From Streptomonospora salina (GTDB taxonomy: Bacteria > Actinomycetota > Actinomycetes > Streptosporangiales > Streptosporangiaceae), in contig NZ_JACHLY010000001.1 of NCBI RefSeq assembly GCF_014204715.1, positions 3,184,501 to 3,248,500 of the forward strand: DNA of 64,000 bases. Direction: 5' to 3'. The notes under the pieces are model-generated. The model saw only the letters and a program-made list of their open reading frames with translations, did no database searches and was not told the DNA's origin. Within the stretch, counting starts at the first letter, position 1. Each line of letters starts with the position of its first letter. The position numbers and the translations under genes are program-made. Positions 1 through 64,000 of this stretch are shown here, piece by piece.

Positions 1-537
1 GAGAACGACCGCCATCTCGCGATGACCGACGAGGGGAACCGGTTGGCCACCCTCGTCATGCGCAAGCACCGCCTGGCCGAGCGCCTGCTCGTCGACGTCA
101 TCGGCCTGCCTTGGGAGGACGTGCACGTCGAGGCCTGCCGGTGGGAGCACGTCATCTCCGAAGCGGTCGAGGAGCGCCTGGTGCGGCTGCTCAACGCGCC
201 TTCGGTATGCCCGCACGGAAACCCCATCCCCGCCCTGGAGGAGCTGGGCCTGGCCGACTACGCCCCCGAGCCCTTCTCCGGCGAGTCGATCGTGCCGATG
301 CTCGACGTCGCCAACGGGACCGAGAGCAGGGTGAAGGTGCGGCGCATCAGCGAGCAGCTGCAGAGTGATCCCGAGATCATGCTCGATCTCAAACGTGCCG
401 GGGTACAACCCGAGCAGGAAGTCTTCCTCGTCGAGACGGACAACGGCGTACAGGTGATTGGTGGTAGCGGCAAGGATGGCGAGCCCAGCGAACTGTCCCG
501 GCAGATCGCCAGCCACGTATTCGTCACCAAACCCTGA
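1..537 (+). CDS. ideR: Iron-dependent transcriptional repressor IdeR/DtxR, 3' part
   Basis: The frame is open from the first base, so the gene begins upstream and the N-terminal winged-helix DNA-binding part is missing. What remains matches the dimerisation and metal-binding domain and the C-terminal SH3-like domain of the DtxR/IdeR family. The segment MRKHRLAERLLVDVIGLPW is very typical, and CRWEHV carries the Cys, Glu and His that bind metal in IdeR. Proteins of this family repress iron-uptake genes when loaded with Fe(II). An ATG at 22 lies inside the reading frame and is probably not the true start. The gene is followed by a 197-base gap before the next gene on the same strand. IdeR rather than a manganese-type DtxR is inferred from similarity only. 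Confidence 0.88.
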   Translation, partial: ENDRHLAMTDEGNRLATLVMRKHRLAERLLVDVIGLPWEDVHVEACRWEHVISEAVEERLVRLLNAPSVCPHGNPIPALEELGLADYAPEPFSGESIVPMLDVANGTESRVKVRRISEQLQSDPEIMLDLKRAGVQPEQEVFLVETDNGVQVIGGSGKDGEPSELSRQIASHVFVTKP

Positions 538-734
538 GCATACCCTCCGCTTCCCGCGCACCCGCGGGCACAGGGGCCGAAATGTCACGTCGCACTGCAG
601 ATACCGTGGCAGTGGGGCTATGCTCGGCTCATGGCGCGCGGTCAGCGGCGCGATCGCAGCGACCGCGCCCGGACAGAGCGGACCGTACGGCGCGGCATCG
701 TGACCGCGACCGGCGAGGTCGAGGTGGCGGCTGA

Positions 735-2987
735 ATGAACCGACGGGGGGAAGCCTTCTACGACGACGACGCCCTCACCGGGGACGCGGTCTTCGAGCAG
801 GCGCAGATCGCCGTCCTCGTGTCCGACCGCGCCAGTCGTCTGCGTTACATCAACCCCTTCGCGCGCGAGCTGTTCGGTCTCGTCGACGACACCGACCCGC
901 GCTGCGTCACACTCGCGGACCTGGGTATCCAGGAGACCGACCTCGAGCGCGCCAACCAGCTCTCCCGCCGCGCGCTGCAGGGCGACACCTGGGACGGCAC
1001 CTTCGCCGTCAAGCGCCCCGACGCCGGGTGGCTGCACGTGCGCGTCAACGCCGTTCCGATGAAGGACGCCTCCGGCGCGGTCCGGGGATTCACGGTCTTC
1101 GCCGGCGAAGCGCTGCGCAGCGGCCGCGTCGAGGACCTCTACGGCATCCTGGAGCGGGTCGGCAGCCGCCTGGCCGGCTCATTGGAGTTCGACTCCACGA
1201 TGAAAGCCGTCGCCGAGATCCTCGTTCCGCAGTTCGCCGACCACTGCTTCATCGACCTCTTCGACCACGACCGGCTCGTCCGCCGCATCTCCGTGCACGC
1301 CGAGGGGTGGACGCCGCCGCCGGGCACCTGGTTCGACGTCGGCGACGAGATCAGCTACCCCGACCGCCACTTCGTCTACACCGCGATGCGGCGCATGGAG
1401 ACCGTACTGGTCGGCGACTACGCCGGAGCCGCCGGCCACGACGACCGGCGTTCGGCCCGCGTGGCCGAGCAGGTGGGGGTGACCTCGGCGATCGCGGCGC
1501 CGCTGCGGGCCCGCGGCGAACTCCTGGGCGTGCTCACGCTCGCGCTGTCGCGGCTGTCCCCGCGCCAGAAGACCCGTTACGGCGCCTTCGACCGCGACCT
1601 CGTGGGCGCGCTGTCCTCGCGGGTGGCCCTGGCCATCGACAACGCGCGCCTCTTCGAGGAGGAGCGCAGCACCGCGCTGGCGTTCCAGCACAGCCTCCTG
1701 CCCCGCACGTTCCCGCCGTTCGACGGGTTGTCCATCGCCCATCGCTACGTGCCGGCCAAGCCGCTGGAAGCGCACGGGCACGGTATCCAGACCCAGGTCG
1801 GGGGCGACTTCTACGACGTCATCCCGCTCTCGGCCGGGCGCGTGGGCATCGTCATCGGCGATGTCGAAGGCCGCGGACCGCATGCCGCGGCGGTCATGGG
1901 CCAGCTCCGCGCCGCGCTGCGCGCTTTCGCCCAGGCCGACCGCGAACCGGCCGACATCCTGCGCGAACTGGACGAATGGGTGCGTCGGCTGGGCCGCCCC
2001 GACGACTCCGGCGGCACCTGGGTCCCCAGCGTCAGCTGCCTGTACATGGTCTACGACGCCTGGTCGCGGCGGCTGTCCTACGCCAACGCCGGCCATCAGG
2101 CGCCGCTGCTGATCTGCGACACCGGCGTCGAGGAACTCGCCCTAGAGGTCTCCGACACCCTGCTCGGCGTCAAACTGCGCGGCGCCCCCTTCGACGACGC
2201 CGTCTACCACCAGGCCGACCTCGAACTCCCCGCCGGCGCCACGCTGCTGCTCTACACCGACGGGCTGGTCGACCGGCGCCCCATCGGCGGAACCGTCGAC
2301 GTGCAGCGTTCGCTGGAGCAGCTGCGCGGGCGCGTAGGCGAGGTCGCCGACAAGGACGTCGAGCAGATCGCCCATACGGCGGTCGACGCCGTCCCCGGCG
2401 AGATCGACGACGACACCGCGCTGCTGGTGGTGCGCACCCACTCCGGCGAACTCGCCATGGAGGAGGGCTGGTTCATCGCCGAGGCGCCCACCGTCGGCGA
2501 CGCCCGCCACCTGGCCTCCAGCACGTTCAAGAACTGGGGGATGGACCGCGATCAGGCCGAGCTCGCGTGCCTGCTGGTGTCGGAGATCGTCACCAACGTC
2601 GTCATCCACGCCACCCCCCACCCCTCCCGCCGCGAGTTCACCGACGAGGGCGTCCTCGATTCCGGCACGGGCCTGGAGCTGGGCGGCGACTTCGGCGAAG
2701 GCGGCGACTTCGACGAGGACTGGTCGGACCTGCTGGACGGGGCCGAGGACGAATCCGAGTCCGCCCAGCCCAGCGAGTTCCTGCTGCGGCTGCGGCGCGG
2801 CGGGGCCTCGGTGTGGGTCGAGGTCTTCGACCGCGACCTGCGGCTGCCGCGCATCCGCAGCGCCGGCGCCGACGACGAAGGCGGACGCGGCCTCTACCTC
2901 GTCGACCAGCTGGCCGCGCGCTGGGGATCGCGCCCCACTCCCGACGGCAAGGCGGTCTGGTTCGAGGTCCCGCTGAAGTCGGAGTAG
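735..2987 (+). CDS. PAS-GAF-SpoIIE (PP2C) phosphatase with C-terminal anti-sigma-type ATPase domain
   Basis: This 750-residue soluble protein has a PAS domain (about residues 15-125), a GAF domain (about 140-310), a SpoIIE-type PP2C phosphatase (about 320-570) and a HATPase_c domain of the RsbW/SpoIIAB type (about 575-750). The phosphatase metal-binding motifs are visible as GGDFYDV, GDVEGRG, LYTDGLVDR and DDDTALLVV. In the ATPase part the N-box is SEIVTNVVIHA and the G-box is GGRGLYLV. Between them sits an acidic stretch rich in G, D and E (about residues 640-680) that typical anti-sigma kinases lack. Such proteins control sigma factors by dephosphorylating STAS antagonists and by binding or phosphorylating their partners. 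The ATG at 735 follows GAGGTGG. Its target is not evident from the neighbours. Confidence 0.85.
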   Translation: MNRRGEAFYDDDALTGDAVFEQAQIAVLVSDRASRLRYINPFARELFGLVDDTDPRCVTLADLGIQETDLERANQLSRRALQGDTWDGTFAVKRPDAGWLHVRVNAVPMKDASGAVRGFTVFAGEALRSGRVEDLYGILERVGSRLAGSLEFDSTMKAVAEILVPQFADHCFIDLFDHDRLVRRISVHAEGWTPPPGTWFDVGDEISYPDRHFVYTAMRRMETVLVGDYAGAAGHDDRRSARVAEQVGVTSAIAAPLRARGELLGVLTLALSRLSPRQKTRYGAFDRDLVGALSSRVALAIDNARLFEEERSTALAFQHSLLPRTFPPFDGLSIAHRYVPAKPLEAHGHGIQTQVGGDFYDVIPLSAGRVGIVIGDVEGRGPHAAAVMGQLRAALRAFAQADREPADILRELDEWVRRLGRPDDSGGTWVPSVSCLYMVYDAWSRRLSYANAGHQAPLLICDTGVEELALEVSDTLLGVKLRGAPFDDAVYHQADLELPAGATLLLYTDGLVDRRPIGGTVDVQRSLEQLRGRVGEVADKDVEQIAHTAVDAVPGEIDDDTALLVVRTHSGELAMEEGWFIAEAPTVGDARHLASSTFKNWGMDRDQAELACLLVSEIVTNVVIHATPHPSRREFTDEGVLDSGTGLELGGDFGEGGDFDEDWSDLLDGAEDESESAQPSEFLLRLRRGGASVWVEVFDRDLRLPRIRSAGADDEGGRGLYLVDQLAARWGSRPTPDGKAVWFEVPLKSE

Positions 2988-3066
2988 GCGCTGTCCGCAG
3001 CGCACCCCGGCGGGGCCGGCGACCGGGCGGCGCCCGGCCGGGGCGCTGAGCCGGGCTGCGGCGCGT

Positions 3067-3234
3067 TCACCGGTTGGACCACGCCCACAGCAGCAGGACG
3101 ACGAAGATGAAGCAGACCACGATGCCGCCGGTGGCCCACGGAATGTGGATGCGCGGCCGGAGCCTGCGCACGCCCAGCACCAGCAGGATGATCAGGAGTC
3201 CGAGGACGATCAGGCCGTCCCACGCGCCGCTCAT
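3067..3234 (-). CDS. Small two-helix membrane protein
   Basis: This 55-residue ORF starts at the ATG complementary to 3232-3234, preceded by the SD-like GAAAGGGTCACG. It has two hydrophobic segments, LIVLGLLIILLVLGV and GIVVCFIFVVLLLWAW, separated by a short arginine-rich loop, so it is a predicted two-pass membrane peptide. It lies 35 bases downstream of the acyl-CoA dehydrogenase gene on the same strand and may be co-transcribed with it. The function is unknown; small proteins of this shape are common and uncharacterised in actinobacteria. Confidence 0.6.
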   Translation of the reverse strand: MSGAWDGLIVLGLLIILLVLGVRRLRPRIHIPWATGGIVVCFIFVVLLLWAWSNR

Positions 3235-3269
3235 CGTGACCCTTTCGCCGCAACCCGTCGAGGGGGTGG

Positions 3270-4412
3270 CTACAGGCCCAGCGAGCGACCCACGATCTCC
3301 TTCATGATCTCGGTCGTGCCGCCGAAGATCGATTGGATCCGTGCGTCCTGCCACGCCTTCGCCACGGGGTATTCCATCATGTACCCGTACCCGCCGTGCA
3401 GCTGCAAGCACCGGTCGATGAGCCGATTGGCCATTTCGGTGGTCCACCATTTGGCCTTGGCCGCGTCCTCCACGGTCAGCTCGCCGCGGTCGAGCAGCGT
3501 GATCGCGCGGTCGACGTAGGTGCGGGCGAGGTCGGCCTCGGTGGACAGTTCGGCCAGCGTGAAACGGGTGTTCTGGAACTTGCTGATCGGGCGGCCGAAC
3601 GCGGAGCGGTCCTTGCAGTACTCGATGGTCTCGGCCAGCACCTTCTCGGCGCCGGCGGTGGCCGCCACGGCGATCGACAACCGCTCTTGGGGCAGGTTCT
3701 CCATCAGGTGGACGAACCCCTGGTTCTCCCCGCCGATGAGGTTGGACGCCGGAACCCGGACGTCGGTGAACGACAGTTCGGCGGTGTCCTGGGCCTTCAG
3801 CCCGATCTTGTCCAGGTTGCGGCCGCGCTCGAAGCCGGGTGTGCCCCGCTCGACCGCCAGGAGGGAGAGTCCGTGCGCCCCGGCGTCGGGGTCGGTGCGG
3901 ACCACCACGACCACCAGGTCGGCGTTGATGCCGTTGGTGATGAACGTCTTCTGCCCGTTGACCACGTACTCGTCGCCGTCGCGGACGGCGGTGGTGCTGA
4001 TGGCCTGCAGGTCGCTGCCCGCGCCCGGCTCGGTCATGGCGATGGCGGTGATCAGCTCGCCCGACGCGAAGCCCGGCAGCCACCTGCGCTTCTGCTCCTC
4101 GGTGGTCAGCCGCACCAGATAGGGCGCGATGACGTCGTTCTGCAGCGTGAACCCCAGTCCGCTGGCCCCGGCGCGGCAGATCTCCTCGGAGACCACGGTG
4201 TTGAACCGGAAGTCGTCGACGCCCGATCCGCCGTACGCCTCGGGCACCCCCAGACCGAGCAGGCCCACCTCGCCCGCTTTGGTCCACACGTCGCGCGGAA
4301 CGATGCCGTCCTTCTCCCACTGCCCGTGGTAGGGGACCACTTCGCGCTTGAGGAATTCCGCCGCCGACTCGCGGAAGAGGTCGTGGTCGGTATCGAAGAG
4401 CTCCCTGTGCAT
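3270..4412 (-). CDS. Acyl-CoA dehydrogenase (long-chain/isovaleryl-like)
   Basis: A 380-residue FAD-dependent acyl-CoA dehydrogenase that makes the trans-2-enoyl-CoA in the first step of beta-oxidation. Family motifs include AMTEPGAGSDL (flavin and substrate contacts), FITNG, the helix RSAFGRPISKFQ and LQLHGGYGYMMEYPVAK near the C-terminus. The C-terminal signature reads FGGTTEIMKEI, so the position of the medium-chain-type catalytic Glu is Gly. This is usual for long-chain and isovaleryl-type enzymes, which place the base on another helix. The start lies 70 bases from an operator-like palindrome at 4482-4500, and the same palindrome precedes the thiolase gene transcribed the other way. Chain-length preference cannot be read from the sequence. 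Confidence 0.9.
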   Translation of the reverse strand: MHRELFDTDHDLFRESAAEFLKREVVPYHGQWEKDGIVPRDVWTKAGEVGLLGLGVPEAYGGSGVDDFRFNTVVSEEICRAGASGLGFTLQNDVIAPYLVRLTTEEQKRRWLPGFASGELITAIAMTEPGAGSDLQAISTTAVRDGDEYVVNGQKTFITNGINADLVVVVVRTDPDAGAHGLSLLAVERGTPGFERGRNLDKIGLKAQDTAELSFTDVRVPASNLIGGENQGFVHLMENLPQERLSIAVAATAGAEKVLAETIEYCKDRSAFGRPISKFQNTRFTLAELSTEADLARTYVDRAITLLDRGELTVEDAAKAKWWTTEMANRLIDRCLQLHGGYGYMMEYPVAKAWQDARIQSIFGGTTEIMKEIVGRSLGL

Positions 4413-4481
4413 GGCCGGCTCCTAGTCTCGTTGCGGGCTCCGCCGTTCCACGCGCCCGCGCCCCGCGCGCCCGCCCACCGT

Positions 4482-4500
4482 AACCGAACAAGATTCGGTT
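4482..4500. promoter_or_regulatory. Operator-like palindrome 1 (AACCGAA-N5-TTCGGTT)
   Basis: A perfect inverted repeat with 7-bp arms around a 5-bp spacer (CAAGA). It lies 70 bases upstream of the acyl-CoA dehydrogenase start, on the promoter side. Its shape fits a TetR-family operator. The same element recurs at 4889-4907, and an imperfect copy occurs at 24660-24678, each time before a fatty-acid gene. The regulator is not in the window. Confidence 0.55.
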
Positions 4501-4634
4501 CGGCAGGTCCGGAGGAGGGTTCCGGCAAAGTCCGCCGCACCCCCGCCCGGCGCCGCCGCCCGGCGGCGTGCTGCCTAGGCTGCTGGCCACAGCCCGCACC
4601 TGCACCGCTCCGGCGCCGATCGGGGGCACGTCCG

Positions 4635-4850
4635 ATGGGGAAGCACAGTGCGTACCCGCGCAGACGCAAAGAGCGGCGGGACCGCGGCGGCATCGCCGTG
4701 ATCATGACCGCGCTGCTGCTCACCGTCACCGCGAGCACGCCGCTGTGGTTCTTCGGCGCCTCTTTCGGTACGGCCAGCGTGGCCGGACCGCTGCTGGGCG
4801 GACTGTTCGTCGACCAGCTGACCTGGCGCGGCCGCCTCCGGCGTGTCGCA
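4635..4850 (+). pseudogene. Remnant of a DHA2-type MFS drug transporter
   Basis: Translation from the ATG at 4635 gives about 70 residues, including GASFGTASVAGPLLGGLF followed by VDQLTWR. This closely resembles motif C at the fifth membrane helix of EmrB/QacA-type (DHA2) transporters. Full transporters of this family are about 450-550 residues, and neither the preceding helices nor the remaining helices are present. The N-terminal part (basic, then IAVIMTALLLTV) may come from a different piece. The frame continues without a stop into the thiolase gene, but the strong SD and the operator before 4953 show that thiolase starts there. Best read as a decayed fragment, although a short membrane peptide cannot be excluded. 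Confidence 0.5.
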
Positions 4851-4888
4851 GTGCCGCACGATGGCCCGGGCTCTTGCCTGAGCCCGGA

Positions 4889-4907
4889 AACCGAATATGG
4901 TTCGGTA
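4889..4907. promoter_or_regulatory. Operator-like palindrome 2 (CCGAA-N5-TTCGG)
   Basis: Inverted repeat ACCGAA-TATGG-TTCGGT, with the same half-sites and 5-bp spacing as the element at 4482-4500. It is centred about 55 bases upstream of the thiolase GTG. Its position fits repression of the thiolase promoter by the same unidentified regulator. Confidence 0.55.
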
Positions 4908-4952
4908 AAGGATCCACGCGTAGCGGACACCGCAGGCTCTCAGGAGGGCACA

Positions 4953-6095
4953 GTGGCTGAGGCATACATCGTCGGGGCCGTCCGGACCCCGGTAGGAACG
5001 AAGAAGGGCGCCCTCGCGGGCGTGCACCCGGCGGACCTGGGCGCGCACGTCCTCAAGGAGCTGGTCGACCGCACCGGAGCCGACCCGGAGGCGGTCGAGG
5101 ACGTCGTCATGGGCTGCGTGAGCCAGGTCGGACCCCAGGCACTCGACCTCGCCCGCACCGCATGGCTGTCGGCGGGGCTGCCCGAGACCACCGCCGGCGT
5201 CACCATCGACCGCCAGTGCGGCTCGTCCCAGCAGGCCGTGCACTTCGCCGCCCAGGGCGTCATGTCGGGCACCCAGGACCTCGTGGTCGCCTCGGGCGTG
5301 GAGAACATGGGCATGGTCCCCATGGGCGCCAACGCCAAGTACGCCTTCGACGCCGACCTGCCGATCTTCGGTGAGGGCTGGAGCAAGCGCTACGGCGACC
5401 AGGAGATCTCCCAGTTCCGCGGCGCGCAACTGATGGCCGAGAAGTGGGGCTACAGCCGCGCGGACCTGGAGCACTACTCGCTGGAGAGCCACCGCCGCGC
5501 CGCCGCGGCGCGCGACGCCGGATACTTCGACGGCCAGATCGCGCCGCTCGCCGGGGTCTCCCGGGATGAGGGCGTGCGGCCCGAGACCACCCTGGAGAAG
5601 ATGGCCTCGCTCGACCCGCTGCGCGAAGGCTGGGCGCTCACGGCCGCGGTCGCCAGCCAGGTCTCCGTGGGCGCGGGCGCGCTGCTCATCGCCTCCGAGC
5701 GGGCGGTGAACAAGCACGGGCTCACCCCGATGGCCCGCATCGTGCAGCTGTCCCTGGTCGGCGACGACCCCGTGTACATGCTCACCGCCCCCATCCCGGC
5801 CACCCGCGCGGCCCTGGACAAGGCCGGGCTCGGCATCGACGACATCGACGTCACCGAGATCAACGAGGCTTTCGCCCCCGTCCCGCTGGCCTGGCAGCAG
5901 GAACTGGGCGCCGACCCCGCCACGACCAACCCCAACGGCGGCGCCATCGCACTGGGCCACCCGCTGGGCGCCACCGGCTCCGTGCTGATGACCAAACTCG
6001 TCCACGAACTGGAGCGCTCGGGCGGCCGGTACGGCCTCCAGACCATGTGCGAAGGCGGCGGCCAGGCCAACACCACCGTCGTCGAACGGGTGTAG
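4953..6095 (+). CDS. Acetyl-CoA acetyltransferase (thiolase)
   Basis: A 380-residue thiolase that cleaves 3-ketoacyl-CoA with CoA, or condenses two acetyl-CoA. The nucleophilic cysteine lies in IDRQCGSSQQAV, the active-site NEAF motif and the histidine in GGAIALGHPLGATG are present, and the second cysteine lies in MCEGGGQANTT. The GTG at 4953 is chosen because it follows CAGGAGGGCACA and because family members begin with the same (M)xEAYIVGAVRTPVG. The upstream in-frame extension encodes only a transporter fragment. The gene is divergent from the acyl-CoA dehydrogenase at 3270-4412 and shares its operator-like element. A hairpin at 6125 follows the stop. A degradative role is inferred from the context. 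Confidence 0.93.
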   Translation: MAEAYIVGAVRTPVGTKKGALAGVHPADLGAHVLKELVDRTGADPEAVEDVVMGCVSQVGPQALDLARTAWLSAGLPETTAGVTIDRQCGSSQQAVHFAAQGVMSGTQDLVVASGVENMGMVPMGANAKYAFDADLPIFGEGWSKRYGDQEISQFRGAQLMAEKWGYSRADLEHYSLESHRRAAAARDAGYFDGQIAPLAGVSRDEGVRPETTLEKMASLDPLREGWALTAAVASQVSVGAGALLIASERAVNKHGLTPMARIVQLSLVGDDPVYMLTAPIPATRAALDKAGLGIDDIDVTEINEAFAPVPLAWQQELGADPATTNPNGGAIALGHPLGATGSVLMTKLVHELERSGGRYGLQTMCEGGGQANTTVVERV

Positions 6096-6124
6096 CGGTC
6101 GAGCCGCCCCCACCGTCCCCTGCG

Positions 6125-6152
6125 GCCGGGCGGGTGCCCCGACCCGCCCGGC
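6125..6152 (+). terminator. Hairpin terminator after thiolase
   Basis: Perfect 11-bp arms (GCCGGGCGGGT / ACCCGCCCGGC) around a 6-base loop begin 30 bases after the thiolase stop. There is no T-run, as is usual for terminator hairpins in GC-rich actinobacteria. Confidence 0.6.
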
Positions 6153-6201
6153 GCGCCGACGACAGCCTGGGTATGTGCTGAACCCTGTGAGGGAGGTGGG
6201 C

Positions 6202-6369
6202 ATGGCCCCGAATATCGCTGATCTTGTCGGGCTCGATCCTTCCGATCCCGGGGTCCGGCGCGAGCATGCCGCAGTCGCACGCGACATGGACGTCATCGAG
6301 GCGCTCGTCGAGCGATCCGGCCGGCGCCGGTATCACGTCCCCGATCGACGGCAGGGTCTGACGGTCTGA
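6202..6369 (+). CDS. Small hypothetical protein (possible truncated Xre-type antitoxin N-terminus)
   Basis: A 55-residue ORF whose ATG follows a strong SD (GGGAGGTGG, 6191-6199), which argues for real translation. The first 40 residues (ADLVGLDPSDPGVRREH, then RDMDVIEALVER) weakly resemble the segment before the helix-turn-helix of HigA/Xre-type antitoxins. The expected helix-turn-helix is absent, and the last 15 residues are basic and unlike it. It may be a truncated antitoxin gene or an unrelated small protein. No toxin gene is adjacent. The rest of the 6096-6447 gap holds the thiolase terminator and the promoter region of the next gene. Confidence 0.4.
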   Translation: MAPNIADLVGLDPSDPGVRREHAAVARDMDVIEALVERSGRRRYHVPDRRQGLTV

Positions 6370-6447
6370 GACCGGTGCCTCGCCCCTGGAGCGGCTCGTG
6401 GGCGCCCAGTTAGAGTGATGCGCGAGCCGCGAGCGAGAGGAGCGCAA

Positions 6448-7011
6448 GTGAGCATCGGGGAACGGGCACGGTACGGCGGCGACGCTCCCGTCTTCCGCTC
6501 CGCCGGGGACGGCGACGTCCCGGGCGTGGTGGAACTCGTGAACTCCGCCTACCGCGGCGACACCTCCCGGCAGGGCTGGACCACCGAGGCCGACCTGCTG
6601 GGCGGGCAGCGCGCCGACGCCGCGCAGATCGCCGAGCTGCTGGCGCGCCCCGATACACGGGTGGTGCTGGCGGAGCGCGACGGGCGGCCTGTGGCCTGCT
6701 GCGAGCTCGCCGACGGCGGCGACGGCTCCGCCTACTTCGGCATGTTCGCGGTCAGCCCCGCCGCCCAGGGCGGCGGGCTCGGGCGCCGCGTGCTCGCCGA
6801 AGCCGAGCGCACCGCCGCCGAGGAGCTCGGCAGCGCCGCGATGCGGATGACGGTGCTGCGCCAGCGCACCGACCTGATCGCCTGGTACGAGCGCCGCGGC
6901 TACCGGCGCACCGGCGCGACCGCGCCGTTCCCCTACGGCGACGAGCGCTTCGGGCTGCCCAAGCGCGACGACCTGGTCTTCGAGGAGCTGGCCAAGCCCC
7001 TGGGGGCGTGA
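6448..7011 (+). CDS. GNAT-family N-acetyltransferase
   Basis: A 187-residue single-domain acetyltransferase that uses acetyl-CoA; the acceptor is unknown. The acetyl-CoA binding loop (motif A) is visible as FAVSPAAQGGGLGRRVLAEAE, and the C-terminal WYERRGYRRTG is typical of the fold. The start chosen is the GTG at 6448, which follows GAGAGGAGCGCAA; the ATGs at 6415 and 6418 lack an SD. A -10-like TAGAGT lies at 6411-6416. The next gene is convergent and ends 33 bases downstream. Confidence 0.85.
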   Translation: MSIGERARYGGDAPVFRSAGDGDVPGVVELVNSAYRGDTSRQGWTTEADLLGGQRADAAQIAELLARPDTRVVLAERDGRPVACCELADGGDGSAYFGMFAVSPAAQGGGLGRRVLAEAERTAAEELGSAAMRMTVLRQRTDLIAWYERRGYRRTGATAPFPYGDERFGLPKRDDLVFEELAKPLGA

Positions 7012-7044
7012 GGCCCGGGCGGCCCCGGGTCTTCGGCGGCGGCA

Positions 7045-8253
7045 TCAGCCTTCGTAGTGCACGCCCTCCTCCAGGCCCAGCCACGCGGCCATGCGCTCGG
7101 CCTGGGCATGCAGCTCCGCGGCGGCGCCGGGCGGCGCGTGCTCCTCGAACGCGATCCGCCGCACCAGCAGCCGCCGGGCGCGGCGGTCGGCCTTGAGATC
7201 GACGCGCGCCACCAGGTCCTCGCCGAGCAGGAACGGCAGCACGTAGTAACCGTGTACACGCTTGGCCGCAGGGACGTAGAGCTCCAGCCGGTAGCGGAAA
7301 CCGAACAGCGCCTCGGTGCGCGAGCGCTCCCACACCAGGGAGTCGAACGGGCTCAGCAGCGCGCGGGCATCGACCTTGCGCGGGACGCGGGCGTCGCGGT
7401 GCAGATAGGCGGGCCGCTGCCAGCCGGCGACGCCGACCGGTACGACCTCGCCGGCCTCGACCAGTTCGGCCAGCGCCGTACGGGCCTCGGCGGCGCCGAG
7501 CCGGAAGTAGTCGCGCAGGCACTGCTCGGTGCCGACGCCGTGCGAGCGCGCCGCGATCGCCATGAGTTCGCGCCGCGCGTCGGCGGGGTCGGGATCGGGG
7601 GCGCCGTGGACCTCGTCCGGGAGAACACGCTCGGTGAGGTCGTAGCGCCGCTCGAACTGGGCGGTGCGGCCGTCGGTGGTGACCTCGCCGGACCAGAACA
7701 GGAACTCCAGCGCCTTCTTGACCAGCGACCAGTTCCACCCCCAGTGCTCGCGCGGACGGGCGGATCCGTGCTCCAGTCCGGACTCGATCCGCCGCGCGGT
7801 GGCCGGGCCGGTGCGCGCGACCTCCTCGCGCACCGCTGCGACGAGACCGGGATGTTCGTCGGCGGTGCGGCGCATGGCGCCCCAGGCTTCGCTGCGGGCG
7901 CGTTCCATGCGCCAGCGCAGCAGCCGGTGCGTGGCCGGCGGGATCAGGCTGGCCTCGTGCGCCCAGTACTCCACCAGCCGTCCGCCGCGCCGGGTGGCCG
8001 CGCGGTCCAGCAGCGCCGTGTCGTAGCGGCCCAGCCGGGCGAATACCGGCAGGTACTGGCTGCGTGCCAGCACGTTCACGCTGTCGATCTGGACGGCCCC
8101 GACGCGGTTGATCACCCGTTGCAGATGGCGGGCGGTGGGTTTGCCCGACGGCGGGGGATCGGCGAAGCCTTGGGCCGCGAGTGCGACACGGCGGGCCTGG
8201 GAGGCGGAGAGCGCGGCGTCGCGGCGGGGGTGGGCGGAAGCGGGTTCGTGCAT
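7045..8253 (-). CDS. AlkX/YcaQ-family winged-helix DNA glycosylase
   Basis: A 402-residue protein of the winged-helix HTH_42 superfamily, to which the interstrand-crosslink DNA glycosylases AlkZ and AlkX (YcaQ) belong. The active-site motif is visible as Q55-I56-D57 within [19 protein letters not shown]. The QxD form is typical of the YcaQ/AlkX subfamily, whereas the antibiotic self-resistance AlkZ enzymes usually have QxQ. The family excises alkylated bases and unhooks crosslinks. The ATG complementary to 8251-8253 is preferred over an upstream start at 8292 because the homologous region begins soon after it. No biosynthetic cluster is adjacent, so general DNA repair is the likely role. Confidence 0.8.
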
Positions 8254-8326
8254 CGGGTCCGAGACTAGACCGGGGCGGCGACAGTCGGCCACCGGCCGGT
8301 GCTGCCCGGCCGGTGGCCTCGTGCCG

Positions 8327-10264
8327 TCAGTCGATCGTGCGGTGGACGTCGGCCTTCGCCGACGGGCCGGGTCGGGCCGGGGCGATGAGCGGGCCGGGCG
8401 CGGAGGGATCGACGATGCCCTCCTCCAGCCACGTGTAGTGGTCGTCCAGCACGCGGCGGCTGAGCTTGCCGTCGATGTCGTCGGTGTTGTCCCACAGTGC
8501 GGTGAACAGCGCGTCGACCCGCAGCCGCGACTGGCGGCAGAACGCGTCGGCGAGCTCGTAGGCGCTGCGGCCGCGGTCGGGGTCCTGCTCGCGGTCGCTG
8601 CGGGCGCGCACCGCCACGGCGCTCATCGCGAACAGTTCGGCGCCGATGTCGACCACGCGCGCGAGGAAGCCCTGCTTGTTCTCCAGCTTGCCCTGCCAGC
8701 GCGACATCGCGTAGAAGGTCGAGCGCGCCAGCTTGCGTGACGCGCGCTCGACGTAGCGCAGATGCCCGGCCAGCGGACCGAACTCGCCGAAGGAGCCCGG
8801 GCGCTGCCCCTCGCCGACCGCCAGGGTGGGCAGCCAGGTGGCGTAGAACCCGGTCGCTTTGGCGAACGCCCGCGCCTTGGCCCGGGCGTCGGCCTCGGGG
8901 TCGATGATGTCGCCGGCCACCGACAGGTGGGCGTCGACCGCTTCGCGGGCGATGAGCAGGTGCATGATCTCCGTGGAGCCCTCGAAGATCCGGTTGATGC
9001 GCAGGTCGCGCAGCGTCTGCTCGGCGGGGACGCCGCGTTCGCCGCGGGCGGCCAGCGACGCCGCGGTCTCGTAGCCCCGACCGCCGCGCAGTTGCACGAG
9101 TTCGTCGGCGACCTGCGATGCCATTTCGGAGCACCACAGTTTGGCGACGGCGGCCTCGATGCGGATGTCGTTGCGCTCGTCGTCGGCGAACTGGCCGGCC
9201 AGGTCCAGCATGGCGGTCATGGCGTAGGTGGTGGCCGAGACGAACGCGACCTTCTTGGCCACTTCCTCGTGCTCGCCGACCGGCCGGCCCCATTGGACCC
9301 GCTCGCGCGCCCATTCGCGCGCGGCCTTCGTGCACCACTTGCCAGCGCCGACGCACATCGCGGGCAGCGACAGGCGGCCGGTGTTCAGCGTGGACAGTGC
9401 GATCTTGAGGCCCTTGCCCTCCGCGCCGATCCGGTTCTCGGCGGGCACGCGCACGCGGTGGAACCGGGTCACGCCGTTCTCCAAACCGCGCAGGCCCATG
9501 AACGTGTTGCGGTTCTCGACGGTGATGCCTTCGGAGCCGCTTTCGACGACGAAGGCGGAGACGCCGCCGCGGTGCCCGTCCGTTTCGGGTACCCGTGCCA
9601 TGACCACCATCAGGTCGGCGACCACGCCGTTGGTCGTCCACAGTTTCACGCCGTCGAGCAGGTAAGCGGAGCCGTCCTCGACCGGTGTCGCGGTGGCGTG
9701 CAGCCGCGCCGGATCGCTGCCGACGTCGGGCTCGGTGAGCAGGAACGCGCTGATGTCCGTCGTGGCGCAGCGGGGCAGGAAGGCGCGTTTCTGCGCCTCG
9801 GAGCCGAACATCCGCAGCGGCTGGGGGACGCCGATGGACTGGTGTGCCGACAGCAGGGCACCGATGGCGGGGCAGACCGAGCCGACGAGGGTGAGGGCCC
9901 GGTTGTAGTAGAGCTGGCTGAGCCCCAGTCCGCCATAGGCCCGCGGGATCTTCATGCCCAGCGCCCCCAGCTCCTTGAGGCCGCGCACGACCTCGTCGGG
10001 GATGCGGTCCTCGCGTTCGATGCGGTGGGCGTCGATCGTGGAGCAGAAGTCGCGCAGCCGGGCCAGGAACTCCTCGCCCTCCTGTACCGATTCGGACGAG
10101 GGGAGCGGGTAGGGGTGGATCAGGTCCATGCGTAGCCGGCCCAGGTAGAGCTCTTTGCCGAAGCTGGGCTTGCGCCATTCGGTGTCGCGGGCGGCCTCGG
10201 CCACGGCTCGGGCCTGCCGCCCGTCGACGTGCTCGGCAGCGGTATCGCGGTTCACCGCGGTCAT
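8327..10264 (-). CDS. Acyl-CoA dehydrogenase, long form with C-terminal extension
   Basis: A 645-residue acyl-CoA dehydrogenase with the usual catalytic core (about residues 80-450), including [32 protein letters not shown] and the C-terminal signature [13 protein letters not shown]. The Glu in FEGST occupies the catalytic-base position. An alpha-helical extension of about 190 residues follows. This layout resembles the VLCAD/ACAD9 group and the long FadE proteins of actinobacteria, suggesting long-chain or branched substrates. The ATG at 10264 follows GAGGTGATCC. An inverted repeat 63 bases upstream (10327) may be its operator and differs from the CCGAA element of the other fatty-acid genes here. 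The gene appears to be transcribed alone. Confidence 0.88.
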
Positions 10265-10326
10265 GTCGTCGGATCACCTCACCAGCACAGCGTGGCGCCA
10301 CGGTGACTGTGGCCTGCCTCACACTC

Positions 10327-10340
10327 CTACCCGTCGGTAG
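10327..10340. promoter_or_regulatory. Operator-like inverted repeat before the long acyl-CoA dehydrogenase
   Basis: Inverted repeat CTACC-CGTC-GGTAG, 63 bases upstream of the start of the gene at 8327-10264. Short inverted repeats of this form are common TetR-family sites in actinobacterial acyl-CoA genes. The assignment is by shape and position only. Confidence 0.35.
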
Positions 10341-10436
10341 ACGGGGTGAAGCATGGGACCGCGACCGGCGCCGCCGGCCCGCCGCACCCGGCAGCCAGCA
10401 GGGCGCTACCTCCAAGCCCGGTCCTTCAGGTCCGGG

Positions 10437-11843
10437 TCACGTTGACGACGCGGCATGCAGCGGGATCCGCACCGTGACCGTGGTGCCTTCCCCCGGCGTC
10501 GAGTCCAGGTCGACCCCGCCGCCGTGCGCGTCGGCGATGGCGTGCACGATCGACAGGCCCAGTCCGCTGCCGCTGCCCGGCGTGCGGTTGCTGCGGTAGA
10601 AGCGGTCGAAGGCGCGCCCCAGGTCCTCGGTCACCATTCCCGGACCGCGGTCGGCGACCTCCAGCACGGCGGTCTCGCCTTCCGAACGCAACCGGACGAC
10701 CACCGGTGTTTCCTCGTGGGTGTGCTCGCGGACGTTGGCCAGGAGGTTGGCCAGGATCTGGCGCAACCGGGCTTCGTCGGCGTCGCACCACAGTTCCCCG
10801 GGCGCCTCCAGCGTGATCTCGCGTCCGGGCTCCAGGGCACGCGCGTCGCGCACGACTTCGCCGGCGAGCACGGTCAGGTCGGTCTCGCTGCGCTGCAGCG
10901 CGCCCGTGCGGTCCAGGCGCGCCAGCTCCAGCAGTTCGGCGACCAGTCGGCTCATGCGCCGGGACTCGTTCTCGACGCGTTCCATCGCCCCCGGCATCTC
11001 GCCGTCGGGGATGGCGCCCTGCCGGTACAGCTCGGCGTAGCCGCGGATGGTGGTCAGTGGAGTGCGCAGCTCATGCGAAGCGTCGGCGGCGAAGGACCGC
11101 ACCCGCTCCTCCGACGCGCGCTGGGCGGCGAAGGAGTCCTCGATGCGCTGGAGCATGGTGTTGATGGCCGCCGCCAGCCGCCCGGCCTCGCTGTGCGAAC
11201 CCGGCCCCGGCATCCGCACCGACATGTCCGAGCCCACGCTGATGCGGTTGGCGGTGGTGGCCATGGCGTCCAGTGGCTGCAAGCCGCGCCCGATCAGCCA
11301 GCGGCCCGCCAGCGTCAGCCCGGCCAGCAGCAGGCCCGCGGTGATCGTCTGGGTCACCACCAGCCGCCAGGGGTACTGCTCCCGGTCGCCGGTGGGCACG
11401 CCCGCCACCATGATCGTGTCCGGGCGCAGCCGCACCGTCGCGCGGTAGGGCGCGACGTCGGGGGCGACGCCGTCCAGTTCGAAGATCTCGCCCGTCGCGC
11501 CGTAGTCGCGCCAGGTGCCGCTCCGGATGGTGCGGATGCGGTCCAGCACCACGTCCTCGCGGTAGCTGTCGCCGTAGACCTGGGTGATCTCGCCGGTGTC
11601 GTCGTCCAGCAGGACCACGAAGTACGGCGACGGGCTGGGCGCGTCCACGCCGGCGGGAGGGGTGTCGTTGTCCAGCCGCACCATCGCCCGCTCGGCCGTG
11701 AGCTGGAGCTGGGCGTCGATGCGTTCGGTGATGAAGCTGCGCAGGGTCAGAAACCCCACGACACAGGTCACCAGCAGCCCGGTACCGGTCACCGCGAGCA
11801 GTCCCACCAGCAGGCGCCGACGCAGTCCTCCGCGGTTGTTCAT
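10437..11843 (-). CDS. Sensor histidine kinase (OmpR-family partner)
   Basis: A 468-residue membrane kinase. It has an N-terminal helix (LLVGLLAVTGTGLLVTCVVGFLTL), an extracellular sensor region of about 130 residues, a second membrane helix (TITAGLLLAGLTLAGRWL), a HAMP linker, a HisKA domain with the phospho-accepting His in [10 protein letters not shown], and a HATPase domain with N-box LLANVREH and G-box GSGSGLGLSIV. Its ATG directly follows the TAG stop of the response regulator gene with no intervening base, so the two are translationally coupled. The arrangement and sequence resemble the TcrX/TcrY and CutR/CutS types. The signal is unknown. Confidence 0.88.
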   Translation of the reverse strand: MNNRGGLRRRLLVGLLAVTGTGLLVTCVVGFLTLRSFITERIDAQLQLTAERAMVRLDNDTPPAGVDAPSPSPYFVVLLDDDTGEITQVYGDSYREDVVLDRIRTIRSGTWRDYGATGEIFELDGVAPDVAPYRATVRLRPDTIMVAGVPTGDREQYPWRLVVTQTITAGLLLAGLTLAGRWLIGRGLQPLDAMATTANRISVGSDMSVRMPGPGSHSEAGRLAAAINTMLQRIEDSFAAQRASEERVRSFAADASHELRTPLTTIRGYAELYRQGAIPDGEMPGAMERVENESRRMSRLVAELLELARLDRTGALQRSETDLTVLAGEVVRDARALEPGREITLEAPGELWCDADEARLRQILANLLANVREHTHEETPVVVRLRSEGETAVLEVADRGPGMVTEDLGRAFDRFYRSNRTPGSGSGLGLSIVHAIADAHGGGVDLDSTPGEGTTVTVRIPLHAASST

Positions 11844-12566
11844 CTAGGCGCTGTCCGGGATGCGCAGGGCGTAGCCCACGCCGCGCTGGGTGTGGATGAG
11901 CGCGGGCCCGAGCGGGTCGAGCTTGCGGCGCAGGTAGCTGACATAGGTCTCCACGATCTGGGACTGCCCCTCGTAGTCCCAGCCCCACACGTTCTCCAGT
12001 AGCTGCGCCCGGCTCAGCACCCGGCCGGCGTTGGTCATCAAGTAGGCGAGCAGGCGGAACTCGGTGGGCGACAGCTCGATGGGCACACCGGCCCGCCGCA
12101 CGCTCCAGGTGCGCTCGTTGAGTTCCAGGTCGTCGACCCGCAGCAGGCCCTCGTCGTTGCGGTCGGCGTCGCCGCCGTCGTCGCGGCGGGCGCGCCGCAG
12201 TAGCGCGTGCACGCGTGCCACGAGCGCTTCGACGGAGAACGGTTTGGTGACGTAGTCGTCGCCGCCCAGGGACAGCCCGGTGACGGTGTCGGAGGGCGTG
12301 TCGCGCGCCGTGAGGTAGATGACCGGGACTTCGTCGCCGGCGTCGCGCAGCTGCCGGCACACCTCGAATCCGCCGACGTCGGGTAGCAGGACGTCGAGCA
12401 CGATGAGGTCGGGACGCTGCTCGTGTGCCTTGGCCAGGCACCCGCCACCGGTTTCGGCGGTATCCACGCTGAAACCGTGGAAGCGCAGCGCCGCCTGTAC
12501 CAGGTCGCGGATGTTCGGCTCGTCGTCGACTACCAGGACGTGCGAGCGGGTCGCGGTCTCGCGCAT
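11844..12566 (-). CDS. OmpR-family response regulator
   Basis: A 240-residue regulator with a receiver domain (VLVVDDEPNIRDLV; phospho-acceptor Asp in LIVLDVLLPD; KPF switch lysine) and a C-terminal winged helix ending VETYVSYLRRKLD, then THRGVGY-like residues (IHTQRGVGYAL). It is the cognate of the kinase at 10437, which begins at the base after its stop. The ATG complementary to 12564-12566 follows AGAGGTGGAATGC. About 100 bases upstream lies the palindromic repeat at 12668-12732, which could affect this promoter and that of the divergent exonuclease gene. Confidence 0.9.
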   Translation of the reverse strand: MRETATRSHVLVVDDEPNIRDLVQAALRFHGFSVDTAETGGGCLAKAHEQRPDLIVLDVLLPDVGGFEVCRQLRDAGDEVPVIYLTARDTPSDTVTGLSLGGDDYVTKPFSVEALVARVHALLRRARRDDGGDADRNDEGLLRVDDLELNERTWSVRRAGVPIELSPTEFRLLAYLMTNAGRVLSRAQLLENVWGWDYEGQSQIVETYVSYLRRKLDPLGPALIHTQRGVGYALRIPDSA

Positions 12567-12667
12567 GCATTCCACCTCTGAGCGGTTCCGGAGCGGCCTC
12601 CGGCCTGGCCTTCCATGATGCCGCAGCCGGGGGCGGCAGGGCGCACGCCGGCGGATGTTCGGGAATC

Positions 12668-12732
12668 GCGCCGATCTTGTAGCTACGGTCACGGGAAACC
12701 GGTTTCTTTGACGGTAGCTACAAGATCGGCGC
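12668..12732. repeat. Dispersed 65-bp palindromic element, copy 1
   Basis: Perfect 19-bp arms (12668-12686 and 12714-12732, outer sequence GCGCCGATCTTGTAGCTAC) enclose 27 bases. Those bases contain the further palindrome GAAACCGGTTTC, so nearly the whole element can fold. A copy lies at 39516-39576 in the opposite orientation, with 59 of 61 positions identical. Copy 1 lies between divergent genes, and its right arm reaches the expected -35 region of the exonuclease III promoter. It resembles a REP or small non-autonomous element; I know of no named family with this sequence. Confidence 0.8.
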
Positions 12733-12752
12733 CCGACACACGGAATCAGCGC

Positions 12753-12758
12753 TAGCCT
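12753..12758 (+). promoter_or_regulatory. -10 element of the exonuclease III gene
   Basis: TAGCCT lies 6 bases before the GTG at 12765, and there is no SD. This spacing predicts a transcript that starts at or next to the start codon (leaderless). The -35 region would fall at the right end of the palindromic element. Confidence 0.45.
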
Positions 12759-12764
12759 GGCGGG

Positions 12765-13562
12765 GTGCGAATCGCGACGTGGAATGTCAACAGTGTCCGG
12801 GCGCGCGGCGAGCGGATCGCGGCGTGGCTGCAGCGCGGCGACATCGATGTCGCCGCCGTGCAGGAGACCAAGTGCCGCGACGACCAGTTCCCCACCGAGA
12901 TCTTCACCGATCTCGGCTACGAGGTCGCCCACTACGGGCTCTCGCAGTGGAACGGCGTCGCCGTCCTCTCCCGCGTGGGGATCGAGGACGTGCAGACCGG
13001 CTTCCCGGGCCAGCCCGGCTGGGGCGAGACCGAGGCCCCCGAAGCCCGTGCGCTGGGTGCCACCTGCGGCGGCGTGCGGGTGTGGAGCCTGTACGTGCCC
13101 AACGGCCGCGAGGTCGACGATCCGCACTACGACTACAAACTGCGGTGGCTGGAGGCGCTGCGCTCCTACGGCGCCGAGCTCTTGGCCGAGGACCCGCGGA
13201 CGCAGCTCGCGCTGTGCGGCGACTTCAACGTGGCCCCGCAGGACGACGACGTGTGGGACATGGCCGAGTTCGAGGGCAAGACGCACGTGACCGAACCCGA
13301 GCGCGACGCGTTCGCCCGCCTCGTCGACTCCGGGTTCGCCGAGGTCGTGCGCCCCTACACCCCCGGACCGGGGGTGTACACCTTCTGGGACTACAAGCAG
13401 CTGTCGTTCCCCAAGCGCAAGGGCATGCGCATCGACTTCGTGCTGGTCTCGCCGGCGCTGTCCGAACGCGTGTCCGGGGCGGTCATCGACCGCGAGGAGC
13501 GCAAGGGCAAGGGCGCATCCGACCACGCCCCGGTCATGGTGGACCTCGACGGCGGCGCCTGA
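12765..13562 (+). CDS. xthA: Exodeoxyribonuclease III (AP endonuclease)
   Basis: A 265-residue enzyme of the exonuclease III family in the EEP superfamily, acting at abasic sites in base-excision repair. Visible signatures are TWNVNSVRAR at the N-terminus, AVQETKC (catalytic Glu), LYVPNGR, CGDFNVAP and the C-terminal SDHAPV (catalytic Asp-His). The length is typical. The GTG at 12765 is the natural start because the family motif (M)RIATWNVNS begins there; it has no SD and is predicted leaderless. The gene is divergent from the two-component pair and separated from it by the palindromic repeat. Confidence 0.95.
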   Translation: MRIATWNVNSVRARGERIAAWLQRGDIDVAAVQETKCRDDQFPTEIFTDLGYEVAHYGLSQWNGVAVLSRVGIEDVQTGFPGQPGWGETEAPEARALGATCGGVRVWSLYVPNGREVDDPHYDYKLRWLEALRSYGAELLAEDPRTQLALCGDFNVAPQDDDVWDMAEFEGKTHVTEPERDAFARLVDSGFAEVVRPYTPGPGVYTFWDYKQLSFPKRKGMRIDFVLVSPALSERVSGAVIDREERKGKGASDHAPVMVDLDGGA

Positions 13563-13742
13563 GGGGCCGCCGAAAACGATCTCGGCGTCTCCACCGTTCT
13601 CCGGCGCGCTGCGCCGGTGAAAACCCGCGCTCGGCGGGACCGGGCCGGGCGGCGGCCCCCTGCGGCACCCGCATACCCGACGGGTTCCGAGCCGCGCCGG
13701 CGGACACGACCGGGGTCCGCGGCCGGCCGGTAGGGTCGGGGC

Positions 13743-14666
13743 GTGAGTTCGACCACCACTCCCTCGCACCGGCCGCGCATCGCGGTCTTCGGCAGCGTCA
13801 ACATGGACCTCGTCGCCTACGTGGACACCGCTCCGGGCAGGGGCGAAACCGTCACCGGAACCCGGTTCCGCCAGGTTCCCGGCGGCAAGGGGGCCAATCA
13901 GGCGGTGGCGGCGGCCCGCGCCGGCGCCGCCGCCGCGTTCTTGGGCGCCGTCGGCGAGGACGCGTTCGGCACCCAGTTGCGCACCAACCTCGTCGGCTGC
14001 GGTGTCGGGGTCGCCGGGCTGCACACCCGGGGCGCGGCCTCGGGAACCGCCCACATCGTCGTGGAGTCCGACGGCGCCAACTCCATCATCGTGGTCCCCG
14101 GAGCCAACGCCGAGGTCACCGGCCTGCGCACGGGTGACCGGGAACTGATCGCGGGCAGCGCGGCCCTGCTGCTGCAGCTCGAACTGCCGATGGACGCCGT
14201 CGTCGCCGCAGCACGCGCCGGACGCGCCGCGGGGGTGCCGACCGTGCTGACCCCGGCGCCGGCCCGTGAGCTGCCCGCCGAGCTGCTGGAACAGGTCGAT
14301 CTGCTGGTCCCCAACCAGCACGAGGCGGCGAAGATCACCGGTGAGACCGACCCGCGTGCCGCGCTGGCCGCCCTGCTGCGCACCGTCCCGGAAGCCATCG
14401 TCACCCTCGGCGGCGACGGCTCCCTGTACGGCGCGCGCGGCGGCGATCCGGTCCACGTGCCGGCCCGCGCGGCGACGCCGGTCGATACCACCGCCGCCGG
14501 CGACACGTTCTGCGGGGCGTTCGCCGTCGCCCGGGCGGAGGAGCGCTCTCCCGAGGAGTGCCTGCGTTTCGCGGCGGCGGCCGCCGCCGTCTCCGTCGGG
14601 CGGCACGGTGCCGCACCCTCCATGCCGGAGCGCGCCGAGATCGAAGAGCTGTTGGCTCGGGGCTGA
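13743..14666 (+). CDS. rbsK: Ribokinase (PfkB family)
   Basis: A 307-residue sugar kinase that phosphorylates ribose to ribose 5-phosphate. Both PfkB signatures are present: GGKGANQAVAAARAG (about residues 40-55) and DTTAAGDTFCGAFAVA, with the catalytic Asp in AGD. VFGSVNMDLV at the N-terminus is characteristic of ribokinase rather than fructokinase. The GTG at 13743 has a -10-like TAGGGT 6 bases before it and no SD, so a leaderless transcript is likely. There is no ribose transporter next to it. Specificity for ribose is inferred from similarity. Confidence 0.88.
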   Translation: MSSTTTPSHRPRIAVFGSVNMDLVAYVDTAPGRGETVTGTRFRQVPGGKGANQAVAAARAGAAAAFLGAVGEDAFGTQLRTNLVGCGVGVAGLHTRGAASGTAHIVVESDGANSIIVVPGANAEVTGLRTGDRELIAGSAALLLQLELPMDAVVAAARAGRAAGVPTVLTPAPARELPAELLEQVDLLVPNQHEAAKITGETDPRAALAALLRTVPEAIVTLGGDGSLYGARGGDPVHVPARAATPVDTTAAGDTFCGAFAVARAEERSPEECLRFAAAAAAVSVGRHGAAPSMPERAEIEELLARG

Positions 14667-14878
14667 GCCGGAAGCCCCGGACCCGGCTTGCGCGCGGCCG
14701 CGCGCGGCACGAGGCGGGATCCGGGCTCCGTCGGCGCGGCGCTGCGCCGGCAGGTGCGCCGGCGCCGTGCGCCTGCGTCCTCAGGACCGTGCGTCCCCGT
14801 CCGCCGTGCCGGGGCCGCGGGGTGCGCCGAGCGGCGGTCCGGGGGGCGAGAGGAGCCCGTGCGGACCGGGGCGCCGCG

Positions 14879-15496
14879 TCAGGCGACGTGGCCGATCTGG
14901 CGCAGGAAGTGGATGGGGTCGGTGTCCTGGACGCGGAGTTCCAGGACGATGTCGATGGTATCGCCGACCAGGCGGCCGCCCCAGGGCAGCGGCCCGCCGT
15001 CGCCCATGCCGAAGTCGGACAGGCGGACCTGGGTGTTGCCGGCGAAGAAGTGGCCGTACGTGGTGTCCGGGTCGGCGTAGTCGGGGGCTTCCCCCGCCCA
15101 CTGGCACTCCAGGGTGATCGGCTGCGTGGTGCCGTGGATCGTGAGGTCTCCGTGCAGGAAGAAGGTGCGCTTCTGCCGGGAGCGCTCCTCGATCCGGGTG
15201 CTGGCGAACCGGATCTCCGGGTGGGTCTCCACGTCGAGGAAGTCCGGCGAGCGCAGGTGGTCGTCGCGCGCCTGCACGCCGGTGTTGACCGAGGCGGCGC
15301 GGATGCTGACGTCGACCTTGGAGCTCATGGGGTCCTCGGCCACCATGACCGCGCCCTTGGCGTCGCTGAACGTTCCCTGTACCCGTCCGAAGTGCAGGTA
15401 CCGGGCGACGAAGATGAGGCAGGAATGGATGGGATCCAGGTGCCAATGGCCCGGTGCGGGACCGAAGTCGTAGCCCTCAGGCGGGAGTGGGTTCAT
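14879..15496 (-). CDS. YceI-family protein
   Basis: A 205-residue protein of the YceI lipocalin-like family, which binds long isoprenoid or fatty ligands. Typical segments are WHLDPIHSCLIFVARYLHFGRVQGTF at the N-terminus (family pattern W-x-D-x-x-H-S), VDVSIRAASVNTG, DDHLRSPDFLDVETHPEI and LHGDLTIHGTTQPITLE. No signal peptide is visible, so the protein is probably cytoplasmic, as for many actinobacterial members. The ATG follows GAGGGGAAAACAGAC. It is convergent with ribokinase, with 212 bases between them in which I see nothing specific. Its physiological ligand is unknown. Confidence 0.88.
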   Translation of the reverse strand: MNPLPPEGYDFGPAPGHWHLDPIHSCLIFVARYLHFGRVQGTFSDAKGAVMVAEDPMSSKVDVSIRAASVNTGVQARDDHLRSPDFLDVETHPEIRFASTRIEERSRQKRTFFLHGDLTIHGTTQPITLECQWAGEAPDYADPDTTYGHFFAGNTQVRLSDFGMGDGGPLPWGGRLVGDTIDIVLELRVQDTDPIHFLRQIGHVA

Positions 15497-15831
15497 GTCT
15501 GTTTTCCCCTCGTTTGTTCTCTCTCAGGCTAATATCCCGTTTCAATGTCGGACTGCACCGCTCCTCGGGTCGCGTGGCAGGGGTCCCGCGGCCGGTTCAC
15601 GGCACAGGTGCGGCGCCCATTCGCCGGTCCGGGACGATCAAGGGATATCGGCACCCGGTGAAAGGCCGCTTTCGGTCCTCTTTCACATGGTCCGTTGTCG
15701 TATGACTCACACATCGCGCCCGCACGTGCAGCGGCGGTGGTCCCGCGGATCCCGCGGCTCGCGGACTGGCCGGATCCGGGCCTATCGTCCCCGTAGGGTG
15801 GCGATGTCCGCGCTGTACTCTTGTGGAGCGT
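15497..15831. other. Divergent intergenic region, 335 bases
   Basis: It holds the 5' region of the yceI-type gene and the promoter of the first surface-protein paralog. No credible ORF is seen. The only clear element is the -10-like TACTCT at 15816. Confidence 0.5.
15816..15821 (+). promoter_or_regulatory. -10 element of surface-protein paralog 1
   Basis: TACTCT in the context TGTACTCT, exactly 10 bases before the ATG at 15832. The same arrangement (TGTACCCT, 10 bases, start codon) occurs in front of the second paralog at 16636. The conserved surroundings suggest a duplicated promoter with a very short or absent leader. Confidence 0.5.
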
Positions 15832-16530
15832 ATGCGCCGTGGATCCCCTGCACACTATGGAACCGGCGCCGGTGCGCCCATCCCCGACACGTCAGCGATC
15901 CGTATGAGTAGCGACACCCGAGACGCCGAGCCCGTCCCGACCCGGACCGTCAGGCGCCGGCAGGAGCGGCGCCGCAGGCGCCTGCTGCTTGCGGCGGGCA
16001 CTCTTGCGGCGGGTCTGGCCTTCGGCGGCGTGTTCGCCGTGATCCTTTCGCTCAGCGGCGAAGGCACCGAGATCGGCGTGGACGAGCCGCCGCCCCCCGA
16101 CGACACGAGCGCCGGCCCGACCGAGGCCCCGGTCGTCGACGGCGAGCAGCAGACCACGGCCGAAGCGACCGCGCCGGCGGCGGAACCCGAGCCGGCGCAG
16201 GAGGAGCAGGACGAGAGCGGCGACGCGGCCGGTGCGGATCCCGGCGGCGGCGCGGAATCCGGGGATACCCGGGAGCGGCCGGACTCCGGCGACGGCGACG
16301 GGACCGCCGGCGACCGTCCCGCCGGCGACGGGTCCGACGATGACGGGTCCGGTCAGGGCCGCCCGCCGTGGCGCGACGACGCCGACGGCGACCGCGACCG
16401 CGACCGCGACCGCGACCGCGACCGTGGCCGTGATCGCCCGTACGCGACCGGTTCGCCGGAGAGCGGCGACTACGACTACGGCGACTACGACTACGGGGAT
16501 GACGACTACGGCGACCGCTACGGCGGATGA
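15832..16530 (+). CDS. Membrane-anchored acidic/low-complexity protein, paralog 1
   Basis: A 232-residue protein with a basic cytoplasmic N-terminus (TRTVRRRQERRRRRLLL), one membrane helix (about residues 48-70), then an extracellular region rich in Pro, Glu, Asp and Gly. It ends in a DR-rich run (encoded partly by a 6-base repeat) and Tyr/Asp/Gly repeats of the form DYDYGD. The N-terminal 50 residues match the next gene (16652-17491) almost without gaps. That match begins at the ATG at 15832, not at the internal ATG at 15904, which supports the upstream start. Unlike the paralog it has no cellulose-binding-like domain. Function unknown; a wall-associated or matrix-binding role is possible. 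Confidence 0.6.
   Translation: MRRGSPAHYGTGAGAPIPDTSAIRMSSDTRDAEPVPTRTVRRRQERRRRRLLLAAGTLAAGLAFGGVFAVILSLSGEGTEIGVDEPPPPDDTSAGPTEAPVVDGEQQTTAEATAPAAEPEPAQEEQDESGDAAGADPGGGAESGDTRERPDSGDGDGTAGDRPAGDGSDDDGSGQGRPPWRDDADGDRDRDRDRDRDRGRDRPYATGSPESGDYDYGDYDYGDDDYGDRYGG
16390..16419 (+). repeat. Hexanucleotide tandem repeat (GACCGC)
   Basis: Four copies of GACCGC plus one GACCGT encode the Asp-Arg run of the protein at 15832-16530. A unit of 6 bases keeps the frame when copies are gained or lost, so the length of the run could vary between strains. Confidence 0.7.
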
Positions 16531-16635
16531 CGCCTACGGCGGCCGGAGCGGAGACCGCCTCCGGCCGCCCCGTTCGCCGAGGCCGTGGCCGGATCCGGAA
16601 GAATCGCCCCGCCTTCGCGTGGAATGAGCACGTTG

Positions 16636-16641
16636 TACCCT
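16636..16641 (+). promoter_or_regulatory. -10 element of surface-protein paralog 2
   Basis: TACCCT in the context CGTTGTACCCTGA, 10 bases before the GTG at 16652. This is the same spacing as at paralog 1. A similar CGTTGTAACCTGA occurs at 38597-38609, upstream of the surface protein at 38744. Confidence 0.5.
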
Positions 16642-16651
16642 GATCTGGCCT

Positions 16652-17491
16652 GTGCGCCGCGGGGCCCCTGGACTCGGTGGAACCGGCGCCGGCGCGTCCG
16701 CCCCCGAGAACCCGGTGATCCGTATGAGCAGCGACCGTGGAGACGCCGAACCCGCCATCACGCGCACCGTTCGGCGCAGGAAGGAGCGCCGAAAGCGCCG
16801 CCTGCTGGCCGGCGGCGCCGCGGCCTCGGCCCTCGCCTGCGGCGCCGCGCTCATCATGGGCATGACGCTGAGCGGCGGCGACACCGAGGTGGACGTCGAC
16901 GACCCGCCCGCACCCGCGCGCTCCACCGGCGCGAGCCCCACCCCGGACCCCGTCGGCGACGGTGAGCAGCACTCCTCCGCCGAGGCGGCGGCTCCCGCCG
17001 CCACCCCCGAAACCCCTGCGCAAGCACCGCAGGACGACGGCGGCGGCGACGGCGGCGGCGAGGGCGACGACTCCGGATCGGGCGGCTCCGGCGGTGGCGG
17101 CTCCGGGGGCGGGGAGAACGGCGCGGGTGCATCCGGCGGATCCGGCGGATCCGGCACCGGGTCCGCCGGCGGCTCCGAACCGGAGGAGGACGGCGCGGGC
17201 TGCCAAGCCGGATACTCCGTCGTCGACGAGTGGCCCGGCGGCTTCCAGGCCGAGGTCTCGGTGAGCGCCGACGCGGCCATCAGCGGCTGGACGGTGACCG
17301 TCGAGTTCCCCGACGGCCAGGAGATCGACGAGTCGTGGAACGCCGAGGTCTCCGGCGGATCAGGCTCCTACACCGCGACCGGCGTCGGCCGCGACAGCTC
17401 GCTGGACGACGGCGAAAGCGCCGGATTCGGCATCATCGGCACACACGGCGGCGACAACGGCACGCCCGCGGTGAGCTGCTCCGCGAGCTGA
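16652..17491 (+). CDS. Membrane-anchored protein with C-terminal CBM2-like domain, paralog 2
   Basis: A 279-residue protein with a basic N-terminus, one membrane helix (about residues 48-68), a long Pro/Ala/Gly/Ser linker (about 75-180) and a C-terminal domain of about 100 residues that resembles carbohydrate-binding module family 2. Markers of that family are the cysteine at the domain start (GCQAGYSVVDEW), PGGFQAEVSVS, ISGWTVTVEF, SWNAEV, the fGIIG strand and a final PAVSCSAS with the partner cysteine. The aromatic residues Trp at 191 and in GWTV and SWNA are retained. No catalytic domain is attached. It probably displays a polysaccharide-binding module on the cell surface. It is a tandem duplicate of the preceding gene in its first 50 residues and promoter. 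Confidence 0.72.
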   Translation: MRRGAPGLGGTGAGASAPENPVIRMSSDRGDAEPAITRTVRRRKERRKRRLLAGGAAASALACGAALIMGMTLSGGDTEVDVDDPPAPARSTGASPTPDPVGDGEQHSSAEAAAPAATPETPAQAPQDDGGGDGGGEGDDSGSGGSGGGGSGGGENGAGASGGSGGSGTGSAGGSEPEEDGAGCQAGYSVVDEWPGGFQAEVSVSADAAISGWTVTVEFPDGQEIDESWNAEVSGGSGSYTATGVGRDSSLDDGESAGFGIIGTHGGDNGTPAVSCSAS

Positions 17492-17521
17492 CCCCTCCGC
17501 CGCGGGAACCCCGCCCCGGCG

Positions 17522-19255
17522 CTACATCTGCTCCGGTGCCCGCACGCCCAGCAGGTTCAGACCGGTCTCCAGGGTGCGCAGCGTGGCCGCGATCAGCGCG
17601 AAACGGGACTCGCGCACCGCCGGATCCGCGGCCTGCAGCACCGGGCAGTGCTCGAAGAACCCGGTGAACGCCTGCGCGAGGTCGAACAGGTAGGCGCACA
17701 GCCGGTGCGGCTCCAGGGTCGCGCCGACGGTGGCCACCGTCGGGCCGAAGCCCAGCAGCGCCAGCGCCAGCTCGCGCTCGGCGGGCTCGGTGACCGCCAC
17801 CGGCCCCGTGGCGCCGGCCGGGTCCACACCGCCCTTGCGGAAGATCGACCGGATGCGCGCGGTCGCGTACTGCAGGTAGGGGCCGGTGTTGCCGTGCAGC
17901 GCCAGCATCCGGTCGAAGTCGAAGACGTACTCGGAGTCGTGCGAAACCGAGAGGTCGGCGTACTTCACGGCGCCGATGCCGACCTCGCGGGCGATGCCGG
18001 CGCGGGTGGCCTCGTCCAGATCCGGGCGGTTCTCGGCGACCACCGCCGCCGCGCGTTCGATCGCCTCGTCCAGCAGCTCCATCAACCGCAGCGGTTTTCC
18101 GCTGCGGGTGCGCAGGATCTTGCCGTCCGAGCCGAGCACGTTGCCGATCTGCACGTGGACGGGCTCGACGTCCTCGGGCAGCCACCCCGTCTTGCGGGCG
18201 GTCTCCCACACCATCCGCAGGTGCAGGGACTGCGGCGCGCCGACGACGTACAGCAGCCGGCGCGCGCCCAGCTCCTCGACGCGGTACTTGACCGTGGCGA
18301 GGTCGGTGGTGCCGTAACCGTAGCCGCCGTCGCTCTTGCGCACGATCAGCGGCACCGGTTTGCCTTCGCGCCCGGTATAGCCGTCGAGGAAAACGCACAG
18401 CGCGCCGTCGCTCATCTCGGCGATGCCCTCGCGCTCCAGCTCTTCGCAGATGCCGGGCAGCAGGTCGTTGTACTTGCTCTCGCCGGCGAGGTCGGCGTCG
18501 GTGAGCGTGACGTCGAGCTTGTCGTAGATCCGGTTGAAGTACACCGTGGAGAGGTCGACCAGCTCCCGCCACAGCCGCAGCGTCTCGCCGTCGCCCGCCT
18601 GGAGGTCGACGACGCGCTTGCGTGCCCGCGCCGCGAACTCCTCGGAAGCGTCGAACTGCTCGCGCGCCGCCTGGTAGAAGGCGTTGGGGTCGGTCTTGAC
18701 GAGTTCCGCCTCGGCCGATCCCTCGCCGGCGTCGAGCAGGTGCTCGATCAGCATGCCGAAGGGGGTGCCCCAGTCGCCGATGTGGTTCTGGCGGGCCACG
18801 TCGTGGCCCAGCGCCTCCAGCACGCGCACCAAAGAGTCGCCCACGACGGTGGTGCGCAAGTGCCCGACGTGCATCTCCTTGGCGACGTTGGGCGCGGAGT
18901 AGTCGATCGCGACGGTCTCGGACTCCTGCTTCGGAACCCCCGCCCGCGGGTCGTTCAGCAGATCTTGGGCCTGCGCGGCGATCCAGTCGTCGCGCAGCGT
19001 CAGGTTGACGAAGCCGGGGCCGCTGATCTCGACGTGTCGGCACAGGTCGTCGACGTCCAGCTGCGCGACGATGTCGGTCGCGACGTCGCGCGGGGCCCGG
19101 CCGAGGCGCTTGGCCAGCGCCAACGCGGCGTTGGCCTGGTAGTCGGCGAACTGGGACGGGCGGATGACGGGGTCGGTTCCGGCGAATTCGGCGCCGAGAG
19201 CTGCGCCGAGAGCGGACTGGACCCGTGCTGCGAGAGTCTCCTGCGGGGCGGCCAT
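17522..19255 (-). CDS. argS: Arginyl-tRNA synthetase
   Basis: A 577-residue class I aminoacyl-tRNA synthetase that charges tRNA-Arg. It has the N-terminal ArgRS additional domain (about residues 1-90), the SAPNVAKEMHVGHLRTT block with the HIGH-like HVGH, the Rossmann core, GSDGKILRTRSGKPLRL in the place of the KMSKS loop, and the C-terminal DALR anticodon-binding domain (NTGPYLQYATARIRS onward, ending LLGVRAPEQM). The length is normal for the family. The gene is convergent with the CBM2 paralog, ending 30 bases from its stop. The downstream neighbour on this strand is not lysA or a homoserine gene, unlike the order seen in some actinobacteria. Confidence 0.97.
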   Translation of the reverse strand: MAAPQETLAARVQSALGAALGAEFAGTDPVIRPSQFADYQANAALALAKRLGRAPRDVATDIVAQLDVDDLCRHVEISGPGFVNLTLRDDWIAAQAQDLLNDPRAGVPKQESETVAIDYSAPNVAKEMHVGHLRTTVVGDSLVRVLEALGHDVARQNHIGDWGTPFGMLIEHLLDAGEGSAEAELVKTDPNAFYQAAREQFDASEEFAARARKRVVDLQAGDGETLRLWRELVDLSTVYFNRIYDKLDVTLTDADLAGESKYNDLLPGICEELEREGIAEMSDGALCVFLDGYTGREGKPVPLIVRKSDGGYGYGTTDLATVKYRVEELGARRLLYVVGAPQSLHLRMVWETARKTGWLPEDVEPVHVQIGNVLGSDGKILRTRSGKPLRLMELLDEAIERAAAVVAENRPDLDEATRAGIAREVGIGAVKYADLSVSHDSEYVFDFDRMLALHGNTGPYLQYATARIRSIFRKGGVDPAGATGPVAVTEPAERELALALLGFGPTVATVGATLEPHRLCAYLFDLAQAFTGFFEHCPVLQAADPAVRESRFALIAATLRTLETGLNLLGVRAPEQM

Positions 19256-19333
19256 GGTGCAAGCCTACCGAGCTGCTAAACCGCCCGTGTTCGGTTCTGC
19301 GCTCGGGGCGCCCGGGCGGTGCCGCGCCCCGCC

Positions 19334-20437
19334 CTAGGTGGCGGGCTGGTCCTCGCCGCCCGACCCGGTGCGCGATCGCCGCGCCGAGCGCGCCCCGGCC
19401 TGCACGCGGCTGCGCACTTCCTCGCCGATTCCCCCCGAGGTCAGGTCGTGGGCGAGGCGGCAGGCCCGCTCGACCGCCGGAGCCCGGCTGGCGCCGTGGG
19501 CGATGACCACACTGGCGTTGAGGCCCAGCAGCACCGCGCCGCCGTAGGTTTCGCTGTCCAACCGGTTGCGCAGCTCCCGCAGCCCCTTGCGCTGCAGGAA
19601 TGCCCCCGCTTTGGCCGCGGTGCTGGAGGTCATCGCCTCGGTGACGGCGTCCATGGTGAAGCGCACGGCGCCTTCGACCGTCTTCAGCGCGACGTTGCCG
19701 GTGAATCCGTCGGTGACGACGACGTCGACCTCGCCCGCCAGGAGGTCGTGGCCCTCGACGTTGCCCCGGAAATCCAACCGCTGGGACTGCGGCGCCTGGG
19801 CGGCCGCGGCGGTGAGCAGATCGGCGGTTTTGCGCGCCAACCGGTTGCCCTTGCCCGGTTCCGCCCCGATGGTGAGCATCGCGACCTTCGGGTTCCGGGT
19901 CCCGAAGGCGCTTCGGGCGTAGGCGGCGCCCAAGTGGGCGAACTGCACCAGCATCTCGGGCTTGGCGTCGGCATTGGCGCCGGCGTCGAGCAGAACGGTG
20001 GGGCGCGGGCGTGTGGGCAGCGACACCGCCAGCGCCGGGCGCATGATCCCGTGCTGGGTGCGCAGCCGCACCGTCGACGTGGTGACCACGCCGCCGGTCG
20101 ATCCGGTCGAGACCAGCGCGCTCGCCTCGCCTTGCCGGATGAGCCGGCAGGCCACGGCGATGCTGGAGCGGGGCCGGCGCCAGCTGGCCAGCGCACCCTC
20201 GTGCATCGTCAACGTGTCCTCGGCGTGCCGGATCGGGACGGCGCCGGCCGCGTCCTCCTCGGCGAGCAGCCCTGCGAGCTCGGGCCGGCGGCCCACCAGC
20301 ACCACGCTCAGCCCGTGTTCGCGGACCGCCTGCACGGCGCCCCGTACGGCTTCCCGGGGGCCGTGGTCGCCTCCCATGGCGTCCAGAGCGATGACCGGTC
20401 CGCTGTGCACGCCGCGCCCCGACTGGGGTGTGCTCAC
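19334..20437 (-). CDS. plsX: Phosphate acyltransferase PlsX
   Basis: A 367-residue enzyme that converts acyl-ACP to acyl-phosphate for phospholipid synthesis. Family signatures are IALDAMGGDHGP at the N-terminus, STGSTGG, DAGANADAKPEMLVQFA, MLTIGAEPGKGN and VVTDGFTGNVALKTVEG. The GTG complementary to 20435-20437 is chosen because it follows GAGGGAGGGGCGC; the frame stays open further upstream but without an SD. It is not linked to rpmF or fab genes here, where plsX often sits in other bacteria. It is divergent from the KamA-like gene, with 387 bases between them. Confidence 0.9.
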   Translation of the reverse strand: MSTPQSGRGVHSGPVIALDAMGGDHGPREAVRGAVQAVREHGLSVVLVGRRPELAGLLAEEDAAGAVPIRHAEDTLTMHEGALASWRRPRSSIAVACRLIRQGEASALVSTGSTGGVVTTSTVRLRTQHGIMRPALAVSLPTRPRPTVLLDAGANADAKPEMLVQFAHLGAAYARSAFGTRNPKVAMLTIGAEPGKGNRLARKTADLLTAAAAQAPQSQRLDFRGNVEGHDLLAGEVDVVVTDGFTGNVALKTVEGAVRFTMDAVTEAMTSSTAAKAGAFLQRKGLRELRNRLDSETYGGAVLLGLNASVVIAHGASRAPAVERACRLAHDLTSGGIGEEVRSRVQAGARSARRSRTGSGGEDQPAT

Positions 20438-20824
20438 GCGCCCCTCCCTCGATTCACGAAAGCACCGGTCCGGACCGTCCCGGCGCCGCGCGGCCCCGAA
20501 GCCGCCGGCGGCGTAGCTGTACACGGGCAGTCCCGACCGTATGCGGACCACGTTACGCTGCCGTGTACCGGCCGCCGTGTGCGGATCGGCCGACCGTGCC
20601 CGAAAGGGCCCTGCTCAGCGGTTGGCGCCCGCAAAGCGGGTACGAACCACACGGGTTCGGGTATGACCCTTTTCCAGCCGGTTCGGGGCGATCGCATCGC
20701 CCGGCTGCCGACTGCACAACCCGCCGACGTACGACCAGGGAAGCTCGCCGACCGCGGGCTCCCCGGCTACCGCCTGCCCTGCTCCCCGTGCACGGCTGGC
20801 CGTCGCCACCAGGAGAGGAGACAC
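20438..20824. other. Divergent intergenic region between plsX and the KamA-like gene
   Basis: 387 bases with no convincing ORF. I looked for a tRNA and for known riboswitch cores (cobalamin, SAM, lysine) and recognised none. The SD of each flanking gene is clear. Confidence 0.4.
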
Positions 20825-22186
20825 GTGAGCTTGACGCACGACGCGGCACCGTCCCCGTCCGCCGGACGTCGGTTTCGTGCCTACACGACGAAGCACCTGG
20901 ACGAGCTCACGGCGCGCGCCGGGCTGGGTGAGGCCGACCGCCTCGCGGTCCGGGCCGTCGCCACGGTGCTGCCGTTCCGGGTCAACAGTTACGTCGTCGA
21001 CGAGCTGATCGACTGGGACGCCGCGCCGGACGACCCCATCTACCGGCTGGTCTTCCCTCAGGCGGACATGCTGCCCGAGACCGACGTCGCGCGCATGGCC
21101 GACCTGATCCGCCGGGACGCCTCGCGCCAGGAGGTCAATACGGCTGCCAACGAGATCCGCGGCCGGCTCAACCCGCACCCGGCGGGGCAGATGGAGCTCA
21201 ACGTCCCCACCACCGGCGACAAGGACCCGCTGGAGGGGATGCAGCACAAGTACCAGGAGACCGTGCTGTTCTTCCCCAAACAGGGGCAGACCTGCCACGC
21301 CTACTGCACCTACTGCTTCCGCTGGGCGCAGTTCGTGGGCGAACCCGACCTGAAGTTCGCCTCCGGCGAGATCGACCACCTGGTCGAATATCTGCACAAC
21401 CACCCCGAGGTCACCAGCGTCCTGTTCACCGGCGGCGATCCGATGATCATGGGCGACTCGGTGCTGCGCCGCTACATCGAGCCGCTGCTGGCCGTGGAGA
21501 CCCTGGAGTCCATCCGCATCGGCACCAAGGCGCTGGGCTACTGGCCGCAGCGCTTCACCACCGACCCCGACGCCGACGACACGCTGCGCCTGTTCGAGGA
21601 GGTCGTCGCTTCGGGCAAGAACCTCGCGTTCATGGCGCACTTCTCCCACCCCAACGAAATGGCGCCCGCTCTCGTCCAGGACGCGGTGCGGCGCATCCGC
21701 GACACCGGGGCCGTCATCCGCACCCAGGCGCCGCTGATCCGCACGATCAACGACGACTCGGCGACCTGGGCGAGCATGTGGCGCTCCCACGTCCGCTACG
21801 GCATGGTGCCCTACTACATGTTCGTCGAGCGCGACACGGGACCTCAGGACTACTTCGCCGTCCCGCTGGCCGAGGCCTACGAGATCTTCCGCGTCGCCTT
21901 CGCCGGCGTCTCCGGCCTGGCCCGCACCGTGCGCGGGCCCTCCATGTCGGCCACGCCCGGCAAGGTGTGCATCGACGGGATCACCGAGGTCGCCGGCGAA
22001 AAGGTCTTCGTGTGCCACTTCATCCAGGCACGCGACCCCGAACTGGTGGGCAAGCCCTTCTTCGCCCGCTATGACGACAAGGCCGCGTGGCTGTCCGATC
22101 TGCAGCCCGCTCTCGGGGCGACACGCTTCCCCCATGAGCAGGCCCCGCGCGAGGACGCCGCCCTCGTCGGCGCCGCCCGCGCCTGA
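20825..22186 (+). CDS. KamA-family radical SAM aminomutase-like protein
   Basis: A 453-residue protein of the lysine 2,3-aminomutase (KamA) family. The radical-SAM iron-sulfur motif CxxxCxxC is C157, C161 and C164 in TCHAYCTYCFRW. The GGDP motif (FTGGDPMIM) and the PLP-type lysine in ATPGKV are present. In the clostridial enzyme, Asp330 of the DAPGGGGK loop helps bind the substrate's side-chain amine. Here the loop is shorter and reads MSATPGK, without that Asp, so the substrate may not be lysine. The GTG at 20825 follows AGGAGAGGAG. No ablB-type acetyltransferase is adjacent. A strong terminator follows. Function beyond family level is unknown. Confidence 0.8.
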   Translation: MSLTHDAAPSPSAGRRFRAYTTKHLDELTARAGLGEADRLAVRAVATVLPFRVNSYVVDELIDWDAAPDDPIYRLVFPQADMLPETDVARMADLIRRDASRQEVNTAANEIRGRLNPHPAGQMELNVPTTGDKDPLEGMQHKYQETVLFFPKQGQTCHAYCTYCFRWAQFVGEPDLKFASGEIDHLVEYLHNHPEVTSVLFTGGDPMIMGDSVLRRYIEPLLAVETLESIRIGTKALGYWPQRFTTDPDADDTLRLFEEVVASGKNLAFMAHFSHPNEMAPALVQDAVRRIRDTGAVIRTQAPLIRTINDDSATWASMWRSHVRYGMVPYYMFVERDTGPQDYFAVPLAEAYEIFRVAFAGVSGLARTVRGPSMSATPGKVCIDGITEVAGEKVFVCHFIQARDPELVGKPFFARYDDKAAWLSDLQPALGATRFPHEQAPREDAALVGAARA

Positions 22187-22230
22187 CGGAGGGCTCCCGG
22201 ACGCCCGGCGGCGGGCTCGTCCGGGTTCAT

Positions 22231-22268
22231 TCGGTCGCGGCCGAGCGAACGGGCTCGGCCGCGACCGA
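22231..22268 (+). terminator. Strong hairpin terminator after the KamA-like gene
   Basis: Perfect 16-bp arms (TCGGTCGCGGCCGAGC and its complement) around the 6-base loop GAACGG, 45 bases after the stop codon. No T-run follows. Confidence 0.7.
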
Positions 22269-22291
22269 GCACCCTGATTCCGATTGACCTG

Positions 22292-22460
22292 AAGCACGAC
22301 TACGGCGAAACAGTTCGCCGAGCAGGCCGTGAACCTGGCCGCGGAGGGTCGGGTCGGGCCCGTCATCGGACAGACCTTCCCACTGCAGGAGGCCGCCGAC
22401 GCGCATCGATCTCTGCAGGCCCGCACGGCCGTCGGACGGACCCGACTGTCGATCCGCTGA
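22292..22460 (+). pseudogene. 3' remnant of a quinone oxidoreductase-type MDR gene
   Basis: Ending at the TGA 22458-22460, this frame encodes about 50 residues including AAEGRVGPVIGQTFPLQEAA and DAHRSLQ, then VGRTRLSIR. This is the typical C-terminus of zinc-independent quinone oxidoreductases and related MDR proteins, which are normally about 320-340 residues. The N-terminal 85 per cent is missing; the strong terminator hairpin lies immediately upstream, and there is no start codon with an SD. Best read as the tail of a deleted gene. Confidence 0.65.
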
Positions 22461-22568
22461 AACGGCGGCCGTGGGCACGAGCGGGTCGGTGCTTTCCCGC
22501 CGTGCGACGTAGTGTTGGGTGCGGCCTCCCCCATCTCCCCTGGGCCGGTATCGCACTCGAGGAGTCCG

Positions 22569-23393
22569 ATGGTCGACTGGTTCGGCAGCACCGTCGTCGC
22601 GACGGGCCGCCTGCCGCTCTTCTGCTTCTTCGTCGCGTTCGTGGCCGGCTTCCTGCTGATCCGGATGAGCGTGCGGATGATCCGCGCCGGTGTCCGCTGG
22701 TGGCCGGGCGATCTGCGGCCGGGCGGCCTGCACATCCACCACGTGGTCTTCGGCGTGGGCCTGATGATGGTGGGCGGTGTCGCGGCGCTGGTGGTCCCCG
22801 ACCGCCAGGGCGTGCCGATCGCCGTCGCCGCGGCGCTGTTCGGGCTGGGATCGGCGCTGGTGCTCGACGAGTTCGCGCTGATCCTGCATCTGCGCGACGT
22901 CTACTGGACCGAGAAGGGCCGCGCTTCGGTGGACGCGGTGTTCGTCGCCGTGGCGCTGACGGGTCTGCTTCTGACAGGGCTGCGCCCCTTCGGGTGGGGC
23001 TGGCTGCACAGCGCGGGCTCCGGCGGCTGGGAGACCGGGATCCAGGCGGGGCTGCTGGCGCTGGCCCTGGTCAACCTGGCGGGGTCGGTCGTCAGTCTGC
23101 TCAAGGGCAAGATCTGGACCGGGCTGACCGGCGTGTTCCTGCCGGCGATCTCGATCGTCGCGGCCGTGCGCCTGGCCGTGCCCGGATCACCGTGGGCGCG
23201 CTGGCGCTATCCGGACGGTTCGGCGAAACTGGACCAGGCGATCCGCCGTGACCTGCGCGTCCGCCGGCCCCTGATCAAGGCCAAGATCCGCGTCCAGGAA
23301 CTCATCGCCGGGCGCCACGACCTGGAGCCGCCCGCCGATCCGGGGGCCGGCCGCGGGGCGGGGGACCCGTCCGTGCTCTCCCGGACGGGCTGA
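22569..23393 (+). CDS. Integral membrane protein with HIHH motif
   Basis: A 274-residue protein with about six predicted membrane helices in the first 205 residues (for example LPLFCFFVAFVAGFLLI, LMMVGGVAALVV, GLLALALVNLAGSVVSL) and a hydrophilic, basic C-terminal tail. A conserved-looking GGLHIHHVVFG segment follows the first helix and could bind a metal or face the membrane surface. The ATG at 22569 follows GAGGAGTCCG. I recognise it only as a type widely found in actinobacteria, without a known function. It lies upstream of glucokinase on the same strand, 46 bases apart. Confidence 0.65.
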   Translation: MVDWFGSTVVATGRLPLFCFFVAFVAGFLLIRMSVRMIRAGVRWWPGDLRPGGLHIHHVVFGVGLMMVGGVAALVVPDRQGVPIAVAAALFGLGSALVLDEFALILHLRDVYWTEKGRASVDAVFVAVALTGLLLTGLRPFGWGWLHSAGSGGWETGIQAGLLALALVNLAGSVVSLLKGKIWTGLTGVFLPAISIVAAVRLAVPGSPWARWRYPDGSAKLDQAIRRDLRVRRPLIKAKIRVQELIAGRHDLEPPADPGAGRGAGDPSVLSRTG

Positions 23394-23439
23394 GCACCTC
23401 CCGGGCGAGGCGGCCGGGGTCGTCTACAGTGGTCCGACG

Positions 23440-24501
23440 ATGGCTTCTTCGCGCGAGCACACCGCCCGGAACCGGCACCGCGGGCTGGTGATCGGCGTCG
23501 ACATCGGCGGCAGCAAGGTGGCGGCCGGAGTGGTGACCCCCGGCGGCAGCATCCTCGCGCGCTCCCGTGCCGAGACCCCCGACCGCAGCAAGAGCCCCGA
23601 AATCGTCGAGGACACCATCGCCGGCATCGTCGCCGAACTGCGGCGCGACTATCCGGTGCGCGCGGTCGGCGTGGGCGCGGCGGGATTCGTCGACGAGCAG
23701 CGCGCCACCGTCCTGTTCGCGCCGCACCTGTCCTGGCGCGAGGAGCCGCTGCGCGAGTCGCTGCGCACCCGGCTGCATCTGCCGGTGGTGGTCGAGAACG
23801 ACGCCAACGCCGCGGCGTGGGCCGAGGCCCGGGTGGGAGCCGGGCGCGGTGCCGCCGACACGGTGGTGGTCAACCTGGGTACCGGGATCGGCGGCGCGGT
23901 CGTGATCGGCGGCGAGCTCTACCGCGGCCGCCACGGCATGGCCGGGGAGTTCGGGCACATGACGGTGGTGCCCGGCGGTCTGCGCTGCGAGTGCGGCAAC
24001 CGCGGCTGCTGGGAGCAGTACGCCAGCGGGAACGCGGTCACCCGTGAGGCGCGCGAGCTGGCCGCCGCGGATTCTCCGATGGCGCGGGGCTTGTTGAGCG
24101 CCGCGGCCGGCACCCCGTCGCGGATCACCGGTGGTCTGGTGAGCGAGCTGGCGCGCAGCGGCGATATGGCCTGTGTGGAGCTGCTGGAGGAGGCGGGCGA
24201 CTGGCTGGGGACGGGCCTGGCCAATCTCGCGGCGGCGTTCGATCCGGAGCTGTTCGTCATCGGCGGCGGTGTCTCGCAGAGCGGGGAGCTGCTGCTGGGT
24301 CCGGCCAGACGGGCGTTCCGGCGCGCCCTGACGGGGCGCGGCTACCGGCCCGAGCCGGGCGTCGTGCCCGCCGAGCTGGGCAACCAGGCCGGGCTCATCG
24401 GGGCCGCCGACCTGGCCCGGGACGCGCTGCCGCGCCGGCGCCAGGGCCGCCGGCAGAGCCGCATCGGCAGCGCGGTCCGCATCCCCGGCCGCCGGTGGTG
24501 A
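23440..24501 (+). CDS. glkA: ROK-family glucokinase
   Basis: A 353-residue sugar kinase of the ROK family, likely phosphorylating glucose. The ATP-binding DIGGSKVAAGVV motif, the catalytic Asp in VVENDANAAAW, the LGTGIGG phosphate loop, EFGHM and the zinc motif CECGNRGCWEQ are all present. The first ROK motif starts only about 20 residues in, and there is no helix-turn-helix, so it is a kinase rather than a NagC-type repressor. A -10-like TACAGT lies at 23425, 9 bases before the ATG. Members of this group in streptomycetes also act in carbon catabolite repression; that role here is inference. The C-terminus is a short basic tail. Confidence 0.85.
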   Translation: MASSREHTARNRHRGLVIGVDIGGSKVAAGVVTPGGSILARSRAETPDRSKSPEIVEDTIAGIVAELRRDYPVRAVGVGAAGFVDEQRATVLFAPHLSWREEPLRESLRTRLHLPVVVENDANAAAWAEARVGAGRGAADTVVVNLGTGIGGAVVIGGELYRGRHGMAGEFGHMTVVPGGLRCECGNRGCWEQYASGNAVTREARELAAADSPMARGLLSAAAGTPSRITGGLVSELARSGDMACVELLEEAGDWLGTGLANLAAAFDPELFVIGGGVSQSGELLLGPARRAFRRALTGRGYRPEPGVVPAELGNQAGLIGAADLARDALPRRRQGRRQSRIGSAVRIPGRRW

Positions 24502-24659
24502 ATCCGTCCGATCCCGCCGGACGTGATCGGTCGGGTGCCCGGAACCGCGGCCGAGCGGCCGGCTCCCGGTCCGGGGCCCGGCACCGCGCGCGGACGGACG
24601 CCCGGCCGGCCCCGCCGCCTACACCCGGTGACCGGGGCCGGGGCACGCGCGTCCGGATA

Positions 24660-24678
24660 AACCGAACCTCGTTCTAGT
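24660..24678. promoter_or_regulatory. Degenerate operator-like element 3 (AACCGAA-N5-TTC)
   Basis: The left half AACCGAA and the following spacer length match the palindromes at 4482 and 4889. The right half keeps TTC and then diverges (TTCTAGT). The inner GAAC-CTC-GTTC is itself symmetric. It overlaps the expected -35 region of the SDR promoter, which would suit repression. Confidence 0.4.
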
Positions 24679-24697
24679 CGGCGCGGTGCGGGGTCTG

Positions 24698-24703
24698 TAG
24701 AGT
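24698..24703 (+). promoter_or_regulatory. -10 element of the SDR gene
   Basis: TAGAGT ends 7 bases before the ATG at 24711, and there is no SD, predicting a leaderless transcript. Confidence 0.5.
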
Positions 24704-24710
24704 GCCGCAC

Positions 24711-25484
24711 ATGGAGCTGAATGGAGTTGCCGCCCTGGTTTCCGGCGGCGCAAGCGGGCTGGGTGAAGCCACCGTCAAGGAACTCGCCTCGGCGGGTGCG
24801 ACCGTCGTCGTCGCCGACCTGAACAGCGAGCGCGGCGAGGCGCTGGCCAAGGAGGTCGGGGGCGTGTTCGTATCCACCGACGTCTCCGACGAGGAGCAGG
24901 TGCAGGCGGCGGTGCAGGCGGCCGTCGGCACCGGCAAGCCGCTGCGCGTGGCGGTGTCGTGCGCGGGGATCGGCTGGGCCACCCGCACCGTCGACAAGGC
25001 GGGCGCGCCCCACGACCTCGCCAGCTACAAGAAGGTCGTCGAGGTCAACCTGATCGGCACCTTCAACGTGCTGCGGTTGGCCGCGTCGGCGATGTCGCAG
25101 AACGAGCCCGCCACCGAGGACGGCGAGCGCGGCGCGATCGTCAACACGGCGTCGGTCGCCGGCCTCGAAGGCCAGATCGGCCAGATCGCCTACTCGTCCT
25201 CCAAGGGCGGGATCATCGGCATGACCGTGCCCGCGGCCCGCGACCTGGCCGCCGCCGGCATCCGCGTGAACACCATCGCGCCCGGCATTCTGGACACGCC
25301 GATCTACGGCGAGGGCCCCGAGTCCGAGGAGTTCAAGCAGCGCCTGGCCTCCCCGGTGCCGTTCCCCAAGCGCCTGGGTACGCCCGGCGAATTCGGCAAG
25401 CTGGCCCGAGCGCTGGTCGAGAACGGCTACATCAACGCCGAGACCGTCCGGCTCGACGGCGGCCTGCGGATGCCGCCGAAGTAG
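24711..25484 (+). CDS. SDR-family 3-hydroxyacyl-CoA dehydrogenase-like protein
   Basis: A 257-residue NAD-dependent short-chain dehydrogenase close to the HSD10 (type II 3-hydroxyacyl-CoA dehydrogenase) group. The cofactor motif [11 protein letters not shown], the NAG-type segment SCAGIG, the active-site Ser in NTASVAG and Tyr-Lys in AYSSSKGG are intact. The C-terminal segment ([20 protein letters not shown] and [17 protein letters not shown]) is typical of HSD10-like bacterial enzymes. It is followed after 73 bases by an enoyl-CoA hydratase gene, so the pair could catalyse consecutive beta-oxidation steps. A degenerate copy of the fatty-acid operator lies upstream. The exact substrate is not determined by sequence. 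Confidence 0.82.
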
Positions 25485-25557
25485 TGCCGTCCGCGGCGGG
25501 GCGGGCGCGTCCGGCGCTTCCCCGCCGTCCACCACGCCGACCGAGTAAAGGAGCGCG

Positions 25558-26322
25558 ATGAGCGACGAGGTGAGCTTCACCGCCGAAAACGGCGTCGCCG
25601 TCATCACTATCGACCGCCCCAAGGCCAAGAACGCGGTCAACGCCGCCGTGGCCCAGGGCGTCGCCGCGGCCCTGGACGAGCTGGACTCCCGTACCGACCT
25701 GGTCGTGGGCATCCTGACCGGCGCGGGGGAGACCTTCTGTTCGGGCATGGACCTCAAGGCGTTCATGCAGGGCGAGGTTCCCACCGTCGAAGGGCGCGGC
25801 TTCGCCGGCTTCGCCCAGCGGCCGCCGCGCAAGCCGCTGATCGCGGCGGTGGAGGGCTACGCGCTGGCCGGGGGCTTCGAGGCGGTACTGGCCTGCGACC
25901 TGGTGGTCGCCGCCGACGACGCGAAGTTCGGCATCCCCGAGGTCAAGCGCGGGCTGGTGGCCGGCGGCGGCGGGTTGCTGCGCCTGCAGCGCCGCATCCC
26001 CCGCAACATCGCCATGGAGTTCGCGTTGACCGGCGACTTCGTCGATGCGCCGCGCATGGCCGAGCTGGGCCTGGTCAACAGCGTGACCGCTCCGGGAGGC
26101 GCGCTGGAGGGCGCCCGCGGACTCGCGGAGCGCATCGCGGCCAACGCCCCGATGTCGGTCGCCGTCTCCAAGGAGGTCATCGGCGCCTCCGACGACTGGT
26201 CGAGCGAGGAGATGTGGCAGCGCCAAGACGAGATCGCCGGCCCGGTGTTCGTCAGCCACGACGCCATGGAGGGCGCGGCGGCCTTCGCCGAGAAGCGCGC
26301 GCCGCAGTGGAAGGGCGAATGA
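25558..26322 (+). CDS. Enoyl-CoA hydratase (crotonase family)
   Basis: A 254-residue crotonase-fold enzyme that hydrates trans-2-enoyl-CoA. The oxyanion-hole segments GAGETFCSGMDLKAF and GYALAGGFE are present. Both catalytic glutamates of true hydratases are in place, in GGFE and FGIPE, with the same 20-residue spacing as Glu144 and Glu164 of rat crotonase. The ATG follows AAAGGAGCGCG. It is probably co-transcribed with the SDR gene upstream. The CoA substrate range is unknown. Confidence 0.88.
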   Translation: MSDEVSFTAENGVAVITIDRPKAKNAVNAAVAQGVAAALDELDSRTDLVVGILTGAGETFCSGMDLKAFMQGEVPTVEGRGFAGFAQRPPRKPLIAAVEGYALAGGFEAVLACDLVVAADDAKFGIPEVKRGLVAGGGGLLRLQRRIPRNIAMEFALTGDFVDAPRMAELGLVNSVTAPGGALEGARGLAERIAANAPMSVAVSKEVIGASDDWSSEEMWQRQDEIAGPVFVSHDAMEGAAAFAEKRAPQWKGE

Positions 26323-26655
26323 GCCCGTAGCCGGTTCCAGCGCGGCGGGCGGACCCCGTCCGCCGCGCTGCGGTCGCCGGTCCGCCGAAAAAGAGCGCGA
26401 GGGTAGCACCGCTTTCCGGAGAGCCGTGCCGGTGAAAACCCCGCGATAGTCGGGACCGGTAGGTGAACGTCGGATCCGCCGTGAGCGCGTCCCAGTCCTC
26501 TCGTGCCGCTCCCTTGAGGGCGGTGACCGTGTACTCGTGGTGGAGGCGGAACCCCGGCCATGACAGCTGTCATGCGCGGACACGGGCACCCTTCACGGCC
26601 GGCCGGTGACATCGGAATCTGGGCCGGACGGGGGCGCGGCGGAAGAATCGTTCCC
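26323..26655. other. Intergenic region before the ABC exporter
   Basis: 333 bases without a credible gene. It contains the perfect palindrome at 26559-26574 and otherwise nothing I can assign. Confidence 0.4.
26559..26574. promoter_or_regulatory. Perfect 16-bp palindrome before the ABC exporter genes
   Basis: CATGACAGCTGTCATG, 81 bases upstream of the ATPase gene. A perfect palindrome of this length in front of an exporter is a likely operator, for instance of a TetR- or PadR-type regulator. No such regulator is encoded nearby. Confidence 0.5.
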
Positions 26656-27657
26656 ATGAGCACAGCAGAGCAGCCGCCGACCGGGACCGGTTCCGGCGAG
26701 CACGCCATCAGCGTCCGCGACCTGCGGCAGAACTACGGCGACTTCGAAGCGGTGCGCGGGATCTCCTTCGACGTCGGGCGGGGGGAACTGTTCGCGCTGC
26801 TGGGCACCAACGGCGCCGGCAAAACCACCACCGTCGAGACCTTGGAGGGGTTCCGCCGCCCCAGCGCGGGATCGGTCCGCGTCCTGGGCGCCGACCCCTA
26901 CGGGCAGCCGCCCGAGCTGCGCGACCGTGTCGACGCCGTACTCCAGCACAGCGGGCTGTTCCCGGAGCTGACCACGGCCGAGACCGTCGACCTCTCCCGC
27001 GACCTCGCCGCCGACCCCATGGACCGCGACGCGGTACTGGAACTGACGGGGCTCACCGACAAGGCCGGGGTGCAGGTGCGCCAGCTCTCCGGCGGGCAGA
27101 AGCGCCGGCTCGACCTGGGGCTGGCCGTGCTCTCGCGGCCCGAAGCGCTCTTCCTGGACGAGCCGACCACCGGAATGGACCCCGAGGCGCGGCGCGCCAC
27201 GTGGGACACCATCGCCGGCCTGGTCCGCGAGGGCATGGCCATCCTGCTGACCACGCACTACCTGGAGGAAGCCGAGCGCCTCGCCGACCGGCTGGCCATC
27301 ATGCACCGCGGCGAGACCAGGGCCGAGGGCACCGTGCGCGACGTCGTCGTCCGGTGGGGCGACCGCATCGCCTTCCGCATGCCCGCCGGCGTCCGTTTCG
27401 AGGACCTGCCCGCCCTGCCGGGCGCCACCGCGGCGGCCGAGCTCCGCGGCGGTGAAGCCTGGGTCTGCTACACCGTGCGCGGCGACGACGCCGACCGCCG
27501 CGCCCACCGCGCCATGGAGCCGCTGCTGGAGTGGGCCCGGAGCAGCGGCACGGCCCTGGACCGGCTGGAGCTGCGCAGCGCCTCCCTGGAGGACGTCTTC
27601 CTCAGCGTCGCCGAGGGGGCCGCCGAGGTGGTCTCCGGCGGACCGGGATCCGACTGA
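26656..27657 (+). CDS. ABC-2 exporter ATP-binding protein
   Basis: A 333-residue ATPase of the DrrA/CcmA-like exporter group. Walker A is GTNGAGKTT, the Q-loop is LQHSGLFPELT, the signature is LSGGQKRRL, and Walker B is LFLDEPTTGMD followed by a TTHYLEEAE H-loop. The C-terminal 100 residues form the usual accessory domain (ending LEDVFLSVAEG). The start at 26656 is preferred over an in-frame ATG at 26560, which overlaps the palindrome and lacks an SD. The permease gene follows 59 bases later. The substrate is unknown; drugs, antibiotics or lipids are typical for the group. Confidence 0.88.
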   Translation: MSTAEQPPTGTGSGEHAISVRDLRQNYGDFEAVRGISFDVGRGELFALLGTNGAGKTTTVETLEGFRRPSAGSVRVLGADPYGQPPELRDRVDAVLQHSGLFPELTTAETVDLSRDLAADPMDRDAVLELTGLTDKAGVQVRQLSGGQKRRLDLGLAVLSRPEALFLDEPTTGMDPEARRATWDTIAGLVREGMAILLTTHYLEEAERLADRLAIMHRGETRAEGTVRDVVVRWGDRIAFRMPAGVRFEDLPALPGATAAAELRGGEAWVCYTVRGDDADRRAHRAMEPLLEWARSSGTALDRLELRSASLEDVFLSVAEGAAEVVSGGPGSD

Positions 27658-27716
27658 GGCGCACCCGCGCCCGAACGCCCACGAGCCCGCACCGCACCAC
27701 AGCAGAGGACACAGCG

Positions 27717-28580
27717 ATGACCACTCAGCAGACGGCCGACGCCGCGCCGGCCGGGACCGCGGGGGCGCGGCAGCGCCGGCCCGTGAGCCCCCTCCGCCAG
27801 ACGTTGCGGCTCACCCGCACCGAATTCACCCTCATGTACCGCTACCGCACGGCCCTGTTCTTCGTGCTGTTCCCGCTGGTATTCGTCTTTCTGGGAGTCG
27901 TCTCCCAGGGGGAGTCGCCCGTTCCCGGCGTCTCCAACGAGACCTTGGCGCTGACGGGTTCCCCGGCCGCCATCATCATGATGATCGGCGTCATGCACGT
28001 CTCCAACACCTACGCGGCCCGCCGCGAGCAGCTCATCCTCAAGCGCTTCCGCGCCAGCGGGGTGCCGCCCGTCGCGCTGTTCGGCGCGACCACGCTTTCG
28101 GTGCTGGCCGTGGTCGTCCTGCTCACCGCCGTGCCGTGGGGTGTCCTGATCGCCCAGACCGGCGAGGTCCCGGCCGACCCGGTGATGGTCGCGCTGGCCG
28201 TGGTGCTCAGCACGGTCACCATGGTGCTGCTGGGTGCCGCGTTGACCCGGCTCGCGCGCAACGCCGAGGGTACGCAGATGATGAGCATCGTGCCGTTCCT
28301 GGCGCTGTACGCCTCCAGCGGGCTGATGATCCCGTTGGAGATGATGCCCGACCAACTCGCGACCGCCAGCCGACTGCTGCCGATGGCGCCCGTGGTGGAG
28401 CTGCTGCGCGGCGGATACACCGGCAACGACGTGTTCGGTGACCTGGTCGGCGCGAGCCCGGCGACGGGGCTGGACCTGTGGGCGGCCGCGCTGCCGTCGC
28501 TGGCGGTGGTGCTGGCCTGGACGGCGCTGTCGGTGCTGTCGCTGCGCTACTTCCGCTGGGATCCGCGCCAGCCGGGCTGA
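27717..28580 (+). CDS. ABC-2 type permease
   Basis: A 287-residue membrane protein with about six helices and the ABC-2 permease pattern: a basic N-terminal tail, the first helix TALFFVLFPLVFVFLGVV, cytoplasmic NTYAARREQLILKRFRASGVP, and the later LALYASSGLMIPLEMMP segment. The ATG follows AGAGGAC. It pairs with the ATPase immediately upstream to form an exporter. It is followed by a sensor kinase and regulator, an order often seen where the two-component system controls the exporter. Confidence 0.85.
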   Translation: MTTQQTADAAPAGTAGARQRRPVSPLRQTLRLTRTEFTLMYRYRTALFFVLFPLVFVFLGVVSQGESPVPGVSNETLALTGSPAAIIMMIGVMHVSNTYAARREQLILKRFRASGVPPVALFGATTLSVLAVVVLLTAVPWGVLIAQTGEVPADPVMVALAVVLSTVTMVLLGAALTRLARNAEGTQMMSIVPFLALYASSGLMIPLEMMPDQLATASRLLPMAPVVELLRGGYTGNDVFGDLVGASPATGLDLWAAALPSLAVVLAWTALSVLSLRYFRWDPRQPG

Positions 28581-28758
28581 GTTTTCGCGACCGCCGGCGG
28601 GCGACGGGCGCGTTCCCGCCGGCGGCACGGAGTGGCGGGGGCCGGAGGACGGCCGGTCCCGCCGCCCGTGCGTCCGCGCCGCCCGCGGAGTCCGGGAGCG
28701 CAGGCGTCTAGGGTGAACGGCGCGGACGCGACGGCGCCGGACAGGAGGGGAGGACCGG

Positions 28759-30054
28759 GTGGCGGACCACGACACGGCGGAACTGGCGCACTCGGACCGC
28801 AGCGGGCGCCGGATCGACCGCGCGCGCCGGATCGTGCTGCTGCTGTCGATGAGCACCCCGGTGTTCTGCGTGCTGCCCCCCGTCTTCGCGGCCGTTGACA
28901 TCGGCGGGCCCGGGGACGGGACGCTGGCGACCTTCGCCAGCCGTGCGCCCGGCAGCGCGGGTGCGGCGCTGTCGGGCGCCGGGGTGTTGTGCTCGCTCGT
29001 CCTGGCCTATGCGTCGATGCGGGTGATCCGCACCCGGATCGACCGCCCGGCGACCGCGCTGCGTCGCGACGTCGTGGTGTCCTACCTGGCGCTGCTCGGC
29101 ACGGTCGGTCTGCTGGGCCCCAATCCCGCCGCGCTGACCGCTCCCCAGTTCTGGGCCGCCAGTGTCGCCGTCACCGGTCGGCGCCGGCACAAGGCCGGGT
29201 ACACGGTGCTGATGCTCGCCGCGGGGATCGTGCCGTTCCTGGCGGCGAGCGTCGGAATGCCGCTGATCGAGGCGGTGGTCATCAGCGGCGTGCTGGCGGC
29301 GCTGCACCTGATCGTCTTCGTCGTCATGCTGGCCAGCAACGCCGCCATCATCTCCCTGTGGGACGTCGTCACGGAGGCCCACGCGGCCCGCGACGCCCAG
29401 GCGCGCCTGGCGGTCTCCGAAGAGCGGCTGCGTTTCGCCCGCGATATGCACGACCTGCTGGGACACAGCCTTTCGGCGCTCGCCGTCAAGAGCGAACTGG
29501 CCGCCCGGCTCGCCGAGATCGACCCGCAGGCGGCCTCCCGCGAGATGACCGCCGTGCAGCACTTGGCCCGCGACGCGCTGCGCGAGGTGCGCACCGCCGT
29601 GTCCGGTTACCGCGACGTGGATCTGGCCGCGGAGTCCGCGGGAGTCCAGGCCGTGCTCACCGCCGCGGGCGTGCGCTGCACCGTGGCCGGTGCCGACGTC
29701 GACGTTCCCGCCGACCAGCGGTCGATCGCCTCGTGGGTCGTGCGTGAGGGCACCACGAACGTGTTGCGCCACAGCACGGCCAAGAACTGCGCCGTCACCC
29801 TGCGCCGGGACGGCGGCACACTGGTCGTCGAGGTCTTCGACGACGGCGCGCAGCCGGGCGGCGGCGCCGCGTCCTTCGGCAACGGGCTGTCGGGACTCGG
29901 CGAGCGGGTCTCCGCCGCCGGCGGAGCGCTCACCGCCGGTCCGGCCTCCGCCGGGACGGGTTTCCTGCTGCGCGCCGTCGTGCCGCTGCCGGAGCGCCGC
30001 GGCGGAGGGAACACAGGCGACGAGCCGTCGGGCCGAGAGGACGTGACCGCGTGA
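28759..30054 (+). CDS. DesK/LiaS-type sensor histidine kinase
   Basis: A 431-residue kinase with about five N-terminal membrane helices (first about 200 residues), a HisKA_3 dimerisation domain with the phospho-accepting His in RDMHDLLGHSLSALAVKSELA, and a HATPase domain (REGTTNVLRHS; GNGLSGLGERV). The GTG at 28759 follows GGAGGGGAGGACCGG. Its stop overlaps the start of the regulator gene by 4 bases (GTGA). It lies downstream of the ABC-2 exporter genes and may sense the exported compound or membrane stress; that is inference. Confidence 0.88.
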   Translation: MADHDTAELAHSDRSGRRIDRARRIVLLLSMSTPVFCVLPPVFAAVDIGGPGDGTLATFASRAPGSAGAALSGAGVLCSLVLAYASMRVIRTRIDRPATALRRDVVVSYLALLGTVGLLGPNPAALTAPQFWAASVAVTGRRRHKAGYTVLMLAAGIVPFLAASVGMPLIEAVVISGVLAALHLIVFVVMLASNAAIISLWDVVTEAHAARDAQARLAVSEERLRFARDMHDLLGHSLSALAVKSELAARLAEIDPQAASREMTAVQHLARDALREVRTAVSGYRDVDLAAESAGVQAVLTAAGVRCTVAGADVDVPADQRSIASWVVREGTTNVLRHSTAKNCAVTLRRDGGTLVVEVFDDGAQPGGGAASFGNGLSGLGERVSAAGGALTAGPASAGTGFLLRAVVPLPERRGGGNTGDEPSGREDVTA

Positions 30055-30656
30055 TCCGAGTCGTACTCGCCGACGACGAGCACCTGGTGCGCGGCGCGAT
30101 CGCGGCCCTGCTCGGGCTGGAGCCCGACCTGGAGATCGCAGCCCAGGTCGGGAGGGGTGACGAGGTCGCCGACGCGGTGGTCCGCACGGGCGCCGGAATC
30201 GCGGTGCTGGACATCGAAATGCCCGGTACGGGCGGGCTGGAGGTCGCCGCCGAACTGCACGGATCGGCGCCGGACTGCGGCGTACTGATGCTCACCAGCT
30301 TCGGCCGCCCCGGCTACCTGCGGCGTGCGCTGGCCGCCGGGGCGCGGGGGTTTCTGGCCAAGGACGCCCCGGTCGACGAGCTCGCCGGCGCGATCCGCAA
30401 GGTGCACGCGGGCGGGCGCTACATCGACACCGAGCTGGCCGCAGCGGCCATGGCCTCCGGCGAGAGCCCTCTGACGGCGCGTGAAGCCGAGGTGCTGCGC
30501 GCGGCATCCGAGGGAGGGGCGGTGGCCGACATCGCCCGTTCCCTGCACTTGACCGAGGGCACCGTGCGCAACTACCTCTCCAGCGCCATCACCAAGACCG
30601 GCGCCGCCAACCGCATGTCGGCGATCCGCACGGCGCAGGGCATGGGGTGGCTCTGA
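30051..30656 (+). CDS. NarL/LuxR-type response regulator
   Basis: A 201-residue regulator with a receiver domain (VVLADDEHLVRGAIAALL; phospho-acceptor Asp in VLDIEMPG; Lys in FLAKDAP) and a C-terminal LuxR-type helix-turn-helix (SPLTAREAEVLRAAS, then ADIARSLHLTEGTVRNYLSS). It is the partner of the kinase whose gene overlaps it by 4 bases. The likely target is the exporter operon upstream. Its stop codon lies inside a 14-bp inverted repeat shared with the convergent gene. Confidence 0.9.
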   Translation: MIRVVLADDEHLVRGAIAALLGLEPDLEIAAQVGRGDEVADAVVRTGAGIAVLDIEMPGTGGLEVAAELHGSAPDCGVLMLTSFGRPGYLRRALAAGARGFLAKDAPVDELAGAIRKVHAGGRYIDTELAAAAMASGESPLTAREAEVLRAASEGGAVADIARSLHLTEGTVRNYLSSAITKTGAANRMSAIRTAQGMGWL

Positions 30657-30683
30657 CGGCCGGGGCGGGCCCGGCCGTCAGAG
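30651..30683. terminator. Bidirectional terminator overlapping both convergent stop codons
   Basis: Perfect 14-bp arms (CTCTGACGGCCGGG at 30651-30664 and its complement at 30670-30683) around a 5-base loop. The left arm contains the TGA of the response regulator, and the right arm contains the stop of the convergent phosphatase gene. One symmetric hairpin thus provides both stops and probably ends transcription from both sides. Confidence 0.75.
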
Positions 30684-32939
30684 GAACCGCAGCACCAGCA
30701 TGGCGGTGTCGTCGGTGTGGCCGCCCGGGGCGAACTCCTCCAGGTCGCGGTCGATACGGACGATGACGGCCTGGGCCGTCAGCCCCGAGCAGTTGGTGAA
30801 GATGTCGCGCAGGCCCTCGTCGCCGAGCATCTGCGTGCCGTTGCGGCGTTCGGTGACGCCGTCGGTCACCGCCAGCAGGACGTCGCCCGACCCGATCTCC
30901 AGGGTCTCGGTGAAGAATTCGACGTCCTCGAACGCCCCCAGCAGCGGCTGGGAGCTGCCGACGGAGCCGACCTCGCCCTTGCGGTCGAGCCGGAGCGGCA
31001 GCGGGTGGCCCGCCGATACCAGCCGCAGGCGCATCCCCTGGCCGGGCGCGCCCAGCGGGGTCATCTCGCCGTAGAGCATGGTCAGAAACCGCGTGCTGGT
31101 GTTCTCGTCCAGGATGGCCTTGTTCAGCCGGTCCATGATGTGGGCGGGTGAGAACCCTTCGCGGGCCAGCGCGCGCAGGGTGTGCCGCGCCAGGCCCGTG
31201 ACCGCGGCGGCCTCGGGGCCGGTGCCGCACACGTCGCCGATGGCGAAGCACCACCGGCCGTCGGTGGCGAAGACGTCGTAGAAGTCGCCGCCCACCACGG
31301 TGCGCTCGTCGGCCGAGCGGTAGAACACCGCATGGTCGACGCCGGGGATGGCCGGCTCCTTCTCCTTGGCGGGCAGCAGACTGCGCTGCAGCGCCTCGCT
31401 CATCGAGGTCTGCCCCGCATACAGCCGCGCGTTCTCCAGCGCCGAGGACACCCTGCGGGCGAGGTCGTCGACGACGTCGACGTCGTCGCGGGTGAAGTCC
31501 TCGTCGGCGTCCTTGCCCAGGGTCAGCCGGCCCAGGGTCTGGCCGTGGGCCACCAGCGGCACGCTGATAGCGGGCCCTTCGGCCAGTTCCAGCAGCAGTT
31601 CGTCGACGAGCCCGGCTGCCGAGAGCGACTCGCGGCTCCACAGCGGGCGCGCCTCGCGCTGGATGTGCGGCGGCAGCTCGGTCAGCAGCGTGCGCAGCAC
31701 GTCGTTGTAGTTCTCGTTGCGGTGGATGGCGTGCGTCAGCCGCGTGGTGCCCAGCTCGCTGGTGGACTCCACCGCGCACCAGCTGCCCAGCCGCGAGGCG
31801 ACCAGTTGGCAGGCCAGAGCGGCGGTCATCTGCTCGTCGAGGGTTCCGGTCAGCAGGTCGCTGGCCTCGGCCAGGAAGCTCAGGCTGGCGCGGCGGGCCA
31901 GCTCGACCTCGGCCAGTCGCGCACGCTCGATCGGCAGCGCGATGCGGTCGGCGCCGTCCTGCAGGCGTTTGGCGGCGGTGTCGCCGAAGTGCCGGACGCG
32001 CCGCGAGGCCACGCCGATCAGCCCGGCGACACGGCCGTCGACGATCAGCGGCGCTGTCACCAGGGAACGCATGCCGGCCTGGGCGAGTTTGCCGCGGTGG
32101 GCGCGGGCGATCATCAGGTCGTCGTTGATGGTGGCGCCCGCCGCCGGCGTCACCGACGGGAAGGTCTCTTCGGTGCGGCTGCGGAACGGCCGCCAGGGCT
32201 CGTCGGTCAGGCCGGTGGCCGCGCGCAGGTCCCACTCGGTCTCGTCGGTGGTGGCCAGGGCGATATAGGCGGCGTCGCCGCCCAGCGCCGAGCGGGAGTA
32301 CTCCACGGTGCGGTCGAGCAGCTCGGGCAGCGGCAGCCGCGCCGAGAGGGCGGCGTCCAGCGCCGCCCAAGGGTTGGGCCGGAAGGGCCGGCGCCGCGCG
32401 GGGCGTACCGGGTCCGGCGGCTCCAGCGACGTGCCTGCGGTTTCGCCGTCGGTATCCGGGTCCTTCGACGCCTCGCCGTCCTCGTCCCGGATGCGGAACC
32501 AGACGGCCTTGTCGTCCTTGCTGTAGCTGACGCCCCAGCTGCTGGCGACCGCCCCGGCCAGCGCCAGTCCCAGCCCGCCGCTGCGCCCGGGGTCGGCGGA
32601 GGCGGAGACGTCGACCGACAGCGGGCCCGCCTGGGGGACGGCACGCTCGGGAACCCGGTCCGCGACCACGACCTCGACCGCCGAGGGCAGGCGGCGCACG
32701 ACCAGTTCCAGATTGCTCTCGGCGTGCACGACCGCGTTGGTGACCAGCTCGCTGACGAGCAGGACGACGTCGTCGGCGGCCTGGTCGGCGCTCCATTCGG
32801 CGAGGGTGTCGCGTACGAAGTCCCGCGCCTCGGCCGCGGTCCCGGGGGTGGGCGAGAACTCGCGCCGGGCGGCCTTCATCGTCTCGTGTGGCATCGTGAA
32901 GCCGTACGTTCTCTCCAGTTGCGGGAGGAAGGCGGGCAC
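30678..32939 (-). CDS. osaC: OsaC-like regulator: anti-sigma ATPase, GAF domains, SpoIIE phosphatase
   Basis: About 753 residues. An N-terminal RsbW-type HATPase domain (VSELVTNAVVHAESN; GGLGLALAGA) is followed by a GAF-like region, a second GAF domain and a C-terminal SpoIIE PP2C phosphatase (GGDFYDVF, GDVCGTGPEAA, VTDGVTERR, DDTAMLVLRF). This order and the divergent position next to the multi-HAMP kinase and its regulator match osaC of Streptomyces coelicolor, which modulates the osmotic-stress sigma factor SigB after stress. The start is uncertain: GTG at 32939, ATG at 32894, or further upstream at 33029, none with a strong SD. The gene ends in a hairpin shared with the regulator at 30051. 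The functional assignment is inferred from domain order and synteny. Confidence 0.8.
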   Translation of the reverse strand: MPAFLPQLERTYGFTMPHETMKAARREFSPTPGTAAEARDFVRDTLAEWSADQAADDVVLLVSELVTNAVVHAESNLELVVRRLPSAVEVVVADRVPERAVPQAGPLSVDVSASADPGRSGGLGLALAGAVASSWGVSYSKDDKAVWFRIRDEDGEASKDPDTDGETAGTSLEPPDPVRPARRRPFRPNPWAALDAALSARLPLPELLDRTVEYSRSALGGDAAYIALATTDETEWDLRAATGLTDEPWRPFRSRTEETFPSVTPAAGATINDDLMIARAHRGKLAQAGMRSLVTAPLIVDGRVAGLIGVASRRVRHFGDTAAKRLQDGADRIALPIERARLAEVELARRASLSFLAEASDLLTGTLDEQMTAALACQLVASRLGSWCAVESTSELGTTRLTHAIHRNENYNDVLRTLLTELPPHIQREARPLWSRESLSAAGLVDELLLELAEGPAISVPLVAHGQTLGRLTLGKDADEDFTRDDVDVVDDLARRVSSALENARLYAGQTSMSEALQRSLLPAKEKEPAIPGVDHAVFYRSADERTVVGGDFYDVFATDGRWCFAIGDVCGTGPEAAAVTGLARHTLRALAREGFSPAHIMDRLNKAILDENTSTRFLTMLYGEMTPLGAPGQGMRLRLVSAGHPLPLRLDRKGEVGSVGSSQPLLGAFEDVEFFTETLEIGSGDVLLAVTDGVTERRNGTQMLGDEGLRDIFTNCSGLTAQAVIVRIDRDLEEFAPGGHTDDTAMLVLRFL

Positions 32940-33270
32940 GGCCGCAGTGCGGCCGCCAGGACCCCGGCCCCCGATCCCTTCGATCGGTGACGACCCGCGG
33001 TGTCGGCGTGCGCTCGCCGGAGCGGGCACAGTGGGGACGGCGACGGGACCATCATTTCAGAAGGCTCGTCGCGTGGGCTGACAGGCCGCATAGCCTAGAG
33101 CTCGCGGCCCATCTCGGCTGACGTCTGGTATGGCCATCGTCCTTAACGGTACGGTGCGTCGATGACCGGGGGCGACGATCCTGCCACGTGAGATCGTTCC
33201 CCCGATCAGGCGGCCCCGGTCCCCCAACCGGCCCGAGATGCCCGTAGTGAGCAGTATGAGGAGGGGATCA
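32940..33270. other. Divergent promoter region between osaC and osaA
   Basis: 331 bases that hold the 5' ends of both divergent genes. On the minus strand a -10-like TAGGCT is seen at about 33090-33095. The SD of osaA (GAGGAGGGGATCA) ends the region. Part of the stretch may encode the N-terminus of osaC if an upstream start is used. Confidence 0.4.
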
Positions 33271-36200
33271 ATGCCAGAGGCCACACGGGCGCCGGACGAC
33301 AAGCACGATGCGCAGCTCGACGAGCTGCTCCGCGCGCTCTACAGCATGCGAGACGGCGATTTCAGTGTACGGCTGGACTCTCGCGGCGAGGGCCGGTCCG
33401 GTGAGATCGCCTCCGTCTTCAACCAGGTCCTGGACCACTGCGAGCAGCTCAGCAGCGAGCTGCAGCGGGTCGGCGGCGTCGTCAGTACCGAAGGCAGACT
33501 CAACGAGCGCATCGCCGTCAGCCCCGCACGCGGCGCGTGGGGCAAGAGCGTCCGTTCGCTGAACCAGCTGCTCGACGAGGTCAGCGAACCGGTGACCTCC
33601 GTCGCCCAGATCCTGGATGCGGTCGCCGGCGGCGACCTGTCCCAGCGGGTCGACCTCACCAGCCGCCACGGCTCGCTCCACGGCGACCTGCTGCGCCTGG
33701 CCACGTCGGTCAACCGCATGGCCGACCAGATGAACGGCTTCACCAACGAGGTCACGCGCGTGGCCCGCGAGGTGGGCACCGAAGGCAAGCTGGGCGGCAG
33801 CGCCAAGGTCGACGGGGTCTCCGGCGCCTGGCGCGACGTCACCGAATCGGTCAACCAGATGGCGTCGCGCCTGACAGCGCAGGTGCGCAACATCTCCGAA
33901 GTCACCACCGCGGTGGCCGAGGGCGATCTGAGCCGCAAGGTCACCGTCGACGTCCAAGGCGAGATGCTGCAGCTGAAGGACACCGTGAACGGCATGGTGG
34001 ACCAGCTCGACTCCTTCTCGGACGAGGTCACGCGCGTGGCCCGCGAGGTGGGTACCGAGGGCAAGCTGGGCGGCCGCGCCAACGTCAAGGGCGTCTCGGG
34101 CATCTGGAAGAACCTGACCGACAACGTCAACTCCATGGCCGACAACCTGACCAACCAGGTGCGCGACATCTCCCAGGTGACCACGGCCGTGGCGCGCGGC
34201 GATCTCAGCCGCAAGGTGACCGTGGACGTCCAGGGCGAGATGCTGCAGCTCAAGGACACGGTCAACACGATGGTGGACCAGCTCGACTCCTTCGCCGACG
34301 AGGTCACCCGGGTGGCCCGCGAGGTGGGTACCGAGGGCAAGCTGGGCGGCCGCGCCAACGTCAAAGGCGTGTCGGGTATATGGAAGGACCTGACCGACAA
34401 CGTCAACTCCATGGCCAACAGCCTCACCTACCAGGTGCGCAACATCTCGCAGGTGACCACGGCCGTGGCCAAGGGCGACCTGTCCAAGAAGATCACGGTC
34501 GACGCCCAAGGCGAGATGCTCGACCTCAAGGACACGGTCAACACGATGGTCGACCAGTTGGAGTCCTTCGCCAACGAGGTCACCCGCATGGCCCGCGAAG
34601 TCGGCACCGAGGGGACGCTGGGCGGCCAGGCGCACGTGCGCGGGGTGTCGGGGGTCTGGAAGGACCTGACCGACAACGTCAACTCCATGGCCAACAACCT
34701 GACCCACCAGGTGCGCCAGATCTCCATCGTCACGCAGGCGGTCGCGCGCGGCGACCTGACCAAGAAGGTCACCGTCAACGCCAAGGGCGAGATCCTGGAG
34801 CTGAAGGACACCATCAACGTCATGGTCGACCAGCTGGACTCCTTCTCCGACGAGGTCACCCGCATGGCCCGCGAGGTGGGTACCGAGGGCAAGCTGGGCG
34901 GCCGCGCCGACGTCAAGGGCGTCTCGGGCATCTGGAAGGACCTCACCGAGAACGTCAACTCGATGTCGCAGAACCTCACCACCCAGGTACGCAACATCTC
35001 CCAGGTCACCTCCGCGGTGGCCAAGGGCGACCTGTCCAAGAAGATCACCGTCGACGCCCAGGGGGAGATCCTGGAGCTGAAGGACACCGTGAACATCATG
35101 GTGGACCAGCTGTCGGCGTTCGCCACCGAGGTCACCCGCGTCGCCCACGAGGTCGGCAGTGAGGGCGAGCTGGGCGGTCAGGCCAAGGTCGACGGTGTCT
35201 CGGGCACCTGGAAGCAGCTCACCGACAGCGTCAACGAGCTGGCCGGGAACCTCACCACCCAGGTGCGCGCGATCGGCGAGGTGGCCAGCGCGGTCACCCG
35301 CGGCGACCTCACGCAGAACATCCAGGTCGACGCCCGCGGCGAGATGCAGAAGCTCAAGGACAACATCAACCTGATGGTGAGCAATCTGCGCGAGACCACC
35401 GCGTCCCAGCGCGACGAGGACTGGCTGAAGTCCAACCTGGCGCGCATCTCCGGCCACATCCAGGGCCACCGCGACCTCAACGAGCTGGCCCGGCTCATCA
35501 TGACCGAGGTCACTCCGCTGGTCGAGGCCCAGCACGGCGCCTGCTACCTGCCCGAGGAGAAGGACGACGAGGAAGTCTTCCTGCTCTTCGGCAGCTTCGG
35601 CTACCGCCCCGACGACGACCGCCGCCGGGTGCGCTCCGGCACGGGCCTGGTCGGCGAGGTCATCGCGCAGAAGAGCGAGATGCTCATCAACGACGTGCCG
35701 TCCGACTACGTCAAGGTCGGTTCGGGCCTGGGCGAGGCGGCGCCGCTGACCATCGCGATCTTCCCGATCATCTCCGAGGACCGGGTCCTGGGCGTGGTCG
35801 AGCTCGGCTCCTACGGGCGTTTCCGCGAGGTGCACCTGGACTTCCTGCGCCAGCTGATGGCCCAGCTGGGCACCACGGTCAACACCATCCTGGCCAACTC
35901 CAAAACCGAGTACCTGCTGCTGCAGTCGCGCCAGCTGACCAACGCGCTGCAGGAGCGCTCCAACGAGCTGCAGCGCCAGCAGGAGGAACTGCGCCGCAAG
36001 AACGCGGAGCTGCACAGCAAGGCGGGCCAGCTGGCCAGCCAGAACCGGGCGATCGAGCTGCAGAACCGCCAGATCGAACGGGCGCGGCGCTCGCTGGAGG
36101 ACCGCGCCCACCAGCTGCAGGTCTCCTCCAAGTACAAGTCCGAGTTCCTGGCGAACATGTCCCATGAGCTGCGGACTCCGCTGAACAGCCTGCTCATCCT

Positions 36201-37614
36201 GGCGCGGCTGCTGGCCGACAACAGCGAGCAGAACCTCACCTCCAAGCAGGTGGAGTTCGCCCAGACGATCCACAAGGCGGGCCACGACCTGCTCCAACTC
36301 ATCGACGAGATCCTGGATCTGGCCAAGGTCGAGGCCGGCCGGGCCGAGGTGCAGCCCACCGACGTGTCGATCAGCCAGCTGGTCGACTACGTCGAGGCGT
36401 CCTTCAGGCCGATGGCCGCCGAGCGCGGGCTGGCCTTCGGCGTGGACGTCTCCCCGGACATCCCGAGCTACCTGTGGACTGACGAGCAGCGGCTGCAGCA
36501 GATCCTGCGCAACCTGCTGTCCAACGCGGTGAAGTTCACCAGCACCGGCGAGGTCCGGCTGCTCATCGAGCCGGCTTGGGCGCTGGAGGACGCCGACCTC
36601 GACATGTTCGGTGAGAACGACGAGATCGTCGCGCTCTCGGTCGCCGACACCGGCATCGGCATCCCCGACGACAAGCTGCAGGTGGTCTTCGAAGCGTTCC
36701 ACCAGGGCGACGGCGGCACCAGCCGGCGCTTCGGCGGTACCGGCCTGGGACTGTCCATCAGCCAGAACTACGCGCGGCTGCTGGGCGGCGAGATCCGGGT
36801 GCAGAGCGTGCACGGCGAGGGCAGCACCTTCACGCTGCTGCTGCCGGTGCGCGTGCCCGAGGGCACCGCCGAGCGGATCGAGGCGTCGCTGGACTCCCCG
36901 CCCGAGCCGGTGACCGGGGCGCGCGCCGACATCGAACCGCTCACCGAGGTCGACGTGCAGGTTCCCGACAGCCCGGCGGACCTGAGCCCGCTGGAGACCA
37001 TCGAACCCGCGGAGGTCGAGGAGGAGTCCGAGGCCGACGGGGCCGAGGAGCAGCCGGCTCCGGTCCCCGCACTGGCCGAGCCCGCCGAAGCCGCGATGGA
37101 AGGCGAGGCCGGTGCGTCCTCCGAGACCGGCGCCACACCCGATCCCGACCGGGACGCGGCGCTGGCCGGGCGCGAGGTACTCATCGTCGACGACGACATC
37201 CGCAACGTGTTCGCCCTGACCAGCGCATTGGAGGCGCACGGGCTGCGCGTGCACTTCTCCGACAACGGGCATTCGGGTATCGAGAAACTGGAGGCCAACG
37301 AGAACGTCGAGCTGGTCCTGATGGACATCATGATGCCGGAACTCGACGGCAACGCCACCACCCGTGCGATCCGGGAGATGCCGCAGTTCGCGGATCTGCC
37401 GATCATCTCGCTGACCGCGAAAGCGATGCAGGGCGACCGCGAACGCAGCCTGGAGGCGGGCGCATCGGACTATGTGACCAAGCCCGTCAATCTCGACCAC
37501 CTGCTCAACGTGATCCGCAGGTGGCTGGACGGCGACGGTGACGAAGCGGGCGGATCGGGCCGGCAGAGCCCGGACGGCACCGGTGGGGCCGACAGCCCGG
37601 ACAGCACGGACTAG
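33271..37614 (+). CDS. osaA: OsaA-like soluble hybrid histidine kinase with a long HAMP array
   Basis: A 1447-residue protein without membrane helices. Residues 1-710 are a chain of HAMP units; five of them (residues 202-661) are exact 92-residue repeats with near-identical sequence. A GAF domain (about 730-880) and a coiled coil (about 885-950) follow, then HisKA (phospho-accepting His965 in [11 protein letters not shown]), HATPase ([18 protein letters not shown]) and, after an acidic linker, a receiver domain with Asp1352 in [11 protein letters not shown]. Poly-HAMP hybrid kinases of this type sense osmotic stress in fungi (group III, Nik1), and OsaA does so in streptomycetes. The gene is divergent from osaC and followed after 17 bases by osaB. 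The ATG at 33271 follows GAGGAGGGG. Confidence 0.85.
33874..35253 (+). repeat. Five tandem 276-bp units inside osaA
   Basis: Units begin at 33874, 34150, 34426, 34702 and 34978 with no length variation. A sixth, partial unit starts at 35254. Each encodes 92 residues with TxQVRxIxxVTxAVxxGDL at the front and VREVGTEGxLGG-like segments in the middle. The units are alike at the DNA level in long stretches, suggesting past duplication and possibly gene conversion. Copy number could change by recombination. Confidence 0.85.
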
Positions 37615-37631
37615 GAGCAGGAGCAGCAGAC

Positions 37632-38270
37632 GTGCCGCAGAAGGCCAACATCCTCCTCGTTGACGACCGCGACGAGAACCTCACGGCCCTGGAGGCCATC
37701 CTCACCTCCCTGGACCAGAACCTGGTGCGCGCGAATTCGGGGGAGGCGGCCTTGAAAGCGCTGCTCGAAGACGAGTTCGCGGTCATCCTGCTCGACGTCG
37801 TGATGCCGGGGATGGACGGTTTCGAGACCGCGTCCCACATCAAGCAGCGCGAGAAGACCAAGGATGTGCCCATCATCTTCCTCACCGGTGCCGGAATCGA
37901 CCGGCACCGGGTCTTCCGCGGGTACGCGTCGCGGGCGATCGACTACCTGACCAAGCCGTTCGATCCGTGGGTGCTGCGTTCCAAGGTCGAGGTGTTCGTG
38001 GAGCTGCACCAGATGAAGCAGCGGCTGCGCACGCAGTCGCAGTTGTTGCAGCGGGACCTCTCCGCCGAGACCGGGGAGTCGTCGGCGCCGGTCTCCGACC
38101 AGCTCTCCCGGCGGGTCGCCGACATCAACACCAACCTGGAGTCGCTGCGGGAGAAGGTCGTCACCGAAGAGCACGACAGCGATCCGAGCACGATCGAGGC
38201 GGTCCGCGATCTCGACCGGGCTGTGGCGCAGTTGACGACCCTCGTCGACGCGATCCGCGGGCCGGAGTAG
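37632..38270 (+). CDS. osaB: OsaB-like response regulator without DNA-binding domain
   Basis: A 212-residue protein with a receiver domain (ILLVDDRDENLTALEAIL; phospho-acceptor Asp in VILLDVVMPGMDG; Lys in DYLTKPFDP) and a C-terminal region of about 80 residues predicted to form a coiled coil (HQMKQRLRTQSQLLQRDL, then TNLESLREKVV and AVAQLTTLVDAI). No DNA-binding domain is present. OsaB of Streptomyces coelicolor, needed for osmoadaptation, has the same plan. The GTG at 37632 follows AGGAGCAGGAGCAGCAG, and the gene starts 17 bases after osaA, so they form an operon. The assignment is inferred from synteny and architecture. Confidence 0.82.
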   Translation: MPQKANILLVDDRDENLTALEAILTSLDQNLVRANSGEAALKALLEDEFAVILLDVVMPGMDGFETASHIKQREKTKDVPIIFLTGAGIDRHRVFRGYASRAIDYLTKPFDPWVLRSKVEVFVELHQMKQRLRTQSQLLQRDLSAETGESSAPVSDQLSRRVADINTNLESLREKVVTEEHDSDPSTIEAVRDLDRAVAQLTTLVDAIRGPE

Positions 38271-38743
38271 GGGCAGGCGGCGGGGGCGGCCGGAATCGGC
38301 CACCCTTGCCGGCGGGGGCGGTTTCCACCGAGGGCACGCCGGACGGGTGCGGCGGCCGGGGGCTCGGGATTCCCTACAGGGCGGCCGGAGCGATCGGGGC
38401 GTGAATCGCTGGAACCGGTGCCGCCCCGGCGGCGTCTCAGTCGGCGAAGATCGGGCGGTCCCGCCCTCGACGGGGGCGCGGGAAGCTCGGAGACCTGCGG
38501 TCTCGTGTAGGCAATAGAGGGCGAATCGTCCCGGTTCGAGGGTGTTGAGCCCTCAGTCCCCTCCGCGCATACCGCACCCGCCGGTCCCCATACCCCCGTT
38601 GTAACCTGACCCGGTCTTCCCGCCGTATGCCGCACGATTCGCCGCCGCGGTCAGGGCCGCTCGGATTCTGCCGGTTCGAGCCGCTACACGTGGTGCGGCG
38701 CGGAACCAAGCTGCCTTCCCTCGGACCCATTGGAGCGACAACC
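38271..38743. other. Intergenic region between osaB and the surface protein gene
   Basis: 473 bases with no convincing gene. A -10-like TAACCT at 38602, in the context CGTTGTAACCTGA, matches the promoter context of the CBM2 paralog at 16636. An in-frame ATG at 38627 could lengthen the next protein, but the GTG at 38744 has the SD. Confidence 0.45.
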
Positions 38744-39484
38744 GTGTCCCCTACGATGTCCCGCACCGCCTCCGGGCTCGCCGCCGTCTGCTTGGGCCTG
38801 GGTGCCTCGCTCGCCGCGACGCCAGTGTGGGCGGACAGCCCTCAGGGCACCACGGGAACGTTCAGTTACACCTGTGCCGACCAGGTCGACGACCTCTCGG
38901 AGACCTCGGATATGGACTTCCGCGTCACGGCTCCCGCCGAGAGCGAGGTCGGCGAGGAGATCGAGTTCCAGATCCAGCCGGGCGGGCACACGTACTACTA
39001 CTACGTCGACGGCGGCGACATCATCTCGGGCACCCTCGCGGCCGACGTCGAACTCGGAGGGGACGCCGCTCCGTCGCCGACCGCCACCGCCTCCATCGAG
39101 GCCCAAGGCGCCTTCAGCCCGGACGACAACGACACCTTCGACGAGTCGACCCTGAGCGGCACGTTCACCCCTACGGCCCCGGGCGAGGTCACGCTGGCGC
39201 CCGGCGAGGTCACCGTCGAAGTAACCCAGACGCCCGGGGACTCGACCACCGTCTGCTCGCCGGACAGCGCCACCGAGGCGCTGGCCACCGTCACCGTCAC
39301 CGGCGAGGCCGCCGACGCCGGATCCGGCGACGACGGCGGCTCCTCCGACCAGGGGCAGCCGGCGGCCTCCGACGACGGAGTGCCGCAGGCCGTACTCATC
39401 GGCGGCGCCGTGGTCGGCGGCCTGCTGGTGATCGTCGGCCTCGCGGGCTTCGGACTGATGTTCTTCTTCATGCGCCGCTCCTGA
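38744..39484 (+). CDS. Secreted, membrane-anchored surface protein
   Basis: A 246-residue protein with a signal peptide (GLAAVCLGLGASLAATPVWA, likely cut after VWA), an extracellular domain of about 150 residues that is acidic and beta-rich by appearance, with two cysteines (YTCADQ and VCSPDS) that could pair, a low-complexity Asp/Gly/Ser linker, and one C-terminal membrane helix (VLIGGAVVGGLLVIVGLAGFGLMFF) ending MRRS. It is therefore a single-pass surface protein. The domain was not recognised. The GTG at 38744 follows TTGGAGCGACAACC. It is convergent with the hydrolase gene, and the palindromic repeat copy 2 lies between them. Confidence 0.65.
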   Translation: MSPTMSRTASGLAAVCLGLGASLAATPVWADSPQGTTGTFSYTCADQVDDLSETSDMDFRVTAPAESEVGEEIEFQIQPGGHTYYYYVDGGDIISGTLAADVELGGDAAPSPTATASIEAQGAFSPDDNDTFDESTLSGTFTPTAPGEVTLAPGEVTVEVTQTPGDSTTVCSPDSATEALATVTVTGEAADAGSGDDGGSSDQGQPAASDDGVPQAVLIGGAVVGGLLVIVGLAGFGLMFFFMRRS

Positions 39485-39515
39485 CGCCCCCCGGCTCCGG
39501 CCCTGGGCGCGCCGT

Positions 39516-39576
39516 CGATCTTGTAGCTACCGTGATAGAAACCGGTTTCCCGTGACCGTAGCTACAAGATCGGCGC
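39516..39576. repeat. Dispersed palindromic element, copy 2
   Basis: 15-bp perfect arms (39516-39530 and 39558-39572; CGATCTTGTAGCTAC) enclose 27 bases containing GAAACCGGTTTC. Read on the opposite strand, 59 of 61 positions equal copy 1 at 12668-12728. This copy lies between two convergent genes, 32 bases after the stop of the surface protein gene, so it could also act as a terminator there. Confidence 0.8.
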
Positions 39577-39594
39577 TGGTCAGGGTGCCGGTTC

Positions 39595-41205
39595 TCAGGC
39601 GGTGGGCACCGTGAGCGAGGCGGGGTGGGACTCCGGCGAGCCGAAGGTGACGCGTTCGCCGATGTCGGATTCGTCGGTGTAGCGGGCGTCACGGGTGTCG
39701 ACCACCAGGGCCAGGCGGTGCCCGGACGGGACGTCCCACACCACCGGCTCCAGGGCGACGTCCAGGTCGGCCGGCTGCCCCGGCTCGGCGCCGCGCAGCG
39801 TGTAGGGCTGGTGCGTGACCAGTGAACCGGTGCCGTGCCGGTCCACGTCGTAGAGGTAGACGTACAGGGACTGCTCGCTGTCGGTGGGGGTGACGGTGAT
39901 GTCCGCCCGCGGCGTTCCGCTGATCCGCACGCCGTCGGCGTAGGCCCCGCCGGTCCACACACCGGCGCGGCGCCGGTCCACCAGCGGCAGCGACACTCCG
40001 GTCGGGACGCCGGCGAACTGCTGAAGGGCGCCGCTGAGCAGCAGCGTCCCGCTTTCGGCGGCAGTCCCGATACCGGCGCGCACGCCGTATTCCCAGCCGG
40101 TCTGCGGCTCGTCCGCCAGCCCGCCGGTGCGCTGCCAGTCGCTCCAGGACCGTTCGGGCTCGCCCATGTGCAGCGTGGTCTCCTTCGCGGACACCGACTC
40201 CCAGTCGGGATAGGAGGACCACGCACCCCCGTTGTTGGGCTTGACCCGCACGGGGTCCTCGGCGGCGACGCCGTTGTCGGCGCCGCGCAGGTGGTGGTCG
40301 AACCAGCGGGTCAGCGACTCCCAGGTCTCGTCGGGCAGGCCGAACGCACCGAAGGCCTCGGCGGTGGCGTGGTCGCCGGCCGACAGCATCAGGCGCTTGG
40401 GGCCGGTGTAGTCGCTGTAGAAGTCGGTGAACTGGCTCGCCGGGAAGATGCCGTCGTTCCAGGCGTGGCCGAGCATGACGGCCGGCCCGTTGGCGTCGAG
40501 GGCGTCCATCTTGGTGGATACCGACCGCTCGGGTGCCAGCTCCAGCGCCGGCTGGACATTGCCGTCGCGGTACTCGGACTCCATCTCCTCCAGCGCGTCG
40601 CCGGGCCGCCCGGTGAGGCGGGCGGAGGTCAGCAGCAGCTCCACCGCCTGGTAGTTGACGGTCTCGTCGGGGTAGATGGAAGCGGCCAGATCGCTCCATC
40701 CGCTCATCGCGCCGACGGCTTCGACCCGGTCGTCCTCGGCGGCGGTGAGCAGGCTGATCCCGGCGCCGTAGGAGATGCCGGCCATGCCGACGCGTTCGGG
40801 GTCGGCGTCGGTCTCGCGCAGGCCCCAGTCGATGACCGCGCGGGCGTCGGCGACGTCCTCGGGGCCGGCGACCTCGACTTCGCCGCCGGAGTCCCAGAAT
40901 CCGCGTGAGGTGTAGCTGATGACCTGGTAGCCCGACTCGTAGGCCAGGCGCTTGGCGGCGCCGACGTAGAGCAGGTTGCTGGTGGACCAGGCGGCCGGCA
41001 TCACCAGCAGCGGCCGGGGGCCCTCGTAGCCGGTGGGGGTGATGACCATGGCTTTGAGGTCGGTTCCGCCGTGGCCGGGGACGGTTTCGTAGGAGACTCG
41101 GGCGCCGGTGCCGTCGGCCGTCGCGGCCGATGCGGGGAGTGCGAGGGGGAACACGAGGAGTATCGCGGCGAGGGCGCTCGCCGACAGTGCGCGCGGTGTG
41201 TGCAT
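39595..41205 (-). CDS. Secreted CocE/X-Pro dipeptidyl-peptidase-like hydrolase
   Basis: A 536-residue alpha/beta hydrolase with an N-terminal signal peptide (ALSASALAAILLVFPLALPASAA). The nucleophile serine is in MAGISYGAG, the likely Asp in HAWNDGIFP and the likely His in SAGDHAT. The C-terminal third (from about residue 350) resembles the jelly-roll domain of S15-type X-Pro dipeptidyl peptidases and CocE esterases, ending in VPSGHRLALVVDTRD. The protein is likely exported and acts on peptides or esters outside the cell. A TetR-type inverted repeat lies about 100 bases upstream. The substrate is unknown. Confidence 0.82.
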   Translation of the reverse strand: MHTPRALSASALAAILLVFPLALPASAATADGTGARVSYETVPGHGGTDLKAMVITPTGYEGPRPLLVMPAAWSTSNLLYVGAAKRLAYESGYQVISYTSRGFWDSGGEVEVAGPEDVADARAVIDWGLRETDADPERVGMAGISYGAGISLLTAAEDDRVEAVGAMSGWSDLAASIYPDETVNYQAVELLLTSARLTGRPGDALEEMESEYRDGNVQPALELAPERSVSTKMDALDANGPAVMLGHAWNDGIFPASQFTDFYSDYTGPKRLMLSAGDHATAEAFGAFGLPDETWESLTRWFDHHLRGADNGVAAEDPVRVKPNNGGAWSSYPDWESVSAKETTLHMGEPERSWSDWQRTGGLADEPQTGWEYGVRAGIGTAAESGTLLLSGALQQFAGVPTGVSLPLVDRRRAGVWTGGAYADGVRISGTPRADITVTPTDSEQSLYVYLYDVDRHGTGSLVTHQPYTLRGAEPGQPADLDVALEPVVWDVPSGHRLALVVDTRDARYTDESDIGERVTFGSPESHPASLTVPTA

Positions 41206-41306
41206 GCTGACCTCGGGGGGTCGTCCGGCGGGGGCCGGAGGGGGACGGAGGGTCGGGGGCGGTCTGGGTACGCGGCGGCGGTCGCGCCTACCGTCCGGAC
41301 GCGCAT

Positions 41307-41320
41307 TTACTCGACAGTAA
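41307..41320. promoter_or_regulatory. TetR-type operator-like repeat upstream of the secreted hydrolase
   Basis: Inverted repeat TTACT-CGAC-AGTAA, followed by another TTACT at 41322, in an unusually AT-rich stretch about 100 bases before the hydrolase start. The half-sites are typical of TetR-family sites. No regulator gene is adjacent. Confidence 0.5.
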
Positions 41321-41382
41321 GTTACTCATTGGTTAAATTAAACCGTCGCCCCGCCGGTGTAAAGAGGGCCGCCGTGCCCGCG

Positions 41383-41412
41383 CCTTCCCGGCCGGAGGAC
41401 CGGCCGGGAAGG
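41383..41412 (-). terminator. Hairpin terminator after the aldo/keto reductase gene
   Basis: Perfect 13-bp arms (CCTTCCCGGCCGG and its complement) around the loop AGGA, 8 bases beyond the stop of the minus-strand gene at 41421. Confidence 0.7.
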
Positions 41413-41420
41413 ACCGACGC

Positions 41421-42437
41421 TCAGCGGCGCCGCGCGGCGGCCTTCAGCTCCGGCGGACTCCATCCCGCATCGGCCGGGTTCAGGTTGGTGCCCGGCGGGA
41501 CGATCTCGTCGATGCGGTCGAGCGTCTCGGCCGGCAGCCGGACCTCCGACGCGCTCAGCTGCGACTCCAGCTGGTCCATGGTCCGCGGTCCGATGATCGC
41601 CGAGCTGACGGCGGGGTGCTCCAGCACGAAGGCCAGGGCGAGCTCGATCAGCGTGAGCCCGTTGTCCTCGGCCACCCCCACCAGCTGCTCGACCGCCTCC
41701 AGCTTGGCCGCGTTCTGCGGCTTGTCGGGGTCGTAGCGGTCGGGCATCCGGCTCATCCGGGGACTGTCCACCTGGGCGCCCCTGCGGTACTTGCCGGAGA
41801 GCCACCCGCCCGCCAGCGGGCTCCACGGCAGCACACCCATGGAGTACTCGCGTGCCACAGGCAGCACGTCGGCCTCGATGCCGCGCGTGAGGATCGAGTA
41901 GGGCGGCTGCTCGGTGACGAACCGTTCGCGGCCCCGCCGCTCGGCGACCCAGTGCGACTCCACGAGCCGGTGCGCCGGGAAGGTCGAGCACCCGGCGTAG
42001 CGGATCTTGCCCGCGCGCACGAGGTCGGTGAGCGCGCCCAGCGTCTCGTCCACGTCGCAGTCGGGGTCGGGTCGGTGGATCTGGTAAAGGTCGATGTGAT
42101 CGGTGCCCAGTCGGCGCAGGCTCTCGTCGACCTCGCGCACGAGCCAGCGCCGGGAATTGCCCCGCGCATTGGGGTCGGTGCCCATGGGCCCGTGGGCCTT
42201 GGTGGCGACGACGACGTCGTCGCGGCGCCCGCTGAGGGCCTTGCCGACGATCTCTTCGGACTCGCCCGCCGAGTACACGTCGGCGGTGTCGATGACGTTG
42301 ATCCCGGCGTCCAGTGCCCGGTGGATGATGCGCACGGAGTCGTCGTGGTCGCTGTTGCCCCAGGAGCCGAAGTTCATGGCGCCGAGGGTGAGCGGACTGA
42401 CTCTGACGCCGGTGCGGCCCAGCGGTACGTACTCCAT
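41421..42437 (-). CDS. Aldo/keto reductase
   Basis: A 338-residue NADPH-dependent aldo/keto reductase of the YajO/IolS-like group. The N-terminal LGRTGVRVSPLTLGAMNFG, the catalytic Asp-Tyr pair in DTADVYSAGESEE, the Lys in VVATKAHG and the His in DLYQIHRPD are present, and SAIIGPRTMDQLE near the C-terminus is the cofactor site. The ATG at 42437 gives the family N-terminus; an upstream open frame is not conserved. An inverted repeat (42449-42465) lies just before the start. It is divergent from the MDR oxidoreductase gene. The substrate is unknown. Confidence 0.9.
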   Translation of the reverse strand: MEYVPLGRTGVRVSPLTLGAMNFGSWGNSDHDDSVRIIHRALDAGINVIDTADVYSAGESEEIVGKALSGRRDDVVVATKAHGPMGTDPNARGNSRRWLVREVDESLRRLGTDHIDLYQIHRPDPDCDVDETLGALTDLVRAGKIRYAGCSTFPAHRLVESHWVAERRGRERFVTEQPPYSILTRGIEADVLPVAREYSMGVLPWSPLAGGWLSGKYRRGAQVDSPRMSRMPDRYDPDKPQNAAKLEAVEQLVGVAEDNGLTLIELALAFVLEHPAVSSAIIGPRTMDQLESQLSASEVRLPAETLDRIDEIVPPGTNLNPADAGWSPPELKAAARRR

Positions 42438-42448
42438 TGCCGGCGGCC

Positions 42449-42465
42449 TTTCGTGACGTACGAAA
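42449..42465. promoter_or_regulatory. Operator-like inverted repeat between divergent oxidoreductase genes
   Basis: TTTCGT-GACGT-ACGAAA, with 6-bp arms, 12 bases upstream of the aldo/keto reductase start codon. A bound protein would block translation-proximal transcription of that gene. Assigned by symmetry and position only. Confidence 0.4.
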
Positions 42466-42609
42466 TGCGGACGGCGGACGCGGAGCCCGCCTGCGGTCAA
42501 CCTATGGCACGCCCCGCACCGCCGCGGCGACCGGTTCCGACCGGCCGGTCGGTTACGCCGGCCGCGCCGTGGGCAGCGGGCCGTTCGACAACTTCGAGGA
42601 GGGGTGACA

Positions 42610-43623
42610 GTGACCACACCGGCGAAAGCACGATCCGTACACCTGGTTTCGCGCCCGCAGGGCGAGCCGGTCCCGGAGCACTTCAGCATCGTCGACGAGG
42701 CCGTGGCCGAGCCCGCCGAGGCCGAGGTGCTGGTACGCAACCGCTACATGTCCGTGGACCCCTACATGCGCGGCCGCATGAACGACACGGAGTCCTACGT
42801 CCCGCCGTTCGCGCTGAACCGCCCGATGGAAGGGGCCGCGCTGGGCGAGGTGGTGGCGTCGCGCGCCGACGGAGTCGCCGAAGGCACCCTGGTGCTGCAC
42901 AACCGGGGATGGCGCGAATACGCCACGATCCCCGCGGCCGAAGCGCGGCCGGTCGATCCCGACCGGGTGCCGTCGGTGACCTCCTACTTGGGCATCGCGG
43001 GGATGACCGGGCTCACCGCATGGGTCGGGCTCTTCGACATCGCCCGGACCGCCCCCGGCGAGACCGTGTTCGTCTCCGGTGCGGCGGGCGCCGTGGGCAG
43101 CGCCGCCGGCCAGATGGCCAAGCTGCGGGGCGCCGGCCGGGTCGTCGGCAGCGCCGGCAGTACGGCCAAGACCGACTACGTGCGCGACGGCCTCGGTTTC
43201 GACGCGGCCTTCGACTACCACGACGGGCCGGTCGCCGAGCTGCTGGCCGAGGCCGCCCCCGAAGGCGTCGACGTCTACTTCGACAACGTCGGCGGCGAAC
43301 ACCTCGAAGCGGCCCTGCACAACATGCGCAACCACGGGCGCATGGCCCTGTGCGGAATGATCTCCCAGTACAACGCCGTCGGACCGGCGCCCGGACCGCG
43401 CGACATGTTCCAGGCCATCGCGCGCCGCGTGATGATGCAGGGCTTCATCATCGGCGACCACATGCACCGCATGTCCGCGTTCCTCGACGACGTCGGGCCC
43501 TGGCTGGCCGACGGGTCCATCCGGGCCGACGAGACCTTCGCCGACGGCATCGACAACGCGCCCGAGGCGTTCCTGGGCATGATGCGCGGGCAGAACACGG
43601 GCAAGATGATCGTCCGCCTGTGA
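42610..43623 (+). CDS. NADP-dependent oxidoreductase of the zinc-free MDR family
   Basis: A 337-residue medium-chain reductase of the prostaglandin reductase/YncB-like group. The N-terminal SVDPYMRGRMND, the cofactor motif FVSGAAGAVGSAAGQMAK, the LDNVGG-like DVYFDNVGGEHLE and the GQNTGKMIVRL tail are typical. No zinc ligands are present. The GTG at 42610 is preferred because the SD (GAGGAGGGG) is then correctly spaced; a GTG at 42604 is too close. Members reduce the double bond of alpha,beta-unsaturated ketones or aldehydes. It is divergent from an aldo/keto reductase that may handle related carbonyls. Confidence 0.88.
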   Translation: MTTPAKARSVHLVSRPQGEPVPEHFSIVDEAVAEPAEAEVLVRNRYMSVDPYMRGRMNDTESYVPPFALNRPMEGAALGEVVASRADGVAEGTLVLHNRGWREYATIPAAEARPVDPDRVPSVTSYLGIAGMTGLTAWVGLFDIARTAPGETVFVSGAAGAVGSAAGQMAKLRGAGRVVGSAGSTAKTDYVRDGLGFDAAFDYHDGPVAELLAEAAPEGVDVYFDNVGGEHLEAALHNMRNHGRMALCGMISQYNAVGPAPGPRDMFQAIARRVMMQGFIIGDHMHRMSAFLDDVGPWLADGSIRADETFADGIDNAPEAFLGMMRGQNTGKMIVRL

Positions 43624-43684
43624 CCGGGTGCGCCCCGCGGCGCCGCCGGCCGGCGGCGGAGTCCGCCGCCGCGTGTGTCCGGGT

Positions 43685-44848
43685 TCACCCGGCCGCACGC
43701 GGCGGCAGCGCGAGCCCGATGTGCTCGCCGATCTCCTCGATCAAGCCCAGGTCGGCGAGTCGGAAGCTGCCCCGGTTGCTGCGGCGGATCAGTGTCAGGG
43801 CGCCGCGGACCCCGCGGCTGCCCTTGAGCGGGACGCACATCAGCGATCCGGCGCCCAGCGCGCTGAGCACCGGGGCGCCGTCGGCCCGGCCCAGCGCCGA
43901 TTCGTCCTCGATGAGCTGGCTGAGCACCGAATTGCCGTTGGCGAGCACCTCGCGGGGGATCTCCGAATCCAGCGGATCGAGTGCACCCACCAGCTCCCGC
44001 GGCCCGTTCTCGCCGGACGGGCCGGACACGACCGCCCGGCGGGCCTGCTCGGCGCTGCCGGGGAGGTCGCATACGTCGACGATCACCCAGTCGGCGTAAG
44101 AGTCGGCCAGGAGCGCCGCGGCGTCGTCCAGCGCCAGCGGGCGGCCCGCCCCGCCGGGGCCCGCGCTCGCCAGCAGCAGCCGCGTCATCCGCGTCAGCAC
44201 GTCCAGCCGGCGCGCGGCCAGCACCACCACCTGGTCCTCGACCTCGGGCTCCAGCGGAGCCGGGCCTTCGTCCTCCCCGCCTGCCAGCGGCGGCGAGAGC
44301 ACCGCCAGAACCGGCGGTGCGGCTTCGGTGGGCACGTCCAGCCGGGTGAGCGTCATGTGCACGTCCTCGGCCCACCCGCGCTGGGCCAGCCGCGAGTCGA
44401 ACGACGCCGACTCCCCGCTGCGCAGCACCGCGGCCAGGCGCGAGCGCATCGCCGCCCGCCTGCGCAGGTCCACGAACGTCGCGAACGGCTTGCCGGAGAG
44501 GTAGCCGGGGGAGCTGCCCAGCCGGTCGGCACCGATCGCGTTGATGCGCCGGATGTAGCCCTCGTGGTCGAGCAGCACCGCCGGAACGCTCAACTGGCCG
44601 AACACGGCCCGCAGTACCGCGCGCTCGTCGTCGCCGTTGGACCGGCGCGGCGCCGCGGCGGACTCCGCCGCCGCCAGCCGCTGCCCGCAGTCCTGCAGCA
44701 GCTCCTGGGCGAACCCGAGCTCGGTCAGGGCCGCCTCGGCGGTCTCGGCGGAGTCGTCGGGGTACATGCTGTGCGTGCTCCGCAGCGCCGCCACGCGATC
44801 ACCCAGTTCGGCGACCTCACGCTGCAGGTCGGCGAGGTTGTCCGGCAC
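43685..44848 (-). CDS. PAS/GAF-domain signalling protein
   Basis: A 387-residue soluble protein with an N-terminal coiled coil (NLADLQREVAELGDRVAAL), a PAS domain (about residues 78-180, VPAVLLDHEGYIRRIN) and a C-terminal GAF domain (about 230-385; SLMCVPLKGSRGVRGALTL). There is no kinase, phosphatase, ANTAR or DNA-binding domain, so it must act through a partner. The GTG complementary to 44846-44848 follows AGGAGTGCAAGC. It is divergent from the GAF-ANTAR gene (179 bases apart), suggesting that the two sensory proteins are related in function; this is inference. Confidence 0.7.
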   Translation of the reverse strand: MPDNLADLQREVAELGDRVAALRSTHSMYPDDSAETAEAALTELGFAQELLQDCGQRLAAAESAAAPRRSNGDDERAVLRAVFGQLSVPAVLLDHEGYIRRINAIGADRLGSSPGYLSGKPFATFVDLRRRAAMRSRLAAVLRSGESASFDSRLAQRGWAEDVHMTLTRLDVPTEAAPPVLAVLSPPLAGGEDEGPAPLEPEVEDQVVVLAARRLDVLTRMTRLLLASAGPGGAGRPLALDDAAALLADSYADWVIVDVCDLPGSAEQARRAVVSGPSGENGPRELVGALDPLDSEIPREVLANGNSVLSQLIEDESALGRADGAPVLSALGAGSLMCVPLKGSRGVRGALTLIRRSNRGSFRLADLGLIEEIGEHIGLALPPRAAG

Positions 44849-45027
44849 GCTTGCACTCCTGACGTGGACGGGTGCGGGGCCGGGCGGGCCCGGCCCCGCC
44901 ATGACGCTAGCGCATGCGACCGAGCCGGTGGGATCGCGATTAACGTAGAGCCACGGTCCGCCCGCGGGGCCCGGGACACCGGTCCGGACGCCGCAGGGGC
45001 ACCCGGACCGGAAAGGGGGACGTGCCC

Positions 45028-45780
45028 ATGTGGGTCGACCGCCTCGCGCGCGAGATCGGCGCGCTGGGGCAGGCGGAGACCGCCACACCGGAGCGCGCGC
45101 TGGACCGGATGAGCGCGGCCGCCGCCCGCGAGGTTCCGGGGTGTTCCGCGGCGCTCGTGGTCATCTGGCACGACGTCGCGCCCGGCGACGACCGCTCCGA
45201 GGAGTCGGAGCGGGTCGCGGGCCGCCATGTCGTCGTGGACTACGGCGCCTCCCATTCCGACCTGGCCACCGCCTTCGAGCACCAGTACACCACCGACGAA
45301 GGCCCCACGGTCGGTGCGGTGCGCGAGATGCGCCCGGTGGCCGTGGGCGACGTGCTGCGCGAAGAGCGCTGGCCCAACTACACCAGCATGGCGGTCCAGT
45401 GCGGCGACCGCGCATCGGTGACCTTCCCCTGCGAGCTGGAGGGCGAGGTGGTGACGTTCGGCGTGCACGCCGGCCGCGCCGACGCCTTCGACGGGTCGGT
45501 GGTGACCCCGCTGATGGCGCTGCTGGCCGAGCACGCGGCCGTGGCGCTGCACACCGCGGACCGCTACACCGACGTCGCGCGCGAAGCCGCCCACATGCGC
45601 CGCGCGATGTCGGTGCGGGCCGTCATCGACCAGGCCAAAGGCATCATCATGCACGCGCGCGGTTGCGACGCCGACGAGGCATTCGCCGAGCTGCGGCAGG
45701 TGGCCCAGCGCAATCGGCGCAAGGTCGCCGACGTGGCGCGCCGCCTGGTCACCGAGCACGCCGAGAGCAGCGGTCGCTGA
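45028..45780 (+). CDS. GAF and ANTAR domain protein
   Basis: A 250-residue protein with an N-terminal GAF domain (about residues 10-175) and a C-terminal ANTAR domain (about 185-245; AMSVRAVIDQAKGIIMHARG, with AFAELRQVAQRNRRKVADVA). ANTAR domains bind paired RNA hairpins and prevent transcription termination. The ATG at 45028 is favoured over the GTG at 45022 by the position of the SD (GAAAGGGGGA). It probably responds to a small ligand or redox signal through GAF. RNA targets with paired hairpins were not identified in the window. Confidence 0.85.
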   Translation: MWVDRLAREIGALGQAETATPERALDRMSAAAAREVPGCSAALVVIWHDVAPGDDRSEESERVAGRHVVVDYGASHSDLATAFEHQYTTDEGPTVGAVREMRPVAVGDVLREERWPNYTSMAVQCGDRASVTFPCELEGEVVTFGVHAGRADAFDGSVVTPLMALLAEHAAVALHTADRYTDVAREAAHMRRAMSVRAVIDQAKGIIMHARGCDADEAFAELRQVAQRNRRKVADVARRLVTEHAESSGR

Positions 45781-45991
45781 TCCCCGTCGCGGGTGGCGTA
45801 TCGGTGTTATGACGCTGTGCAGCGCACACTGTGGCACCCACCGGCATGCGGCTAGGGTTGGCGGCACCCGCACCGCCGCGGACCGACCGCGCCGATTCGG
45901 GGGATCCGTCGCCCGTCTCCGCGCGGGGGCGGCGGGGGATGCGAGAGTCCACGGCGCGCAGCGCCTCCAGCGGGAATCGAGGAAGGTGACT

Positions 45992-46342
45992 GTGGCGACG
46001 GAGATCCCGGTCCGGTCGGAAGGCGACGTCGTGGTGGTCGCCCCGGAGGGCGAGCTGGACGCCGTCACGTCGCCGGGCCTCGCCGACGTGCTCGACCGCC
46101 TGCTCGCGGCCGACCCCCCGTGGCGGGGTGTGGTGATCGACCTGTCCCGCGTGGGCTTCTGCGACTCCCGCTGCATCGGAGTGCTCGTCTCGGCCTACCG
46201 CCAGGCCCGCGACGAGGGCGTCGGCTTGGCGGTCGCCGCGCCTCAGCGCAGCGTCCTGCGCCTGTTCGTGATCGCCGGCATCGACCAGGTTCTGCGCATC
46301 GAAGAGGACACCGGCCACGCCGTGGAGACGGTCCTGGCCTGA
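45992..46342 (+). CDS. STAS-domain anti-sigma factor antagonist
   Basis: A 116-residue single-domain STAS protein of the RsbV/SpoIIAA type. The family pattern is visible in VVVVAPEGELDAVTSPGLADVL and VVIDLSRVGFCDSRCIGVLV. The Asp-Ser of the phosphorylation site is kept, but the next two residues are Arg-Cys instead of the usual Ser/Thr-Gly. Such proteins bind an anti-sigma kinase when unphosphorylated and so release a sigma factor. The GTG at 45992 follows GAGGAAGG; an in-frame GTG at 45986 overlaps the SD. It is convergent with a MEDS-ATPase gene that is a plausible partner. Confidence 0.82.
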   Translation: MATEIPVRSEGDVVVVAPEGELDAVTSPGLADVLDRLLAADPPWRGVVIDLSRVGFCDSRCIGVLVSAYRQARDEGVGLAVAAPQRSVLRLFVIAGIDQVLRIEEDTGHAVETVLA

Positions 46343-46351
46343 CGGCCCGGC

Positions 46352-46378
46352 CCGGGGGCGGGCGCCGGGTGCCCCCGG
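46352..46378. terminator. Hairpin between the convergent STAS and MEDS-ATPase genes
   Basis: 8-bp arms (CCGGGGGC / GCCCCCGG) with an 11-base loop, 9 bases after the STAS stop and 25 bases from the stop of the convergent gene. Confidence 0.5.
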
Positions 46379-46403
46379 ATTCCGCGGCGGCCCGCAGGCC
46401 GGG

Positions 46404-47366
46404 TCACGTTCGGAAGTGCAGCCGGATCCGGGTGCCGCGCCCTGCCGAACCGATCTCCATGTAGTCGCAGAGCTGCCGGGTGATCCAGAGGCCGTATCCG
46501 CGCGGGCTCAGCGGGTCGGCCGGGTCGTAGCCGCGCAGGGGGTCGCCCAGCCCGGGGCCGCGGTCGGTGACGTCGCACCGTGTCCAGCCGGGACTGCGCC
46601 ACAGCGTCACCGTTCCGGACCCGCCGCCGTGTTCGACGGCGTTGGCGGCCAGCTCGTTGACCGCCAGGACCAGATCGCTCAGCCGATCCGGCGCGACCTC
46701 GGCCTTCTCGGCCAGCTCCGTGACCGCGGTGCGCAGCGACGCGAGGTCGCCGCCGAACTCCAGGCTGCGCTGCTCGCCGCCCGGCGGGGGCAGCAGCCGC
46801 GTGCGGTCGGGTGCGCTGAACTCCGCCGGGCCGACGTAGTCGGGACTGTCGTGTTCGGCGCCGCCGGCTACGAGAACGGGGTGGGTGCGTCGTATGTCGA
46901 GCCGCACCTGTTCGGGCAGCGCGCGGGCGTCGTGCAGGCACAGCATGCGCAGCCGGGTCGCGGCCAGCGCACGCGCGAGTGCCGAGTCCAGGCGGTGCCA
47001 CTCGCGCAGCCGCACCGGATCCTGCGTCGGCAGCGGGGGCTCGCCCACCACCAGAACCGGGCGGGGATGCTCGGCGCGCGCCCGCGCGTGCAGGGCCGCC
47101 AGGGTGCGGCCCGGCGCGTCGTAGAGCTCCGCCGGGTCCAGCGGCTCCACACCGGAGGCGTCGGCCGCCGACAGGCCCGACAGCAGTGTCGCGCGGGTCT
47201 GCGGCGCCACGCTCAGAACGACGCGGTCGCCGTCCCGGCGCGCCGCGCGCATCCGGGGCAGGACCCGTTCGCGCAGGTCCTCGGCTGAAGAGAAGAACAC
47301 GCCGCGGTGCTGGAACCCCCCGGTCCCCTCAGCGCCCGTTCCGGCGGTCTGTGCGCGCGACGTCAT
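46404..47366 (-). CDS. MEDS-domain protein with anti-sigma-type ATPase
   Basis: A 320-residue protein with an N-terminal MEDS sensory domain (about residues 15-180; HRGVFFSSAEDLRERVLP) and a C-terminal RsbW-like HATPase domain (about 200-320; LVLAVNELAANAVEHGGGSG, DRGPGLGDP, RGYGLWITRQLCD). This pairing is common in streptomycetes and allied genera, where it is thought to act as a kinase for STAS proteins. The convergent STAS gene 61 bases away is a likely partner. No sigma factor gene is adjacent. Confidence 0.82.
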   Translation of the reverse strand: MTSRAQTAGTGAEGTGGFQHRGVFFSSAEDLRERVLPRMRAARRDGDRVVLSVAPQTRATLLSGLSAADASGVEPLDPAELYDAPGRTLAALHARARAEHPRPVLVVGEPPLPTQDPVRLREWHRLDSALARALAATRLRMLCLHDARALPEQVRLDIRRTHPVLVAGGAEHDSPDYVGPAEFSAPDRTRLLPPPGGEQRSLEFGGDLASLRTAVTELAEKAEVAPDRLSDLVLAVNELAANAVEHGGGSGTVTLWRSPGWTRCDVTDRGPGLGDPLRGYDPADPLSPRGYGLWITRQLCDYMEIGSAGRGTRIRLHFRT

Positions 47367-47456
47367 CGACTCGACCCGGCAGCCCTTCTAGCCGCAGCCG
47401 CTCGTGCTCCCGTTCGACCGGCCGCCGGCGCGCTGCCGCCGGCACCCGGCCGCCGA

Positions 47457-48698
47457 CTAGTGTGCACCATCGCCCGCGGCGTAGGGCAGTTCGGCCTCCT
47501 GTACCGGGAAGCAGTGCCGGTAGGCGCGTTCGGTCTCGGCGGCGACCCGCTCCCAGGTGAAGCGGGACGCCGCCCGGTCGGCGGCGGCGATGCCGTAGGC
47601 GGCGGCCATGGTGGGCTCGGCGGTCAGCGAGCGGACCGCGCGGGCCAGCGCGTCGGGGCGGGCTTCGCGCAGCAGAGTGCCGGTCGTGCCGTGCAGCACC
47701 GCCTCGTTGACGACACCGGCTCCGCGGGCCACCACCGGCAAGCCGCACGCCATGGCCTCCAGCACGGCGCCGCCGCAGAGCTCGTAGGGCGCGCCGGAGA
47801 CGTAGACGTCGGCGGAGCGCAGCAGCCGCGGCAGTTCCTTGCGGTCGACGGGGCCGGCGAGGCTCAGCCGGTCGTCGACGCCGGCCTCCTTGGCGAGCAG
47901 TTCCACGCGCCGCGCGTCGTCGCTGAGCGGCAGCTCCTCCTGTCCCGGACCGGCGACGACCGTCAGCTCGGCGTCGGTCAGCCGCAGCAGTGCGGCGATC
48001 AGGACCTCGGCGCCGCCGGCGGCCAGGTCGGTCACCGAGATCATCCGTGTGCGTCCGCTGCGGCGCGGGCTCCATGTGTCGGCCGTGGAGCCGCCCTCGG
48101 TGCTGAAGTGGTCGGTGTCGACCCCGAAGGGGACCACACTGACCTTGGCGCGGGGCAGCCCCATGTGCGCCAGCTCGAAGCGCTGGTCGGCGGAGCCCAC
48201 GACGATCCGGTCGGCGTGCCCGGCGACCGCGGCTTCGATGCGGGCGCGGTCGGTGCGCTCGGGCAGGCCGGCGCGCTGCTCGGCGGCGTTGAGGGAGCGG
48301 AAGGTCTGCACGACGCGCGGGCGCTCGCCGTCGCAGGCCCGGGCGGCCGAGACCACGGCGAGGCCGCTGGTCCAGCCGAACGCGTGCAGGACGTCGGGGG
48401 GATCTTCGGCGAGCCGCTCGCCCAGAGCCTGGGCGAAGGCACCGGTGTGCTCGGCGGCCGCGCCCTCCTCCATGCGGTGCTCGGGTCCGGCCGGGAGGTG
48501 CTCGACGGTGGCGTTCCGGCCCATGCGGGAGCGTTCGGGCAGGGCGGGGGAGTGCTTGCGGGCGTAGACGGCCACGCGATGGCCCGCCTTGGCCAGGTGG
48601 CGGGCGAGCGCTGCGACCTGGACACTGTCGCCGCAGGCGGGTTCGCCCTTGTGGGCGGGCAGCGGGTTGGCGTGCTCGGCGACCATTGCGATCTTCAC
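47457..48698 (-). CDS. Glycosyltransferase family 4 protein
   Basis: A 413-residue GT-B fold transferase. The N-terminal MKIAMVAEHANPLP and GDSVQVAALARHLAKAGH, the SVVPFGVDTDHF linker and the C-terminal ELCGGAVLEAMACGLPVVA (nucleotide-sugar binding E-x7-E) identify family 4. It resembles MshA-like enzymes in outline, but the catalytic context is not close enough to name it. It would transfer a sugar from a nucleotide donor to an unknown acceptor. The ATG lies more than 350 bases from the nearest good promoter (49053-49082). There is no linked sugar-synthesis gene. Confidence 0.8.
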   Translation of the reverse strand: MKIAMVAEHANPLPAHKGEPACGDSVQVAALARHLAKAGHRVAVYARKHSPALPERSRMGRNATVEHLPAGPEHRMEEGAAAEHTGAFAQALGERLAEDPPDVLHAFGWTSGLAVVSAARACDGERPRVVQTFRSLNAAEQRAGLPERTDRARIEAAVAGHADRIVVGSADQRFELAHMGLPRAKVSVVPFGVDTDHFSTEGGSTADTWSPRRSGRTRMISVTDLAAGGAEVLIAALLRLTDAELTVVAGPGQEELPLSDDARRVELLAKEAGVDDRLSLAGPVDRKELPRLLRSADVYVSGAPYELCGGAVLEAMACGLPVVARGAGVVNEAVLHGTTGTLLREARPDALARAVRSLTAEPTMAAAYGIAAADRAASRFTWERVAAETERAYRHCFPVQEAELPYAAGDGAH

Positions 48699-49212
48699 GT
48701 GTGACTCCTCACGACGAGACGACGACCCCGTGCGCAGGCAGGTGCTGGGCCGCAGGGTGGCGATGCCGCGCAGGCGGCGCCCGCGGGCGCGCGGCGCGGC
48801 GGGACGCGGCGGCGGGTACTCAGGCGTGCCGGCACACGGCGCGCAGCTGCGCCGTCACGGGCGGCGTGCGGCCGGTGCACGGCGAATGGGGGGAATGGCC
48901 GGAAACCGGAGAAGGGCAGACGCATACGGATCACACCTTGGAGCGTTCGCGGATTCACGAGGAGCGCTCGCTGGAGCGGAGGCGCGATGGATCAGCGCCG
49001 CGGCGAGCGCGCGAACGTCGGTGTGTCTGCGTCTTAGACACCCAACGCGGCGATTATGCCAGAGCCGTCGAGAACCGAACAAGACAAGCGCTTTGACCCG
49101 CTGTTTCGCTTTCGGGGTCTGCGCGGTGCGCGCGGGTGCGCGTTTGGCGGGTGGTGCCTCGGGCATTTTCGGCCGCGTAGGTGTCTCCTGTGATTCGAAA
49201 GTACGAGGGACC
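48699..49212. other. Divergent intergenic region with a minus-strand promoter
   Basis: 514 bases without a credible ORF. On the minus strand a good promoter is seen: -35 TTGTTC (49077-49082), 18-base spacer, -10 CATAAT (49053-49058). Transcription from it towards the glycosyltransferase gene would give a leader of about 350 bases whose function is unknown. The half-site AACCGAACAAGA at 49073 lacks its partner. Confidence 0.45.
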
Positions 49213-50049
49213 ATGACTGCGCGGCCCTGCGGGCGTGCAGCCGCGGCGGACGGCCGCCGCGGCGCGGCCCGGGACCTACCGGAGCGGGACCTACCGGACC
49301 CCCTGCCCGACTACACGCCGCACGAGGCGCTGCGCGGACGCCGCGCACTGGTCGTCGGCGGACTGGCGGGAGGCGGGCCGGGGCGAACCGTGGCCGCCGG
49401 GCTCGCCAAGGAGGGCGCCGCCGTGGCACTGGCCGACACCACCCGGCTGGACGGACTGGCGCCGGGCGCGCGGCCCGTGCCCCGGAAGCGTCTGGCCGAC
49501 GATCCGGTCCTGGCGGCCGCCGGAGTCGTGTCGGCGCTGGGCGCCTGGTCGCTGCCGATCCACTGCGACCCGGCCAGCGAGAGCGACGGCCGCGCCGCCG
49601 TGGCCTACACCGCACTGGAATTCGGCGCCGTCGACCTGCTGGTGGTCTGCGGATCGGCCGAGGACGCCCGGGGATCCCACCGAGCGGGCGGTCTGGGCGC
49701 CGCTGTGGCTCTCGCGCCGGATGCCGCGCCCGCGCCCCCGATGGGTCCGGGTTCGGAGCTGGAAGCCGCCGTGCGCACGGTGCGCGGAGCGCGGCCCTTC
49801 CTCAGCGAGGGGGCCGCGGCTGTGGTGGTGAGCGGGCGCGGCGCGCCGTACCCGGTCGGCCCCCGGTCGCGAGCGGCCCTGCGGTCGTTCGCGGGCTCGC
49901 CGGGCGAGCGGCGGGTCCGGGTGAACTGCCTCGCGCTGCGCTCGGGCGACACCGACACCGCCGTCGCCGCGGCGGTCGCCGGGTTGGCCGCGGAAGACGG
50001 GCCCTGCGGTGAAGTGGTAGGAGTAGCCCGGGTTCCGCATTCGCAGTAG
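49213..50049 (+). CDS. Degenerate SDR-like protein (probable pseudoenzyme)
   Basis: A 278-residue protein that aligns along its length with SDRs of the Gsp39/YghA type. DLPDPLPDYTPHEALRGRRA and the following strand match their N-terminus. The cofactor motif, normally TGGxSGIG, is VGGLAGGGPG. The catalytic region, normally S then YxxSK, reads VVVSGRGAPYPVGPRSRAAL, so the Tyr-Lys pair is lost. The NAG motif is VCGSAED. The frame is intact and the start has an SD-like GAGGGA, so it is probably expressed but inactive as a dehydrogenase. A recently decaying gene is the other possibility. It lies upstream of the PP2C gene on the same strand. Confidence 0.65.
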   Translation: MTARPCGRAAAADGRRGAARDLPERDLPDPLPDYTPHEALRGRRALVVGGLAGGGPGRTVAAGLAKEGAAVALADTTRLDGLAPGARPVPRKRLADDPVLAAAGVVSALGAWSLPIHCDPASESDGRAAVAYTALEFGAVDLLVVCGSAEDARGSHRAGGLGAAVALAPDAAPAPPMGPGSELEAAVRTVRGARPFLSEGAAAVVVSGRGAPYPVGPRSRAALRSFAGSPGERRVRVNCLALRSGDTDTAVAAAVAGLAAEDGPCGEVVGVARVPHSQ

Positions 50050-50316
50050 GGGCGGGGACACGGACGATTCGCAGGTTCCGTCGCCTCTGGCCGACGGATG
50101 TTCGCCGGGGCGTAGAGTGCGCCCGTAGTTTGGTGGCGACGAAGCCGCCGGGAACTGCGTATGGGGGCGATTTCCGCCATGATGTAGGCGGATTTTGACC
50201 ACGATCAGCGGTCCCCGGATACGGTTGCATGATCAACGCGCCGCGGCCTCCCGTACGGTCAGGCGCCGCTTGGGACTGTTCGGCAGCCACTGCCGTTGAA
50301 ACAGGAGGTTGGGCGT

Positions 50317-51078
50317 ATGGGTGTCGCTGGTGGGGAAGTCACGGTCACGGCCCTCACACACCGGGGCGCTGTACGCACGGCCAACGAGGACGCCGTGGTC
50401 ATGGGCGCGCTCACGGTCGCCAGCGCCAACATGACCCTCCCGGCGCGGTGCGTCCTGCCGGTCACCGAGCCGGTGATCCTGGCCGTCGCCGACGGCCTGG
50501 GCGGCCACGCGGCGGGCGAGATCGCCTCGGAGCACGCCGTGCACCGCATGGCGGAGATGAGCCCGCGGCTGGTGAGCCCCGACGACGTCGACGTCCTGCT
50601 GAAGAACATCGACGAGGAGATCAAGGACCACGCCACCCAGCATGCGGAGTTCTCCGGCATGGGGACGACGGTCGCGGGCCTGCTCCTCAACACCGACGGC
50701 AACTTCTGGTTCAACGTGGGCGACTCGCGCACCTACCGGCTGGAGGGGACCCGGCTGCGCCAGCTCTCCGAGGACGACTCTCCACCGCTGCCCCCCTCCG
50801 ACGACGGCAAACCGGTCACCACGAACTTCATCACCCAGTCGCTGGGCGGAAGCGGCAGCACCGCGATGCTGCCGCACGTGGGACGCGACCACGAGCCGGA
50901 CCCCAGCGCGTGGCTGATGTGCAGCGACGGCCTCTCGGACCTGGTGACGGTGGCGGAGATGGAGCGCCTCATCGCCGAGGCCGGAAGCGACGAGGGTGCC
51001 GTGCACGGCCTGTGGCAGGCGGCCATGGAGGCCGGCGGCCGCGACAACATCAGCATCATGCTGGCCCGCCGCGTCTGA
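50317..51078 (+). CDS. PP2C-type serine/threonine phosphatase
   Basis: A 253-residue metal-dependent phosphatase of the Stp1/PppA type that removes phosphate from Ser and Thr. The metal-binding motifs are seen as RTANEDA, VADGLGGHAAGE, SGMGTTVAG, VGDSRTYRL, CSDGLSDLV and GGRDNISIML. No membrane helix is present, so the enzyme is cytosolic. The ATG at 50317 follows ACAGGAGGTTGGGCGT. Usual partners are Hanks-type kinases, none of which is encoded here. Confidence 0.9.
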   Translation: MGVAGGEVTVTALTHRGAVRTANEDAVVMGALTVASANMTLPARCVLPVTEPVILAVADGLGGHAAGEIASEHAVHRMAEMSPRLVSPDDVDVLLKNIDEEIKDHATQHAEFSGMGTTVAGLLLNTDGNFWFNVGDSRTYRLEGTRLRQLSEDDSPPLPPSDDGKPVTTNFITQSLGGSGSTAMLPHVGRDHEPDPSAWLMCSDGLSDLVTVAEMERLIAEAGSDEGAVHGLWQAAMEAGGRDNISIMLARRV

Positions 51079-51134
51079 GGCCGCCTGAGTCCGCCTGCGG
51101 CCCCGAGGCACCCCTCGGAATACGTCCGGCCGGG

Positions 51135-51165
51135 GTGCTCCGGGGAGTGCGGTACACCGGAGCAC
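51135..51165. terminator. Hairpin between the convergent PP2C and CopC genes
   Basis: 9-bp arms (GTGCTCCGG / CCGGAGCAC) with a 13-base loop, 56 bases after the PP2C stop and 61 bases from the stop of the convergent gene. Confidence 0.55.
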
Positions 51166-51226
51166 GCGCTACGCGCTTTCCGCTCCGGCGCCGCACCCCT
51201 CGATCGGAGCGGTTCCCGGGGTTCTT

Positions 51227-51895
51227 TCAGTCGTCCGTGCCGCCGGGGCGGTTGCGCATGCGGATGAGCAGGATGGCGATCAGGGCGATGACGGCGATTC
51301 CAGCCACGACGCCGCCGACCGGGCCCAGCACGGACGGATCGGTCGGCGACCGGGCCGGAGGCGACTCGTCCGCGTCCGCGCCGTCTCCCGAGCCGTCGGC
51401 GCCGTCGCCGTCCTGCGGCGCGGACTCCTGGGCCTCGGGAGAGGATCCGGTACCGGCGACGGCCTCGTCGGTGACGGAGAACGCGAGCTCGTCCTCCAGC
51501 GCGTGGCCGTCGGAGGACACGATCCGGTAGGCGACGGTGTACTCGCCTGCGGCGGGCAGGTCCCGCAGGCCCACGGAGGCGTCCGGGCCCTCGATCTCGA
51601 CCTCGCCCTCCTCGTAGTCGGCCCCGTCGGGGCCGGTGACCACGATGGCGTTGCCGCCGTCGCCGATGTCGTCGCTGAAGGTCAGCTCCACTTTTCCGGG
51701 GGCGGTGTCCAGCTCGTCGCCGTCCTCCGGAGTGGAGCCGAGCAGAGTGTCGTGGGCGAGGGCGGGCGGCGCCGTCGCGGTCGCCAGCGCCAGGGAGCCG
51801 AGCAGGGCCGCGGCGGCGACCGCCGGGCGCCGCATCCGCGCGGGGAGCCGCTGCTGCGGGGGTGTGCGGAGCGCTGCGGGCATGTCCAGGGTCAT
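51227..51895 (-). CDS. CopC-domain copper-binding protein
   Basis: A 222-residue exported protein with a signal peptide (AVAAAALLGSLALATATAPPALA), a CopC domain (about residues 47-145) and a C-terminal membrane helix (VVAGIAVIALIAILLI). After cleavage at ALA the mature chain would begin with His, the first ligand of the Cu(II) site of CopC, and the Asp and His ligands are visible in SSDGHALEDE. It probably binds periplasmic-side copper and is held at the membrane. No CopD-like permease is adjacent. The start may be at residue 1, 5 or 21; the last still includes the signal peptide. Confidence 0.85.
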   Translation of the reverse strand: MTLDMPAALRTPPQQRLPARMRRPAVAAAALLGSLALATATAPPALAHDTLLGSTPEDGDELDTAPGKVELTFSDDIGDGGNAIVVTGPDGADYEEGEVEIEGPDASVGLRDLPAAGEYTVAYRIVSSDGHALEDELAFSVTDEAVAGTGSSPEAQESAPQDGDGADGSGDGADADESPPARSPTDPSVLGPVGGVVAGIAVIALIAILLIRMRNRPGGTDD

Positions 51896-52172
51896 CGGAG
51901 GGGTTCCTTAGGGACGGGGATGGGGACAGGCCTCCGGGCGGGAGGTGCCCGTCGCGGGGCGGCACGGCGTATGCGTACCCGTTCCGCCGTCGCGGACCGG
52001 GTACGGACCGGGGCCGTACGGCCCCTCAACCTATACAGTCGGCGCTTCCCCGGCGGCGCCGCGCGTGCCTCCGTGCCCCTGCTGCCCCTGTGCTCCGGGG
52101 GTGCGCCGGGCGGTGCGTCCGCAGCCGTGCTGCGGCGGTTCCGCAGAGCCGGGACGAGGGGAGGGCGGGCCG

Positions 52173-52439
52173 TCAGGAAGCCATCGGCAGCGGCTCGCGG
52201 CGCATGTAGCGGCGGTCCTCCGGTGTGGTGCCTCCCCAGACTCCGTGCGGCTCGCCGACGCTCAGCGCCCAGTTCAGGCACTCGGCCCGGACGCGGCAGG
52301 TGCGGCAGATGGCCTTGGCGAGGTCGGCGTCGTTCTGCCCGGGGCCTGTCGTGCTGACGGGGAAGAAGAGTTCGGGGTCGTACTGGCGGCATGCGCCTTG
52401 GGCGACCCAGTCTTCGCTTTCGTGGTAAAGGCGGTTCAC
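52173..52439 (-). CDS. WhiB-family iron-sulfur transcription regulator
   Basis: An 88-residue WhiB-like protein. The four cysteines that bind the [4Fe-4S] cluster are in GACRQYD, AICRTCRVRAEC, with the GVWGG turn and a basic C-terminus (TPEDRRYMRR) following. The GTG complementary to 52437-52439 follows GGAGGCTCCT and gives the normal family length; the long open frame upstream is not conserved. The paralog group cannot be named with certainty. Its upstream region contains repeated ACTACG half-sites at 52563-52590. Confidence 0.88.
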   Translation of the reverse strand: MNRLYHESEDWVAQGACRQYDPELFFPVSTTGPGQNDADLAKAICRTCRVRAECLNWALSVGEPHGVWGGTTPEDRRYMRREPLPMAS

Positions 52440-52562
52440 CAGGAGCCTCCGTTCCCTGGCCGGTCCCCGCGCGGGAGCGTGTCGGCCGGGTGCCGCGCGG
52501 AGGACGTGTCTGGTCGCAGCACGGAGCGGCGGTGGCCGTCGCCCCATTGCGATGCGACCCAT

Positions 52563-52590
52563 CGTAGTACTACGGATGGTCGTACTACGA
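52563..52590. promoter_or_regulatory. Repeated ACTACG half-sites upstream of whiB
   Basis: A perfect 12-bp palindrome CGTAGTACTACG (52563-52574) is followed at 52580-52590 by TCGTACTACGA. The cluster of three ACTACG/CGTAGT half-sites lies about 125-150 bases upstream of the whiB start and could be a regulator site. Confidence 0.45.
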
Positions 52591-53100
52591 AAAGCCTGCC
52601 AAAATTCTTCGCTCCGCTTCAAGTCCGCGGGCGCTTCCGGTGCCGATTCCCGCGGTCCGCGGAGAGCGCGGAGGGTGCTGCGCGTCCGCCGCGCCCGCTA
52701 CCCCGCCGATCGCGGCGCCTCCCGTCCGCACACCGCCGGATCGCCCGCATCGGCGCCTCTGCGGGACGGGCGGGGCCGGCGAGGCGGGAAACCCCGCGAG
52801 CGCGGGGGTCGCTGCCGTTCGCCGCCGGCGGGTTCGCCGGAGCGGCAATGTCGCGAGGATTCACCCGAATCCGTGTGACTTAATGCACTCGTAAAATTCG
52901 CTGTGCGTCCCCCTGCGTTCGCCCGAGAGCAGGCACAATCGCCTCTGGCGCGCAGCACCGACCCCCTCCGCCGGTGCTCCCGGACGGCGGTCCGAACCCC
53001 CTGGTGAGCATGGCGTGAGCGGTACTTCCCCGGTGCGCGTATCGACGCCCCCGACGGCGACGCAAAGTGACGACCGGGACCAAATAGACAGGCCATACCC

Positions 53101-53176
53101 GCTGAAACAGTGCTGAAACATACGCCGTTCGGAAGCTGGAAACGCTGCTCAGAAACGTTCGCTATGTTCCATCGAC
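53101..53176 (+). promoter_or_regulatory. Promoter region of the ectoine genes
   Basis: Two direct repeats GCTGAAACA (53101 and 53112) are followed by related GCTGGAAACG and AGAAACG segments. A -10-like TATGTT at 53163-53168 ends 8 bases before the ectA GTG, so the transcript is probably leaderless. GGAAAC at 53138 is in the -35 range. The repeats may bind an osmotic or stress regulator. Confidence 0.45.
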
Positions 53177-53791
53177 GTGCCTGACGAACAGAGCGATGAC
53201 GAGACCAGCGCCGTGTCCGACCCCGGGGATCAGCCCGCTGTAGTCGGCGGCCCGGCGGCTTCCGACGGCCTGCTCCTGCAAGAGCCGACCGTCGCCGACG
53301 GCCCCGACCTGTGGCGGTTGGCCCGCGATTCCGGGCTCGACATGAACTCGCCCTACGCCTACACGCTGTGGAGCCGGGACTTCGCCGCGACCAGCGTCAT
53401 CGCACGTGACAGCGAGCACAATCCGCGCGGTTTCGTTACCGGATTCGTCCGTCCCGCCTATCCTGAAACGTACTTCCTGTGGCAGGTGGGCGTGGACCCC
53501 GGCTTCCGCGGACGCCGGCTGGCACGGCGCATGCTCGACCACATCGGCGACCGGATCGCCGAACTCGGGCTTACCTACCTGGAGGCCACGGTGACACCGG
53601 ACAACGCCGCATCCCGCGCGTTGTTCGAATCCTTTGCCCGGTCCAGGGAATGCACGGCGGTGTGGAGCCCGCTGTTCGGAAGCGAGCACTTCCCGGCTGA
53701 CGACGGCGAGGGCCACGAACCCGAGGACCTCGTCCGGATCGGCCCGCTGGGCCGTCCGGGCGCCGACCGCAGCACGTCCGCCGATATCTGA
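53177..53791 (+). CDS. ectA: L-2,4-diaminobutyrate acetyltransferase
   Basis: A 204-residue GNAT-fold enzyme that acetylates diaminobutyrate in the second step of ectoine synthesis. Typical segments are DGPDLWRLARDSGLDMNSPYAYTLW, FVTGFVRP, TYFLWQVGVDP, GRRLARRMLDH and EATVTPDNAASRALFESFAR. The first 35 residues are an acidic extension of low complexity. The GTG at 53177 has no SD but a -10 element 8 bases upstream. It begins the ectABC cluster. Confidence 0.95.
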   Translation: MPDEQSDDETSAVSDPGDQPAVVGGPAASDGLLLQEPTVADGPDLWRLARDSGLDMNSPYAYTLWSRDFAATSVIARDSEHNPRGFVTGFVRPAYPETYFLWQVGVDPGFRGRRLARRMLDHIGDRIAELGLTYLEATVTPDNAASRALFESFARSRECTAVWSPLFGSEHFPADDGEGHEPEDLVRIGPLGRPGADRSTSADI

Positions 53792-53883
53792 CAGCCCACT
53801 CACACCAGAGCTGAACAACCCCGACCCCCACGCGCCACACACACGGTGAGCCCACGATGGGGAAAGGACTCAAGGAACTCACA

Positions 53884-55149
53884 ATGGAGATCTTCGAACG
53901 CCTCGAATCCGAAGTCCGCAGCTACTGCCGTAGCTGGCCGGTCGTCTTCAACGAGGCGCGGGGCAGCTACGTCTACGACGAATCGGGGCGTCCCTACCTC
54001 GACTTCTTCGCGGGTGCGGGCTCCCTCAACTACGGGCACAACAACCCGGAACTGAAATCCAAACTCATCGACTACCTGATGAGCGACGCGATCGTGCACA
54101 GCCTCGACGCGTACTCCAGCGCCAAACGCGACTTCCTGTCGACGTTCGGCGAGAAGATCCTCGATCCGCGCGGACTCGACTACAAGGTCCAGTTCCCCGG
54201 CCCCGCTGGCAACAACGCCGTCGAAGCGGCCCTCAAGCTCGCCCGCAAATACACCGGGCGCGAGACCGTGATCAGCTTCACCAACGGGTTCCACGGCATG
54301 ACCCTGGGCGCCCTGGCGGTCACCGGCAACTCCATGAAGCGCAGCGGGGCCGGCGTTCCGCTGAGCCACTCGACCACCATGCCCTTCGACAAGTACATGG
54401 ACGGTCAGACGCCCGACTTCCTGTGGTTCCGCAGCATGCTGGAGGACAGCGGCAGCGGCCTGGACGCGCCCGCGGCGGTCATCGTCGAGACGGTGCAGGG
54501 CGAGGGCGGCATCAACGTCGCAAGCGCCGAGTGGCTGCGCGGCCTCCAGGAGGTCTGCCACGAGTACGACATGCTGTTCATCGTCGACGACATCCAGATG
54601 GGCTGCGGTCGCACCGGCCCGTTCTTCAGCTTCGAGCACGCCGGCGTCACGCCCGACATCGTCACCCTGTCCAAGTCCATCAGCGGCTACGGCCTGCCGA
54701 TGGCGCTCACGCTGTTCAAGCGCGAACTGGACGTGTGGGAGCCGGGCGAGCACAACGGCACCTTCCGCGGTCCCAACCCGGGCTTCGTGACCGGCGCCGC
54801 CGCTATTCGGACCTACTGGAGCGACGACGCCTTCCAGAAGGAGACCTTGGCCAAGGGCGAGCTGATGGACCGCCGCCTGCAGGCCGTCGCCGACGAGCTG
54901 GGCCCGGACGAAGCCCATGTGCGCGGCCGCGGCATGGCCCGCGGACTGGTGCTGGAGCGCCCGGACGCGGCCAACGTGCTCAGCCGCGAGGCCTTCGAGC
55001 GCGGCCTCTTGGTGGAGACCTCCGGTCCCGAGGACGAGGTGGCCAAGCTGCTGCCCGCGCTGACGACCACCGAGCAGGAACTCGAAGAAGGGCTGGCGAT
55101 CATCGCCGACGCGGCCCGCGCCGCGATGAAGACTCCCCAGGCGGCGTAA
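53884..55149 (+). CDS. ectB: L-2,4-diaminobutyrate transaminase
   Basis: A 421-residue class III PLP-dependent aminotransferase that makes diaminobutyrate from aspartate semialdehyde and glutamate. The typical EctB start [16 protein letters not shown] fixes the ATG at 53884, which follows AAGGAACTCACA; an upstream in-frame ATG at 53857 would add nine residues. [35 protein letters not shown], the cofactor Asp in [14 protein letters not shown] and the PLP lysine in [11 protein letters not shown] are present. It lies 92 bases after ectA and 121 bases before ectC. Confidence 0.97.
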
Positions 55150-55205
55150 GCGGAACCACTGGGCACAGGGGCTTCGGCGGCCCCACAATTGGCCGTGGAG
55201 GTGGA

Positions 55206-55230
55206 CGGGGGCCGACCGGTTCGGCCCCCG
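55206..55230 (+). terminator. Hairpin between ectB and ectC
   Basis: Perfect 10-bp arms (CGGGGGCCGA / TCGGCCCCCG) around CCGGT. Inside the cluster it could lower read-through to ectC or protect the ectAB message. A full terminator would require a separate ectC promoter, which I do not see clearly. Confidence 0.5.
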
Positions 55231-55270
55231 CCTCTGCGGTTGTTCGGAGCAAGCAAGAGGAGTAGGCACT

Positions 55271-55681
55271 TTGATCGTGCGCAGCATGAGCGATGTCGAC
55301 GGCACCGACGCCGACATCCGCACCGAGACCTGGCGCAGCCGCCGAATCGTCCTGGCCAAGGACAAAGTCGGGTTCTCGTTCCACGAGACCGTGCTCTACG
55401 CGGGCACGGAAACCAGCATGTGGTACGCCAACCACATCGAGCTGGTCCATTGCATCGAGGGCGAGGCGGAGATCACCGACGACGAGACCGGTGAAACCCA
55501 CCTGGTCACGCCGGGCACGCTGTACCTCCTCGACGGCCACGAGCACCACACGGTGCGGCCCAAGACCGACTTCCGGGTGCTGTGCGTGTTCAATCCGCCG
55601 GTGACGGGCCGCGAGGTGCACGACGAGAACGGTGTGTACCCCCTGCTGACCGAGGACGGCCAGGAGGCCGCGGCGAAGTAG
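55271..55681 (+). CDS. ectC: L-ectoine synthase
   Basis: A 136-residue cupin-fold enzyme that cyclises N-gamma-acetyl-diaminobutyrate to ectoine. Family segments are [43 protein letters not shown] and [10 protein letters not shown]. The TTG at 55271 is taken as the start because the protein family begins (M)IVRS and an SD (AAGAGGAGTAGG) is well placed; no ATG or GTG gives this N-terminus. It ends the biosynthetic cluster. The hydroxylase gene ectD, which often follows, is absent here. Confidence 0.95.
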
Positions 55682-56134
55682 ACCCGTGCGGGGCGGTCGG
55701 CCGGTGCCGCGCCCCGCCTGCCGGGGGCGGTCCGCGCTGCGGGCCGCCCCCGCTGCATCGAACGGCAGCGCCCCGGCCGCGGGTGCCGCTCGCCTCCACG
55801 GGCCGGGTGGGCCGGCGCCTCCGGGATCGCGCTTCCTCCGGCCCGCCCGTTCCCGGATGCGGACGACCGCGCCGCGAACGCGCGCCGTGCGCGCCTTCCC
55901 GCCGCTGGACGGCGGCGACGAGCGCAACGGTGCGCCGATGATCGGGCCGGGAGCGCACCGGGCCCCGTGTCCTGCGTCGACGGCACGTGTAGCGGCGCCG
56001 CCCGCCGTTGAACGGCCGCGCCCGCACGTCCGGGCGACCGCGACGACATGCGGCTGGAACAGCCCGGCGACCCCGCCGCAACGCCGCGAAGCACGACTGT
56101 TCGTGGCCCGATCGTTACGGGGCCGGTCTCGGTC

Positions 56135-56157
56135 ATGCACCGGGATAACCAGTGCAT
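56135..56157. promoter_or_regulatory. Operator-like inverted repeat upstream of ehuB
   Basis: ATGCAC and GTGCAT are separated by 11 bases, in a relatively AT-rich stretch. It lies about 240 bases before ehuB and may be a regulator site for the uptake operon. Confidence 0.35.
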
Positions 56158-56318
56158 AACGTGCTATTCCGCCTCCGTTAGCAGGGACGGAAGATGGGCA
56201 ATGAGTCCGCAGGCGCCGGTTGGTGCCGGGCGCCCCGCGTGACCGGGGGTACTGAGGCGGCCCGTCTCCTGACACGCTCGGGTTCGGCCTCAGGGCCACG
56301 CATGTCCGTACCACCGCA

Positions 56319-56351
56319 CGGCGCTCCTTCCCCGCGCGGAAGGGAGCGCCG
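56319..56351 (+). other. Stable hairpin in the ehuB leader
   Basis: Thirteen base pairs with one bulged base (CGGCGCTCCTTCC with GGAAGGGAGCGCCG), loop CCGCGC, ending 44 bases before the ehuB ATG. It could be an upstream terminator or a leader structure that affects ehu expression. Confidence 0.5.
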
Positions 56352-56395
56352 CGTTGTTCGTCGACCCCCTTAGTTTCGCGACGAGGAGATAAGCA

Positions 56396-57319
56396 ATGAG
56401 CGACAGCAGTCCCCTGGTTCGCCTCGGCCGCCGCGACGTCCTCCGCGCCGGCGGCGTCACCGCCGCCGCGCTGGCCGCAGGGCCAGGGCTGGCCGCGTGC
56501 TCCCGTACCGATCCCTCCGAGGGGCAGAGCCTGCTGGAGAGCCTGCGCGAGAAGGGTTCGATCAAGGCCGCGATCAACAACGAGCCGCCGTTCGGCTTCA
56601 TCGACGACAACGGAGAGGTCACCGGCGAGGCCCCCGAGCTCCTGCGCGCGATCGCCGCCGAGATGGGCATCGACGGGATCGAGGCCGAGGCGGTCAGTTG
56701 GGACGCCCTCATCCCCGGTCTGAAGGCCGGCCGCTTCGACATCGTCGCCGCCGGCATGTACATCACGCCCGACCGCTGCGAGGAGGTCGCCTTCGCCGAG
56801 CCCGACTACAAGGTGCTCGAAGCGTTCATGGTGGAGAAGGGCAACCCGCTGGGCCTGGAGACCTACCACTCGGTGGCCGACAACCCCGACGTCACCATCG
56901 CGGTGCTCAACGCCTCGGTCGAGAAGGACTACGCCGAGGGCGCCGGGGTCGCCGAGGACCAGATGACCCTGGGCGACAACGCCGTGCAGATGCTCGACCT
57001 GCTGGAGAACGGCCGTGTGGACGCCGTCGGGTTGAGCACGTTCTCCCTCAACTACCAGATGGACCAGCGCGGCATGCAGGACGGCTACGAGGTGACCGAG
57101 GGCTTCACCCCGGTCGTCGACGGCGAGGAGGTCTCGCCGGCCGGCGGGTTCGCCTTCCGCAAGGAGAACCAGGACTTTCTGGACGAGTTCAACACGGTTC
57201 TGGCCGACTTCAAGGAGAGCGGCCGGCTGCTGGAGATCGGTCAGGAGTTCGGCTTCGACGAGACGGCCCAGCCCGGGGACCTGACCACCGAGGAGCTCTG
57301 CTCGGCGGACAACGGCTAG
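56396..57319 (+). CDS. ehuB: Ectoine/hydroxyectoine ABC transporter substrate-binding protein
   Basis: A 307-residue family 3 solute-binding lipoprotein. The N-terminus has a twin-arginine motif (RRDVLR, R12-R13) and a lipobox LAAC with Cys35, so it is probably exported by Tat and lipid-anchored. The mature part has the usual two-lobe pattern (NEPPFGFIDDNGEVTGEAPEL, SVADNPDVTIAVLN, GLSTFSLNYQMD). EhuB binds ectoine and hydroxyectoine for uptake. The ATG follows GAGGAGATAAGCA. It heads ehuBCDA, with 13 bases to ehuC. Ectoine as substrate is inferred from similarity and the neighbouring ectABC. Confidence 0.9.
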   Translation: MSDSSPLVRLGRRDVLRAGGVTAAALAAGPGLAACSRTDPSEGQSLLESLREKGSIKAAINNEPPFGFIDDNGEVTGEAPELLRAIAAEMGIDGIEAEAVSWDALIPGLKAGRFDIVAAGMYITPDRCEEVAFAEPDYKVLEAFMVEKGNPLGLETYHSVADNPDVTIAVLNASVEKDYAEGAGVAEDQMTLGDNAVQMLDLLENGRVDAVGLSTFSLNYQMDQRGMQDGYEVTEGFTPVVDGEEVSPAGGFAFRKENQDFLDEFNTVLADFKESGRLLEIGQEFGFDETAQPGDLTTEELCSADNG

Positions 57320-57332
57320 ACGAGGATCCCCG

Positions 57333-58058
57333 GTGGATTTCTTCCTCAACAGATTCCCCGTCTATCTGGACGGGGCCCTGATCACACTCCTGATAACCGT
57401 GCTGGGATCGGCGCTGGCGTTCGTCCTGGCGATGGCGGTCGGCATCCTCGGCACGCTGCGCAACCCCGTGGCGCGCGCCGCGGCCACGGTCTACACCGAG
57501 GCGTTCCGCGGAGTCGCGGCCCTGGTGCTGCTGTTCTGGTTCGCCTACGCGATCCCGCAGATCACGCCGTATGAGCTGTCCCCGATGTTCGTCGGCGTCC
57601 TGGCACTGGGGCTGAACGTGGGCGCGTACGGCGCCGAGGTGGTGCGCGCGGCGATCAACGCGGTGCCCGCGGCCCAGACCGAGGCCACGATCGCGCTGAA
57701 CATGTCGTGGCTGCGGCGCATGCGGTCGGTGCTGCTGCCCCAGGCTTGGGCGCAGATGCTGCCCACCTTCGGCAACCTGGTCATCGAGCTGATGAAGGCC
57801 TCGGCGATCGTGTCGCTGATCAACGTCGCCGACCTCACCGACGTCGCCGGGCGGATGCGTGCCAGCTCCAGCGAGACGATCCTGTCGTACGGCAGCGCCC
57901 TGGTCATGTACTTCGTCATCGCCCAACTGCTGATCGTGGGCATGCGGACGCTGGAGCGCCGCGCCAACCGGCGGCTGGGCAGGGCGCCGGCGCGCGGCTC
58001 GCTGCTGGACCTGCTGCGTCCGCCGACACCCGGAACGAAAGTGGGGACGGCCGAGTGA
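57333..58058 (+). CDS. ehuC: Ectoine/hydroxyectoine ABC transporter permease
   Basis: A 241-residue polar amino acid-type permease with about five membrane helices (for example ALITLLITVLGSALAFVLAMAVGIL). The cytoplasmic loop that contacts the ATPase is INAVPAAQTEATIALNMSWL. The GTG follows the ehuB stop closely, and the stop overlaps the ehuD start (GTGA). It forms the channel with EhuD. Confidence 0.9.
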   Translation: MDFFLNRFPVYLDGALITLLITVLGSALAFVLAMAVGILGTLRNPVARAAATVYTEAFRGVAALVLLFWFAYAIPQITPYELSPMFVGVLALGLNVGAYGAEVVRAAINAVPAAQTEATIALNMSWLRRMRSVLLPQAWAQMLPTFGNLVIELMKASAIVSLINVADLTDVAGRMRASSSETILSYGSALVMYFVIAQLLIVGMRTLERRANRRLGRAPARGSLLDLLRPPTPGTKVGTAE

Positions 58059-58679
58059 ACTGGGACACCGAGTTCGCGATCAGCATCATCCCCCGGCTGC
58101 TGGAAGGCCTGGCCGTCACCGTGCAGGCCACCGTTATCGGCTACGCCGTCGCTCTGGTCCTGGGTCTGGTCGTCGCCATCCTGCGGCGCATGGACTACAT
58201 CGGCCCGGTGGTCTTCGTGGTCTTCGAGTTCATCCGGACCACGCCGGTGCTGGTGCAACTGCTGTTCGTGTTCGCACTGGCGCCGCCGGCCGTCACGCCG
58301 CTGACCATCGGTATCACCGTGCTGGGCGTGCACTACGCGGCCTACACCGCCGAGGTCTACCGGTCGGGGATCGAGGGCGTCGCCAAGGGCCAGTGGGAGG
58401 CCTGCCGCGCGCTGAGCCTGCCGCCGCTGCGGGTGTGGGGCGCCGTGGTGATGCCCCAGGCGATCCGCAAGGTCATCCCGCCCCTGGGCAACTACCTCAT
58501 CTCGATGTTCAAGGACACGCCCTACCTGTTCGCCATCACCGTGGGCGAGATGATGTTCGTGGCCAAGGCGATCGGCACCGAGGCTTTCCGCAGCATGGAG
58601 GCCTACACCCTGGCGGGCCTGTTCTTCCTGGCCGTGAGCGTGCCCTCCGCGGTCATCATCCGACGTCTGGAGCGCCGTT

Positions 58680-58693
<14 letters not shown>
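58055..58693 (+). CDS. ehuD: Ectoine/hydroxyectoine ABC transporter permease
   Basis: A 212-residue permease with about five membrane helices and the coupling loop IEGVAKGQWEACRALSLPPL. The GTG at 58055 overlaps the ehuC stop by four bases; the longer upstream open frame overlaps ehuC and is not real. It overlaps ehuA by 14 bases, so the operon is tightly coupled. Confidence 0.9.
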
Positions 58694-59507
<814 letters not shown>

Positions 59508-59521
59508 GGCCGGGTCCGGAG

Positions 59522-59559
59522 CGGCACCCGGCTCCGAGCGAGCGGTGAGCCGGGTGCCG
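59522..59559 (+). terminator. Terminator of the ehu operon
   Basis: Perfect 13-bp arms (CGGCACCCGGCTC / GAGCCGGGTGCCG) with a 12-base loop, 14 bases after the ehuA stop. Confidence 0.7.
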
Positions 59560-59727
59560 GGGATCCGGTGCCTGCGTCCGCGCCGCGCCTTCGCGGGCCG
59601 GGAGCACCGCGGAGGTCGCTTTCCTCAGCGGAAAGTAAAAAAGCGGAGAGTAACGACATACCGTTTCCATTGCGTCGCCTTTCCCCTCAGACAGGAGAGA
59701 CTGAGGTCCTGAACTGGGGGGAGGCCG

Positions 59728-60642
59728 GTGGCGAAGTCATTCGGACGCTTGTGGAGATGGGGCGCCGCAGCGGCGGTGGCGGCCCTGGCGACCGCGCTCG
59801 TGCTGAACCCGCTCGTGCCGATGCCCGTGACCGGGCCGGCGGCGGTGGCCCACGGGGCTCTGCTGGTACCGACCGCGGCGGGAGTGGCGCTCATCGCGGT
59901 GCTGACCGACCACCGCGAGCGCAAACGGCTCGACGAACGGGTCCGCACCGCCCTCGAAGGGCACTCGGTGCCCAACGAGGTGGTCTGGCTGCTCGCGCTC
60001 CTGGTCGTGTTCCTCGTCGCGACACCGGGGATCTCCTACTTCGCGGGGCTCTTCTTTCCCGGTGTGAGCTGGGAGGTCATGATGCCTCCCGTCCGCATCC
60101 TGATGCTGTTCGTGCTGCCGCTGGTCGTCGTGGACCTCGGCGGATTCACCATCTCGGGATACTCCACCGTGATGCCGTCGATCGCCATGAGCGTGACCGA
60201 GCGCTGGCGCTGGATGGGCGCCGTCCCCGCAGCCGCGGTCCTCGTGTTGGCGGCGCTGGCGATCAACCCCGCTCCGGCGCCCTCCCCGGTCGTCCTGCTC
60301 GCCGCGGTCCTGGCCGTGGTGGCCGCCGTCGCCGTGCCCGAGGAGATCTTCTTCCGCGCCCTGGTGCAGACGCGGCTGGAGCAGGTCCTCGGCCGCTGGA
60401 CCGGCATACTGGCCGGGGCGGCGCTGTTCACCGCGACCAGCGTCTACCTGTCGGAGCTCGGCGACTTCTCGCGCCAGGCGCAGCAGCTGGAATTCGGCAT
60501 CCCGCACGCCATCGTGTTCTACGCCGGAGTCGGGGTGCTGCAGGGCTACCTGTGGGCGGCCTACCGCAACATCTGGCTGAACATCCTGCTGCGCAGCGGC
60601 GTCCTTCTGCTGCGGGTCGCGCCCGCACTGCAGCTCGTCTAG
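59728..60642 (+). CDS. CPBP (CAAX protease-like) membrane protein
   Basis: A 304-residue protein with about eight membrane helices. The first CPBP motif EExxxR is present as PEEIFFRAL (about residue 210). The histidines usually found in the second and third motifs are not evident: the corresponding segments read ALFTATSVYL and NIWLNILLRSG. The family includes Rce1-type intramembrane glutamic proteases and bacterial proteins of unknown function. The GTG at 59728 follows GGGGGGAGGCCG. Loss of the histidines may mean a non-proteolytic role. No bacteriocin genes are adjacent. Confidence 0.75.
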   Translation: MAKSFGRLWRWGAAAAVAALATALVLNPLVPMPVTGPAAVAHGALLVPTAAGVALIAVLTDHRERKRLDERVRTALEGHSVPNEVVWLLALLVVFLVATPGISYFAGLFFPGVSWEVMMPPVRILMLFVLPLVVVDLGGFTISGYSTVMPSIAMSVTERWRWMGAVPAAAVLVLAALAINPAPAPSPVVLLAAVLAVVAAVAVPEEIFFRALVQTRLEQVLGRWTGILAGAALFTATSVYLSELGDFSRQAQQLEFGIPHAIVFYAGVGVLQGYLWAAYRNIWLNILLRSGVLLLRVAPALQLV

Positions 60643-60748
60643 CCGGGCGGATCCGGCGTGGCCGCGGGCGGCCGCTCACCGCCCTGGGCCCGGTGCCGGC
60701 GCGCTGGGACAATCGCGGGACCAGTGCCGTAGGACCGGATGGGACAGC

Positions 60749-61426
60749 ATGGACCCGACGACCCCGCGCATCCTCACCGACGACCTTCTGCTGCTCGCCT
60801 ACCGGCCCGATACCGGACGCGCCTGCACCGACGTCAACCGCCTGCAGTGCGGGCTGGCCGGGGCGGTGATCGCCGAGGCCGTCCTCGCCGGCAGGATCGC
60901 GCTCGACGGCGGCGGGCACCTGCGCACGACCGGCGCCGCCCGCACCGGGGACCCCGACGTCGACGGCGTGGTCGACCGGATCGCGGCCGAACCGCGCCCC
61001 CGCAAGGTCAAATGGTGGGTCCAGCGGTTGAACCGCCGGCAGCTGCGCGAGCGCCTCCGGGGCCGCGCTGTCTCGTTCGGCGTGTTGGACCACGAGCCGG
61101 GCCGTGCGCTGTGGATCTTCGTCACCGACACGTACCGGCCCCAGCAGCCGGAGCGGGACCGGGCGGTGTGGGCGCTGCGCTCGGTGCTGCTCGGCCACGA
61201 CGCGCCCGACCCGCGGTCGGCGGCACTACTCGCGCTCGTCGGAGCCGCGCAGCTGGACGGCAAGCTCTTCGGCGACATCCCCCGCGGCGATCGGCGCAAG
61301 CGGATCACGGCGGTCACCGACCGCGACGAGATCGGGCGGGCGGTGCGCGAGGTGATCCAGTCGATCGAGACCGCGGTGGTCGCTGCTGCCGTCGCCGCCG
61401 GAGGCGCGGGCGACGGCGGCGGCTGA
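60749..61426 (+). CDS. GPP34 (GOLPH3-like) family protein
   Basis: A 225-residue protein of the GPP34 family, whose eukaryotic member GOLPH3 binds phosphatidylinositol 4-phosphate. Family segments are [53 protein letters not shown] and [14 protein letters not shown]. Such proteins are frequent in actinobacteria, with no established role. The C-terminus is Ala/Gly-rich. It lies between a CPBP protein and polyphosphate kinase on the same strand without clear coupling. Confidence 0.82.
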
Positions 61427-61578
61427 GGCGGCCGGTTCCCCGGAGGTCGGGACCGGCCGGGCCGCGTCCCGACCGGCCGGTCCCGGCTCCGGCGACTCCG
61501 CCTGCGGATGCCGCAGCGGCGCGGGCACTCACCGGTGTCATCGCGCGGAAACCGCGGCGTCCACCGGCGTTCAGCCCG

Positions 61579-63690
61579 ATGGGAGAGTCTGCCCCGGTGA
61601 CTGCTGAACCGGTTGAAAAGGGACGAAGCGCCGAACCTTCCGCCGACCTCCCCGCCGATCGCTTCCTCGACCGCGAAACGGGCTGGCTGCGGTTCAACCA
61701 GCGGGTCCTGGAGCTCGCCGAAGACGCCGACATACCGCTGCTGGAACGCGTCCGCTACCTCTCCATCTTCTCCGCCAACCTCGACGAGTTCTTCATGGTG
61801 CGCGTCGCCGGACTCAAACGGCGGCTGGCCACCGGCGTCGCCGTCACCTCCGCCACCCGCCACCACCCCGACGACCTGCTCCGCAGCATCTCCGACGTCG
61901 CACGCGAACTGATGCTGCGCCAGGCACGCTGCCTGCACGAATCGGTCGCCCCCGCCCTCGCCGACGCCGGAATCCGCATCGTGCGCTGGGACGACCTCGA
62001 CGCCGACGAGCGCGAACGCATGCGCTCGCTCTTCCACGGCTCGATCTACCCCCTGCTCACCCCCTTCGCCGTCGACCCCGCCCACCCGTTCCCCTACATC
62101 TCCGGCCGCTCGCTCAACCTGGCCGTCACCGTCCGCGACCCGCAGACCGGGCGGACCATGTTCGCCCGCGTCAAAATGCCCTCGGCCATGCCCCGGTTCG
62201 CCGACCTGGGCGACGACCGCTTCGTGCCCACCGAGGACGTCGTCGCCGCGCACCTGCCGGTACTGTTCGAAGGTATGCAGGTGCTGGAGCACCACGCCTT
62301 CCGCGTCACCCGCAACGCCGACCTGGAACTCGACGAGGACGAAACCGACGACCTCGTCCAGTCGCTGGAGAACGAGCTGCGGCGGCGCCGGTTCGGCCCG
62401 CTCGTGCGGCTGGAGGCCGAAGAGACCGTCTCCGACGACGTCCTGGACATCCTGCGCCGCGAACTGGGCGCGGAAGAGCGCGAGATCTACCGCGTGCCCG
62501 GTCCCCTCAGCCTCGCCGGGCTCGACCAGATCGCCGACCTTCCCCGCCCGGACCTGCGCTTCTCGCCGGTGGCGCCCGCAGAACCCGACGCCCTGGCCCA
62601 GGACGGCTTCTTCGACGCGGTCGGCAGCGGGGAACTGCTGGTCCACCACCCCTACGAGTCCTTCACCACCACCACCGAACGGTTCCTCGCCCTGGCCGCC
62701 GCCGACCCCGACGTCGTCGCGATCAAACAGACCCTCTACCGCACCAGCGGCGACTCCCCGATCGTGGAGTCGCTCATCGAAGCCGCCCGCGCCGGAAAAG
62801 AAGTCGTGGTCCTGGTCGAGATCAAGGCGCGCTTCGACGAGCACAACAACATCCTGTGGGCCCGCAAGCTCGAAGAGGCCGGATGCCACGTCGTCTACGG
62901 CGTCGTCGGGCTCAAGACCCACTGCAAGCTCGCCCTGGTCGTGCGCCGCGACGCGGACGGCGTCCTACGCCGCTACTGCCACGTCGGGACGGGCAACTAC
63001 AACCCCGGAACCGCCCGCGTATACGAGGACTTCGGGCTGTTCAGCGCCGCCCCCGAAGTCGGCGACGACCTCAGCGACCTGTTCAACCGCCTCACCGGCT
63101 TCTCCCGGAAATCCGCCTACCGGCGGCTGCTGGTGGCGCCCTCCGGGCTCCGCGAAGGCCTGACGCGGCGCATCGACCGGGAGGTGGCGGCCCACGCGCG
63201 CGGCGAGCCCGCCCGCATCCGCATCAAAGTCAACTCCCTGGTCGACGAAGAGATCGTCGACGCCCTCTACCGGGCCTCGCGCGCGGGCGTCCCCGTCGAC
63301 CTGTGGGTCCGCGGCAGCTGCGTTCTGCGCCCCGGCCTGGAGGGCGTCTCCGAAACCGTCCGGGTCCGCAGTATCCTCGGACGGTTCCTGGAGCACTCCC
63401 GGATCTTCGTCTTCGAGAACGGAGGCAGCCCGCAGGTGTGGATAGGCAGCGCCGACCTCATGCCGCGCAACCTGGACCGGCGGGTCGAGGCGCTGGTCAG
63501 GGTCGAAGACCCCGCCCAGCGCACCCGCCTGGTGGAGCTCATGGACCTGGCCATGGCCGACACCACGGCGTCGTGGCGGATGGGTCCCGACGGCGGCTGG
63601 CACCGGGCGGCCCGCGGCGACGAGGGCCGGCGGCTGGTGGAGCTCCAGAGCGCATTGCGCGGCGAACAGCCGCATGCGGGCCGTCGATGA
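61579..63690 (+). CDS. ppk: Polyphosphate kinase 1
   Basis: About 703 residues; the enzyme reversibly makes inorganic polyphosphate from ATP. The N-terminal domain begins at [21 protein letters not shown] with [13 protein letters not shown]. The two catalytic histidines lie in [11 protein letters not shown] and [21 protein letters not shown], and [14 protein letters not shown] is the phosphate-binding region. The start may be the ATG at 61579 or the GTG at 61597; neither has a strong SD. Its stop overlaps the start of the NUDIX gene (ATGA), a pairing also found in mycobacteria (ppk-mutT1). Confidence 0.95.
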
Positions 63691-64000
63691 CCGACCGTCC
63701 CCGCACCCCCGACACCGCCGGCGACCGGGCGCGCGAGACGGCGCCGGGCGGGTTCCTGGAACCCATCCGCGCCGCCGGCACCGTGCTGTGGCGCGGCGCC
63801 CCCGCCGATCCGGAGGTCGCGCTGGTGCACCGGCCCGCCCGCGCCGACTGGACCCTGCCCAAAGGCAAGGTCAAGAAGAGCGAGCACCTGATCGGCGCCG
63901 CCGTGCGCGAGACCGCCGAAGAGACCGGCCTGGCCCCCGTGCTCGGCCGCCGCCTGCCTCCGCAGCGCTACCCGAAGGACGGCTGGCCCAAGCGGGTCGA
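63687..64000 (+). CDS. mutT1: NUDIX hydrolase, MutT1-like, 5' part
   Basis: The first 104 residues are present, and the gene runs past the window end. The NUDIX box is complete: [22 protein letters not shown] fits Gx5Ex7REUxEExGU (box split: [22 protein letters not shown]). AAGTVLWRG and DWTLPKGK precede it as in MutT1. Mycobacterial MutT1 hydrolyses 8-oxo-dGTP and related nucleotides and has a second, histidine-phosphatase domain that would lie outside this window. The ATG overlaps the ppk stop by four bases, indicating coupling. Confidence 0.85.

What the first reader, a model, noticed from the sequence alone, without database searches (positions are those of the whole stretch)
12668..39576. 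Two inverted copies of a near-identical 61-65 bp palindrome 27 kb apart
Copy 1 (12668-12732) and copy 2 (39516-39576) share 59 of 61 positions in opposite orientation. Both keep a 27-base centre with GAAACCGGTTTC between long arms ending in TTGTAGCTAC. One lies at divergent promoters, the other between convergent genes, so a simple terminator role does not explain both. This degree of identity in non-coding DNA suggests recent spread, a constrained function (protein site or structured RNA), or both. I cannot name a family it belongs to.
Basis: seen in the sequence. Interest (0 to 1): 0.75.

Follow-up and report, generated by a model that had tools for sequence, protein, structure and literature searches.

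The report
REP-like fixed-length palindromes behind genes
The two palindromes belong to a family of dozens of 55-base hairpin elements scattered between genes in this bacterium and some relatives, where they mostly sit just behind genes, seem to stand in for ordinary transcription stops, and serve as landing sites for jumping genes; what copies them is unknown.

Summary
In detail: the copies match at 59 of 61 positions in opposite orientation. They are 2 of 31 places in this genome. The element is a 55-bp palindrome, GATCTTGTA-N37-TACAAGATC. Exact ends and spacing occur in 10 of 315 family genomes, 3 of 62 genera, at up to 56 copies, and in none of the other 395 genomes of a phylum sample. The interior differs by species but stays paired: 82% Watson-Crick at pairs 10-19, against 14-21% when slid. 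Of 120 copies held, none lies inside a called gene; 58 of 115 lie between convergent genes, against 107 of 637 other gaps. Element-bearing convergent gaps hold fewer other hairpins than expected (12 of 35 against 18.8). Most places lack an intact element in relatives. Two copy-rich relatives show no REP-type transposase. IS110-type insertion sequences sit exactly at the palindrome's end in three genera; two carry guide-like sequences matching it. Best reading: a REP-like family without RAYT, acting as a two-way gene-end hairpin. Terminator activity and the copying agent are inferred.

The parts
12673..12727 (.). copy 1, 55-bp core GATCTTGTA-N37-TACAAGATC; read on the - strand it has the offset (bulged) centre in the family orientation
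12669..12731 (.). copy 1 with the outer paired CGCC/GGCG, 63 bp
   Evidence: outer pairs tabulated for all copies
12660..12668 (.). outer extension (CGGGAATCG...) shared with some other copies in this genome (seen beside L109, L111, L114 at 11189, L115, L116)
39517..39571 (.). copy 2, 55-bp core; read on the + strand it has the offset centre in the family orientation
39513..39575 (.). copy 2 with the outer CGTC/GGCG, 63 bp
12765..13562 (+). flanking gene, endonuclease/exonuclease/phosphatase family (PF03372), starts 37 bp from copy 1
11844..12566 (-). flanking gene called by my own gene caller, starts 106 bp from copy 1 on the other side; family not tested in this frame
38756..39484 (+). flanking gene (called 38756-39484; the longer ORF 38627-39484 has no Pfam match), ends 32 bp before copy 2
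39595..41205 (-). flanking gene, S15 peptidase (PF02129, PF08530), ends 23 bp from copy 2

Best explanation
The palindromes are copies of a dispersed, non-coding, REP-like element family found in some species of at least three genera of one actinobacterial family. SHOWN by computation: one length (55 bp), near-invariant 9-bp ends, species-specific interiors kept palindromic by paired changes, placement between genes and mostly just behind them, and presence at most places in one species but not in its relatives. SHOWN: IS110-type insertion sequences in three genera lie exactly at the palindrome's edge, and an IS30-type one splits a palindrome near its middle. INFERRED: at gene ends, above all between convergent genes, each copy acts as a two-way hairpin that ends or protects transcripts, standing in for an ordinary GC-rich hairpin. 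INFERRED: copies spread as passengers of an activity that recognises the ends and length or the folded hairpin; that activity does not look like a RAYT and was not found.
For: 31 places here. With a free gap of 30-45 the exact ends give 28 matches in G000 and with a fixed gap of 37 also 28, so the length is not imposed by the pattern in this genome. 10 of 315 family genomes, 3 of 62 genera. Pairing 0.82 at pairs 10-19 against 0.14-0.21 slid; pair 10/46 is C-G in 64 and G-C in 36 of 103 distinct rows. None of 120 held copies inside a called gene; convergent 58 of 115 against 107 of 637 gaps, P 1.4e-13; divergent 12 of 115 against 165 of 637; median 51 bp from 3' gene ends. Fewer other hairpins in element-bearing convergent gaps: 12 of 35 against 18.8 +/- 2.1 expected, P 0.0025. 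At 8 of 9 comparable convergent loci each relative examined holds a stronger hairpin than the non-element part of the G000 gap. In G001, 22 of the 31 neighbourhoods were found on both flanks: 5 intact elements, 1 split by an IS, 16 without an intact element. IS junctions and guide-like sequences.
Against: No T-run follows copy 2 and no terminator-like site is found there. About half the held copies are not between convergent genes, and 12 of 115, copy 1 among them, lie in divergent gaps. One of the 9 comparable loci (L110 at 6115) keeps a strong hairpin of its own besides the element. The stricter control shrank the effect seen (12 of 35 against 97 of 126). Some relatives' hairpins may come from degenerate elements (L104 in G005, L117 in G001, by eye). 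No transposase or exact insertion unit was found; no target duplication could be read. At shared places interiors are no more alike than random pairs (0.70 against 0.67, P 0.13), which does not show simple inheritance. Most of the covariation is between species, not within.
Confidence: 0.58

Rival explanations
1. Binding sites of a dimeric chromosomal DNA-binding protein; the species-wide switch of the arms reflects a protein whose specificity changed, and sites sit in gaps because they are tolerated there.
For: Near-invariant 9-bp ends and one spacing; pair 10/46 is species-specific (G-C in 29 of 30 G000 copies, C-G in 45 of 47 G001 copies), also at six shared places.
Against: Half of the genus genomes (G002, G003, G004) show none; 55 bp of pairing is far longer than a usual operator (recalled); divergent promoter gaps are avoided; loss of other hairpins in the same gaps is not predicted.
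Confidence: 0.15
2. A MITE: internally deleted derivative of a DDE transposon whose terminal inverted repeats are GATCTTGTA..., moved in trans.
For: Inverted ends, dispersed copies, absent at most orthologous places, groups of near-identical copies in G001.
Against: Length is fixed and interiors differ between species yet stay paired, unlike deletion derivatives; no autonomous partner with these ends in the DNA held: isolated half-sites are 1 of 59, 4 of 31 and 3 of 79 in G000, G005 and G001, and the one IS between two halves is IS30-type and interrupts a palindrome that is intact at the same place in G000. Only about 1.07 Mb of three genomes was examined for half-sites, plus one arm type of whole G001.
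Confidence: 0.15
3. A structured RNA element (regulatory or small RNA) made from one strand.
For: Strong folding (mean -35.4 kcal/mol in 30 G000 copies, -45.7 in 13 G005 copies) and covariation.
Against: Both strands fold about equally; orientation relative to neighbouring genes looked mixed by eye; no Rfam match in the window.
Confidence: 0.07

Closest known systems
REP / BIME sequences with RAYT transposases (PMC2817692: abstract and passages seen)
   Same: Short extragenic palindromes, species-specific sequence, dispersed, targets of insertion sequences, suggested role near transcription ends.
   Different: No RAYT in two copy-rich relatives; no common GTAG/GTGG head across species; 55 bp against roughly 20-37 bp for the REPs in the passages seen; mostly single, not in BIME arrays; tens, not over a hundred, copies; invariant ends plus fixed length across genera.
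IS621 and other IS110 elements that target REP (PMC11208160 passages; PMC1525189 abstract and passages)
   Same: An IS110-type IS lies at one exact point of an extragenic palindrome; its left end carries a direct copy of the left target and a reverse-complement copy of the right flank, as bridge-RNA target guides do.
   Different: Here the target is the outer edge of this palindrome and the right guide-like stretch follows the local flank; no RNA has been shown.
MITEs (recalled)
   Same: Non-coding, inverted ends, dispersed.
   Different: One fixed length, covarying interior, no partner transposon found.
Bidirectional intrinsic terminators (recalled)
   Same: Hairpin between convergent genes, soon after stop codons.
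   Different: One repeated family with invariant ends; no T-run at copy 2.

Membership tests
REP/RAYT | short extragenic palindrome repeated over the genome | tested here: met
   31 places; none of 120 held copies inside a called gene
REP/RAYT | associated Y1_Tnp (RAYT) gene in the genome, flanked by two REPs | tested here: not met
   PF01797 in 6 genus genomes: none in G001 and G005 (57 and 32 copies), two partial matches in G000, full-length match only in G002, which has no copies. G001 is 97% complete; carriers of the other genera were not tested.
REP/RAYT | conserved GTAG/GTGG-type head at the 5' end of the repeat | tested here: not met
   ends are GATCTTGTA in all genera; GTAG occurs inside G000 copies but G001, G005 and g46 copies read GTAC there; head as seen in Table 1 passages of PMC2817692
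REP/RAYT | more than 100 copies, often in BIME arrays | tested here: not met
   at most 57 copies by the patterns used; mostly single, a few pairs 0.7-6 kb apart
MITE | terminal inverted repeats shared with an autonomous transposon | tested here: inconclusive
   none in the DNA examined, but carrier genomes were not read whole
MITE | target-site duplication | tested here: inconclusive
   empty sites too diverged to read
intrinsic terminator | GC-rich stem followed by a T-run | tested here: not met
   no terminator-like site at copy 2 on either strand; other copies not scanned
intrinsic terminator | ends transcription | not testable with these tools
   no RNA data; indirect support
known RNA family (Rfam 15) | match above gathering score | tested here: not met
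   0 matches in the window
IS110 target (bridge-RNA type) | guide-like sequences in the IS that match both sides of the target | tested here: met
   TACAAGATC at LE position 74 (G001) and 75 (G091), P 0.001 each in shuffles; at position 99 the reverse complement of the right flank, 8 and 10 nt; in G001 two other 8-nt reverse-complement matches to the first 60 bases also occur, so its right guide alone is not significant

The most novel reading that the evidence does not exclude
A RAYT-independent class of extragenic palindrome whose length and ends are fixed across genera while its arms are rewritten species by species, also at shared places. It spreads by an unknown activity that measures or folds it, works as an interchangeable two-way gene-end signal that displaces ordinary terminators, and is the natural guide-encoded target of IS110 elements in two genera.
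Probability: 0.35. Interest if true: 0.78.

Novelty: new variant of a known kind. Interest (0 to 1): 0.6.

Why it matters
REPs are explained by RAYT transposases (PMC2817692). A REP-like family without one raises the question of what else can copy palindromes around a genome; the fixed length, invariant ends and species-wide arm switches are specific clues to that agent. If the elements end transcription, a selfish-looking repeat has taken over a core gene-end function, testable gap by gap because relatives keep the ordinary hairpin. The IS110 junctions give natural guide and target pairs in Actinobacteria in which both predicted guides can be read from sequence.

Tried and rejected
RAYT link: searched in six genus genomes, not supported. 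Exact 10-bp arms in genome contigs: 15 stretches, mostly in unrelated taxa, with unlike interiors (some in Mycobacterium/Mycolicibacterium), taken as chance or other repeats. Viral contigs: 5 stretches, GC 0.28-0.43, interiors not palindromic, taken as chance. Plasmids: 3 weak partial matches; the megablast of L125 meant to name the organism did not. Gene cassettes mobilised by paired palindromes: attractive because an AbiEi-like gene lies between palindromes in G000 and, at another place, in G001, and an M78 peptidase gene pair and another AbiEi-like gene also lie between palindromes; but another pair flanks what reads by eye as purC, so it is not general. That L231 shows the L122 place interrupted in G001 was considered and dropped after comparing gene order. 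Simple inheritance of the shared copies is not shown. Rfam: nothing in the window. A first comparison of hairpins was replaced by a stricter one, which weakened the effect.
Full report
WHAT IS THERE. Copy 1 (12668-12732) and copy 2 (39516-39576) are as described: 59 of 61 positions match between copy 2 and the reverse complement of copy 1. Written symmetrically each is a palindrome of about 63 bp with a 55-bp core from GATC to GATC. Folding gives -43.7/-39.3 and -33.9/-31.0 kcal/mol for the two strands of the two copies, z -6.0 to -10.8.

FAMILY IN THIS GENOME. BLAST of copy 1 finds 59 matches at 31 distinct places (my count of places; the first look listed exactly 40 candidates, so more diverged copies may exist). 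16 places match TTGTAGCTAC-N{15,45}-GTAGCTACAA, all with a 27-base gap, reversed control 0. Fixed-length matching in the fetched regions recovers the same 31 (one with 4 mismatches in the ends); a palindrome filter keeps 30.

FAMILY IN RELATIVES. The exact arm of this genome is absent from the five other genus genomes, but relaxed searches find diverged relatives of the same build. With the pattern (250 family genomes, up to 3 mismatches) 20 genomes match: 30 in G000, 57 in G001, 32 in G005, 24 in G011, 2-8 in four genomes of genus g46, single hits in 12 others that look like chance coding sequence, 0 in G002, G003 and G004; the reversed control matches in 1 of 250. With exact 9-bp ends and a 37-base gap, 10 of 315 family genomes of at least 90% completeness match, in 3 of 62 genera, with 56, 47, 35, 28, 20, 7, 6, 2, 2 and 2 copies, controls 0. 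Carriage is patchy inside genera: 3 of 6 genus genomes, 1 of 2 in g7. In a phylum sample of 396 genomes the same ends with a 30-45 base gap match only the own genome. A genome-contig scan with 10-bp arms and a viral scan gave unlike sequences.

ANATOMY. The free-gap count (28) equals the fixed-gap count (28) in this genome, and a free gap of 34-46 between TTGTA and TACAA gave only one length in the loci, so the length is really constant there; in the other genera the length was fixed by the search. From 120 copies in the DNA held (30 G000, 47 G001, 14 G005, 8 G011, 21 of genus g46; 103 distinct by genome and sequence) pairs 1-9 and 16/40 are nearly invariant, while pairs 10, 11, 13, 14, 15 and 17 change by paired substitutions: 10/46 is C-G in 64 and G-C in 36 of 103, 14/42 is C-G in 48 and T-A in 37. 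Pairing over pairs 10-19 is 0.82, against 0.14-0.21 slid by 1-3. Most of this covariation is between species: shuffling partners within genomes reaches the observed pairing in 500 of 500 trials for pair 10/46 and in 9-10 of 500 for pairs 15, 17 and 19. In the window's genus the centre is offset by one base and many loops read GCGA; in G000 the inner spacers are often not complementary.

POSITION. Genes were called by my own codon-usage caller. Of 115 copies with called genes on both sides, 58 lie between convergent, 45 between co-directional and 12 between divergent genes; other gaps of 60-600 bp in the same DNA are 107, 365 and 165 of 637 (Fisher P 1.4e-13 for convergent, 1.8e-4 for divergent). 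Five more copies lie at edges of the held DNA; none lies inside a called gene. The median distance to a 3' gene end is 51 bp. The background comes from fetched neighbourhoods, not whole genomes. Hairpin orientation against neighbouring genes looked mixed by eye. Copy 2 is a typical member, copy 1 a minority one.

TERMINATOR SUBSTITUTION. In 35 element-bearing convergent gaps of G000, G001 and G005 a second hairpin of -20 kcal/mol or better occurs in 12; element-free convergent gaps of matched length, cut at the same relative place, would give 18.8 +/- 2.1 (P 0.0025; medians -17.1 against -20.5, P 0.024). A looser version gave 12 of 35 against 97 of 126. I listed 10 convergent loci of G000 for comparison with relatives; one (L125) had no usable relative. 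In 8 of the other 9 each relative examined has a stronger hairpin than the non-element part of the G000 gap; at copy 2 the values are -38.5, -35.8 and -37.0 in G001, G005 and G004 against -13.6. L110 at 6115 goes the other way. The relatives' gaps were taken whole and are mostly longer than the G000 leftovers, which favours them, and at L104 (G005) and L117 (G001) degenerate elements may contribute (by eye). No T-run follows copy 2. So the element lies where a terminator would be and seems to replace it; termination itself is inferred.

GAIN AND LOSS. For the 31 own copies I looked for the same neighbourhood in G001, using its held loci and a flank search for 22 copies. Both flanks were found for 22: 5 have an intact element (L102, L103, L105, L108, L124), 1 (L112) has a palindrome split by an IS30-type element, 16 have no intact one; 6 were found on one side only (among them L120, where G001 L139 has an element beside the shared gene) and 3 not at all. 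In G005 the flank search gave both flanks for 17, 0 intact (a degenerate one at L104 by eye); in G004 for 8, 0 intact; for G005 and G004 nine of the 31 copies were not given their own flank query. Conversely, G001 carries an element (L204) at a place matching window 4560-4825, where this genome has none. At six shared pairs, L120/L139 included, each copy has its own species' state at pair 10/46, but interiors are no closer than random pairs (0.70 against 0.67, P 0.13). Either copies are homogenised within a species or separate insertions hit the same spots; this evidence cannot choose.

WHO USES IT. In G001 (L166) an IS with an IS110-type transposase (PF01548, PF02371) begins directly after ...TACAAGATC. 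Four contig ends of G011, another genus, break off in a similar IS end at the same point. In G091, a third genus, a transposase of 52% identity lies behind a diverged palindrome at the same junction. The left ends of the G001 and G091 ISs carry TACAAGATC at position 74 and 75 (P 0.001 each in 2000 mononucleotide shuffles) and at position 99 the reverse complement of the right flank, 8 nt in G001 and 10 nt in G091; in G001 two further 8-nt matches of that kind occur elsewhere, so its right guide alone is weak. The layout is that of bridge-RNA target guides as described for IS621, which targets E. coli REP (PMC11208160, passages). It is a prediction; no RNA was shown. Several IS families target REPs (PMC1525189, abstract and passages). 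In G001 an IS30-type IS (HTH_38 and rve frames, split; family label recalled) lies inside a palindrome at the place where G000 L112 has an intact one.

WHAT COPIES IT. Apparently not a RAYT: PF01797 was not found in G001 and G005, gives two partial matches in G000, and is full-length only in G002, which has no copies. G001 is 97% complete in 110 contigs, so a miss there is possible; carriers in other genera were not tested. Isolated half-sites are rare (1 of 59, 4 of 31, 3 of 79 in held G000, G005 and G001 DNA) and look like diverged or interrupted palindromes or chance. I did not find the agent.

LITERATURE. In the held open-access library I searched REP with Nocardiopsis, intergenic palindromes in Actinobacteria, IS110 with REP, REP with RAYT and Actinobacteria (0 papers), IS30 with palindromes, terminators as repeats, the end sequences as text (45 papers, the 15 listed are on other subjects) and Streptomonospora genomes. 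From the listings I saw no description of this family; subscription papers and preprints are not held.

VERDICT. A real, large, REP-like family; membership in REP/RAYT fails on the transposase, head and copy-number features. It works, most likely, as a two-way gene-end hairpin and spreads by an unknown activity.

Noticed in passing
L166 1556-2864 and beyond (G001 C22), L191 (G091 C6), contig ends of G011 (L173, L174, L194, L195): IS110-type insertion sequences start directly after the palindrome; in G001 and G091 their left ends hold sequences that look like bridge-RNA target guides for the palindrome's end and the local right flank.
   Followed up: partly
L223 2768-3989 (G001 C100) and L231 from about 179 (G001 C63): An IS30-type insertion sequence with a split reading frame lies inside a palindrome; a fragment of the same IS follows a half palindrome in L231.
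   Followed up: partly
L106 5385-6628 (G000), L139 5050-7070 (G001), L120 5461-7618 (G000), L122 5493-7486 (G000): Accessory genes (AbiEi-like, M78 peptidase) lie between two palindromes; the L106 gene lies between palindromes in G001 too but in a different neighbourhood, and synteny breaks fall at the palindromes.
   Followed up: partly
L127 about 4590-6570, L131 about 3760-5460, L134 about 1100-2320, L138 about 4990-5650 (G005): Tracts with repeated segments of about 200-270 bp, some containing a palindrome; not identified.
   Followed up: no
window 4560-4825: Place where the relative G001 has a palindrome (L204) and this genome has none.
   Followed up: partly
L163 1226-1555 and L166 1224-1555 (G001): Two palindromes behind unrelated genes share about 275 bp of upstream non-coding DNA at 93% identity, starting near the stop codon of each gene.
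   Followed up: no
flanks of many copies in G000, G001 and G005: Beyond the paired CGNN, the 5' flank tends to be C-rich and the 3' flank G-rich on either strand (by eye; flank pair counts).
   Followed up: no
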